Assembly: GCA_029548805.1 (NCBI GenBank)
Contig: JAKPMS010000148.1
Location: 1-44,746 of the forward strand
Direction: 5' to 3'
DNA: 44,746 nt
Source: Spirochaetota bacterium
Lineage (GTDB): Bacteria; Spirochaetota; Spirochaetia; Treponematales; UBA12059
Below are positions 1 to 44,746 of this stretch, piece by piece. Position 1 is the stretch's first letter. The number at the start of each line of letters is the position of its first letter. Under the pieces are notes generated by a model. The model was not told the origin of the DNA and ran no database searches. It worked only from the letters and a program-made list of their open reading frames with translations. Both the position numbers and the translations under genes were made by a program.

Positions 1-6
1 ATCCGC

Positions 7-1440
7 ATGAACCTGAGCGCTGAACCTTTGGCATTTGAACTGTCCAGCCCGGGTCGCAGGGGCGTTAGCCTGCCTCTTGGCGATGTGCCGTCCACCCCTT
101 TGCCAGAAGCCATGCTAAGAGCAAGCCTTAATCTTCCGGAAATGGACGAACTGGGCGTTGTCCGGCATTTTACCAGATTGTCACAGAAGAACTTTTCCAT
201 AGATACGCAGTTTTATCCCCTGGGCAGCTGTACCATGAAGTACAATCCCAAAGCAAACGATGTTGCTGCCAGCTATTCCGGCTGGAAAAATGTGCATCCG
301 CTGGTGTCGGAATCTGTGAGCCAGGGCGCCATAGAGCTGCTGTACAAATTGCAGGAAAGCCTTAAAGCCGTAGGCGGCTTTAGTGCGCTAAGCCTTCAGC
401 CTGCTGCCGGTGCCCACGGAGAGCTGGCAGGCGTATTCATGATAAGGGCATATCACCAAGCTCGCGGTGACTATAAGCGCTTAAAAATGCTTATACCGGA
501 CAGTGCCCATGGCACCAATCCCGCTACCTGCACCATGGCCGGCCTTACAACCCTTACCATTCCAAGCGACAAGGACGGCGGAGTGGACATTGAGGCGCTG
601 AAGGCTGCATGCGACGATACCGTGGCCGGCATAATGATAACCAACCCCAGCACGCTTGGACTTTTTGAACGCAATATAGAAAAAATATGCAAAATAATTC
701 ATGATGCGGGCGGACTGGTGTATGGGGATGGCGCCAACATGAATGCCATAACCGGCATTTTAAAGCCATGCGATGTGGGCATAGATGTAATGCACTTCAA
801 CCTGCACAAAACCTTTTCTACCCCCCATGGAGGCGGCGGGCCGGGCGCAGGCATAGTGGGCGCAGCCAAGCTTCTGGAGGACTTCCTGCCTGGGCCCATA
901 GCCGTACGCAAGGCTTCTGTCTATGCCATGGAAATGCCAAAAAAAAGTATAGGCCGCCTAAAGTTGTTTAACGGCAATTTTGGCGTTTTGGTAAGGGCAT
1001 ACAGCTATATAAGAATGCTTGGGGCCAATGGCCTTGTAAGGGTAGCAGAGAACTCCGTGCTGAACGCCAATTATATTAAAGCAGGGCTAGAGAAGGTTTA
1101 CCCGGTCAAGTATCCGAGGGGCTGTATGCACGAGTTTGTGGCCATGGGCAACTTTGCAGAAGGCGTAAATACCCTGGATATAGCCAAAAGAATGATAGAT
1201 TACGGCTATCATCCGCCTACAATTTACTTTCCGCTTATAGTCCCGGAGGCCCTGATGATAGAGCCTACAGAAGCAGAAAGCAAGGAAACCCTGGACGCCT
1301 TTATTAAAGTTATGCTTAAAATTGCAGAAGAGGCCAAAGCCAATCCGGAGCTCCTGCATAAAGCACCGCATAATACTCCTGTGGGGCGTCTGGACGAGGT
1401 TGCAGCAGCCAGAAACCCTGTTCTTTGCTATAAATGCTAG
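7..1440 (+). CDS. gcvPB: Glycine dehydrogenase (decarboxylating) subunit 2 (glycine cleavage P-protein, beta part)
   Basis: This is the C-terminal half of the split P-protein of the glycine cleavage system. With GcvPA it decarboxylates glycine using PLP and passes the aminomethyl group to the lipoyl H-protein. The 477 residues fit the usual length of the split subunit. The PLP lysine is K268 in the motif NLHKTFSTPHGGGGPGAG, and SAHGTNPAT (around residue 166) and GDGANMNAI are also typical. The start is the first ATG in the window, so the ribosome binding site cannot be judged; the N-terminus fits the family. GcvPA, GcvT and GcvH probably lie just upstream, outside the window. A strong terminator follows, so this is likely the last gene of a gcv operon. 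Confidence 0.95.
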   Translation: MNLSAEPLAFELSSPGRRGVSLPLGDVPSTPLPEAMLRASLNLPEMDELGVVRHFTRLSQKNFSIDTQFYPLGSCTMKYNPKANDVAASYSGWKNVHPLVSESVSQGAIELLYKLQESLKAVGGFSALSLQPAAGAHGELAGVFMIRAYHQARGDYKRLKMLIPDSAHGTNPATCTMAGLTTLTIPSDKDGGVDIEALKAACDDTVAGIMITNPSTLGLFERNIEKICKIIHDAGGLVYGDGANMNAITGILKPCDVGIDVMHFNLHKTFSTPHGGGGPGAGIVGAAKLLEDFLPGPIAVRKASVYAMEMPKKSIGRLKLFNGNFGVLVRAYSYIRMLGANGLVRVAENSVLNANYIKAGLEKVYPVKYPRGCMHEFVAMGNFAEGVNTLDIAKRMIDYGYHPPTIYFPLIVPEALMIEPTEAESKETLDAFIKVMLKIAEEAKANPELLHKAPHNTPVGRLDEVAAARNPVLCYKC

Positions 1441-1457
1441 CATAAGGATTTTGTATT

Positions 1458-1489
1458 AAAACGGCGCAACTAGCTTTGCGCCGTTTTTT
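1458..1489 (+). terminator. Rho-independent terminator after gcvPB
   Basis: A perfect 12-bp stem (AAAACGGCGCAA at 1458-1469 with TTGCGCCGTTTT at 1476-1487) closes a 6-base loop. The right arm ends in a run of six T (1484-1489). It starts 17 bases after the gcvPB stop and separates that gene from iorA. Confidence 0.9.
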
Positions 1490-1543
1490 ATTTGGCATTT
1501 ATATTGTTTTTCAAAATACTGTATTGAATAATGAACTTTTTGC

Positions 1544-1597
1544 TTGCCTAAATGAGGAAACCATATATACTGTAAATACTCTTTCAGTATAAGGAGG
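1544..1597 (+). promoter_or_regulatory. Candidate promoter and ribosome binding site for iorAB
   Basis: A -10 like TATACT (1566-1571) lies 16 bases after a -35 like TTGCCT (1544-1549). AAGGAGG (1591-1597) sits 5 bases before the iorA ATG at 1603. The ribosome binding site is strong and fixes the start; the promoter is a moderate consensus match only. Confidence 0.4.
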
Positions 1598-1602
1598 TCC
1601 CT

Positions 1603-3234
1603 ATGGGATTTGAAACATTGATGGGCGATGAAGCCATAGCCCTGGGAGCAATTCATGCCGGTCTCGGCAGTGCTTTTGCATACCCTGGCACGCCCTCAAC
1701 AGAAATAATGGAAACCCTGCAATTTTTGGCAGAAAAACAAAAAGCAGGCAAGCTGGATGGCGTAAAGGAAGCATTTAACGCCCAGTGGTGCGCAAACGAA
1801 AAAACGGCTTACGAAAGCGCCATTGGCTCTTCATATGCGGGAAAACGTGCCATGGTATCCATGAAGCATGTAGGCCTGAATGTTGCCATGGATCCTTTTG
1901 TAAATTCTTCGCTTTTGGACCTGCATGCCGGCCTGGTAGTGGTGATAGCAGATGACCCGGGCATGCATTCTTCCCAGGATGAGCAGGACAGCCGCTGGCT
2001 TGCAGATTTTGCCAGGGTGCCATGTTTTGAACCTGCCACCCAGCAGGAAGCATACGACATGACCCGCGAGGCTTTTGAAGTATCCGAACGCTTCCATATG
2101 CCAGTAATGCTTAGGATAACAACCAGGCTTGCTCACTCCAGGGCCACAGTCAAACTGGGTGGGATATTGCCCCAGGGCAAGGTCAAAAAACCTTCTGCCG
2201 GCATGGACTGGGTGCTTATGCCTGGTATAGCCAGAAAACGCTGGCATGCTGTGCTGGAAAAAACAAAGAGCATACAGGCTTTTTCCAATGACAGCAGCTT
2301 TAATCCCGTTACAAAAGGCCAGAAAAAGCTTGGCGTTATAACAGCCGGGCTTGCGCTTGCGTATTACCAGGAAAATTTGGAAGAAGTAATGGCTGCCAAT
2401 GGCGGCCAAGCTCCGTATCACCTGCATGTAGGCTTGTACCCAATACCGGAAAAATCTGTTCTGGAAGTATACGAAGCCTGTGACGAAGTGCTGGTACTGG
2501 AAGACGGCTACCCTTACATAGAGCGCCTGCTGCGGGGCATTGTAAAGCCGTCAAAACGCATACTGGGCAAGGAGAGCGGAGAGCTGCCGCTGGAAGGCGA
2601 ACTGGATCCCGACAATATCCGCCCTGCGCTTGGGCTCAAGGCAAGAGCTGTACTGCCTGTGCCAAAAACAGCCATGCCGGGAAGGCCTCCCCAGCTTTGC
2701 CAGGGCTGCCCCCATGTGGATACCGTAAACGCCATTAAAGAAGCCCTGCAGGGCCACAGTATAAGCGCAGTGTTTGGGGACATAGGCTGCTCCACGCTTG
2801 CAGCTCTTCCGCCATACAACCTGATTGAAGCCACAGTAGAAATGGGAGCCAGCGTGGGAATGGCCCGGGGTGCATCCATTTCCGGACTAAAGCCAAGCAT
2901 TGCAGTTATTGGAGACTCCACCTTCTATCATTCCGGCATAGGCAATATTCTGGATGCGGTACAGCACAACAGCCCCTTTACTGTAGTAATTGCCGACAAT
3001 CTTACCACTGCCATGACAGGCGCCCAGCCTACAATTGTGCCTTCCAGCAAAATGGAAGCTGTTGTTAAAGGGCTTGGGGTGGACCCGGCCCATATAAGGG
3101 TGCTAAAAGCCCATCGTTCCGACCATGAAACCAACGTCAGGGTAATAAAAGAAGAAATAGAGCATAACGGGCCGTCTGTCATCATTATGGTCAGGGAATG
3201 CATAGAGTCATACAAGAAAGCGAGGAAGCCATGA
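1603..3234 (+). CDS. iorA: Indolepyruvate:ferredoxin oxidoreductase alpha subunit, lacking the C-terminal ferredoxin domain
   Basis: IorA is the thiamine-diphosphate subunit that oxidatively decarboxylates aryl-pyruvates (from aromatic amino acids) to acyl-CoA and reduces ferredoxin. The N-terminus (GDEAIALGAIHAG, YPGTPSTEI) is the typical pyrimidine-binding part. The TPP domain carries CQGCPH (C366, C369), GDIGCST, GDSTF (from 437) and DNLTTAMTG (from 465). The protein has 543 residues and stops just after the SVIIMVRE segment. Typical IorA continues for about 60 residues with two 4Fe-4S clusters, and no CxxCxxCxxxCP motif is present here. The stop overlaps the iorB start (ATGA), so the two are translationally coupled. 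Function is clear at family level; the exact 2-oxoacid is not. Confidence 0.9.
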   Translation: MGFETLMGDEAIALGAIHAGLGSAFAYPGTPSTEIMETLQFLAEKQKAGKLDGVKEAFNAQWCANEKTAYESAIGSSYAGKRAMVSMKHVGLNVAMDPFVNSSLLDLHAGLVVVIADDPGMHSSQDEQDSRWLADFARVPCFEPATQQEAYDMTREAFEVSERFHMPVMLRITTRLAHSRATVKLGGILPQGKVKKPSAGMDWVLMPGIARKRWHAVLEKTKSIQAFSNDSSFNPVTKGQKKLGVITAGLALAYYQENLEEVMAANGGQAPYHLHVGLYPIPEKSVLEVYEACDEVLVLEDGYPYIERLLRGIVKPSKRILGKESGELPLEGELDPDNIRPALGLKARAVLPVPKTAMPGRPPQLCQGCPHVDTVNAIKEALQGHSISAVFGDIGCSTLAALPPYNLIEATVEMGASVGMARGASISGLKPSIAVIGDSTFYHSGIGNILDAVQHNSPFTVVIADNLTTAMTGAQPTIVPSSKMEAVVKGLGVDPAHIRVLKAHRSDHETNVRVIKEEIEHNGPSVIIMVRECIESYKKARKP

Positions 3235-3800
3235 AATACGACATAGCCCTACGGGGCGTCGGAGGGCAGGGCGGCATTGCAATCTCGGTCATAATTGCAA
3301 AGGCAGCCATGGCAGAAGGGCTAAAAGTAAAGCAGTCAGAAGTCCATGGCATGAGCCAGAGGGGCGGCGAAGTTTCCGCCTTTTTAAGGCTATCCGACAA
3401 GGAACCGTCCAGCCCCATGATACCCAAGGGCTCGGCAGATCTTATACTGGCTTTTGAACCTCTGGAAGCATTGCGCTCCCTGCCATGGCTAAAACCGGAT
3501 GTTGGACGCATCATAAGCGCAGCAAGCCCATTCAAGAACATTCCCAATTACCCGGATACGGAAGCCATGTTGTCGGAGCTTAAAGCCATGCCAAGAACCA
3601 TGGTGGTGGATGCCGACAAGCTGGCCAAAGAAGCCGGCAACGCAAAAACCGCCAATGCTGTTCTTGTTGGAGTTGCTGCCCGCTATCTGCCAATTAAAGC
3701 TGAAAGCCTGGAAGCGGCATTGCGTGAGCAGTTTGCATCCAAGGGAGAAGCTATAGTAGAAGCCAACCTTAAGGCTTTTGCCTTGGGCAGGGCCCTGTAA
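3231..3800 (+). CDS. iorB: Indolepyruvate:ferredoxin oxidoreductase beta subunit
   Basis: This is the gamma-type (pyruvate ferredoxin/flavodoxin oxidoreductase) subunit partnering IorA. It has 189 residues, the normal length. The N-terminus has GVGGQGG (residues 9-15), followed by VHGMSQRGGEVSAF, both hallmarks of the family. The chosen ATG at 3231 overlaps the iorA stop in ATGA and is preceded by GAGGAAG; a longer frame from 3198 would add an implausible extension inside iorA. The pair forms a two-gene operon. Confidence 0.92.
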   Translation: MKYDIALRGVGGQGGIAISVIIAKAAMAEGLKVKQSEVHGMSQRGGEVSAFLRLSDKEPSSPMIPKGSADLILAFEPLEALRSLPWLKPDVGRIISAASPFKNIPNYPDTEAMLSELKAMPRTMVVDADKLAKEAGNAKTANAVLVGVAARYLPIKAESLEAALREQFASKGEAIVEANLKAFALGRAL

Positions 3801-3827
3801 GCCTAGTAATTTTAATAATTTTAAAAG

Positions 3828-3877
3828 CATGTCTCCGGGGCAAAAGATCCGGAGACATGGCTCATACTTTGCCCCGG
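3828..3877. terminator. Overlapping stem-loops between convergent genes
   Basis: An 11-bp stem (3828-3838 with 3849-3859) and a 10-bp stem (3835-3844 with 3868-3877) share bases 3835-3838, so only one can form at a time. Read on the minus strand, the first stem is followed by GCTTTTAAAATTATT, so it most likely ends the minus-strand operon whose last gene stops at 3930. On the plus strand there is no good T-run after either stem. Confidence 0.5.
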
Positions 3878-3929
3878 TTAAAGTGGCTTGGCAGCGCTTT
3901 TTCTTCAGTTCTGCTGTTCAGCTCCAGGG

Positions 3930-4787
3930 CTAGCTGTTTCTTTGCTTAAAAGCGCTGAATAACGACGAAGCCAATACAGCTCCCATTATTATGAGTCCGC
4001 CCAAAAAGGCATGTCTGCCGGGTTTTTCTCCCAGGAACAAAAATACCCACACAGGATTGAACACCGGCTCCAGCCCTGTGATTATTACGCCCTGAATGGC
4101 ATTGACCCGTTTGATTCCCCATGCCAGAAGTATGGAAGAGAAGCCGGTCTGGAATATTCCCAGCGCCAAAATGGAAGAAACAGCTTTTAGCTTAAAGCCC
4201 GGCAAGGGGCTTCCTGCAACAAAAAACAAGCCAAGCAAAACAGTTATAATATGGCCTAGCAGGTTTGATTCCAGCGGAGATTCGTCCTTTTGCATTCGCA
4301 TAAAAACAAAGTATACACCAAAGCTTACTCCGGCAAGGGATGCCGCCAGGTTGCCTGTCAGGCTGCCTCCGCCCAGGTCTTCCATAAAAAAAACTGCCAT
4401 GCCGCAGGCCACTGCCGCAAAGGCAAGCATGTGCTCAGGCTTTGGCTTTTCTTTTAATACTATGGAGCTTAAAATGGCCGTGTAAATTGGGGCTCCATAT
4501 TGAAGCAAAATGGCATTGGCGGCACTGGTTTTTTTATTGGCATAAACAAATAAAATCATGGTTATGGCGCTGCTTGCTGCTGCGCCAATCTGTGCAAAAG
4601 AAAAAGTAAAGCGGGGTTTTTTAATCCATGTCCAAAGAAAAACTGCGGATACAAGGCTGCGCCCCATTGCAATATGGAAAGGGTTCCAGTCTACAAGCTT
4701 GATGAGCAAGCCTGAAGTACTCCACAGCAATGCACAAAGGGCTACAGCCAGGGCGCCCATGCCCCTGTCTCTGGTTTGCAGATTCAT
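3930..4787 (-). CDS. EamA/DMT-family membrane permease
   Basis: The 285-residue hydrophobic protein has about ten predicted membrane segments arranged as two EamA repeats, the layout of drug/metabolite transporters (RhaT/YdcZ-like). Segments such as GALAVALCALLWSTSGLLIK near the N-terminus and the second repeat from about residue 150 support this. The substrate cannot be read from sequence; relatives export amino acids or metabolites. The chosen ATG (4787) has no clear ribosome binding site, and M10 (4760) is an alternative start. It lies 45 bases after the DUF134-NifX gene and is probably the last gene of the mrp operon. Confidence 0.8.
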   Translation of the reverse strand: MNLQTRDRGMGALAVALCALLWSTSGLLIKLVDWNPFHIAMGRSLVSAVFLWTWIKKPRFTFSFAQIGAAASSAITMILFVYANKKTSAANAILLQYGAPIYTAILSSIVLKEKPKPEHMLAFAAVACGMAVFFMEDLGGGSLTGNLAASLAGVSFGVYFVFMRMQKDESPLESNLLGHIITVLLGLFFVAGSPLPGFKLKAVSSILALGIFQTGFSSILLAWGIKRVNAIQGVIITGLEPVFNPVWVFLFLGEKPGRHAFLGGLIIMGAVLASSLFSAFKQRNS

Positions 4788-4832
4788 GGGCGGGATACTA
4801 GCCCGGCTGTGTATGGTTTGGCAATGCCTTTT

Positions 4833-5501
4833 TTAGTGCGAGCAGTCATGCCCGGAATGTTCTGAACAGCCTTTTCCGGAGTCCCTTATCCTGCCCAGAA
4901 GCCAGTCTTCTACTGCTTCTCTGGCCTTGCCGGAAGCTCCTCGTACAACCTCTATTCCGTTTGCTTTAAGCACCCGGACAGCCCCCTCTCCCATATTGCC
5001 GGCCAGCATAAGCTTTACGCCATCCCTGGCAAGGACAGAAGCTATATCCGTTTTACAGCCGCAGCCATCGGGGCTGTCAACCCGTTTTTCCGATGCCACT
5101 TTGTCGTTTTCTATTGAAAAAACTGTAAAATATTCGCAATGCCCAAAATGTTCGTCAATCATTCCGCCCCTTGTGGGCACAGCTACCTTGTCATACATAT
5201 AATGCTCCTCTTCTTCTATGACCTGCCCGCCGCCAATGCGCAGAGCTTTTCCGTTCAGGATTGCATCAGCCACTATACGGCGCGCTTCTACCAGGATTCT
5301 GCCAAAGGTTTGACGGGATATACCCATTCTTCTGGCAGCCGCTTCGTGGTAAAGGCCTTCCAGATCAGCCAGCCTTATGGCTTCGGCTTCATCCAGCCCC
5401 AGGGTTATTTCTTCAAGTTCGGTATAACTGATGCCGGCCGGTTTGAAAGCCGCATTCTGCCAGCCGCGCCGTATCCTTCTGCCGCTAATTGGTCTTGGCA
5501 A
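4833..5501 (-). CDS. DUF134 helix-turn-helix protein fused to a NifX/NifB-type iron-molybdenum cofactor-binding domain
   Basis: The 222-residue protein has two parts. Residues 1-100 begin MPRP and contain a sigma-70 region-4-like helix-turn-helix (AARRMGISRQTFGRIL), as in DUF134 proteins. Residues about 102-200 form a dinitrogenase-cofactor-binding fold (VAVPTRGGMIDEHFGH) like NifX, NafY and the NifB tail. The end is rich in His and Cys (CSEHSGHDCSH). The start is TTG at 5501, two bases after the mrp stop, with GAGGA six bases upstream and the expected MPRP beginning, so translational coupling is likely. The fusion suggests a metal- or cluster-responsive DNA-binding regulator; this is inference, and no nif gene is present in the window. 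Confidence 0.85.
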   Translation of the reverse strand: MPRPISGRRIRRGWQNAAFKPAGISYTELEEITLGLDEAEAIRLADLEGLYHEAAARRMGISRQTFGRILVEARRIVADAILNGKALRIGGGQVIEEEEHYMYDKVAVPTRGGMIDEHFGHCEYFTVFSIENDKVASEKRVDSPDGCGCKTDIASVLARDGVKLMLAGNMGEGAVRVLKANGIEVVRGASGKAREAVEDWLLGRIRDSGKGCSEHSGHDCSH

Positions 5502-5503
5502 GC

Positions 5504-6325
5504 TTAGTCCTCTTTTTTTTGGGGCTTTAGCTGGGCTATTGCGGATATGGTTTCCGATGCCAAGCCCAGGGCCTGTTTTTTTACTTCTTCAGGCAGCTTG
5601 TCCCAGCGCAGCTCCCTGGCCTGGGCAATTTCCTTGCGCCATGGGAAGCTTGCCAGTTTAGGTATGCCAAGAGCCTTTTCTATGGTAACGCCATTTAAGG
5701 ATTCAAACAGCGGGTGCTCGCTGCCACAGGATGGGCATACTATTGTGCCCATATTTTCTACTACTCCCAGAACAGGGGCATCCACCATGCCTGCCATCTT
5801 TACAGATTTGGCAACAATCATGGAAACAAGGGCCTGGGGGGTTGTGGTAACAATCACCCCTGAAATAGGCAGGCTGTTGAAAGCGGTAATCTGTATGTCT
5901 CCGGTTCCGGGAGGAAAGTCCACCACCAGATAATCCAGTTCTCCCCACTCCACGTCGCTCCAGAATTGTTCAATAGCTTTGGACAACAGGGGGCCCCTCC
6001 ATACTACCGGAGTGGCTTCTTCTCCGACAAAAAAATTTATGGACACAACCTTTATGCCGCTTTCGCTTACAATGGGCAGCAGCTTTTCTCCGTCAGATTC
6101 TCCGCGGAAAGAAGACAAACCCATAAGCCTTGGTACGCTTGGGCCGGTAATGTCTCCATCCAGAAGTCCAACCTTGTTGCCCTGAGCTGCAAGCGCTTCG
6201 GCAAGCAGTACTGCCACTGTGGATTTGCCCACGCCTCCCTTGCCGCTTGCAACGCCAATTACCCTTTTAATCTTTGCTCCCCCGGAAACTTCGGGAGCCC
6301 TGTCGTCTTTAGCCGTATCCTGCAT
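5504..6325 (-). CDS. apbC: Mrp/NBP35-family P-loop ATPase, iron-sulfur cluster carrier
   Basis: Members of this family bind and transfer 4Fe-4S clusters to target proteins in the cytosol. The Walker A is the deviant MinD-type ASGKGGVGKST, with DFPPGTGD as the Walker B region. The CPSCGSEHPLF segment holds the CxxC that bridges a cluster between two subunits. The start is the ATG at 6325, since AAGGAAGGA lies six bases upstream. An in-frame TTG at 6355 would give 10 extra residues and has no such site. This gives 273 residues. It heads the operon with the DUF134-NifX gene, a pairing that fits Fe-S or metal-cofactor handling. Confidence 0.9.
   Translation of the reverse strand: MQDTAKDDRAPEVSGGAKIKRVIGVASGKGGVGKSTVAVLLAEALAAQGNKVGLLDGDITGPSVPRLMGLSSFRGESDGEKLLPIVSESGIKVVSINFFVGEEATPVVWRGPLLSKAIEQFWSDVEWGELDYLVVDFPPGTGDIQITAFNSLPISGVIVTTTPQALVSMIVAKSVKMAGMVDAPVLGVVENMGTIVCPSCGSEHPLFESLNGVTIEKALGIPKLASFPWRKEIAQARELRWDKLPEEVKKQALGLASETISAIAQLKPQKKED
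5508..5512 (-). promoter_or_regulatory. Ribosome binding site for a TTG start
   Basis: Read on the minus strand this is GAGGA, six bases before the TTG at 5501. It overlaps the end of the apbC gene and decides the TTG start of the DUF134-NifX gene. Confidence 0.7.
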
Positions 6326-6331
6326 GCAAGA

Positions 6332-6340
6332 TCCTTCCTT
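6332..6340 (-). promoter_or_regulatory. Ribosome binding site deciding the apbC start
   Basis: Read on the minus strand this is AAGGAAGGA, six bases before the ATG at 6325. It argues for the shorter 273-residue protein. Confidence 0.8.
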
Positions 6341-6393
6341 AATTAAAAGCTGCAAAAGGCTGATGTTACCCGGAATCGGTCTATTGCTGCCAG

Positions 6394-6422
6394 ATTATAT
6401 TTTATCAAGGCTAGTTTAACAA
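6394..6422 (-). promoter_or_regulatory. Sigma-70 type promoter for apbC operon
   Basis: On the minus strand TTGTTA (6417-6422) and TATAAT (6394-6399) are separated by exactly 17 bases. Transcription would start near 6387 and give a leader of about 62 bases. A perfect 10-bp palindrome, GGCATATGCC (6445-6454), lies about 20 bases upstream of the -35 and might be a binding site; this is weakly supported. Confidence 0.55.
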
Positions 6423-6478
6423 AGCAAAAATGTTTTGTGAAGCGGGCATATGCCAATATCAACATAAAACAGAAAAAA

Positions 6479-8158
6479 TTATCTCTCCAGTTTTCTGTAA
6501 ACATAGCGATGCGGCCGCTCGGCTTCTCCGCCAAGCTTTTCTCTTCTGTATTCTGCATATTCAGACCAGTTGCCGTCATACCAGATTACTTCTCCGTCCT
6601 CAAAAGCCAGGATATGCGTGCACACCCTGTCCAGGAACCAGCGGTCATGGCTTACCACCAGGGCAGAGCCGGCAAAGCTGTCCAGCGCTTCTTCCAGAGC
6701 GCGCAGGGTGTTTACATCCAGGTCGTTTGTGGGTTCGTCCAGCAGGATCACATTTACGCCTTCTTTAAGCATAAGGGCCAGGTTAAGCCGGTTCCTCTCT
6801 CCGCCGGAAAGCACCCCAACCTTTTTCTGCTGGTCAGAGCCGGAAAAGTTGAACCACGAACAGTAAGCACGCGAGTTTACTTCCTTGCTGCCGCCCAGTT
6901 TTATTATATCCAAGCCGTCAGACAGCAGCTCCCATACGCTTTTGTCCGGGTCAAGGCTGGAGCGCAGCTGGTCTGCATAAGCCAGCTTTACACTGTCTCC
7001 AAGGCGAAGGCTGCCCCCGTCCAGCTTTTCCTGCCCGGCTATCAGCCGGAAAAGCGTTGTTTTTCCGGCGCCGTTGGGGCCAACTATTCCAACTACCGCC
7101 CCGGGAGGCACCATAAAATCCAGCCCCTCAAACAGTAACTTGTCGCCATATGCCTTTTTTATGCCTTTGGCCTCTATTACCACAGAACCAAGCCTTGGGC
7201 CCGGCGTTATAAACAGTTTGGTTTCCCTGATTTTTTCCCTTGCACCGTCTGCAAGCAGCTTTTCGTACTGGCTGATTCTGGCCTTGCTTTTGGCATGGCG
7301 GCCTTTCGGGCTCATCCTTACCCATTCCAGCTCGCGTTCCAGGGTTTTGGCGCGCTCCGAATTGCCCTTTTCTTCAAGTTCCAGCTGCCTGGACTTTTGT
7401 TCCAGCCATCCCGAATAGTTGCCCTTCCATGGTATGCCTTCTCCGCGGTCCAGCTCCAGTATCCAGCCGGCAACATTGTCAAGAAAGTAGCGGTCGTGGG
7501 TTACAGCTATAACGGTTCCTTCATATTGATGCAGATGCCGCTCCAGCCAGGCTACCGTTTCCGCATCCAGGTGGTTGGTGGGTTCATCCAGAAGAAGTAT
7601 GTCCGGTTTTTTGAGGAGCAGCCTGCACAGGGCCACCCTCCTGCGCTCTCCTCCGGAAAGCACATCTACCTGCTGTTCGGGAGGGGGGCAGCGCAGGGCT
7701 TCCATGGCCAGATCCAGCCTGGCATCCAGGTTCCAGCCGTCCAGCTCCTCGATTTTTTCTTGCAGCTTGGCTTGCTTGTCTGCCAGTTTTTCATAATCCG
7801 CGTCGGGCTCGCCAAAAGCTTCGCTTACGGCTTCAAACTCGGCAAGGGCATCTACCACTTCCTGTACACCCTCGGATACAACTTCCTTTACGGTTTTGCC
7901 GGGCTCAAGATATGGCTCTTGCTCAAGAAAGCCTATGCTGTATCCTGGAGAAATACTGGTTTCTCCTGCAAAATCCTGGTCCCGGCCTGCAAAAATGCGC
8001 AACAGGCTGGACTTTCCGGAACCGTTAAGCCCTATAACGCCAATTTTGGCCCCATAGTAATAGCTTATGGATATGTCTTTAAGGACCTGCTTTGTACCAT
8101 GCTTTTTGGATACACGGTACATGGAATAAATTATTTTTTTGTCGTCAATTGTAGCCAT
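6479..8158 (-). CDS. ettA: ABC-F ATPase, energy-dependent translational throttle protein EttA
   Basis: EttA binds the ribosomal E site and gates the first elongation step according to ATP/ADP level. The 559 residues match E. coli EttA (about 555). Two soluble ABC modules are visible, with Walker A sequences GLNGSGKS (from residue 43) and GPNGAGKT, signature sequences LSGGERRR and LSGGERNR, and LLLDEPTNHLD/LLDEPTNDLD Walker B motifs. There are no membrane segments. The ATG at 8158 is chosen over an in-frame TTG at 8206, because MATIDDKKIIYSMYRVSK aligns with the family start and a promoter lies between them. It is transcribed alone, divergent from the lipoprotein gene at 8315. Confidence 0.93.
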   Translation of the reverse strand: MATIDDKKIIYSMYRVSKKHGTKQVLKDISISYYYGAKIGVIGLNGSGKSSLLRIFAGRDQDFAGETSISPGYSIGFLEQEPYLEPGKTVKEVVSEGVQEVVDALAEFEAVSEAFGEPDADYEKLADKQAKLQEKIEELDGWNLDARLDLAMEALRCPPPEQQVDVLSGGERRRVALCRLLLKKPDILLLDEPTNHLDAETVAWLERHLHQYEGTVIAVTHDRYFLDNVAGWILELDRGEGIPWKGNYSGWLEQKSRQLELEEKGNSERAKTLERELEWVRMSPKGRHAKSKARISQYEKLLADGAREKIRETKLFITPGPRLGSVVIEAKGIKKAYGDKLLFEGLDFMVPPGAVVGIVGPNGAGKTTLFRLIAGQEKLDGGSLRLGDSVKLAYADQLRSSLDPDKSVWELLSDGLDIIKLGGSKEVNSRAYCSWFNFSGSDQQKKVGVLSGGERNRLNLALMLKEGVNVILLDEPTNDLDVNTLRALEEALDSFAGSALVVSHDRWFLDRVCTHILAFEDGEVIWYDGNWSEYAEYRREKLGGEAERPHRYVYRKLER

Positions 8159-8164
8159 ACCAGC

Positions 8165-8192
8165 ATTATATACCAAATAAGCGCAATATGAA
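8165..8192 (-). promoter_or_regulatory. ettA promoter abutting the start codon (possible leaderless mRNA)
   Basis: A perfect TATAAT (8165-8170, minus strand) lies 16 bases after TTCATA (8187-8192). Only six bases separate the -10 from the ATG at 8158, so transcription would begin at or next to the A of the start codon. No ribosome binding site is visible. Confidence 0.5.
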
Positions 8193-8314
8193 GATGACTT
8201 GTTCAAAAATTATGGCAGGGCCGGGAAAAAAAATAAAATTTTGGTTTTTTTTGGTTTAAACTGCAAGCGCTGTTAAAAGCAGCCGCGTTATCACTTTAGA
8301 AAAGGGGTATTGTA

Positions 8315-9487
8315 ATGAAAACAAAACTTGCTGTTTATGCTTTTGCCTTGGCCATCATGCTGTTTCCGTCCTGCCACTCCATGTCTGCAGACAGGAAATA
8401 CGAAGAACTAGTCAATTCCGGCATAAGCGGGGAAAGCTTGCTGGAAGCCATCAAGGACTTTGAAAAGCACAACCACAGGCATTTTCCGTCCAAAGTAGAT
8501 ATAGCCGCCTGCCATATGCTTAAAGGTGAATTCGAGCTGGCACGGGAGTATTTTTCAAGGGCGGAGGCTGTATTGGGCAAGACGGACAACAGTCCCATGA
8601 TACAGCAAAAAATCGGCCTTTTGTACGGCTCTTTGGCCCAACTGGCATTGCGCAAGCAAGATTATGACTCTGCCTTGAGCTATGTGGAAAAAGCAGTGGC
8701 AGTCAATACGGAAAGCCGCAAAAATTATGCATTCCTTAAAGCCCATATTCTTCTAGCAGACAACAAAGCGGAAGATGCTTTGGCCCAGTTTGACTCATCC
8801 TTAATGGAAAACCCCGATGCCTTTGCCCCTCATGATGCCAGAGCATACATGTATTTGCTGGCTATGCACTCAAGGCATGAAGACTGCATCAAAATAATGG
8901 AACAGTATTTTGACCAGTGGCCATACTTTCCCGGACTGGGCCAGTTTGCTTCCAGGGTATACGAAGAACATGGGGACCCGGGTAAAGCAGTGCTGGCTGC
9001 GTATCTGGAGCACGAATACAAGTCGGGAATTTACAAAACAGAGCACGGTGAATTTCTGAAAAGCCTGGATGACTTTTTCTCCAGGCTGCCTGGGCATTCG
9101 GGTTTTGACAAAAAGGCCATAGACAGCCTTAAAGAGGCAGAAAACAGCATTATGCTTGTAAAAAGCCTGTATATGCCTGAAGCAAAAGCTCCTACAAAAA
9201 AGGAAGGAGCCTTTTTTGTTGCGGAATACATAAGGCTTAAACTGAAAATTAAAAACGGACAAATTGACGGGCAGGTTTTTTCGGATTTCTTGGCCCTGGA
9301 AAAATACTTTAACATGTTTCCGGAATATTACTGGAACATCTGGCAGCTTGTGTTGCTGCTGACGCCGGAAACAAAAACGGATTTTCTGCCGCTGCTGGAA
9401 AAAATTATAAGGCTTGCTCCAGAAGGCATTTATGCTCAGGAAGCCTGGCGGGAGATAAGCTTGGCCATTGGATATTCAGCAAAATGA
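8315..9487 (+). CDS. TPR-like lipoprotein, first gene of the RND/giant-protein locus
   Basis: The 390-residue protein starts with a lipoprotein signal peptide whose lipobox-like FPSC places the acylated Cys at residue 20; spirochaete lipoboxes are loose. The rest is largely helical, with repeat-like segments resembling tetratricopeptide repeats (for example ALSYVEKAVAVNTESRKNY and EDALAQFDSSLMENPDAF). Such proteins usually act as periplasmic or outer-membrane scaffolds. AAGGGG lies 8 bases before the ATG. The stop overlaps the next start in ATGA. The 108 bases upstream hold no convincing promoter, only AT-rich sequence. The specific function is unknown. Confidence 0.8.
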   Translation: MKTKLAVYAFALAIMLFPSCHSMSADRKYEELVNSGISGESLLEAIKDFEKHNHRHFPSKVDIAACHMLKGEFELAREYFSRAEAVLGKTDNSPMIQQKIGLLYGSLAQLALRKQDYDSALSYVEKAVAVNTESRKNYAFLKAHILLADNKAEDALAQFDSSLMENPDAFAPHDARAYMYLLAMHSRHEDCIKIMEQYFDQWPYFPGLGQFASRVYEEHGDPGKAVLAAYLEHEYKSGIYKTEHGEFLKSLDDFFSRLPGHSGFDKKAIDSLKEAENSIMLVKSLYMPEAKAPTKKEGAFFVAEYIRLKLKIKNGQIDGQVFSDFLALEKYFNMFPEYYWNIWQLVLLLTPETKTDFLPLLEKIIRLAPEGIYAQEAWREISLAIGYSAK

Positions 9488-10170
9488 AAGCGGCCAAAGC
9501 CCTTTGCGCGCTTAAGGCAACATTGTTGCCGGCTATGCTTTTGGCCTGCCTGTCCTGCACAAATAGCCGGCAGCATTCAGATGGCAGCGCAGAAAAAGTA
9601 TATATAGCTGCCATCAATGCATATGGCTCCGAGGACTATCCAAAAGCCTTGGAATTGGCGCAAAGGGCTTTGAAGATTGACAAAAAGTTTTACCAGGCCC
9701 TCTTTCTTAAAGCCAAAATTCTTTTTTTTGACAACAAAATTGAAGAAGCTTTGCGGGTTTTTTCCCGGCTTGCTGCAAGCATGCCGGCATTTACCGAAGC
9801 CAGGCTATGGCAGATACGCTGCCAGATTTTATGCCAAAATTATGACTTGGCAGAAAAGGCCCTGGAAAAAGAGTTGTCTGTAAACCACAGCGACTGGAGG
9901 GTTTACAGCCTTTATGCCCTTTTGGGCGAAAAAACCGGCAATTACGAACAAAGGCTGGTAATGAACCGCAGGGCAGAAACCATTCTTGCGGATTCCGCCA
10001 AGCTTTATCTGGATCTGGCATTGAGCTGGGAGCTGATGGGCTTAAGTGCGCGCTCTGAAGAGTACATGAAAAAGGCCAGCTGCATCGGAGAGCTTTCTGC
10101 AACAATGGCGGAACTGGAAAAAAGCCTTAAGCAGACCGTGGCAGAAATGCGCAAAGCGGCAGCGCCATGA
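9484..10170 (+). CDS. Second TPR-like lipoprotein
   Basis: The 228-residue protein has a good lipobox, LLAC, with Cys at residue 22. The sequence after about residue 40 is a short TPR-like array (IAAINAYGSEDYPKALELA, then KFYQALFLKAKILFFDNKIE). It may be related to the preceding lipoprotein in architecture, though I cannot align them convincingly. Both ends overlap neighbours by ATGA, so it is translated as part of one polycistronic unit. It is probably an envelope-facing adaptor; the function is inferred only from context. Confidence 0.8.
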   Translation: MKAAKALCALKATLLPAMLLACLSCTNSRQHSDGSAEKVYIAAINAYGSEDYPKALELAQRALKIDKKFYQALFLKAKILFFDNKIEEALRVFSRLAASMPAFTEARLWQIRCQILCQNYDLAEKALEKELSVNHSDWRVYSLYALLGEKTGNYEQRLVMNRRAETILADSAKLYLDLALSWELMGLSARSEEYMKKASCIGELSATMAELEKSLKQTVAEMRKAAAP

Positions 10171-10730
10171 AAAAAATACAGCCTTGCCTTGCTGTTTTGC
10201 TTTTTGTTCCGCTTTTTGTTTCGTGCATGACAGGCCGCATGCATGATGCCTTTTATTCCGCAGACGGGCTTGGCCTGCCGGTGTTTTTCCAAATAGCAAA
10301 CGTGAGTGTACAGCTTGACCATTTAGAGGAGGCCTCCCTGGCAGGACAAGTCAGGACCATGGGAGATACCTTTTTGCTAGCCAGGCAAAATGCTTGCCAT
10401 GAATCTGCCGTTAAATTCTATATTGACATAAGCATAAGCCAGCGCTCATTTACCCAGGGCAGCAACTTTTACAACAGCATTTTTATTGCATGCACGGTCA
10501 GGGACAGTGCGGGCAAAGTGCTGGCGCTGGAGAATGAATGCATAAGCGGCTACAGAAGTATAGAAAACACAAGCTACCTTGGTAAAGCTTTAAGCAGAAT
10601 ACTGAAACGTGTCATTTCTGCTTTTGGCAATGCTAAAAATGCTATTGCATGGCTGGGCGCGCAAAAAGGCAAAACGGAAAAGCTGCATGCGTGCTGCTGG
10701 AAAAACCAGGGTATGCCGCATGCATCGTAA
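10167..10730 (+). CDS. Small lipoprotein of unknown function
   Basis: The 187-residue protein has a lipoprotein signal peptide with FVSC (Cys 20). I do not recognise the mature part. Residues about 30-135 look like a compact mixed alpha/beta domain with beta-prone stretches (FQIANVSVQL, VKFYIDISISQRSF, IFIACTVRD). The last 35 residues are basic and contain two adjacent Cys. It overlaps the previous gene by ATGA and the TolC-like gene by 11 bases. Its position among pump genes suggests an outer-membrane accessory factor, but there is no sequence proof. Confidence 0.7.
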   Translation: MKKIQPCLAVLLFVPLFVSCMTGRMHDAFYSADGLGLPVFFQIANVSVQLDHLEEASLAGQVRTMGDTFLLARQNACHESAVKFYIDISISQRSFTQGSNFYNSIFIACTVRDSAGKVLALENECISGYRSIENTSYLGKALSRILKRVISAFGNAKNAIAWLGAQKGKTEKLHACCWKNQGMPHAS

Positions 10731-12123
10731 AAGGCTGCAAGCATTTGTTGCTGCCGCAATTCTTTTTTTGGCCATGCCAGAAGCAGCCATTGGAGAAAGC
10801 TCCCTGATAATATTTGATACAGCGGATGCGGCTGTGGACTTTGGTGTAAAAAGGTCGCAGCTTTACAAGCTGCAAAGGCAAAGCATGCTGGAAACCATGG
10901 CTGCTGCCAAAAAGGCCTATCATAACTTTTTGCCCGTTTTAGGAATAAGCTTTTCCGAGTCTGATACCGTAAATATGCTTTCTGCCGACTCAAGGACAAA
11001 AATGCTCCAGTTTTCCGTAACACATAGCCTGTATGACGGAGGCAGGAAGAAGCAGGCTTATGAGGCAGGAAAAATCTATGCCCTTTATGCTTACCAGGAA
11101 TATGAAAACCAGCTTTGCAGCTATAAATCCGAAATTGCCAACCTGTATCGTGCCATAGTAATGCAGCAAGAAATGCTGCTAATAAAAAATAAGCTTTTTT
11201 CCATAGCTGCTGCCCAGCTGGCAATAATGGAAAAAGAGGTAGAGCTGGGTTTTGCACTGGAAACGGATTATCTGGAATACAAAATATCCTTTATTCAGAT
11301 AGAAGAAGAAAAAGAGCAGCTTGAGCGGGATACAAAAAACTTGAAACTAAAGCTGGCGTATATGCTTGAATTGCCGGAAAGCCAGGAGCTGCTTGTAAGC
11401 GGTCAATCCGGGCTGGAAAAAGCCCGCCTTATTTACGAGCCCAAACTGGAACAGATCTGGAAACTGGCAAAAGCCGCCAGCACTGAATTAAAAAAACGGG
11501 AATACGACTTTGTTTCCATGCAAAAAAGCGCAGAACTGGACAGGCGCTGGTACCTGCCAAACATCAGCCTGGTCGGCACGCTTGCTTTCAGCGGAAACGC
11601 ATATCCCCTGACAGAGCCAAAGTATAGCCTAAAGCTTACATTTGATTTTGACAAGCCTGCCGGCTTTCCTTTTAGTATGGATAGCAGCAGCTCTTTTGAC
11701 GGCAAACGCATTAACAGTATAAGCAATTCCATGAATGCTTCCATAAAGCCCCCATTGGGCATAGCCAGCCAAAAGCGGCAGGCCAGCCTGCAGGCAATAC
11801 AGGGGCTTATGCAAATATCGGCCTATGAGCGGGAATTAAAATCAAAAGTCAGGGACCTGGTTATAGCACATGACAATACCGTAAGGATGATAGAAAGCAG
11901 CCGCAAAACCATTGAGCTGATGGAGAAACGCTTGGAGTTTACAGAGCTACAGCTAGCAGCCGGAGAAATAAAGCAAATAGATTACCTAAAAAACCTGGAG
12001 GAGCTTGCCAAGATGAAAGTAGCACTTTTTGAGCTGGAAGCCAAGGAAGACAACCTGGAGCAAAGCCTGGAAATACTGGCTTTTCTTCCGTTTGGAGAAC
12101 TTAAAAATGTATGCTCAATGTAA
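10720..12123 (+). CDS. TolC-family outer membrane efflux protein
   Basis: TolC-type proteins form trimeric outer-membrane channels for tripartite pumps. The ATG at 10720 gives a clean Sec signal peptide (MHRKRLQAF, a hydrophobic core, then EAAIG/E); a longer frame from 10609 would bury the signal. The mature part is two long helical repeats with the family motif FSVTHSLYDGGRKKQAYEAG in the first half. The second repeat (from about residue 240) has LVGTLAFSGNAYPL and LTFDFDKPAGFPF strands before the last coiled coil. Length (467 residues) is normal. It overlaps the MFP gene by 17 bases, so pump assembly is co-translated. Confidence 0.85.
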   Translation: MHRKRLQAFVAAAILFLAMPEAAIGESSLIIFDTADAAVDFGVKRSQLYKLQRQSMLETMAAAKKAYHNFLPVLGISFSESDTVNMLSADSRTKMLQFSVTHSLYDGGRKKQAYEAGKIYALYAYQEYENQLCSYKSEIANLYRAIVMQQEMLLIKNKLFSIAAAQLAIMEKEVELGFALETDYLEYKISFIQIEEEKEQLERDTKNLKLKLAYMLELPESQELLVSGQSGLEKARLIYEPKLEQIWKLAKAASTELKKREYDFVSMQKSAELDRRWYLPNISLVGTLAFSGNAYPLTEPKYSLKLTFDFDKPAGFPFSMDSSSSFDGKRINSISNSMNASIKPPLGIASQKRQASLQAIQGLMQISAYERELKSKVRDLVIAHDNTVRMIESSRKTIELMEKRLEFTELQLAAGEIKQIDYLKNLEELAKMKVALFELEAKEDNLEQSLEILAFLPFGELKNVCSM

Positions 12124-13462
12124 AATTTATATAACTGCCTTGTTATGCATGCTTGCCTGTCTTTGCGCCTGCCCGAGTTACAGGGCCTATGAGGCTGCTG
12201 ATGCGCCAAAGCCGGATTTTAGTCTGGTCCAGGCCAGCAACAAAAAGTTTGACAATGATTTGGCATGCTTTGGAAGTATAGCCATCAGGACAAAAAATGA
12301 TATTACAGTCAGGGTGCAGGGCATTATAAACAATGTTTTTGTAAAGGAAGGAAGCCTTGTCACAGCAGGGCAGGCCATAGCAAGCCTTCAGAATGTACAG
12401 CTGGAAATACAGAAGGAACAGTATGAAAATGCGCTAAGGTCCGGAAGAGCAGCATTGGCCATGGCAGAGGCCAGGCTGGAGGAAGCCAGCTTGGCGGTTG
12501 AAGGCCGCTATATTGCCATGGATAAAAAGCGCCTGGAACTTGAACAGCTTGAGCTGGAACTTGCGGAAGAGCAGGAAATACTTAAAAGCAAAAAGGATCT
12601 GTACGAACTTGGCGGAATTACAGAAGCAGCTTACAGAAATTTGCAATTGTCCCGCGCCGCAAAAGAAGCAGGCATAAGCATTTTAAAAAAGGAAATGGAA
12701 ATAAGCGAGCTTGGCTTAAGGGACATAGACCTTTTGAATGCCGGCCTGGAAATACCAGAGGATTATGCCAAAAAAAAACGCGCAATAATTTTGCTTAACA
12801 CAAGGAGTGCGGAGGCCGAACTGGTATCGGCCAGGGCCGCTTTGGCCAATGCCGAAAAAAGCCTTGATTCCATCATGCGGCTTATTTCCGATCTTACCGT
12901 CAGGTCTGCAACAAACGGGACAATAGCTGCCATTTATTTCCAGAAAGGGGAGCATGTTTCGGAATATGAAAAGCTGGCTACAGTAATGGACAGCTCAAGG
13001 CTGTTTGCAATATTTTATATACAGGAAGAAGATATAACAGGGTTCGAGATTGGCAGCCCCATGACAATCGAAATACCCTCCCTTAAAAAAACGATACATT
13101 CGGAGCTGGAAGAGATATCCCCCCTGGCGGACCCCCAAAGCGGCAATTTTATTGTCAAGGCAGTTTTGGAAAACGCCGACCTGTCCATAAAACCTGGCAT
13201 GTTTGCAAAATGTGTAATACCCAGAAAAAACGAAGAATATTACCCTGTCATTCCGGAAAGCGCCCTGGTAAAAGTGGGCAATTCCGAGGGAAGCGTGTTC
13301 TGCGCAAGCAATGGTTTTGCCGTTTTAAAAACCGTACAGCTGTTTGCAATAAAGGACGGATTCGCATGGATCAAAAACGGTTTGTCAGAAGGAGAAACCC
13401 TTGTTGACAAGCCATCGCCTTTTTTAAAGGAAGGAGAAAAAATTTATTGCAATGAAAAATAA
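12107..13462 (+). CDS. RND-type membrane fusion protein (periplasmic adaptor lipoprotein)
   Basis: Membrane fusion proteins link an RND permease to TolC. The ATG at 12107 has GGAG eight bases upstream and gives a lipoprotein-type signal with LCAC (Cys 22). After it come a lipoyl-like half (VRVQGIINNVFVKEGSLVTAGQAIASLQ), a long coiled-coil hairpin (about residues 95-260), the second lipoyl half (SATNGTIAAIYFQKGEHV), and beta-barrel and membrane-proximal domains (PVIPESALVKVGN). The order is that of AcrA/HlyD-type RND adaptors. The 451-residue length is a little longer than AcrA, mostly in the coiled coil. It overlaps the genes on both sides. Confidence 0.85.
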   Translation: MYAQCKIYITALLCMLACLCACPSYRAYEAADAPKPDFSLVQASNKKFDNDLACFGSIAIRTKNDITVRVQGIINNVFVKEGSLVTAGQAIASLQNVQLEIQKEQYENALRSGRAALAMAEARLEEASLAVEGRYIAMDKKRLELEQLELELAEEQEILKSKKDLYELGGITEAAYRNLQLSRAAKEAGISILKKEMEISELGLRDIDLLNAGLEIPEDYAKKKRAIILLNTRSAEAELVSARAALANAEKSLDSIMRLISDLTVRSATNGTIAAIYFQKGEHVSEYEKLATVMDSSRLFAIFYIQEEDITGFEIGSPMTIEIPSLKKTIHSELEEISPLADPQSGNFIVKAVLENADLSIKPGMFAKCVIPRKNEEYYPVIPESALVKVGNSEGSVFCASNGFAVLKTVQLFAIKDGFAWIKNGLSEGETLVDKPSPFLKEGEKIYCNEK

Positions 13463-14867
13463 ACTGGGTTCATGCTGCAAGCTTCTTTTGGCATTGTTCA
13501 TTATTGTCCTGCCGGTTAGCGCCTGCTCAATACTTAGCTGGGAAGCATTTGAAATATTTTGTTCGGTAAACGAAAAAGACGAGTATTACCAGGCAGATAC
13601 AATCATTCTGGATTTCTCCATTTTGCCGGACAAAAAAAGCATGGAAGAAAAGGCAAGCCTGCTGTCAAACAACCTGGCTGTGAACACAAAAAAGTGCTGG
13701 CATGGCAATTCATTGCATTTATGTCCGGTGGGTTCCTGGCAAAAGGGGCAAACTTACAAGCTGATCATTGATGGCTCGGTAAAAATGAATGACGGACGCA
13801 TTTACAATAGCGGCCTGTTCAGGGCTTTTTGTTACGGAGAGCCTGGCAACGAGTTCACGCTAAAAGACAGCTTTTGGCAAGAAGATTCCCTTACCCTTTG
13901 TTTTTCCAAACCGGTATCCATAAGCTCATTCCGGGAAAAATTCAGCCTGCAGCCTTATTTGGATTGCCAATACACATATTCGGAAGATCTTATGAGCGTC
14001 AACGTAAAGCCCAAAACCAAATGCCGGCCAAATGTCCATTACAAATGGAGGCTGGCCGATATGGTTTCATCCGACGGCTATCTTATGAAACGGGAATATA
14101 CAGGAATGATTTCCGGGATCATGGATTCCGAAATTCCGGAATTGCTTTCTGTATGCCCCGTGGACTATTCGGCTGCAGGGTCGTTATGGTATTACGGGCT
14201 GGAGCTGGACGGCAATTTGTATGAATGGCAGGCTGCTGGGTTTTCTTTTTCAAAAGCCATGGATGCGGAAAGTGTCAAAACCGGGATCAGTTTTGTGCCG
14301 TCCATACAGGGCTATTTGGTCAAAGAAGATGACAAGCATTTCATTTTTATTCCTGATGGCAGCTATGAACCCAAAAAGGAATACCGCCTGAATGTTTCAA
14401 AAACAATAAGGGACAGCTCGGGGCTAAATCTGCATGATGATAGCGTCATCCTTTTTGAGACAGCCAATGATTACCTGAATATAACTTCCATCATGCTGGA
14501 CGACAAGGAAGTGGCGGTACAGGCCGATGTGGACATATACGAACATGTACTTCAGCCTTCAGGCCGCATTTCTGCCTGTATAAGTTTTTCCACACAAATA
14601 CCCCGAGCAAAGCAGAGTGCGGCACTGGCATGCATTTCATGCAATGCCTACTTTCCCGCAGAAGCAGCCAACCCGGCGCTGATTTCCGCAAGTTGGTCAG
14701 ACCCTCCATTTTGCATCCATTTGACCTGGGAAGGATTTTCCAAAAGCACTCCAGGCATAGCCAAGTATTATAAACTGGGTATCAGGGGCGGAAAATCCGG
14801 AATTTGCAACATGGCAGGAGAATACCTAAAGGAGGATCAATGCATTATCATAAAGCTTGCGCAATGA
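13452..14867 (+). CDS. Ig-like (Big_5/SbsA-type) lipoprotein A
   Basis: The 471-residue protein has a lipobox VSAC (Cys 25). The mature part seems to be built of bacterial Ig-like domains of the Big_5 kind, with repeated segments of the form FSKAMDAESVKTGISFVP followed by KKEYRLNVSKTIRDSSGLNL. At least three such units can be counted (from about residues 45, 140 and 250). Such domains are common in surface and S-layer proteins and act as spacers or adhesins. It overlaps the MFP gene by 11 bases and the next gene by 28. It resembles the next gene in architecture, suggesting an old duplication. Confidence 0.72.
   Translation: MKNKLGSCCKLLLALFIIVLPVSACSILSWEAFEIFCSVNEKDEYYQADTIILDFSILPDKKSMEEKASLLSNNLAVNTKKCWHGNSLHLCPVGSWQKGQTYKLIIDGSVKMNDGRIYNSGLFRAFCYGEPGNEFTLKDSFWQEDSLTLCFSKPVSISSFREKFSLQPYLDCQYTYSEDLMSVNVKPKTKCRPNVHYKWRLADMVSSDGYLMKREYTGMISGIMDSEIPELLSVCPVDYSAAGSLWYYGLELDGNLYEWQAAGFSFSKAMDAESVKTGISFVPSIQGYLVKEDDKHFIFIPDGSYEPKKEYRLNVSKTIRDSSGLNLHDDSVILFETANDYLNITSIMLDDKEVAVQADVDIYEHVLQPSGRISACISFSTQIPRAKQSAALACISCNAYFPAEAANPALISASWSDPPFCIHLTWEGFSKSTPGIAKYYKLGIRGGKSGICNMAGEYLKEDQCIIIKLAQ
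14829..14835 (+). promoter_or_regulatory. Strong internal ribosome binding site
   Basis: AAGGAGG lies four bases before the ATG at 14840, inside the end of the preceding gene. It decides the start of Ig-like lipoprotein B over an in-frame ATG at 14804. Confidence 0.8.
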
Positions 14868-16330
14868 CAGCCCTATTGCTTTTTTCCTGCGGATCCTGGA
14901 TATTCCCGCCGCTGGAGGTCTTGTCGATTGAAACCGGACAGGATATATCCATTCTTTTTTCTTCCAGGCCGTCAGCTATATCCATAAAAAAGGCCATGTC
15001 GGTAAACAGGGATGGAACCCAGATAAGCGGGCAATTTCTTTTTAATGACAGACTGCTGCGCTTTGTACCATTTGACGGACTGCCTGCTGGCCATGAATAC
15101 TCAGTGCTTATCAGCACTGCAGCAGAAGACGAAAAGGGCAATTCCCTGCTGGAAAATTTCAGCTACCATTTCAATACCAAGACGGATACTAAAGCCCCAA
15201 AAGTAATAAGCGTATATCCAGAGGACGGGCATAGCCTGGATGACAAGCTGGAAGAAATAAGAGTGGAATTTTCCAAAGCTGTTGATACGCTGTCTTTTAT
15301 GGATGCAATCCAGATCAATCCCGCAATGGAATACATATCCAAATGGTCTGGCAACGATACAATCGTCAGTCTTGTTCCAGCCCATCCGCCAGCCTTGGGC
15401 ACCCGTTATTTTATTAGCCTTTCTGAAGCTCTGCGCGACAAAAACAAAAATTGCCTGGAAGAAGCGTTCAGCTCAAGCTTCCTGTACGGAACGGATACAA
15501 CAGCTCCGGAATTGTGCCTTAGCTGGAGTTCATCCGAATTTAATGCAGTTCCGCTTGCTGACGGCTGCAGGAATTCGGGCATAGCTTCCGATGCGGAAAT
15601 ACTGTTTGCATTCAACGAGCCTGTAGCCATTGATGCAATAGCCGGGCTGGTGGAAATTCAGCCGGGCATTTCGTATTCGCTGCTTTTGGACCATAAAACC
15701 AAAAAGGAAGCCAAGCTTGTGTTTGCAAAAAGGCCGGAATGGAACAGGGAGTACCTCCTGAAGCTTTCTGCTGGAGCAAGCGACCTGTCAGGCAACAAAA
15801 TGCGGAACGAATTGTCCTTCAAGCTGCTTTTTGACTCTGAGGCATTTAGACCCGTGGTCTTTGAAGGCGGCTTTCTGCTAAACGGCATTGACAATTGGGT
15901 GGAAATAAACAGGGATACGGAATTTTCGGACATTTTGCTGGATGCGTCAGTTTTTCAGCCGGCAGCCGGAATCGGCCAGCCAACAAAACTGTTCATGGTT
16001 TTCAGGATATCCGAATGCGCAAATGCTTTGTCCCTTGTGGCTGCAATGAACGCCATAAAAGTATCATCCACCAATGCCTGCGTGGACATATCCGTAAAGG
16101 CAATTAGAATTTTGTTGCGTGAAGAATACGAGCTGTTGGAAGTGTACGGATTTGTTCCGGACAATCCTGTTGGTACGGAAGGCGGGAAGCTGTCTGTTGC
16201 CGAACTGGATCTGGAGCTAGGAAATTCATGCAGGCAGGGTTTTGTAATTTTTTCAATAGATAACACACTAAAGGATACGCTGGGCAATGCCATGACAGAA
16301 TCCTGCGTGTTGACATACAACAAGTATTGA
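14840..16330 (+). CDS. Ig-like (Big_5/SbsA-type) lipoprotein B
   Basis: The 496-residue protein begins with a short lipoprotein signal and LFSC (Cys 17). Several Big_5-like domains follow; the clearest runs from about residue 115 with VISVYPEDGHSLDDKLEEIRV, then FSKAVD, and ends in a LRDKNKNCLEE turn. Another has LFAFNEPVAIDAIAG and ASDLSGNKMRNE. The last 120 residues differ and contain VFRISECANAL and a strand-rich tail. The protein is likely exported to the envelope. It is the second of two tandem genes with this architecture, immediately before the two RND genes, and could be a structural part or substrate of that machinery. Confidence 0.72.
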   Translation: MHYHKACAMTALLLFSCGSWIFPPLEVLSIETGQDISILFSSRPSAISIKKAMSVNRDGTQISGQFLFNDRLLRFVPFDGLPAGHEYSVLISTAAEDEKGNSLLENFSYHFNTKTDTKAPKVISVYPEDGHSLDDKLEEIRVEFSKAVDTLSFMDAIQINPAMEYISKWSGNDTIVSLVPAHPPALGTRYFISLSEALRDKNKNCLEEAFSSSFLYGTDTTAPELCLSWSSSEFNAVPLADGCRNSGIASDAEILFAFNEPVAIDAIAGLVEIQPGISYSLLLDHKTKKEAKLVFAKRPEWNREYLLKLSAGASDLSGNKMRNELSFKLLFDSEAFRPVVFEGGFLLNGIDNWVEINRDTEFSDILLDASVFQPAAGIGQPTKLFMVFRISECANALSLVAAMNAIKVSSTNACVDISVKAIRILLREEYELLEVYGFVPDNPVGTEGGKLSVAELDLELGNSCRQGFVIFSIDNTLKDTLGNAMTESCVLTYNKY

Positions 16331-16332
16331 AA

Positions 16333-19293
16333 ATGGAAGGCCTCACAAGGTTTTCTGTGCGGCATCCAGTAACGGTCATTTCCATTTTGGCCGCTTTTGC
16401 AATAGCCGGCTTAGTCAGTGTTTTTATTATTCCGGTAGATTTTTTGCCAAAGCTTAGCAGCAGATCCATAATTCTGGCCAGCGAGTATGAAGGGCTGCCA
16501 GCCATGGAAATGCGCGCGCTTGTTGCCATTCCTGTAGAAGACGCATTTGCATCCATGAAAGGCCTTAAGAATATAAGCTCCACAATCAGGGACAGCCTCG
16601 TTTTGACCAGCCTGGAACTGCACTGGGGCAGCGACATGGACATAGCCATGGTAGAGAGCCGTGAAATCATAAATGCCTGTTATGAAAACCTCCCTTCCGG
16701 CTGCAAAAAACCCGTCATCATAAGAAACGATTTTGCAAAACGGGATACCATGACCATGGCAATAATTCCCAAAGACGGCGACCTAAAATATGCGCGTCAC
16801 CTGGCAGAAAAAGATATCAAACCACGTTTGCAGCGCCTGCCCGGGGTCGGGTCTGTAAGCATGATAGGAGGAGAAGAAGAGGAAATTCATGTAAACGTAT
16901 TTCGAGACAAAGCTGAATCCAGAAAGCTTAGCATACAAAACTTGGCTGATGCCATAACGGCTTCCAATTTTGAGTATCCTGCCGGGACCATTAAGGAGGG
17001 AGACAGAGAATATACAGTAAAGACTTCCGGGCTGTTCAGCTCGCTGGAAGAAATGGGCAGGCTAGCGCTGGCATACAATTCTGGAGGCCTGTTAAGGCTT
17101 GAAGATGTTGCGGAGCTTAAAAGGGCAGCCAAACAGAAGGACTCCTTCTTTTTACTGAATGGACAGGAATGCATAAAATTGGGCTTGAGGGCCAAAAGCG
17201 GCAACAGTCCCCTGCAAATGTCTGCTGCTGTAAAAAGCGAATTGAAATTGATAGAACAGGCTTACGGTTCCTGGTACGACTTTTATATTATTGAAGACTT
17301 GTCAAAAGAAATAAGAAAGTCCTTGTCAGAATTGCTTGCGGCGTCTGCAGCAGGCATGCTTGTTACGGCAGTTGTACTATGGTTTTTTTTCGGATCCCCG
17401 GGGCTGTCCATTCTGCTGTCCAGTATAATTCCCCTGTCCGCAGGTATTGCCGTCCTGATCCTGTGCATATCCGGAAAAAGCCTTAACATAATGTCGCTAT
17501 CCGGAATTGCCATTGGCATAGGAATGGTTGTGGATGCCGGAACAATAGTCGCAGAAAATATCCAGAAGGCATTGCCGGACAGCTCCGGAAACATAGAAGA
17601 AACTGTCATAATTGCAGCTTGTTCTGTATCCAAGTCCAACACCGGGTCTGCTCTTACCACCATAATTGTTTTTATTCCGGTTTTTTTTCTAGACGGCATT
17701 TTGGAAGAATTGTTTGCCGACCTGGCATTGGCGCTCATAAGCTCCATAGGCATATCCTGCCTGCTCTCCATGAGCTACATTCCTTCTGTTTGTGCACAGT
17801 GGGGCAAATCCTTTGGGCGGTTGCAAGCGCTACCACTGGCAGGGCATTTTGTAAGGAAGGCGGAAAACAAATACAGGTCTTTGCTGACTAGGCTTTTGCA
17901 AAAGCCGCAGAGCCTGGTTTTCCTGATTGCTGCAATTCTGGCTGTAGGAATTGCAAGCGCAAAAAGACTTGAATACCGGATACTGCCGGAGCTTGGCAGC
18001 CATATGCTGACTGCGGAAGTTTGCTTGCCGGCCGGCTCCAGCATCCATTGCATCCAGAAAAGCGCTGATGAAATAAGCAGGGCTTTAATAAAAGAAAGCA
18101 GCATTAGCACAGTATGTGTTTCCGGAGGTTTGGAGGCAGGGGATTTTTTGCCGCTTCTGGATCCGGGAGAACAGGCTGAAAAAATAAGAATTACCGTTGC
18201 TTTTGCAAAAGCTTCCAAAAAAAATGCGGATAGAATTCAGAAGCTTTTGGACTACATGCCAATAAAAGCCCAATTCGGAAAAAGCCCCGACCTGCTTTCT
18301 CAGTTGCTGGATTTGGACGATGAAAGATTCATATTGATCGGAAGCGATCCGGATTCGGTTTATGAGCAGGCTGTGCTGCTGGCTGGAGACAGTTTAAAAT
18401 TCATTCCCAGGCATGATGCGCCGGAAATGGTTTTTAAGCCGGACCGCCTTGCTGTGGCAAGGTTTTCAATCAGCGCCAAATATCTGGCCAATGCCGCAAG
18501 AAATGCAATAGATGGCGCGTTTGCCGCTCCATATTATGAAAACGGCAGGGAAATAGCTGTAAAGATAAGCTTTGTCCATGATGATAAGACATCAGTTCAG
18601 GACCTGGAAAATACCATGATCCATATAGGTGAAGGTTCCGTTCCATTAAAAGTTCTGGGCAACTTGTCCATAGAATCCGCGGAAAAAACACTGTACAGGT
18701 ATAATAAAAAGGATGCCAAGATACTGTATGGGCTGCCCGGAGCGCTTGGCCAGGATACACAACACGTTTTTTCGCCTGCATCCATAGAGCTGGGAATACT
18801 TAAAAAAAGCGCAGTGATATTGCTGTTGCTGACTGTATTGATGCTATACCTGCTTATGGCTGCGCAATTTGAATCCTTTTTTATTCCGTTGCTGCTGCTT
18901 GTGGCATTGCCTCCCGCCTTTTCCGGAGCTTTTCTGTTTTTGCTTATCAGCGGAAAAGGCATGAACATAAACGGCATAATTGCCATCGTTGTACTTTTTG
19001 GCTGCTCGGTTAACAATTCAATTTTGCTTTACGAAAACTGCATTAGTAAAAAGCCTGTTACAGTCAATTCCGTTGTTGATTCCAGCGTATCCAAATTGAG
19101 GGCAATATTAATAACCAATATGACTACCATTGTTGCCATTGTGCCATTCGCTTTTGACTTCAACGGTACAAATGCGCAGTCTTCCATGTCCGTTGCAATT
19201 GTTGGAGGAATGCTGTTTTCCACAATCCTGGTATTGTTGGCAGTGCCGGTTTTGCTGCGCTTTGTGCTTGCCAAAAAGAGATGCAAAGCATGA
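16333..19293 (+). CDS. RND-family permease A
   Basis: The 986-residue protein has the full RND layout: one N-terminal membrane helix (PVTVISILAAFAIAGLVSVF), a large periplasmic domain, a block of membrane helices around residues 330-490, a second periplasmic domain and a final helix block. Transmembrane helix 4 reads GIGMVVDAGTIVAEN, keeping one acidic residue (D401) where AcrB has two. Helix 10 reads GCSVNNSILLYEN, where AcrB has a lysine. The start is uncertain: an in-frame TTG at 16327 overlaps the previous stop, while the ATG at 16333 is two bases after it. It probably works with the next gene as a hetero-oligomer; the substrate is unknown. Confidence 0.88.
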   Translation: MEGLTRFSVRHPVTVISILAAFAIAGLVSVFIIPVDFLPKLSSRSIILASEYEGLPAMEMRALVAIPVEDAFASMKGLKNISSTIRDSLVLTSLELHWGSDMDIAMVESREIINACYENLPSGCKKPVIIRNDFAKRDTMTMAIIPKDGDLKYARHLAEKDIKPRLQRLPGVGSVSMIGGEEEEIHVNVFRDKAESRKLSIQNLADAITASNFEYPAGTIKEGDREYTVKTSGLFSSLEEMGRLALAYNSGGLLRLEDVAELKRAAKQKDSFFLLNGQECIKLGLRAKSGNSPLQMSAAVKSELKLIEQAYGSWYDFYIIEDLSKEIRKSLSELLAASAAGMLVTAVVLWFFFGSPGLSILLSSIIPLSAGIAVLILCISGKSLNIMSLSGIAIGIGMVVDAGTIVAENIQKALPDSSGNIEETVIIAACSVSKSNTGSALTTIIVFIPVFFLDGILEELFADLALALISSIGISCLLSMSYIPSVCAQWGKSFGRLQALPLAGHFVRKAENKYRSLLTRLLQKPQSLVFLIAAILAVGIASAKRLEYRILPELGSHMLTAEVCLPAGSSIHCIQKSADEISRALIKESSISTVCVSGGLEAGDFLPLLDPGEQAEKIRITVAFAKASKKNADRIQKLLDYMPIKAQFGKSPDLLSQLLDLDDERFILIGSDPDSVYEQAVLLAGDSLKFIPRHDAPEMVFKPDRLAVARFSISAKYLANAARNAIDGAFAAPYYENGREIAVKISFVHDDKTSVQDLENTMIHIGEGSVPLKVLGNLSIESAEKTLYRYNKKDAKILYGLPGALGQDTQHVFSPASIELGILKKSAVILLLLTVLMLYLLMAAQFESFFIPLLLLVALPPAFSGAFLFLLISGKGMNINGIIAIVVLFGCSVNNSILLYENCISKKPVTVNSVVDSSVSKLRAILITNMTTIVAIVPFAFDFNGTNAQSSMSVAIVGGMLFSTILVLLAVPVLLRFVLAKKRCKA

Positions 19294-22214
19294 AAGGCCC
19301 GGCATTGGACCGCCCTGTCATGCTTCTGTCCTCATTTTTGGCCATTATGGTATTGGCTGTTTTTGTTGTAAGCAGAAGCGGCCCTGTAGAGAAAAAAGAA
19401 AACGGGTCCGCGATATTCAGTATCCATTTTGAATATGTGGGCATGGATGCCAGAAGTATGGAAAAATTAATAACAATACCTCTGGAAGAAAAAGTTTCAA
19501 ATCTTGGCAACCTGCAAGAAATAAGATCGCTTAGCGAATTTGGCAGATCTGTTACCAATGTGGTGTTTAAAAAGAATTGCAGCCGCAAGAACAGTTATCT
19601 TGCACTTAACGATATTGTGGATACCCTTTATGCCAGCTTGCCAAATGCGGTGCAGAAGCCGCGTATATACTCCGCCAACTCCGAAAGCAGGGCTGTAATG
19701 TGCATAGCAATAAGCGCCCCCGGAAATTTGTCCGGCCTAAGGAGTCTTGTGGAAAACAGCCTGAAAAAGGAACTGGAAGCTGTGGAAGGGGTGGCAGAAG
19801 TTGTGCTTTCTGGCGGGGGAATAGAAGAGCTGCGGATAGATTATGACAATGAAAAAATGCTGGAAAGAAAAATTGCCCCTGTTGCACTGGCAGGCATAAT
19901 CCAGGATGCCAATGTAGCGGATAAGCAGGCCAGCATAGAAGGGCCAAAAAGCAAAACTTCTGTCAGGTTCAAGACAAAAATAAATTCTGTGGACGAGCTT
20001 AAAAGCCTTCCTCTGGTAAAAGGAAGCCTGAACTCGAAGCTTGATCATTTTGCAGAAATAAGGATTTTGCCAAGAGAGCCAAATGAAATTGTAAGAATCA
20101 ACGGAAACAAATGCATAGGCTTGCAGATCAAGGCCAATTCCGAATCAAGGCTTGTCAGTTTGAGTCTGAAATGCAGAAAAATACTGGAAAATTCATTTTT
20201 GCCAAAAGCATCATATCAAATTTTGAACGACCAGGGAGCAGTCATTTTGTCAATGCTTAAAGCGCTGTTTTATGCACTTCTTTGCAGCTTTGCATGCATA
20301 ATAATGATATTTCCTTTTTTCTTTCAATCTGTTTGCCTGATATGCCTTTTGGCTGTTTTTATAGCTGTCAACTGCCTCTTGTCTGCGGCCGTTCTAAATT
20401 TATTGGGCATTGAACTAGACCAGAATACTCTTGCCGGAATTTCCATCTCTGTTGGCCTTGTTATAGATACGGCAGTGCTTATGGCGGAAATTTCCCAGAG
20501 CTGTCATGAAATTGAACTTTACGCAATAAAAAGCAGAAAACAATACGGAGCCATGCTGGCTTCACTACTTACAACCATTACAGGTATGGTGCCGCTTTTA
20601 TTTTTTGACAGCATTATGCCGGGATCAAGGGATATTGCCATTGCAATAAGCATAATGCTTGTTGTATCCCTGCCCGTAACGATTGTCTTTTTTTCCTGTT
20701 TCTTTTTTTATGCGCAAAAGACAAAAGCGGCAATTCCCGGCAGGCTGATCAAAAGGTCCAGAAAAGTTTATACCCGCCTGGTGTACCTGTCTGTTTTGTC
20801 TGGATTAAAAAAACCCCGAATAACGGTATTGGCGTATGCGGCATTTTTTGCCGCAACCTTTGTATTGTTTTTTATTTCCGGCAAAAACATCAATCTGAAT
20901 GTAGCAGAAAATGCCTTGTTTGCAAGTGTTGAATACGAAAATGAAAAAACCGCAGAAGCCATAGACAAGGACATTCAAAAAATTGCCGCACTGCTTCTGG
21001 CAGAAAAGGACATAGAGTACCTTAAGACAGAAAGCAGAAACGGCAGTGCAGAAATAATGGCAGGCTTTACCGGTAAACATAAAAACAAAACTGCCATTGC
21101 AAACAGCATTATAAAGCATGCCGGCTTTTTAACAGACGGATTCTTGTACCTGCCAGAAGCAGGCGGCAGCAAAAATAAACCTGTGCACGAAATTCATGTT
21201 TCTGTACGGGGAGACTCCCATGAAAAATGCAGGGAGTATGCATCCATTGCCGCAGCAGAACTTGGCCTGCTTTCCGGCGTAAGCCAGGCAGTTCTTAATT
21301 TCAAGAAGCCGGAAAAGTACCTTGGCTTTATTCCGGACAGAGAGGCCATGGCCAGGAACGGCATAACGCTGGACGGTTTTGGAACCTTCCTGCGGTGGAA
21401 CATATTTGGCCCTGTTGTTGACAAATTTATGCAAAGCAAAAACGAAATTGATATACGTATTGCTGCCGCCGTGGACAATAGTTGGACCCGAGAAAAAATT
21501 TGCGCATTGAATATTCCATGTGCCGGCAAGTCTGTTACGCTTGGCAGTTTGGGCAGCCTGCTTGAAAAAAACGGAGAAGGCAAGCTTTACCGCATGGACG
21601 GTAGAATGGCGGCCAGCTTTACAGTTGTAATGAAAGCGCACAGCAGCCTGAGCGCTGCAAATGCAATTAAAAAGGCGCTTGCAGGAATAAAAACGGAAAA
21701 AGGCTATGCCTATTTTCTGTCACGGGATTATGAACGCTTAAGCCGTGATTACAAAATGCTTTTTGCGGCTTTTATGCTAAGCGTCGTGGCAATCTTGCTG
21801 GTGTTGACAAGCTTGACAGAAAATTTTCTTGTGTCTGTACTTATAGCTTCCATAATCCCTGTTTCGTGTATGCTTCCGCTGCTTGTAAAATTTGTATTCA
21901 AAATACCGCTGGAAATGGGTGATATAGTCGGCATAGTAATTATAAGCGGAATAAGCGTAAACAATGCCATTTATATTCACGAATCGGAATTCAAAAATCC
22001 ATTATTCAAACTAAGGGACCGGGCGCAAATTATGCTGGTTACATCCCTTACAAGCATTGTGGCTTCCATAGCTCCAGCTCTGTTCGGAAAGGGCAGCTTC
22101 TCGGGTCATCTGGCTGCAAGCATTATATGGGGAACAAGCGGCTCGCTGCTTGCAGCGCTGTTCCTGTTTCCGGCTATTTACAAGTCGTTATTGAAAGTTA
22201 ATACAAAAACTTAA
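19290..22214 (+). CDS. RND-family permease B
   Basis: The 974-residue protein is a second, clearly different RND permease. It has an N-terminal helix (VMLLSSFLAIMVLAVFVV), the periplasmic start (VEYVGMD-like FEYVGMDARSMEKLITIPLEE), and helix 4 with SVGLVIDTAVLMAEIS (D393, second acidic position Thr). Helix 10 reads IISGISVNNAIYIHES. It overlaps permease A by ATGA, implying equal translation. Tandem unequal RND genes are known for MdtBC-type pumps, where both subunits form one heterotrimer; that is the likely arrangement here. An ATG three codons earlier (19281) is possible. Confidence 0.88.
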   Translation: MKGPALDRPVMLLSSFLAIMVLAVFVVSRSGPVEKKENGSAIFSIHFEYVGMDARSMEKLITIPLEEKVSNLGNLQEIRSLSEFGRSVTNVVFKKNCSRKNSYLALNDIVDTLYASLPNAVQKPRIYSANSESRAVMCIAISAPGNLSGLRSLVENSLKKELEAVEGVAEVVLSGGGIEELRIDYDNEKMLERKIAPVALAGIIQDANVADKQASIEGPKSKTSVRFKTKINSVDELKSLPLVKGSLNSKLDHFAEIRILPREPNEIVRINGNKCIGLQIKANSESRLVSLSLKCRKILENSFLPKASYQILNDQGAVILSMLKALFYALLCSFACIIMIFPFFFQSVCLICLLAVFIAVNCLLSAAVLNLLGIELDQNTLAGISISVGLVIDTAVLMAEISQSCHEIELYAIKSRKQYGAMLASLLTTITGMVPLLFFDSIMPGSRDIAIAISIMLVVSLPVTIVFFSCFFFYAQKTKAAIPGRLIKRSRKVYTRLVYLSVLSGLKKPRITVLAYAAFFAATFVLFFISGKNINLNVAENALFASVEYENEKTAEAIDKDIQKIAALLLAEKDIEYLKTESRNGSAEIMAGFTGKHKNKTAIANSIIKHAGFLTDGFLYLPEAGGSKNKPVHEIHVSVRGDSHEKCREYASIAAAELGLLSGVSQAVLNFKKPEKYLGFIPDREAMARNGITLDGFGTFLRWNIFGPVVDKFMQSKNEIDIRIAAAVDNSWTREKICALNIPCAGKSVTLGSLGSLLEKNGEGKLYRMDGRMAASFTVVMKAHSSLSAANAIKKALAGIKTEKGYAYFLSRDYERLSRDYKMLFAAFMLSVVAILLVLTSLTENFLVSVLIASIIPVSCMLPLLVKFVFKIPLEMGDIVGIVIISGISVNNAIYIHESEFKNPLFKLRDRAQIMLVTSLTSIVASIAPALFGKGSFSGHLAASIIWGTSGSLLAALFLFPAIYKSLLKVNTKT

Positions 22215-22293
22215 GAACCCAGCCCGGCAAGCGCATTTAAAAGGCTTTTGATTTTGCCCGTTTTTTAACTTTAATCAAATTTTGGCACATATT

Positions 22294-22299
22294 GGGAGG
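22294..22299 (+). promoter_or_regulatory. Ribosome binding site of the giant gene
   Basis: GGGAGG lies six bases before the ATG at 22306. It selects the start that gives a proper signal peptide. The 91-base gap (22215-22305) has a T-run at 22260-22266 but no convincing terminator stem, so the gene may be read from the upstream operon. Confidence 0.75.
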
Positions 22300-22305
22300 T
22301 TGTCC

Positions 22306-25300
22306 ATGAAAACCGGTTTTAAAAAATTCATTGCTTCCATATTGCTGTTGTCGCATTTCGCGTCAATCTTGCCTGCCCAGGATATGGCTTTTGAGCTTAA
22401 CCAGGGCAGGATAAGCCTGGTCAAATTCCTGGAAAGAGCCTCCATGGAAAGCAGCCAGGAAAAATGGCAAAGGCTTGCGGAAAGCGCCTTGCTGGCAGCC
22501 ATGAACGCATGGGAAAGTTCCAGCCTGTACCTGAAAGAAAGCGGAGAAGAAAGCTATAAGGAAAAACGCTGTTTGGCAGAGACTGTTTACAAAGAAGAAA
22601 CTGATAAAAGCTATATACAATGGGCAGTTAACAAATATTTGCAGGAAAAGGCAGAATTTGAAAGAAGCGCATTGGGAGAGGCACTAAGGAACGCTGCCAA
22701 TGACTGGCTGTATTTTGATGAAAGGCGGCCTGACGGCTCCAGGCAAGTGGATGCGGCGGATTTTGAAACCGCTAAAATGCAATGGGCTGGCAAGACTGAC
22801 AAGATTGCAGAAGAATACATAAGTGATTTTGCAAACAAAAAGCTTGTAGCCTTAAGCGAACTGATTTCGCGTTTCAGGTCAAGCGGCCTTAAAGAAGACA
22901 TGTACATGGAAATATTGGAAGCATGCAACAATTCTTATTCCGGTCTTATAACAAGCGAATGCAGAAGAATTGCATTTATGGAACAGAATCGGCTCATGAT
23001 GGACCTGATGTATGACCAAAAAAGCCTTAAGCGGATGAATGCTTCTGAGGCTGCCGGCTTTATTGCCGGAGAAATGGCAAGAGAGGCCGAGCTGGCAACA
23101 GAAGAGGCAACAAAAAAGCTTTTTGCCAGCCTAAACACTTTTATGGAAGCCGGTGAACATGAAAACATAGATTTGGACATTAATGGCTGGCTTGAACAGT
23201 TTCGCATGGTTTTTGAAGAAGGCCTAAGAAAATGGGAAAAAGCCGAATGCGTATTTTTGGCAACGCGTGCAGACTGGGAAAGGGAAGCCCAGGAAGTATA
23301 TCTCAAAAACGAAAAGACATGGATGGATGCTTACGCCGAATTGAACAAAAAGCAGTACAACTGGGAAAAGGAATTTTTGGCCCAAATTGACCGTGCTCAA
23401 GAGGAATGGCAGCAAAAAAGAGAATCGCTGTCAGAAGAAATACGGGCAGTAAGGGATGAATTTTTAAAGGCATCAGAAGAGTCCAGAAAATCAAAAGAAA
23501 CAATGCTTAAAATCCAGATGGAAATTTATGACAAAAGCCGGAGCATGATGGCAAATGCAAGCCAGGGCATGAAAAGCTGGTACATGATATGGGCATCCAA
23601 ATACAAGATCACATTCAATTACTGGCAGGCCCAAAATGAAAAGCCGGGGCATGAAGGCATGGAAGGTCATTTGAAAAACCTTGAAGGCCAAAACGGAATT
23701 TTCTACCTTGAACAAGCTTTGGCTGAGCCCGATTTGGACGAATTGTTCAAAAACGGGCATGAAGGAATATCGAAGCTGAGGGAGGTCATGGCTTCATGGA
23801 AGGATGCATATTTGGGCATGCTTATAGATTTATACAACAAGGTTTGCAGCAGCCTTCTTGAAGAAATATCCGGATCCAATCCTTCTGCAAATAAGGAGCA
23901 AAAAACCGTACTTTATGAAAAACTGCTTGCAAAGCAGGGTGTTATTACTGGCTTGAATGCAGATATGGAAGCTTTGGCCATAGAACAAAGTTTTGAACTC
24001 ATAAGGAGCGCAATAGGCAATGCCAATTTTGAAAACTTGTTCAGGGGCAGTTTGGTTTTTGACAGGGCTTTGTGGAACAGCTCTTTTGTAATGTTGGACA
24101 AAAATACCGGCTGGCTAAAAATTGCGTCAAATTATCAGCAGCAGGCTGCTGCTGCAATTGAAAATATTTATTTGTTAAGCGGACTTAACGCGGCTAAAAT
24201 GGATATGTGGGATAAAGAAAGTTTTGATTACAAAAATGAACTGGAAGCCGAATGCATCAAGGCCAGGGCCGTTTTAAAATACTGGGAAGAAGAATTATAT
24301 GTAATATCTGCACTGGATGACTATGTTCAAAACAACAGTTCCTTGCTGGAAAGCGCAAGTGCTACAAAACTTGATTTGCAAAACGCCAGAAATGGATACT
24401 TGGACAGCTTGGCCGTTTATAAAAGCACTGTTGCCGGCTTGAGCGAAAAAGGGCTGGAGCTGGATTATGCCAACGAGGCATTAAGCAATGCCCGGTCGGT
24501 ACTAGACAATTTGCGCGTTGCTGCTGATACGGCCAGGGATGAGTACTGCTTTTTCTTGTCCAGGCTGAAAGAAGTTGAAACAGATGTCCTGGTAGAAAGT
24601 ACTGTAAAACTGCTGTATTCGCTGCAAAACTTGTGGGCAGAAAATGTGGGCGAAACCGCCTCAATACAAAATGCCATGCTGGCATACCTGTGTGATCTGC
24701 ATGCGTACGAGCAGGCTGTCAAACAGGATGCATTGCAGGAGCAAGTCCGCTATCTTGTATACGGCAATAGCAATTATCCGGATACTGTTGATGCCTGCAG
24801 TATAGAAGAACTTGAGGCATTGCAGTCGCGCATGGGGCTGATGCAGGAATGGACAATTGAAGCCATAGCGGCAAATGTGTCTGTTTTTTATCCAGATGAC
24901 TTGCAGACGGAAAAGCTGCTTCTAAAAGCTATGTGTGCTGCATATTCTGAAAACCTGCCATTTTTGCAAAGCGCGGAAAAAGCGGGGCTTGAGCTCGGGA
25001 TCCGCCAATTATGGGCGCTTTCAGCAGCATACTACAAAAATAAAATTGAAGAACGCAATGAGGCTCTTGGCTATATAAGGGGCCATGATTTATATGCTAT
25101 GGATGAATACTCCATGCGTGTACTAAATACCAGGTGCTGGCTTTATGGCCAACAGCTTGGAATCATCAACGAGTTTGATAATTCCGGCATGCAGAAGCCC
25201 GAACTGATAGATTTAAAAAATAAAATAACAGAGCTTCTTGCCATCAATAATAATCAGGATTTTATGAAGCAGCTTGGAATTTTGAGAGATTCCGACCAGC

Positions 25301-28300
25301 TGGTTTCAAAATTGGCAAGGCAGGAAAATGTACTTGGGCTGCTTTCAAGCGCTTTGGCATGGAGCAAGTACCATGACGAAATGGAAGCCTCCGGCTATCT
25401 GCAGGCTTTGAGAACAAAAAAAATAATGGATGCCTATGCTAATCTTTGCCTGCCGCAAATAAACCAAAACGGCAACAGCTGTTATGACGAGCTGTCAAGG
25501 CTGGTGGAGTCGGAATGGCAAAATGTATTAAATATGGCCAGCTATAATTCGGAAGCTGAAGCTTTTATACAAAAGCTTAGAAATGCGGGAGACGGGCTGG
25601 CTGAAGCCGGAAAGCAGGCATTGGAATTCTGTATCCAGGGCATTATAGAATATTTGGCAGTAAACGATTTTTACATGGACAGAGAAACTATAGGCCAAAA
25701 AATAGAAAGCAACATGCAATACTATGATGATATTTCTTCCTTGTACAATAAATATACCTGCATGCCTTATGATATATACAACTTGCACAGCCTTGTGGAA
25801 TTGATGGGGGATAAGGAATACAAGGCTTTAGAAAAGGGAGAAAAAGGAGCTTTCCAAAAATCTGCTGCCATCCTTATAATGCTTGAACTGGGAGAAAATG
25901 CGCTTTCCGAATGCCGCTCTATAGAAGACTATGATAGTCTGATTGGCAATAGAGGTTTTACATGGCTGGATTCGTACTTGAGTCTTGATGCAGAAGACAG
26001 GCTGGCCATATTGGACAGCATGGCGGAAATTCACAAAAATTCGGAAAAGGACAAGGCTTTTGACAGCTATGCGGAATGGCACAAGAAGCTTGCAGTTATA
26101 AAAACGGCTGAAGAAAGCATAAACCTGGAAGAAGAATATGCAGGCAATGAAAAAATAAAAGCGTTTTATTCCGCACAAAAATTCCTGGCGGCGTACCGGG
26201 ATTTAATACTGGAACTGGAATATGCAGACAAAAACCATGCAGCTTTATATTTGGAAGCATTTATTAATACAAAGCGATATGAAGACATAGACAGTCTTGC
26301 AAATTGCGCCGGGCCTTGGATCAATGAATTATTGGATACCCTGAACAAGAACTCTGACACTTGCTGCAAACTGGATGAGCTGTTGCTTGTTTTTCTGGCG
26401 GAAGGAAATGATATTCCCGAATCTTTTGAAAGGCTTTTTGAACATTTAAAAAACCTTGCAATTGCGCAGTCAAGTGATCCAGAACAGCAAGCTTATTGGC
26501 AGGGAGCCTGGCTTGATTTGCCTTCTGTAAAACAAAAGCTTGCCATTCTGGAAGCTGATTACGGAGCCTGGCTAAAAAATACCAGACAGGAAGAATTCAA
26601 TACCTTGGCAGCAGAAAACAATTGGCAAGCTTTTGCCGAAGAACTGGCTAATGGCTGTTTTGGCATTGTTTCAAGCGAGTTTCTTCCGTTTTATCTGGCC
26701 GGCAAGGAGCTGTTTTATATTTATTTGTCAAGCCCAGAAGGCTATTGTCATTTGGAGCTTTTATTGCCGCTGCTGGATAACATGGACAGGGAAGCATATA
26801 AAAAACTGGAAAGCTATTATTTGAAAAAAAGGTACACTGAAGCCTACTCTGCTATGGCAGACGGAGACATTTCCGAATGGCTGTTGGGGTATTCCGATGG
26901 AACAGCGGAAACCATGATGAATTCCGGCCCAAGAAAACTGTTAAGCCATGATGAAATTTGCTCGGTGTTTGACAGCCTAAGCTACGGACTGGATATTAGC
27001 GGCTTGGAATATTTTAGAAAAAATGAACAGGAAAGGCTTTTTTCCAACAATTGCGAGTTGTTGAATCTGGTTTTGCTGGGCAACAGAAACAGGATGAATG
27101 CCATAATAGAAACAAAAATTGCGGACTATGCAGAAAAATGCCAGAAAGCTGCCGACCGCATGCAATACGCTCTTTTTCTTGAGCATGAAGCTGATAATGA
27201 CCGTTCTGCGTGGATGCGTGAACTGTCCAAGCATTTGACAAAGGACAATGTACATAACGCAATTGCTTTTGATGATGATGCCTTCCTGGCCTCACTTTTG
27301 CTGGCAAAAGAAGCCAATACTGAAAAAATTATATTGGAAAACGTACTTAAACAGGCAGTAACCAAAAAAATGGTATTGCTGGAAAATGCATTTCTTTTTG
27401 CCTTGCCCGGCATAAATAATCCCGAAAACAATCCTGGCAGCAAAGCCTGTCTGGAAAGCATGCTAGCTTCCAGAGAAGAATTCTTTAAAACCGGCAGTTC
27501 GGAATGGTTTGTTAGAAAAGCAATCGGAAGCAATGTAGATATGTTAAGAATTAAAACCTTGTCCAAGACCCAGCTTGAAGAAGAATTCCAAAATGCCAAT
27601 GACAGTTTGACAGAAAAAATTCTGGATTTGGAAAATTATTATTCAGAGCAATTTTTGCCAATAAGCGAAGCAGCCAGCAGGAAGTACTTGTCCTACAATG
27701 CTGAAGTAGACAGATGCAAGCTCTTGTATGACTCTATGAGGCTAGCAAGGCTTGAGTTCAGAAAGATGCAGGAAATCAACGAGTGGGCAGAAAGCATTTA
27801 TCTAAAGGATTTTGGAAGCAACCTTTCAGAAAACCACAAAAGCCCAAAAGAAAGGCATAACGAAACCATATACAGTTATGAAAGGTCAAAATGCGCATTG
27901 CAAGTTTTGGAGGCTTTGCTTTCCAGTAGCTCTCAGGGAACCAATTTGGAATACAGCCTTTTAATGGACGCATACAAAAATGCGGACAACTCATATTATA
28001 TGGGCAGGGTAGTGGAGTTTGACGCAAAAAACCTGATTGCAATGCAGGAAACAAGACTAAAAGAGGCTGAACAGGATGAATACAATGCAAGAATAGTGCT
28101 GGTTTCCGGGCCGGACAAGTTTATGGCTGTACAGCAAAAGCATAATGATCTTGTAATGGTAGAAAAAACGGGTGAAGGAAAGTTCAGGCTGAACCTGGCT
28201 TACGAACTGGACGGCTCAGGCTTGATAAATATTTACGATACAAGATCAGACGAAAACGCTTTTAACGAATACTTCAATTTTTATGACCAGGAAAGCGGCA

Positions 28301-31300
28301 TTCAGGGCATAAATAAAAAGCTTAGCATGGCAGAGCATGATGCCATGGAATGGCTTGACAATATGCACAGCAAAGGAAGGCCGTATTATGAAGAATTGCT
28401 GCTGGCCGGCCTTTACCTGAAAAGCATGGGAAGCGAGGAAGACAGACAGGCATGGTTCAGTGGGGAGGCGGATCCCAATTTTCAGGGTGGTTCAGGGGCT
28501 TATAACCTTGGACATATCCCTTTAAGCCAGAGTTTTCATTCAGAAGATATTGCAGGCTTGTTTTTAAATGCACGCTTTGAAGTAATGAAGGCTGCCTACA
28601 AAGGGCTTGTGTCATCAGGCAATGGCAAGAATGACCTTGCTTGCTACCTGTTGTTCAGGGAGTACAAGCTGGTTGGCAATTTTCCAGAAGAAGAAAAACT
28701 GATTCTGGAAACCAGGGCCATTGACAAAATATGCCAGGACCTCAACAAAAGCAAAAAACAGAATATTGTTGCGGGATCAAACGCGATTGGGCTGGGCTTT
28801 GCGCTTACAATGGCAGCCATACCGTTTAACCTTTATCTGCTAATCCCGGCTGCTGCCGCCTATATATTGGGAGGGACCTTTTTACACAAGGCTTCAGCTA
28901 TTAGTGAAGCCATTACCGACCTAGAAGCTGTAAAAGACGGCAAAGATAAAATACTGGCCGACAAGAAAACGCTTTTTGACAAGAATTACGAAAACTGGCT
29001 GACCAAACGGGATAGGCTTGCAAAGGAACAAAAGGAGCTGAACAAATTGCTGTACGGCTCCGAACAAGCAAGCCTGAATGGCCAGGGAGGGACGGCAAGC
29101 ATTATAAGTTATGAAGTATTCATAGACGGGGTAGAAGAAACGCTCCGAAGCGGGGTCTCCGGAATTGGCAGGGCCGAAATTTTGAAGCTGTTTGACAAAA
29201 AGAGTTTTGATGAAACAGTCTTCGGAAAGGCCTTTACAATAACGGCTTGCCTGGAGCTATGCAACCAAAAATTTGAGGCAGCCAGAACGGATGCTTTTTA
29301 TGAATTGCAGGCAGAAAAACAGAAGCTAGCAAGTTTGCAGTCGGAAGCGGCCAAAAATTTTTATGACAGGGTGAATGAAAATTTGTTGATGGACAAAGAG
29401 CTAGAAAAGCAATTGCATAAACTTGCAATGGAAGCGGCAAATCCCGAAAAAAATGTTGCTGAACGCAAGCTTGCCGCCAGGCAATATGACGAACTTTTTT
29501 CATGCTCAGTTTTTGTCCAAAGCGAATTGGAGCATGAGTTGTACGAACTTGCCAAAGCTGCATGGGGAGAAGCCTGCTGGAACAGTGCGTGGAATGATTC
29601 ATCCATTATTATGCATGATACCAGTATGATAAACAGCTTTGCCCGGTACTCGCGCCAAAGCGAGCCTTTTATCCTGGACAAACAGCATGATCTCTTGGAT
29701 GCAATAATATCGGCCATGCAAAACGCGGAGGCAATTCGCCTGGAAACAATAGGAAAGGAATGCGAATTGCTCAGGCTGGACTTTGACAGGCAATACTCTG
29801 CCTGGGATGCCCAGCTTTTGGAAATACAAAACCTGGCTGCAAAAGAATGGGATGCCGCCAGGGGCAAATTCAACAGGTCTTACAATAACTGGAGAAGCCA
29901 ATTCGAAGATGAATACAAAGACATAACTGCGGAATGGCAAGAAAGCTATCAGGAATTTTCAGAAGCAAAAATGCAATGGATAGACAGCCAGTATCTGTAT
30001 GCGGCCAATGCCGGCAATTCTGGTTTGTTGGAACAAAGTACTGCCGATATCGAGCTTGCCATAGGCAAGGCCATGGCCAAAACTGCAAGAAAAATCATGG
30101 GTACAAAAGAAGGCTTGCAGTCGGCGGAATATGTGGCAAAGCTTCTTGCGGATACCAGGCTGCACGCTTTAATGGCCCATGCGGCCAACTTTGCTTCGCT
30201 GGAAAATTTTGCGGCACTGCCGTTACAGTATGTGCAAAAACGCCATAGCGCAGCAGAAAGCATGGCATTGGCCCAGGCAGTTATAATGGACATAAACAAG
30301 GACATGCGGCAAGCAGCCGCAAAGCTTGCTGCTGAGCAGGCAAACAACCTGCTAGAAGAAACCCAAAGGCTTTTCTTTGAACGCCTGGAGCAGGAAAACA
30401 AAAGCATGTGGGATTGGGAAAGAAGCCTGGTGCTAAACAGCGGCTACAGCATTGCCAACGAGATAAGCCGTTCAGCAGTTGTAGCCTCTACTGTCTTTGG
30501 TGCAGTCAGGGACAGGCAGACTGTGCATTTTTACCGCTACTTTTATGCAGACAGCCCTGAAATGGCTGTAAGGCTGGATGCGGCAGCTGTTGATGGCCTG
30601 GATGCATCAGTTGTAATGCATATGGTTTATGCGGCACAAAATGATATGACCGCATGGGCACAAAAAATATTCGGATCGGCAGACGGAAAAGGCCAGGCAA
30701 CCCAGCTGTACATACCAAGGTTGACGCTGGAAAATTCCGATGCATGGAGCTATGCCCTGGAACAACAAGCTCTAAAAAGCGACAAAAAATCCGAACGCTT
30801 TGTGCAGCTCCAGGACAAAATGAAAAACAGCTCTTATGACTCGCTTAGCGTGGCAGAGAAGGACGAGTATGCAAAATTAAGCAGGGAAATTGCCAGTGTA
30901 CGGGAAGGAGAGTTTGGCAAGCATATAGGTTATGCACCCGTGTTTAAAAATTGCATGGACTTTGAAAAAAGCCGTTCCTTCAATGTGGAAGATGAAGGAT
31001 ACGGACAAATGGGTCTGATTCTTCTTGATTTCCAGTGGAATGAAATGCTGGCTGCTTATGGTTATGCCGAACTGGCAAGGCCGATGTATGACCAAAAAAT
31101 GTGGATGGAAGGCGCTGTCCCGGGTTTTGCTGCCCCAAGCGTAAGGGATGTAGTGGCAATAGCTTCAGAAATTATAGGCAGCGTCACAGGACAGAAGTGG
31201 TTAAGCTATGCAGACGAGCTGTTGTTTGCCGGACTGGATTTGGGAGGCGGATACAGAACTCCGGAAGAAGTAGGAATGCAGCTTGCAAAAAAGGTATTGT

Positions 31301-33396
31301 CAGAAATTTCCGGCAGCGCTCTGGGGTTTGCAACAGGCAAGCTGGGAAACATGCTGGGAAACGCATTGTCGGAAAGCAGCAAGGCAATTAACTTTTTGGT
31401 TCAGACCGAACTGTCCGTCACAGCTGCTTTTACCGGCGCGGCAATGAACAATTATATAGCAGCCATGGACCTAGGCCGTTTGGGCAGCGCGGAATGGATG
31501 GACTGGAATGCTGTAAAAGCGGGCTGGTCCGGAAGCGGAATAATCAGCTCCGCTTTGCAGGCGGGCATAAGCGGCGGGCTTGCTGGCATTAACCTGCGTG
31601 ATGCCAATGGTTACAGCCTTGCGGCCAGCACTTTCAATACAAGGGATATCCAAAGCCTCAATTATCTTGCAGGAGCCATGGGCGGGAGCGCTTTGAGCCT
31701 GCTCATGACAGGAAACGCAAGCTTCAACCTTGCCAGCATTCATGGGGTGGGTGTTCTGGAAGTAAACATGGGCATAGACGGGATAAACGGGAAGCTTGGA
31801 ACCGGAGGAACAAATATAAGTTATCAAAAAATAATGTCCGCAGCCGGCGGCTTAAGGGAATCTTCTAAACTTATGGACTGGAAATACGGCGGACTTGAAA
31901 CATCAAGCACTCTTAATGCAATAAATATGTTGTCGTATACACAAAGCGCCTTGAACAGGCAAATAGCCGGAGATATATGGAAAGGCAAGCAAAATCATGT
32001 GTATGCCTGCACTGAAGGATATGGCGAATACGATATTGACAAAGACAACATAAGCCTGAACATGAATTTGCTTGGCAAAGGGAAGGAGGCCAGTGCAAAG
32101 CTGGCAACAGTTTTGGCGCACGAAGGCACTCATGCCAGCGGAATCCGCATTGAAGGCCTGGCTCATTTGCAGGGCTTTGGCACCTATAACGAGCTGCAAA
32201 GCTGCTTCCGGCTGGATGCGGATATGGCTTTCAAAGATGCAATGCTGCGGGCAATAAAAAATCCGGAACATTGGACAGAAAACTCTGGAAATATTGACTA
32301 CTGGAAGTTGATGGAAGACGGCAGCCTTTTGTTTGACAAGGACGGATGGCTAAAGGATTCCAAAGGCAACTTTATTGTGGATGCCAAAAACAAGCGTATC
32401 GGAGATGATACTATTGAAGGAGGCTTGCTAAAAATTCTTGGTCTTGACGACAACAAAAAAAACAGGGCTTTTGTATATGCCATGCTGGAAAGAACGGGAA
32501 TGACAGAGAAAGAAAAGGATATTTGGTGGAAGCACGAAGGCAATGAAGGCATGTTTATAAGCCTGGAAGACAAAGAATACAAACCCTTCTATGATAGCCT
32601 GCTTACGGAACATAATACCCTCAATATTTATAATGCTCTTGTGGCCAATGGCAGCATGGATTTGAACCCTACTTATGTTGAAGCCAACTCAAAGTGGTGG
32701 ATCAGGGGTTTGAATGCACTGGGCCTGGACAAAATTTCAGGGCAGTTTGTCCCAGAAGGCAAATACATCAGTTACGAGCAATACAAGGCCAACAATTTTA
32801 TACAAGGCTTGCCTGTGGTAAACGAATCCATGCCCGCCAAACTTGGCAGCATGATAAACACCATGTTTGGCGCAAGCGGAGACAAGTTTCTGCACAGGGG
32901 TTTGGACTTCCTGGTATTGAAGGAGGATGTATTCCCGATTTTTGTAAACGACACGACCATAGCCAAAGTATTTTTCGGGGACGAATATGCAACTACAGCC
33001 CAGGGCCATCATGTAGACCTGTTGACAAAAGTTAGCTATACCTTCAAGGGGCAGGAACGAACGGACACCATAGTACAGCGTATGCTGCACCTTGACAGCG
33101 TTGCTGTAAGCAATGAGCAAAATATTGCAAACACAATAATACTGGGCAAATCAGGAAACAGCGGCTATTGGAACGGAGATTATGGGTATCACCTGCACAC
33201 AGATTTGTATACCGGCAACACCGGCAGTCCCTGGCTGAATTATGTTGGCAGCCAGGCGCAACAAAATATTACAGGGGCAAATGGCATCAAGGACCCTTAT
33301 ACGTATAAAAACGACAAAAACGTATATTACGACCCTATGATATTTTTATACAAATATGAATATGGAGTAAGCGCGGATGCGTACAAATATTTCTAG
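22306..33396 (+). CDS. Giant secreted protein with tryptophan ladders, TIGR04388-like block, HEXXH motif and C-terminal M23 peptidase domain
   Basis: The 3696-residue protein begins with a Sec signal peptide (MKTGFKKFIASILLLSH, then ILPAQ). Residues about 30-2700 are mostly helical, Glu/Lys-rich and coiled-coil-like. Trp residues 295, 310, 324, 339, 353, 368 and again 2500, 2515, 2529, 2544, 2558 alternate at 14 and 15 residues. A hydrophobic hairpin-like stretch lies at about 2153-2195. Residues about 2820-3060, with GYGQMGLILLDFQWNEM and ELARPMYDQKMW, resemble from memory the large spirochaete family TIGR04388. An HEGTH site follows at 3272-3276. Residues about 3526-3640 look like an M23 metallopeptidase: HRGLD (H3530, D3534), LHLDS (H3595) and YHLHTD (H3629, H3631). 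Cell-wall cleavage is inferred from the M23 motifs; the export route is unknown. By eye the gene looks AT-richer than its flanks. Confidence 0.85.
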   Translation: MKTGFKKFIASILLLSHFASILPAQDMAFELNQGRISLVKFLERASMESSQEKWQRLAESALLAAMNAWESSSLYLKESGEESYKEKRCLAETVYKEETDKSYIQWAVNKYLQEKAEFERSALGEALRNAANDWLYFDERRPDGSRQVDAADFETAKMQWAGKTDKIAEEYISDFANKKLVALSELISRFRSSGLKEDMYMEILEACNNSYSGLITSECRRIAFMEQNRLMMDLMYDQKSLKRMNASEAAGFIAGEMAREAELATEEATKKLFASLNTFMEAGEHENIDLDINGWLEQFRMVFEEGLRKWEKAECVFLATRADWEREAQEVYLKNEKTWMDAYAELNKKQYNWEKEFLAQIDRAQEEWQQKRESLSEEIRAVRDEFLKASEESRKSKETMLKIQMEIYDKSRSMMANASQGMKSWYMIWASKYKITFNYWQAQNEKPGHEGMEGHLKNLEGQNGIFYLEQALAEPDLDELFKNGHEGISKLREVMASWKDAYLGMLIDLYNKVCSSLLEEISGSNPSANKEQKTVLYEKLLAKQGVITGLNADMEALAIEQSFELIRSAIGNANFENLFRGSLVFDRALWNSSFVMLDKNTGWLKIASNYQQQAAAAIENIYLLSGLNAAKMDMWDKESFDYKNELEAECIKARAVLKYWEEELYVISALDDYVQNNSSLLESASATKLDLQNARNGYLDSLAVYKSTVAGLSEKGLELDYANEALSNARSVLDNLRVAADTARDEYCFFLSRLKEVETDVLVESTVKLLYSLQNLWAENVGETASIQNAMLAYLCDLHAYEQAVKQDALQEQVRYLVYGNSNYPDTVDACSIEELEALQSRMGLMQEWTIEAIAANVSVFYPDDLQTEKLLLKAMCAAYSENLPFLQSAEKAGLELGIRQLWALSAAYYKNKIEERNEALGYIRGHDLYAMDEYSMRVLNTRCWLYGQQLGIINEFDNSGMQKPELIDLKNKITELLAINNNQDFMKQLGILRDSDQLVSKLARQENVLGLLSSALAWSKYHDEMEASGYLQALRTKKIMDAYANLCLPQINQNGNSCYDELSRLVESEWQNVLNMASYNSEAEAFIQKLRNAGDGLAEAGKQALEFCIQGIIEYLAVNDFYMDRETIGQKIESNMQYYDDISSLYNKYTCMPYDIYNLHSLVELMGDKEYKALEKGEKGAFQKSAAILIMLELGENALSECRSIEDYDSLIGNRGFTWLDSYLSLDAEDRLAILDSMAEIHKNSEKDKAFDSYAEWHKKLAVIKTAEESINLEEEYAGNEKIKAFYSAQKFLAAYRDLILELEYADKNHAALYLEAFINTKRYEDIDSLANCAGPWINELLDTLNKNSDTCCKLDELLLVFLAEGNDIPESFERLFEHLKNLAIAQSSDPEQQAYWQGAWLDLPSVKQKLAILEADYGAWLKNTRQEEFNTLAAENNWQAFAEELANGCFGIVSSEFLPFYLAGKELFYIYLSSPEGYCHLELLLPLLDNMDREAYKKLESYYLKKRYTEAYSAMADGDISEWLLGYSDGTAETMMNSGPRKLLSHDEICSVFDSLSYGLDISGLEYFRKNEQERLFSNNCELLNLVLLGNRNRMNAIIETKIADYAEKCQKAADRMQYALFLEHEADNDRSAWMRELSKHLTKDNVHNAIAFDDDAFLASLLLAKEANTEKIILENVLKQAVTKKMVLLENAFLFALPGINNPENNPGSKACLESMLASREEFFKTGSSEWFVRKAIGSNVDMLRIKTLSKTQLEEEFQNANDSLTEKILDLENYYSEQFLPISEAASRKYLSYNAEVDRCKLLYDSMRLARLEFRKMQEINEWAESIYLKDFGSNLSENHKSPKERHNETIYSYERSKCALQVLEALLSSSSQGTNLEYSLLMDAYKNADNSYYMGRVVEFDAKNLIAMQETRLKEAEQDEYNARIVLVSGPDKFMAVQQKHNDLVMVEKTGEGKFRLNLAYELDGSGLINIYDTRSDENAFNEYFNFYDQESGIQGINKKLSMAEHDAMEWLDNMHSKGRPYYEELLLAGLYLKSMGSEEDRQAWFSGEADPNFQGGSGAYNLGHIPLSQSFHSEDIAGLFLNARFEVMKAAYKGLVSSGNGKNDLACYLLFREYKLVGNFPEEEKLILETRAIDKICQDLNKSKKQNIVAGSNAIGLGFALTMAAIPFNLYLLIPAAAAYILGGTFLHKASAISEAITDLEAVKDGKDKILADKKTLFDKNYENWLTKRDRLAKEQKELNKLLYGSEQASLNGQGGTASIISYEVFIDGVEETLRSGVSGIGRAEILKLFDKKSFDETVFGKAFTITACLELCNQKFEAARTDAFYELQAEKQKLASLQSEAAKNFYDRVNENLLMDKELEKQLHKLAMEAANPEKNVAERKLAARQYDELFSCSVFVQSELEHELYELAKAAWGEACWNSAWNDSSIIMHDTSMINSFARYSRQSEPFILDKQHDLLDAIISAMQNAEAIRLETIGKECELLRLDFDRQYSAWDAQLLEIQNLAAKEWDAARGKFNRSYNNWRSQFEDEYKDITAEWQESYQEFSEAKMQWIDSQYLYAANAGNSGLLEQSTADIELAIGKAMAKTARKIMGTKEGLQSAEYVAKLLADTRLHALMAHAANFASLENFAALPLQYVQKRHSAAESMALAQAVIMDINKDMRQAAAKLAAEQANNLLEETQRLFFERLEQENKSMWDWERSLVLNSGYSIANEISRSAVVASTVFGAVRDRQTVHFYRYFYADSPEMAVRLDAAAVDGLDASVVMHMVYAAQNDMTAWAQKIFGSADGKGQATQLYIPRLTLENSDAWSYALEQQALKSDKKSERFVQLQDKMKNSSYDSLSVAEKDEYAKLSREIASVREGEFGKHIGYAPVFKNCMDFEKSRSFNVEDEGYGQMGLILLDFQWNEMLAAYGYAELARPMYDQKMWMEGAVPGFAAPSVRDVVAIASEIIGSVTGQKWLSYADELLFAGLDLGGGYRTPEEVGMQLAKKVLSEISGSALGFATGKLGNMLGNALSESSKAINFLVQTELSVTAAFTGAAMNNYIAAMDLGRLGSAEWMDWNAVKAGWSGSGIISSALQAGISGGLAGINLRDANGYSLAASTFNTRDIQSLNYLAGAMGGSALSLLMTGNASFNLASIHGVGVLEVNMGIDGINGKLGTGGTNISYQKIMSAAGGLRESSKLMDWKYGGLETSSTLNAINMLSYTQSALNRQIAGDIWKGKQNHVYACTEGYGEYDIDKDNISLNMNLLGKGKEASAKLATVLAHEGTHASGIRIEGLAHLQGFGTYNELQSCFRLDADMAFKDAMLRAIKNPEHWTENSGNIDYWKLMEDGSLLFDKDGWLKDSKGNFIVDAKNKRIGDDTIEGGLLKILGLDDNKKNRAFVYAMLERTGMTEKEKDIWWKHEGNEGMFISLEDKEYKPFYDSLLTEHNTLNIYNALVANGSMDLNPTYVEANSKWWIRGLNALGLDKISGQFVPEGKYISYEQYKANNFIQGLPVVNESMPAKLGSMINTMFGASGDKFLHRGLDFLVLKEDVFPIFVNDTTIAKVFFGDEYATTAQGHHVDLLTKVSYTFKGQERTDTIVQRMLHLDSVAVSNEQNIANTIILGKSGNSGYWNGDYGYHLHTDLYTGNTGSPWLNYVGSQAQQNITGANGIKDPYTYKNDKNVYYDPMIFLYKYEYGVSADAYKYF

Positions 33397-33412
33397 ACTA
33401 TAGCTGTGTCCG

Positions 33413-34552
33413 CTAAAATTCCCGCGACAGGCTGTAAGCTATCAGCCAGTTAAGCGCGCCTTTGGCAGCAGCCGTAGCTTTGGCCATAAAGGGAGAAGCC
33501 AAGTGCCTGGCTTCTCCGGCCAGCTCATGCATTTTGTCAGCCAGCTGCCGGCGTATCCCCAGGCCTTCCAGACTGTTGCGCACAATTGCCAGGTCTTCTA
33601 TAGACAGCTTTTTGGAGCCAAAAATGGCTTCCAGCCTGGATCTAAGTTCGGGTTCTGCTTTTTCAAACAAAAAAAGCCTGTGCAGGGTTCTTTTGTTTTC
33701 CCTTATATCCGTTCCAACAGGTTTTCCAAGGTTTTTTTCATCAGCAAACAGGCCCAATTCGTCATCCTTTAACTGAAAGATAAGCCCCAGTTTTTCTCCC
33801 AGCTGTTCAATTTGGCTGCGCTGTACGTCAGAAGCAGAAGCTATTACAAGGCCAAGCGTAAGAGGCAGGCTAAAGGTATACCTGGCAGTTTTATGCCTGT
33901 ATAAAGCCAGTATGGCTTCTTCATCCGGCTCTGAACCCGGCTTTTTATTTTGCTTTGCAGGCCTATGGTCAAATGATGCTATTGGCCCCGAAGTTGACTG
34001 CAATGCGCCGTTTGCAACATCCCGCATCTGGGCTATGCCAACCAGGGACAGCTCTCTAGCCGCTGTGGATACAAGCTTCCTTTGCAGCCCGGCATTTAGC
34101 GGAACTTCTGCAAGAAGCTCAAATGCAGAAAAAAAGGCCAGATCGCCGGCACAAATGGCCAGGGCCTGGCCGTAATGCTCCGGTTCCGCATAGCCAGCCC
34201 GACTCAACTCGTCTTCATAGGCGGCATGGAGGGTGGGTTTGCCTCGCCTCAGCCTGTCCCTGTCCATTATGTCATCGTGGATCAACAACCCTGACTGGAA
34301 CAGCTCCAAGGCAGCTCCTGCCAAAAGTGCTGCCTGCCTTTGTTCCTCTGTGGAGCCAGCAAAAAGCTCCAGGCCAAGGCTTACCAGGCAGCCTCTAAGC
34401 ATTTTGCCCCGTTTTGTGTATTCAAACAGGCGTTCAAGCGTATCCTTACCCATAGCCGGAAAAGCCTTGTCATATACGGCAAATAGCTGCTTTTGGCGTT
34501 TTTCAAGCGTGTTTATCAGGCTGCTTCTTATATCTGAAAAAAACTGCTCCAT
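33413..34552 (-). CDS. Polyprenyl (short-chain isoprenyl) diphosphate synthase
   Basis: This trans-prenyltransferase condenses isopentenyl diphosphate with an allylic diphosphate. The first Asp-rich motif is DDIMD (residues 93-97), followed by RRGKPTLH. The second is LKDDELGLFAD with GKPVGTDIRENKRTL after it. The FQSGLLIHDD segment before the first motif is typical of farnesyl/geranylgeranyl synthases. At 379 residues it is longer than IspA (about 300); an insert with PAKQNKKPGSEPDEEA around residue 200 adds to the length. Two ATGs compete (34558 and 34552); CTAGGT spaced seven bases from the second favours 34552. It is convergent with the giant gene, whose stop is 16 bases away. Product chain length cannot be read. 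Confidence 0.88.
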   Translation of the reverse strand: MEQFFSDIRSSLINTLEKRQKQLFAVYDKAFPAMGKDTLERLFEYTKRGKMLRGCLVSLGLELFAGSTEEQRQAALLAGAALELFQSGLLIHDDIMDRDRLRRGKPTLHAAYEDELSRAGYAEPEHYGQALAICAGDLAFFSAFELLAEVPLNAGLQRKLVSTAARELSLVGIAQMRDVANGALQSTSGPIASFDHRPAKQNKKPGSEPDEEAILALYRHKTARYTFSLPLTLGLVIASASDVQRSQIEQLGEKLGLIFQLKDDELGLFADEKNLGKPVGTDIRENKRTLHRLFLFEKAEPELRSRLEAIFGSKKLSIEDLAIVRNSLEGLGIRRQLADKMHELAGEARHLASPFMAKATAAAKGALNWLIAYSLSREF

Positions 34553-34882
34553 AACCATACCTAGCTTTCATTGTTGCATATAGGCGATGCGCTGTCCATA
34601 ACTCTCCGTTTTATTAAACTTTTGTAGTTCCTGGAATCTTAGTGGAAGTGCCCACTTTACAAAAAACACTACCAGGAATGGTATAGGCAAGGTTTGCTTT
34701 ACACAATATATGGTACCCAAAAGAGCTGCCACTAATCTTCCGGAAACTATATAAAAATTTTGACACACAAAAAAATTTGACTAGACTAGTTTATAGACTG
34801 TGTTATAATGTATGCTATGGTTTAAGATATTAAACATATTGGACTTTTAGCATCCTTTTTAGCTTATAGAGGAAGTTTTAAA
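34553..34882. other. Divergent intergenic region between the prenyl synthase and cheA
   Basis: The 330 bases hold no plausible gene. The right third (34760-34809) contains the cheA promoter region described separately. The left part is AT-rich with no recognisable repeat or hairpin; no clear minus-strand promoter for the prenyl synthase was found. Confidence 0.5.
34760..34809 (+). promoter_or_regulatory. Extended -10 promoter of the chemotaxis operon, with a second overlapping candidate
   Basis: TGT-TATAAT (34801-34809) is a perfect extended -10, 16 bases after a TAGACT -35 (34782-34787). A second candidate uses TTGACA (34760-34765) with the same TAGACT as a -10, 16 bases away. An imperfect palindrome ACTAG-A-CTAGT (34780-34790) covers the shared TAGACT and could be an operator. 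cheA starts 73 bases downstream with AGAGGAAG before it. Confidence 0.6.
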
Positions 34883-36985
34883 ATGACCAAAGAAGAACAA
34901 TTTTCTGTCATTACGGGTCTTTTGCTAAACTATGAAACCGGCGACTTTTTGCTATTGTCCGATCTAAGCGATACGCTAGTAAGCCTTAAAGATTTTTTTC
35001 TGGATATAGAAGCTGCCTGCCTGTTTATAGACAAGCTTCTAAACTGCATAACTGCAGAGATGAAAAAGGCAGGCATACCCGGCTTTGCAGAAGGCATTTC
35101 TGCAGCTATAGATCTGCTTCAGCGCCTTGCCTTTGCCCTGGACGAAACAGCCAAGAACGACGCCATACAAGCCATCAACAGCTATGCATGCAGGATAAAA
35201 GAAAAGGCCGCAGAATCTGCAGCGCCAGAAGAAGAATACGACAAGGAAACCTTGCAGATATTTTTTGTGGAGGCCAGGGATCGCCTTGGCAGCGCCCAGG
35301 AAATGATACTAAAGCTGGAAGAAAACCCCAATGACATGGACATTATTCAAAACCTGTTCAGGGTTTTTCATACCATAAAAGGGGAATGCGGCTTTCTTAA
35401 AATAGCCACGCTTGGCGAGCTTACCCATAATATGGAGAGTGTTCTGGACCAGCTAAGAAGCGGCAAAGCCGGCTTAAGCCAGGCTCACATAGATATTTTG
35501 CTGGAAGGCATAGATTTAAGCAAAGAAATCCTTAAAAGCCTGGAAAAAAAAGAATTTGTCATGTTCAGCGATATCTCTCTTGATGCATATTTGTTGAAGC
35601 TAAAGGCTGTGTCTGCTGCTCCTAAAGTCAGTCTTGGCGATATTCTGGTTGCAGAAGGCAAGATGCAGGAAGAGGATGTTCAAAAAGTACTGCAAAAGCA
35701 AAAGGAGAGCGCCTTTTCCAAGCGTTTTGGAGAAATTGCGGTAAAAGAAAACTTTGTAAGCCAGGAAGAACTTTTAGAAAGCCTGCAGAAGCAAAAAGAA
35801 AGCGCCAGCCCGGAAGGCCCCAAAATCCTTGAGCGGGCAGATCCTGTAATTAAGATAAGGGCATCCAAGGTAAACTTTCTGGTGGACATGATAGGAGAAC
35901 TGCTAATAGCCATGGGGCAGGTCGGCGGAAGCGGAGTGGAGCTTATGCAGATGCGTAAAATTACGCGCAGCCTGCAATATGCTGCCATGGAGCTGAGGAC
36001 GGATACCCTTCATAACCTTTTTGGAAACCTGCGCAGGGCTGTTAGGGACCTGTCCCGTCAATTAGGCAAAAAAGTGCAGCTGTTATGTGAGGGAGAAGAG
36101 CTGGAAATAGACCGCAACCTTATAGAAAAGCTGGAAGAACCGCTCATGCATCTAATACGGAACTCCCTGGACCATGGCCTTGGCTCGGAAGAAGCCAGGC
36201 TTGCAAAAGGCAAGCCGGCCCAGGGCACAGTGCTACTAAAAGCCCAGCGCCAGGGCAACTCCATTGTAATTATAGTCAGGGATGACGGCCGTGGGCTGGA
36301 CAGAGAAAAAATCCTTGCCAAGGCCATAGAAAAAAAGCTTGTAAACCAGGATATGGCGGAAAAGCTTTCCAACCAGGATGTGTTTAACCTCGTTTTCATT
36401 TCCGGCTTCAGCACCCACGAAAATGTATCCCTCATTTCCGGCCGGGGAGTGGGCATGGATATAGTCCGCTCCGTGGTTATAGCCAATCGCGGCAGAATAG
36501 AGGTGGACTCTGAGCGCTACCAGTTTACCGAAGTCCGCCTGATATTCCCCCTGAGTACGGCCATTATTGACGGCATGATAACCCGTGTTTCCGACAACCT
36601 GTTCATATTCCCTATCAGCAGTGTGGTGGAATCCATCAAAATTACCAAAGACATGATTTCTTCCGTAAACAAAAGAGTAAACATTGCCAACTTGAGGGGA
36701 GAATCCATACCCGTAATAAGCATGCACAATTCTTTTGGAGTGGCTCCGGTCAAAGACAGCCCGCCGCAGATTGGTGTTGTTTGCGAAAATTCCGAACTTA
36801 AAAAGTTCATGTTTGTTCTGGATGAAGTAATAGCCAAACGCGAAGTGGTAATAAAATCGCTAGGCTCCCGTTTTAAAAAAATGCAGGGAGTATCTTCTGC
36901 AACCGTTCTGTCTGGCGGCAAAATAGGCCTGGTGCTGGATATAGACGAGATTATAAATATTTCGCTGTCAGCAGGAAACAGCTAA
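34883..36985 (+). CDS. cheA: Chemotaxis histidine kinase CheA
   Basis: CheA autophosphorylates and passes the phosphate to CheY and CheB. The 700 residues contain, in order: an unassigned N-terminal region (1-120), an Hpt domain with phospho-accepting H163 in FHTIKGECGF, and two 28-residue repeats at about 249-310 (LGDILVAEGKMQEEDVQKVLQKQ, split as LGDILVAEGKM then EEDVQKVLQKQ, and FGEIAVKENFVSQEELLESL). The dimerisation helices begin at about 320. The ATPase follows with an N box around N427 (RNSLDHG) and G boxes DDGRGLD and GRGVGMD. A CheW-like domain ends the protein. The repeats stand where the CheY-binding P2 domain usually lies. It is the first gene of the operon and overlaps the next by one base (TAATG). 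Confidence 0.93.
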   Translation: MTKEEQFSVITGLLLNYETGDFLLLSDLSDTLVSLKDFFLDIEAACLFIDKLLNCITAEMKKAGIPGFAEGISAAIDLLQRLAFALDETAKNDAIQAINSYACRIKEKAAESAAPEEEYDKETLQIFFVEARDRLGSAQEMILKLEENPNDMDIIQNLFRVFHTIKGECGFLKIATLGELTHNMESVLDQLRSGKAGLSQAHIDILLEGIDLSKEILKSLEKKEFVMFSDISLDAYLLKLKAVSAAPKVSLGDILVAEGKMQEEDVQKVLQKQKESAFSKRFGEIAVKENFVSQEELLESLQKQKESASPEGPKILERADPVIKIRASKVNFLVDMIGELLIAMGQVGGSGVELMQMRKITRSLQYAAMELRTDTLHNLFGNLRRAVRDLSRQLGKKVQLLCEGEELEIDRNLIEKLEEPLMHLIRNSLDHGLGSEEARLAKGKPAQGTVLLKAQRQGNSIVIIVRDDGRGLDREKILAKAIEKKLVNQDMAEKLSNQDVFNLVFISGFSTHENVSLISGRGVGMDIVRSVVIANRGRIEVDSERYQFTEVRLIFPLSTAIIDGMITRVSDNLFIFPISSVVESIKITKDMISSVNKRVNIANLRGESIPVISMHNSFGVAPVKDSPPQIGVVCENSELKKFMFVLDEVIAKREVVIKSLGSRFKKMQGVSSATVLSGGKIGLVLDIDEIINISLSAGNS

Positions 36986-38256
36986 TGAAAAAACAAACCT
37001 TGCTTGTAGCACTTTGTACTGCTTTGGTCATCTTGTCTCCATTTACACATTTATTGTCACAGAAAGCAGGCATAATGCTTTCTTCTGGACTTTCCGCTTT
37101 TGTAATAATTTTTCTTTTGATGCTGCTGGCTCTTAACAAAAATAAAGAACAAATTTATTCTGTAAATGAAACCGTTGATGTTAGCGAAGAGCACAAAGCG
37201 GGTGAAGAAGAACTGGGCTCAGAACTGCATGACTTGGCTGCAGAAACTGTTACTGTCATAGAAGAAGCGCTAAACAAAGCGCCTATAGATCCGTCCATGC
37301 TGGCAGTATACAGGGCGGCTTTCCCGGAGCTTTTTGCAAGCATAATCCTGTATCTTAACAATACAAGCGAACCCATAAGTGAAAGTCTTGTAAGAATTAA
37401 AACACTTATTGCCGGCTTTCAGACCAGCATAGCCGATAGCCGCTCGGCTTACGAAAAGCAGGGCCAAATAAAGGCCATAAAAGACGGTGTAGAAGTTTTA
37501 AAAACACATATAAGCGAGCTAAGCGATTTAAGCAGCAGGTCTTTAACCGAAGTGGCCAAGCAAATTAAAACCCTGGACGAACAAATGAAGCTCATCCTGG
37601 GTATGGTATTCAATATTTCTGATGTGGCTGCCCGTATTCATGTGCTTTCCATAAATGCGTCAATAGAGACAGCAAGGGCAGGCGTACACGGAAGGGCATT
37701 CAAGGTTATTGCGGATGAAATACAGAAATTGTCCAGGGAAACCCAGAGTTTTGTAAACAGCATAGAAGAATATGTATCCGGAACCCAGAAAGCCTTTACA
37801 GCCCTACATGCAGCCATGGAGAAAAACCGCAACGAAATTTACCAGCATGCACAAGAGGACATGCTGGAAAACGAGCGTATTACAGAAACCCTGGACGGAC
37901 AATTAAAAACCATAAAGGAACTGTACGCTGCTGTAATGGGCTTTGTTGACTCTTTGCAGATAGACATGACAGCCTTTGCTCCCCTTGGCATGCTGCATGC
38001 CATAATTACACAAGAAATTGAGAACCTGGAAAAAGTTTCTTCAGATGTGATGGCTTTCTGCACAGATGCCTGCCCTAAAGGCAAAGACTTTGTAGCCAGG
38101 GCAGAGGATGCTGGTACCATAAAAGGCATAGCCCATATACGTTCCAGGCTTACCACATCCCGCGAGCTGGATGCCCTGGAAAAAGCGCTTAAACAAAACA
38201 GCCTGTCCGTCTTGGCAGACATGAAAAGGGACAATGTTGGCATAGAATTTTTTTGA
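36985..38256 (+). CDS. Receptor-like (MCP-type) signalling protein without a sensor domain
   Basis: The 423-residue protein has two N-terminal membrane helices (about residues 4-23 and 28-50) joined by only a few residues, so no extracellular ligand domain exists. The hairpin tip of an MCP signalling domain appears at about 208-245 (NISDVAARIHVLSINASIETARAG, which differs from the usual IAxQTNLLALNAAIEAARAG form; written here in parts). Coiled-coil sequence flanks it. The C-terminal 100 residues are unusual and hold CTDAC. It is placed between cheA and cheY and overlaps the cheA stop. It may be an array-modulating or intracellular-signal receptor, or a non-canonical CheA regulator. Confidence 0.75.
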   Translation: MKKQTLLVALCTALVILSPFTHLLSQKAGIMLSSGLSAFVIIFLLMLLALNKNKEQIYSVNETVDVSEEHKAGEEELGSELHDLAAETVTVIEEALNKAPIDPSMLAVYRAAFPELFASIILYLNNTSEPISESLVRIKTLIAGFQTSIADSRSAYEKQGQIKAIKDGVEVLKTHISELSDLSSRSLTEVAKQIKTLDEQMKLILGMVFNISDVAARIHVLSINASIETARAGVHGRAFKVIADEIQKLSRETQSFVNSIEEYVSGTQKAFTALHAAMEKNRNEIYQHAQEDMLENERITETLDGQLKTIKELYAAVMGFVDSLQIDMTAFAPLGMLHAIITQEIENLEKVSSDVMAFCTDACPKGKDFVARAEDAGTIKGIAHIRSRLTTSRELDALEKALKQNSLSVLADMKRDNVGIEFF

Positions 38257-38294
38257 TCTGAAACCGGGGGCAAAAACTCAAAAGGGGTAGAAGG

Positions 38295-38654
38295 ATGAAA
38301 AACATAATGCTGGTGGATGATTCCACTTCCATTAGAAACTTATTGAAAAATTCACTGATAGGCCAATACAACATAATAGAAGCTGAGCATGGCAAGGATG
38401 CGCTTGCCAAATTGCCTGGCCAGAATATAGACATGTTTCTGCTGGATGTGAACATGCCGGAGATGGACGGCATAAGCCTGTTGGCCGAGTTAAGAAAAAC
38501 TCCTGCCCACAAAAGTACGCCCATACTCATGCTTACAACAGAAACAAAAGAGGAACTTAGGCAGAAGGGCAGGGAGCTTGGAGCTTCCGGCTGGATTGTA
38601 AAGCCCTGCGAGCCGGATAAACTTTTGGCAGCCATCCAGAAGCTGCTGTCTTGA
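38295..38654 (+). CDS. cheY: Chemotaxis response regulator CheY
   Basis: Single receiver domain of 119 residues. The acidic pocket is D8/D9, the phosphorylation site D51 (LLDVNMPEMDG), the switch Thr is in MLTTE, and the Lys is in VKPCEP. CheY-P binds the flagellar motor switch to change rotation. AGAAGG precedes the ATG closely. The gene sits between the receptor-like gene and cheW. Confidence 0.93.
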   Translation: MKNIMLVDDSTSIRNLLKNSLIGQYNIIEAEHGKDALAKLPGQNIDMFLLDVNMPEMDGISLLAELRKTPAHKSTPILMLTTETKEELRQKGRELGASGWIVKPCEPDKLLAAIQKLLS

Positions 38655-38677
38655 TTCCATAAAAGGGAGGTAGTTTT

Positions 38678-39190
38678 ATGGGAATATCTCGGATGAAGGG
38701 CCTTGGAGGTTCCAGATACCTGAACTTTACGCTTGAGAAAGAAAGCTACTGCATGGAAATACTCAAGGTAAAGGAACTAATGGGTATGACGGGCATTACT
38801 CCCCTTCCGCAGACACCGCCGTTTATAAGGGGTGTAATAAACTTGAGGGGGCAGATCATACCAATAATAGACTTGCGCCTCAAGTTTGGCATGAGCTTTC
38901 TGGAATACCACAAGCGTACATCCATAATAGTGGTAGAACTGGAAATGGAAGGTGACACCGTACTTATGGGATTGGTAGTGGATGCCATACAGGAAGTAAT
39001 AGCCATACCTGACGAAAAAATATCCATACTGCCCTATATAAACACCAAGGTAAAAGCGGAATATGTGCGTGGTGTGGCAGAAACGCCGGAAGGCATGAAG
39101 ATTGTACTAGACGTACATAAAATTTTAAGTGACGAAGAATTTGTGCAGCTTAAGGGTAGCGCGGCAACAAAAACTACGGCAGAAGCCTGA
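38678..39190 (+). CDS. cheW: Chemotaxis coupling protein CheW
   Basis: CheW bridges receptors and CheA in the chemoreceptor array. The 170 residues form one CheW domain: YLNFTLEKESYCMEILKVKEL, split by the typical PLPQTPPFIRGVINLRGQIIPIIDLR, and the closing GLVVDAIQEVIAIPDE. AAGGGAGG lies just upstream of the ATG. The N-terminus has a short Gly/Arg extension (GISRMKGLGGSR). Confidence 0.93.
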   Translation: MGISRMKGLGGSRYLNFTLEKESYCMEILKVKELMGMTGITPLPQTPPFIRGVINLRGQIIPIIDLRLKFGMSFLEYHKRTSIIVVELEMEGDTVLMGLVVDAIQEVIAIPDEKISILPYINTKVKAEYVRGVAETPEGMKIVLDVHKILSDEEFVQLKGSAATKTTAEA

Positions 39191-39216
39191 ATAAATATTA
39201 AGGAAGGAACAAGTAT

Positions 39217-40863
39217 ATGAAGATGAAACTGTCAATAAAACTGTTTATGGGTTTTGGAGGAATAGCTGTAATAGCTGTACTCATAGGCCTGGTTGGATTT
39301 TTTGCTCTTGCCCAAACAAACAACACCCTTACACTTCTTGCCAAAGAAGACGTACCGGCCATAATAAACCTGGCCAATATAGTGGACAACTTTCAGAGAA
39401 TTAAGGTTGCGTTAAGAAGCCTTACATCGCCATTTCTAACAGAAGAGGATTTCCAGAGGCAGCTGGACATTATAATGAGCAACCGCGATGCCATCAACAA
39501 GGCTTTAGCTTTTTACGACCCCCTGCCCAAGGAGCCGGAAGAAGAAAAGCTGTATCAGGATTTTTTGCTTAAGCACAAATTAACAGTCGCGGAAAATAAC
39601 AAATATCTGGAAGTTGTAAAAAAAATGCGCAGCGACAAGCTAGACCCTGTTGTTTATGGCAAAACTGCCGCGGACATGGCCTTGTCCGGAGATAACAGAA
39701 AGGCTTTTGACAATGCGCTGGATGTTCTTGTCAAGCTTAACGAATTTGAGCAGGATTTTTATGGCTTAAAACGGCCGGAAGAGGCTGTAGCTGCCGCCAA
39801 TCGCTTTATGTACATAATAATTGCGGTAATTGCAGCCGGCATTTTAATTGCCATAATACTGGCCTATGCCATAGCCCGCTCCATAAACAGGCCTGTTAAC
39901 AAAATAGTAAAAGACCTTAGCGCTGGCTCCAACCAGATAGGAAACGCTTCCGAGCAGCTGTCTGTAAGTTCCCAGCAGATAGCTTCCGGTGCATCGGAAC
40001 AGGCTTCCGGCCTGGAAGAAACTACTTCTTCCATGGAAGAGCTCGGCTCCATGGTCAAACAGAATGTAGAAAATGCAAGGGAATCCAACCTCCTGGCGCA
40101 AAAAGCTACTGAAGCTGTACAGATGGGCTCAAACCATATGGACAAGCTGCTTGTATCCATGAGAGACATAAGCAAGGCAACAGAAGAAATAAAAACTGTT
40201 ATAGACGTAATAGACGACATAGCCTTTCAGACCAATATGCTTGCACTTAACGCCGCAGTTGAGGCAGCCAGGGCCGGAGAAGCAGGCATGGGTTTTGCTG
40301 TAGTGGCTGACGAAGTAAAAAACCTTGCCAACCGCAGTGCTGCCAGTGCAAAAGAGACTGCACAGATGATAAAAACCACCCTGCAGAAAACAGAAGAAGG
40401 CATGACCCTGTCCAACGAACTGGCTGGCATTTTTAAAGAAATTTTTGCCGGGGCAAACAAGTCTATAGAAATGAGCAGGGAAGTGGAGTCTGCAAGCAGG
40501 CAGCAGGACGAGGGCATAAGCCAGATAAACAAGGCTGTTGTGCAGCTGGATACGGTAGTACAGCAGAATGCTGCCGCATCGGAAGAGACTGCCAGTGCGG
40601 CAGAAGAGCTTCAGAGCCAGGTGGAATCCCTTAATGACACCATCCGGAGCCTTGCAGAACTTGTTTTTGGCGCCCAGGCAGCAGAAATGACCCAGTCTCA
40701 AAAGACAGCAAAACCCAGGCAGCAAAAAAAAGAACAGCCCAAAACATCATACGGCACGGAAGAAAAACCCAAAGAAGAACCAAAACAATTGCCGTCCAAA
40801 AGCAAGGGCCTGCGCATAGTGCTGGATGACGACCCAGAATTCCAGAAGGAAGAAGAGTTCTGA
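39217..40863 (+). CDS. mcp: Methyl-accepting chemotaxis protein with a four-helix sensor domain
   Basis: The 548-residue transducer has a membrane helix at about 11-32 ([20 protein letters not shown]), a helical periplasmic domain of the 4HB type to about 190, and a second membrane helix ([21 protein letters not shown], in part). Only the first HAMP helix ([14 protein letters not shown]) is seen before the signalling coiled coil begins. The tip at about 330-365 ([23 protein letters not shown]) is canonical, flanked by methylation-type helices ([16 protein letters not shown]). The tail is Lys/Glu/Pro-rich and ends EEEF, without the NWETF tether. AAGGAAGGA lies eight bases before the ATG. The ligand is unknown. 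Confidence 0.92.
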
Positions 40864-40895
40864 TCAACGATGCGGACCATTTTGCCGGGGGGAGC

Positions 40896-41684
40896 ATGCT
40901 CTCTGGGAGCAAGCTCCCCGACGACATACTTGTAAACCATTATAAAAACCTTGCTTACAAAAGCTTTGGCATCCAGTTCCTGGGTGCCAAAGTTGATATA
41001 TTAAAAATAAAGCTCAACAAAATGGCTTCTGCACACAACCTTGAGCTTTACAATTTTTACGACAGGCTGGTGTCGGAAGACCCGGAAGCCATCGACATTT
41101 TCCTGCATCAAATAACGGTTGGTCATACCTATTTTTTCAGAGAAAATGCACATTTTGAAATTCTGGTCAACGACATTAAAAAGCGCTCTATAAGGGAGCC
41201 CTTAATTTGGTGCGCGGCAAGTTCTTCCGGAGAGGAGCCTTATTCCATAGCAATAAGCCTTTTGGAAAGCGGAATTGCCAATTTTAAAATTCTTGCGTCC
41301 GATGTAAATCTTAATGCGCTTAAAACCATGAACAAGGGACTTTATCACACAAGCCGTTTTGAAAACATGGATCCAGTTATCAAACAGACTTATTTTAAAA
41401 GGGCCAGCCAATATTATTACAGTGTTATTCCAAAGCTAAGAGAATACCTTGTATTAAAAAGACTTAATCTGCATGACAGTCTTGCGTTTGAAAGCATGTT
41501 CGACTACATCTTTTGCAGAAATGTGCTTATTTATTTCTCCGAAGCTGGCAGGTCAAAGGTTATTGACACTTTGGTAAGGAATTTATTGCCAAAGGGGCTT
41601 CTTTTTGTCGGGCATTCGGAAGCCATTTTGAGCCTGCCGGACAAACTGGACAAAGACAGTCCTGCCAGTTACAGAAAGAACTAA
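40896..41684 (+). CDS. cheR: Chemotaxis protein methyltransferase CheR
   Basis: CheR methylates glutamates of chemoreceptors using S-adenosylmethionine. The 262 residues carry TYFFRENAHFEIL, the SAM site ASSSGEEPYSIAI, the acidic ILASDVN, YIFCRNVLIYF and the closing LLFVGHSEAI. The N-terminal domain aligns roughly from residue 10. A G-rich stretch lies immediately before the ATG; the frame stays open upstream to the mcp stop, so the start is not certain. It is followed six bases later by cheB. Confidence 0.92.
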   Translation: MLSGSKLPDDILVNHYKNLAYKSFGIQFLGAKVDILKIKLNKMASAHNLELYNFYDRLVSEDPEAIDIFLHQITVGHTYFFRENAHFEILVNDIKKRSIREPLIWCAASSSGEEPYSIAISLLESGIANFKILASDVNLNALKTMNKGLYHTSRFENMDPVIKQTYFKRASQYYYSVIPKLREYLVLKRLNLHDSLAFESMFDYIFCRNVLIYFSEAGRSKVIDTLVRNLLPKGLLFVGHSEAILSLPDKLDKDSPASYRKN

Positions 41685-41690
41685 AAAATT

Positions 41691-42761
41691 ATGGCCAAAA
41701 TAAAGGTAATGATAGTAGATGATTCGGCAATAGTAAGGGAAATACTTACACAAAAGCTTTCACGGGATTCCCGCTTGGAAATTGTAGGAAGCGCGGCAGA
41801 CCCTTACATAGCCAGGGACAAGCTGGAAAAAACGGAAGTGGACGTAATTCTTCTGGACATAGAAATGCCCAGAATGGACGGGCTCACCTTTCTGCAGCGC
41901 CTAATGCAGCAGCTGCCCCTGCCTGTCATTATAGTTTCTTCACTTGCCAAAGACCATAATGATGCCGCCATGAAGGCTCTTGAACTGGGGGCTGTGGATG
42001 TTGTACCCAAACCTGGCGGCCCATTTTCTGTGGAAGAGGTCATACCCTATCTTACAGAAAGGATAATAGCTGCCAAGCATGCCAATATAAAAAAAATAAA
42101 AGAAAGACTGGAAATGAAGGCGGCCGAGCCTTTAAGCGCAGCAAAAAAAAAGGACAAGGCCAGCGGCTATCTTTCTAGCATTCAAACCACAAACAAGCTT
42201 ATAACAGTAGGTGCTTCTACCGGGGGCACCCAGGCCATGGAAACCATTTTTGCCAATTGGCAGCCGGATTTTCCTCCCACACTAGCGGTCATTCATATGC
42301 CTGAACGCTTTACCGCCACTTTTGCTTCCAGACTAAACGATATATGCCCGGTAAACGTAAAAGAGGCGATAAACGGGGAGCGCCTTTCGGGTGGCACTAT
42401 ATACATAGCTCCAGGGAATTATCACATGCTTTTACGAGCCCAGGGCACTGAGCGCAGCATTAAAGTGGTAAGCGGCCCAAAAGTATGCAACCAGCGCCCT
42501 GCCGTAGACCCGCTTTTTGAGTCCGTTGCAGCCATTGCAGGTAAAAACTGCATAGCACTGCTTTTGACTGGAATGGGCAAGGACGGAGCCGCGGGGCTGC
42601 TAAAAATAAAAAATTCCGGCGGCTATACCATAGCTCAGGATGAAAAATCTTCCATAGTCTGGGGTATGCCAAAAGAAGCCATAGACCTGGGGGCTGCCAG
42701 CGTGGTTCTGCCTTTGGATGGGATGGTAAACCACATAAAAGGCAGACTGAGTATAGAATAG
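41691..42761 (+). CDS. cheB: Chemotaxis response regulator protein-glutamate methylesterase CheB
   Basis: CheB removes methyl groups from receptors when phosphorylated by CheA. The receiver domain has D10/D11 and D56 (LLDIEMPRMDG). A linker of about 40 charged residues leads to the esterase, with catalytic S176 (GASTGG), H202 (HMPERFT) and D298 (GMGKDGA). The 356-residue length is normal. It is the last gene of the chemotaxis operon, and its stop is two bases before the inverted-repeat element. Confidence 0.94.
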   Translation: MAKIKVMIVDDSAIVREILTQKLSRDSRLEIVGSAADPYIARDKLEKTEVDVILLDIEMPRMDGLTFLQRLMQQLPLPVIIVSSLAKDHNDAAMKALELGAVDVVPKPGGPFSVEEVIPYLTERIIAAKHANIKKIKERLEMKAAEPLSAAKKKDKASGYLSSIQTTNKLITVGASTGGTQAMETIFANWQPDFPPTLAVIHMPERFTATFASRLNDICPVNVKEAINGERLSGGTIYIAPGNYHMLLRAQGTERSIKVVSGPKVCNQRPAVDPLFESVAAIAGKNCIALLLTGMGKDGAAGLLKIKNSGGYTIAQDEKSSIVWGMPKEAIDLGAASVVLPLDGMVNHIKGRLSIE

Positions 42762-42763
42762 TA

Positions 42764-42926
42764 CTTCCCCAAAGCTTAGCGTCAAGCAAGTATTTGGCTA
42801 ACAAGCAATTATTTCATGTATCAAGCCGGAAAATTCTTCATACTGCGCTAATTATGCTATATTTTAGCTTGCTTATTTTTTATTCTTTATAGAATAATGA
42901 TGTAATCATACTAAGCTTTGGGGAAC
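42764..42926. mobile_element. MITE-like inverted-repeat element flanked by TA
   Basis: A perfect 15-bp terminal inverted repeat, TTCCCCAAAGCTTAG (42765-42779) and CTAAGCTTTGGGGAA (42911-42925), bounds 161 bases. One extra base on each side is followed by TA (42762-42763 and 42927-42928), as expected for IS630/Tc1-mariner target duplications. A second inverted pair, AAGCAAG (42784-42790) and CTTGCTT (42868-42874), is nested inside. No coding capacity is present. It fills most of the gap between cheB and the GH4 gene. It could instead be a structured RNA or long-loop terminator. Confidence 0.4.
42869..42895 (+). promoter_or_regulatory. Weak promoter candidate for the GH4 operon
   Basis: TTGCTT (42869-42874) and TAGAAT (42890-42895) are 15 bases apart. 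The spacing is short, so this is a weak call; it lies inside the inverted-repeat element. Confidence 0.25.
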
Positions 42927-42948
42927 TACCAATAGGCAAAGGCAAAAA

Positions 42949-44253
42949 ATGAAAGTATGCGTAATCGGGGGCGGATCTACTTATACGCCTGAATTGGTTT
43001 CGGGCTTTATTAAAAGAGCCAGCGCAATTGGCCTTACAGACTTGTGCCTTATGGACATCGATGCAGAGCGGCTGGAAATTGTGGGCGCTTTGGCAAAAAG
43101 AATGATAGAAGCTGCAGGCTCTCCTTTTAGGCTTAGCCTGGAAACAGACAGGGCCAAAGCTATGGCCGGAGCTTCTTTTATTGCAAGCCAATACAGGATA
43201 GGGCATATGGAAGCCCGAAAAAATGACGAATACCTTGGAAGGCGCCATGGTCTTGTAGGTCAGGAAACCACTGGTGTTGGAGGTATGGCAAACGCATTGC
43301 GGACAGTGCCTGTTGCATTGTCCCTAGCAAGGGATGCAGAAAGGCTTGCGCCAGGAGCCCTGATAGTCAACTTTACCAATCCTTCAGGGCTGATAACCCA
43401 GGCTTTGAGCGACAAGGTTCCGGCAGTCCGTCTGGCAGGAGTTTGCAATGTGGGTATTACAACAGCCATGGAGCTTGCCAGACTATACGAAAAGCTGAGC
43501 GGCGTCAAAGTTCAGCCGGATAGTGTAATCCTCGAAACTCTGGGGCTGAATCATCTCAGCTGGCATCGGGGGTTTTATGTGGATGGCATGGACTGCTGGC
43601 GCACACTGTTCCCTGCAATTCTGGATGAGCTTGGCAAACAAAAAGAAAAGGACTTTGACAGAAGGACCCTGGAAACCCTTGGCATGCTTCCAAATTATTA
43701 TTTGAAGTACTTTTATTACAAAGAGAGGGCATTAGCCGAACAGTCAGCCTGGCCTCCATCCAGAGCAGAAGAGGTTATAAAACTAGAAAAGGAGCTGCTT
43801 CAGCTTTACAAGGATCCTTCCTTAAATAGTGCTCCGCCGGAACTAATGAAGCGCGGTGGAGCTTATTATTCTGAGCTGGCAAGCAGGCTGATAGCAGATT
43901 CTGTAAGCGCTCAGGGGGGAGTTCATGTTGTAAATGTGCCCAACAATGGAGCTGTGGCTTCATGGCCATCGGACTGGGTTCTGGAGCTGTCCGCACGTGT
44001 AGACAGAGATGGCATAATACCCCTGCCGTCCAAGCCCTTGCCTCCTTCGCAGTTTGCCCTTGTTGCAGCAGTAAAATCTTACGAAAAGCTTACAATAGAA
44101 GCGGCCATCCATGGCGACAGAAAAGCCGCTTATGAAGCGCTGCTAGCCCACCCGCTTGGCCCAGATGCAGACAAGGCAGGAGCGGTTCTTGATGACATGC
44201 TTGAAAGCAACAAAAAATTTTTGCCGGCCTTTTTTGACAGAGCAGCATTATGA
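42949..44253 (+). CDS. GH4-family 6-phospho-beta-glucosidase-like enzyme
   Basis: GH4 enzymes use NAD and a divalent metal to cleave phosphorylated disaccharides by a redox-elimination route. The N-terminal Rossmann motif is [12 protein letters not shown]. The metal ligands fit C166 (VCNVGI) and H202 (LNHLSW). The [18 protein letters not shown] and [15 protein letters not shown] segments are typical of the 6-phospho-beta-glucosidase branch (LicH/ChbF). Length (434) is normal. AAAGG precedes the ATG. The stop overlaps the kinase start in ATGA; the pairing with a BadF/GlcNAc-kinase-type protein suggests amino-sugar or chitobiose-type substrates, which is inference. Confidence 0.9.
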
Positions 44254-44746
44254 GCTTATTTATGGGCCTGGATATAGGCGGTACAGGAACCAGATGCCTT
44301 ATTTGCAGGGAAGACGGAAAAGCTGTTTCTTATGGGCAAGCTGGCCCGGGCAGTCATGAAGTTGTTGGCTATGACGGGCTAAAAAAAGCCGTTGCCAAGG
44401 CTTCCGGCTTGGCTATGGACAAGGCTGGCATAAAGGCCAGAGATATCGCTGGCTTGGGAGCCGGCATGGCCGGATATGACTGGCCGTCAGACAGGGCAAA
44501 AAACCTGGAAGTGCTAAGAAGCCTCGGAACTAAGGGCCCAATTGTAATAAAGAACGATGCCGCCCTTGGTTTGGCCGCCATGTCCAACGAAGGCATAAAC
44601 CTTAGCTCTGGCACCAGCAACAATTGCTACGGGTTCTGGAAGGGGAGGGAAGGTCGCCTTGCCGGAGCGGGCTTTCTTGCCGGTGAAGAGGGCGGGGGCC
44701 TGGAAGCTGCCATTCTGGCTGTAAGGGCTGTAAATCATGCCAGGAT
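44250..44746 (+). CDS. BadF/BadG/N-acetylglucosamine kinase-like ATPase (3' end outside the window)
   Basis: The frame opens at the ATG overlapping the GH4 stop and runs off the window after about 165 residues. The ASKHA phosphate-1 motif GLDIGGTGTRCLI is near the N-terminus, KNDAALGL is the connect-1 region and LSSGTSNNCYGF is the phosphate-2 loop; LAGEEGGG follows. These fit N-acetylglucosamine kinase-type members of the BadF/BadG/BcrA/BcrD family. It probably phosphorylates a sugar made available by the GH4 enzyme or the cell-wall recycling path; the exact substrate cannot be fixed. Confidence 0.82.
   Translation, partial: MSLFMGLDIGGTGTRCLICREDGKAVSYGQAGPGSHEVVGYDGLKKAVAKASGLAMDKAGIKARDIAGLGAGMAGYDWPSDRAKNLEVLRSLGTKGPIVIKNDAALGLAAMSNEGINLSSGTSNNCYGFWKGREGRLAGAGFLAGEEGGGLEAAILAVRAVNHAR

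What the first reader, a model, noticed from the sequence alone, without database searches (positions are those of the whole stretch)
8315..33396. Ten-gene locus joining a two-subunit RND pump, TolC, adaptor, five lipoproteins and a giant peptidase-like protein
Nine genes from 8315 to 22214 run head to tail, all but one junction overlapping by 4-28 bases, and the tenth (3696 residues) follows after 91 bases. Together they encode every part of a tripartite envelope machine, with two different RND permeases, two Ig-like lipoproteins and three small lipoproteins (two TPR-like). RND pumps normally carry small molecules and are not co-encoded with an 11-kb secreted protein. I infer a specialised system in which the pump exports, folds, modifies or energises surface delivery of the giant protein or a partner molecule. 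No such system is known to me.
Basis: partly seen in the sequence, partly recalled or inferred. Interest (0 to 1): 0.85.

Follow-up and report, generated by a model that had tools for sequence, protein, structure and literature searches.

The report
RND-pump-linked giant antibacterial toxin system
A ten-gene set in a Treponema relative, found across the spirochaete phylum, pairs a drug-pump-like export machine with a giant protein whose tip is a swappable cell-wall-cutting domain, usually followed by its own antidote gene, so it looks like an undescribed bacterial weapon and a possible new way to secrete very large proteins.

Summary
Nine head-to-tail genes (two TPR lipoproteins, a small lipoprotein, TolC, lipoprotein adaptor, two Big_5 lipoproteins, two RND permeases) precede a 3,696-residue secreted protein. 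The order is conserved at 22-45% identity in many Treponematales genera and, loosened, across Spirochaetota. In 197 genomes of the order, 55 of 56 with the giant's N-terminal segment also carry the pump lipoprotein; 7 have the pump alone. At least six genomes carry the two at separate loci, so co-occurrence is not only linkage.

One chassis carries about 25 C-terminal tip families. Every tip matching Pfam at E<1e-3 is, or resembles, a peptidoglycan-cleaving enzyme: M23 (this window), muramidase, NlpC/P60, CHAP, M15, C39-like. Two Treponema parvum strains share 79-100% of the chassis but have different tips and different downstream genes. Toxin genes are usually followed by a secreted small gene (36/54, against 11% background), of varied families; tip-plus-neighbour cassettes occur in arrays. 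The window's own giant has no such neighbour.

Best reading: a CDI-like antibacterial system whose giant, after Sec export, leaves through a dedicated RND/adaptor/TolC machine. Toxin identity is strong; the export route is inferred. I found no published description.

The parts
8315..9487 (+). TPR lipoprotein 1
   Evidence: TPR Pfam matches; positional homologues in L051, L052, L073
9484..10170 (+). TPR lipoprotein 2
   Evidence: TPR_19 8e-11; the more widely kept of the two TPR genes
10167..10730 (+). small lipoprotein, no known family; a 150-200 aa ORF is often at this position
   Evidence: no Pfam/NCBIfam hit; position kept
10720..12123 (+). TolC-type outer membrane factor (start moved from GTG 10609 to ATG 10720)
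   Evidence: OEP 2e-20
12107..13462 (+). RND-type periplasmic adaptor, lipobox-like N-terminus
   Evidence: RND_mfp TIGR01730 2e-44, above cut-off
13452..14867 (+). BigA: Big_5 Ig-like lipoprotein
   Evidence: Big_5 1e-12; profile A2 used as pump marker
14840..16330 (+). BigB: Big_5 Ig-like lipoprotein
   Evidence: Big_5 3e-22, three stretches
16327..19293 (+). RND permease A
   Evidence: ACR_tran 5e-134; alignment to CmeB
19281..22214 (+). RND permease B, more diverged
   Evidence: ACR_tran 3e-76; alignment to a solved RND efflux permease
22306..33396 (+). giant polymorphic toxin, 3,696 aa, N-terminal signal peptide
23023..23565 (+). conserved N-terminal chassis segment (aa 240-420)
   Evidence: alignment A3
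29686..31905 (+). conserved pre-tip core (aa 2461-3200)
   Evidence: alignment A1; conservation profile
32119..32133 (+). HEGTH (HExxH) motif, possible processing peptidase
32566..33393 (+). variable C-terminal tip, M23/LytM-type endopeptidase (HRGLD at aa 3530, HLH at aa 3629-3631)
   Evidence: HRGLD and HLH region aligned with relatives; PDB profile hits; single-sequence Pfam score below gathering cut-off; fold not confirmed

Best explanation
This is an antibacterial polymorphic-toxin system with its own RND-type export machine. The giant carries a signal peptide and would cross the inner membrane by Sec (inferred). It is mostly a long, helix-rich stalk ending in a conserved pre-tip core and an exchangeable C-terminal tip of about 200-300 residues that cuts peptidoglycan (shown by comparison; enzyme activity not tested). 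From the periplasm the proton-driven RND A/B pair, with adaptor, Big_5 and TPR lipoproteins and TolC, moves the giant, or its stalk, across the outer membrane so that the tip reaches the periplasm of a competing diderm cell (inferred). A small secreted or lipid-anchored protein encoded directly downstream in most loci protects the producer's own wall (inferred from position, secretion signals and family diversity). In some members an HExxH domain before the tip could release it. My confidence is about 0.85 for the toxin/immunity identity, 0.9 that pump and giant form one functional unit, and about 0.5 that the pump is the giant's exit route.
For: Conserved gene order. Co-occurrence of giant and pump, 55 of 56 and 55 of 62, including genomes where the two are unlinked. 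One chassis, about 25 tip clusters; two T. parvum strains differ only in the last 300 residues. All Pfam tip families at E<1e-3 are or resemble wall-cleaving enzymes; NCBIfam agrees. Window tip matches M23 endopeptidases as a profile. Secreted downstream neighbour in 36/54 against 11% background, of varied families. Tip-plus-neighbour cassette arrays. Signal peptides on the giants.
Against: No experiment. No RND pump is known to pass a large protein, and the narrow AcrB-type path is an obstacle. The window's giant has no downstream immunity gene, and none was found in the genome with the one query tested. Eighteen of 54 toxins lack the expected neighbour by my rule. About half the tips have no assigned family. 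The window's M23 match is weak as a single sequence and its structure prediction failed. G175 has the pump with no giant beside it; two genomes (G299, G349) have cassettes but no detected pump.
Confidence: 0.6

Rival explanations
1. The giant is a polymorphic toxin, but another route takes it out. The RND set does a supporting job, such as exporting a lipid or small molecule for the stalk, clearing cell-wall fragments, or supplying energy for assembly.
For: RND pumps are known for small molecules; the giant and pump lie at separate loci in at least six genomes; G175 has the pump alone.
Against: No other outer membrane exporter gene is at the locus; near-obligatory co-occurrence; the TolC/adaptor set is the only outer-membrane path encoded with it.
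Confidence: 0.27
2. The giants are wall-remodelling or adhesion proteins of the producer itself. Tip variation reflects adaptation to its own wall chemistry, and the neighbours are regulators or chaperones, not immunity proteins.
For: All identified tips are wall enzymes; several giants, including the window's, have no candidate immunity gene.
Against: Abrupt tip swap between two strains of one species, cassette arrays and varied secreted neighbours fit an arms race better.
Confidence: 0.1
3. The pump operon is an ordinary drug or metal efflux system and the giant is an unrelated neighbour.
For: The RND, adaptor and TolC families are those of efflux pumps.
Against: Conserved order across many genera and co-occurrence even when unlinked.
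Confidence: 0.02
4. The giant is a phage tape-measure-like or prophage protein with a wall hydrolase tip.
For: Long helical protein with a C-terminal wall hydrolase, a superficial likeness in architecture.
Against: No PHROGs match for two giants; signal peptides; no phage genes around it.
Confidence: 0.01

Closest known systems
Contact-dependent growth inhibition (CdiA/CdiB/CdiI, type Vb)
   Same: Secreted giant of about 3,000 or more residues with a variable C-terminal toxin of about 250 residues, immunity gene directly downstream, orphan cassettes (CDI as in PMC9086364, PMC7644211 and own knowledge).
   Different: No CdiB-type transporter gene at the locus; an RND/adaptor/TolC set instead; chassis matches no Pfam or NCBIfam model; identified tips are wall hydrolases.
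Polymorphic toxin systems (Zhang et al. 2012, PMC3482391)
   Same: Constant N-terminal part, exchangeable C-terminal toxin domains, downstream immunity genes, cassette arrays; NlpC/P60 wall-cleaving toxins are listed there.
   Different: The text held (300,000 of 357,715 characters) has no mention of RND among the trafficking modes.
MdtABC-TolC and other HAE-1 RND pumps
   Same: Two different RND permeases co-encoded with adaptor and TolC; MdtBC is a known heterotrimer (PMC8277102).
   Different: Extra Big_5 and TPR lipoproteins; AcrB's second TM4 aspartate and its lysine are replaced in both permeases; linked to a giant secreted protein.
MacAB-TolC
   Same: A tripartite pump that exports a periplasmic polypeptide (enterotoxin II; PMC8277102).
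   Different: ABC-driven and small cargo.
SecDF
   Same: An RND-superfamily protein that uses the proton gradient to act on polypeptides (own knowledge); RND A gives weak SecD/SecF hits.
   Different: SecDF works at the inner membrane and has no TolC or adaptor.

Membership tests
Polymorphic toxin systems | constant N-terminal chassis with exchangeable C-terminal domains | tested here: met
Polymorphic toxin systems | tip domains with toxic activity | tested here: inconclusive
   tips match wall-cleaving enzyme families; activity not testable here
Polymorphic toxin systems | immunity gene directly downstream | tested here: inconclusive
   secreted neighbour in 36/54 loci, absent in the window; protection not testable here
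Polymorphic toxin systems | standalone toxin cassettes | tested here: met
   L031, L059, L061, L107, L108
CDI (type Vb) | CdiB/TpsB outer membrane transporter beside the toxin | tested here: not met
   no such gene in the window or neighbouring loci; PF03865 not found in 12 carriers, but no positive control rang
Tripartite RND pump | RND permease, adaptor and TolC-type factor | tested here: met
Tripartite RND pump | acidic proton-relay residue in TM4 | tested here: met
   first Asp kept in both permeases; second Asp and TM10 Lys replaced
Protein secretion system | cargo leaves the cell through the machine | not testable with these tools
   needs deletion and localisation experiments
M23/LytM endopeptidase (tip of this window) | HxGxD and HxH motifs and profile match | tested here: met
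   single-sequence Pfam score below cut-off; fold prediction failed
Phage tape measure | match to phage families | tested here: not met
   no PHROGs match

The most novel reading that the evidence does not exclude
A new type of protein secretion: a two-subunit, proton-driven RND/TolC machine with Ig-like and TPR lipoproteins that moves or displays giant Sec-exported antibacterial proteins with peptidoglycan-hydrolase tips, spread across the Spirochaetota.
Probability: 0.5. Interest if true: 0.95.

Novelty: new variant of a known kind. Interest (0 to 1): 0.85.

Why it matters
If true, spirochaetes have their own family of antibacterial weapons, aimed at the cell wall, and RND pumps, known as drug and metal exporters, have been turned into exporters of proteins of roughly 300-500 kDa. 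It would give a function to some very long unannotated spirochaete genes, including in the oral species Treponema parvum. It would also open a testable question: how a large protein can pass an RND/TolC conduit.

Tried and rejected
1. Chance neighbourhood of a drug pump: rejected by co-occurrence. 2. Known giant family in NCBIfam, PHROGs or PADLOC: no meaningful hits; a remembered Leptospira giant family (TIGR04388) gave no hit and no paper. 3. Phage tape measure: no PHROGs hit. 4. Plasmid-borne copies: none for the core. 5. Structure of the M23 tip: failed, pLDDT 35. Core model pLDDT 66, no PDB fold at E<=0.001. 6. Profiles of the SxGC (YkuD-like by motif) and C39-like tips against PDB sequences: nothing significant, so those group assignments stay motif-level. 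7. First signal-peptide rule was too loose (50% of background ORFs); replaced by a stricter one (19%). 8. An immunity homologue elsewhere in the window's genome, using the one candidate available: not found. 9. Named-genome scan failed with the broad alignments and gave 20 loci with a narrower one. 11. Distribution outside Spirochaetota could not be searched here. Literature was limited to the open-access library.

Full report
WHAT IS THERE. The ten genes are real and placed as described. Nine overlapping genes encode two TPR lipoproteins, a small lipoprotein, a TolC factor, an RND adaptor (itself a lipoprotein by its N-terminus), two Big_5 Ig-like lipoproteins and two different RND permeases. 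The tenth starts at ATG 22306, 91 bases after RND B, with no terminator-like site between. It has a signal peptide and 3,696 residues, and the genome holds one copy. The genome has further RND permease genes elsewhere, so this is not its only pump.

IS THE ASSOCIATION REAL. I searched 197 genomes of the same order. The core of the giant (A1) was in 63, the pump lipoprotein BigA (A2) in 62, both in 55. Using the giant's N-terminal segment (A3), a better marker of full-length giants than the core, which orphan cassettes also carry, the giant was in 56 genomes and 55 of these had the pump; 7 had the pump only. The single exception (G171) is a 90% complete assembly in 380 contigs. Of the pump-only genomes, G030 has a secreted protein with a weak giant-N-terminus match right after RND B at the contig end (L071), G153 ends at a contig edge inside RND A, and G175 really shows no giant beside its pump. 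Within genus g22 (Treponema; it includes both T. parvum strains), 13 genomes have both, one has the pump alone and at least seven have neither, so the two appear to be gained or lost together. In 37 of 55 genomes they lie within 30 kb, 34 of these on the same strand; three have opposite strands. In at least six genomes (G017, G040, G136, G148, G169, G193) the giant and the pump lie at separate loci or contigs, with no pump genes beside the giant. The Fisher p-value (9e-40) overstates the evidence because genomes are related; the within-genus pattern and the unlinked cases carry more weight.

HOW WIDE. Loci L031-L070 show the order TPR-TPR-lipoprotein-TolC-adaptor-BigA-BigB-RND A-RND B-giant at roughly 22-45% identity. 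A phylum-wide sample found the giant core in 45 and BigA in 66 of 297 genomes. The pump keeps its composition, with some change of gene order, in other families and classes, where giants reach at least 4,785 residues. Named carriers include Treponema parvum ATCC 700773, Candidatus Treponema merdequi, Candidatus Treponema scatequi and other Treponema MAGs. By exact genome size, G168 is T. parvum ATCC 700770T and G188 is ATCC 700773 (PMC8265222), and G012 is Treponema caldaria H1T (PMC3739177). No plasmid record matched.

WHAT THE GIANT IS. The giants share a chassis but not their ends. The two T. parvum strains are 79-100% identical in windows over about 2,850 residues, then 13-19% over the last 300. 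Conservation along the window's giant falls to nothing after residue about 3,420. Fifty-five tips form 25 clusters at phmmer E<1e-3, while 48 of 53 chassis windows form one; clusters may be over-merged where a tail still includes chassis (the two T. parvum tips cluster for that reason) and over-split where distant homologues are missed. Every Pfam family matching a tip at E<1e-3 is, or resembles, a peptidoglycan-cleaving enzyme: Peptidase_M23 (8 tips), N-acetylmuramidase (2e-27), M15_4 (2e-12), Peptidase_C39_2 (1e-7; this family is broader than wall enzymes), NlpC/P60 (1e-6), CHAP (1e-4). NCBIfam adds MepM, Pgp3, ShyC and RipC. The window's tip belongs to the M23 group: HxGxD and HxH motifs aligned with relatives and profile matches to ShyA, other M23 peptidases, zoocin A and, weakly, lysostaphin. 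A further group carries an H...SxGC motif like L,D-transpeptidases; this is motif-level only, since the profile search found no solved relative. Many tips remain unassigned.

IMMUNITY AND CASSETTES. By a home-made signal-peptide rule, 36 of 54 toxin genes are followed within 250 bases by a same-strand gene for a secreted or lipid-anchored protein, against 39 of 350 background genes (p=1e-17). These neighbours fall in several families: SH3_3, LRR, FGE-like, ankyrin or none. One (L056) resembles the M23 tip it follows, as an inactive mimic might. Arrays of short core-plus-tip genes, most followed by a neighbour, occur in L031, L059, L061, L107 and L108. These are the defining marks of polymorphic toxin systems (PMC3482391). 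The window's own giant is an exception: a convergent polyprenyl-synthase gene follows after 16 bases, and the one immunity candidate I could test has no homologue in the genome apart from the M23 tip itself.

HOW IT PROBABLY WORKS. Shown by comparison: signal peptides on the giants, polymorphic wall-hydrolase tips, near-obligatory association with a TolC/adaptor/RND set. Inferred: Sec export to the periplasm, passage of the giant across the outer membrane through the RND/TolC machine, cutting of a competitor's wall, immunity by the downstream protein. RND machines draw cargo from the periplasm, which fits a Sec-exported giant better than a type I system would. Both permeases keep one membrane aspartate, so proton coupling is possible, but the second aspartate and the lysine of AcrB are replaced. 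The HExxH motif before the tip in 7 of 27 giants could be a self-processing peptidase, but most giants lack it. The weakest step is export by the pump: no RND pump is known to me to pass a large protein.

WHAT IT IS NOT. It is not CDI: there is no CdiB gene at the locus, and PF03865 was not found in 12 carriers, although that search lacked a positive control. It works like CDI in layout. It is not a phage tape measure, not a known defence gene and not a chance neighbour of a drug pump.

NOVELTY. The kind (polymorphic toxin) is known; the chassis, the exporter partner and the restriction of identified tips to wall hydrolases are not described in any paper I found. The library is open-access only, and phyla other than Spirochaetota were not searched, so an earlier report or a wider distribution cannot be excluded.

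Noticed in passing
L107 (G299) and L108 (G349): Arrays of short toxin-core genes, each followed by a neighbour gene, in genomes where the pump marker BigA was not detected.
   Followed up: partly
L056:18382-18996: The gene after an M23-tipped giant encodes a secreted protein similar to the M23 tip itself, possibly an inactive mimic that acts as immunity protein.
   Followed up: partly
L045:17134-18048 and L052:157-1071: Candidate immunity proteins with an FGE-sulfatase (formylglycine-generating-enzyme-like) domain and a signal peptide; an unusual fold for such a role.
   Followed up: no
L039:9527-10324: Convergent lipoprotein between RND B and the giant's 3' end; its C-terminal part looks by eye like a peptidoglycan-binding domain.
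   Followed up: no
window 34883-42761: Compact chemotaxis cluster directly after the finding: CheA, a methyl-accepting-type protein, CheY, CheW, a chemoreceptor, CheR and CheB, by sequence reading.
   Followed up: no
window 1-8206: Upstream housekeeping genes by sequence reading: glycine dehydrogenase subunit, indolepyruvate oxidoreductase pair, a DMT-type transporter, Mrp-type ATPase, EttA-like ABC-F protein.
   Followed up: no
L072 (G175): A Treponema genome (97% complete) with the whole pump operon but an AddA-like helicase gene where the giant would be: a natural case of pump without an adjacent giant.
   Followed up: partly
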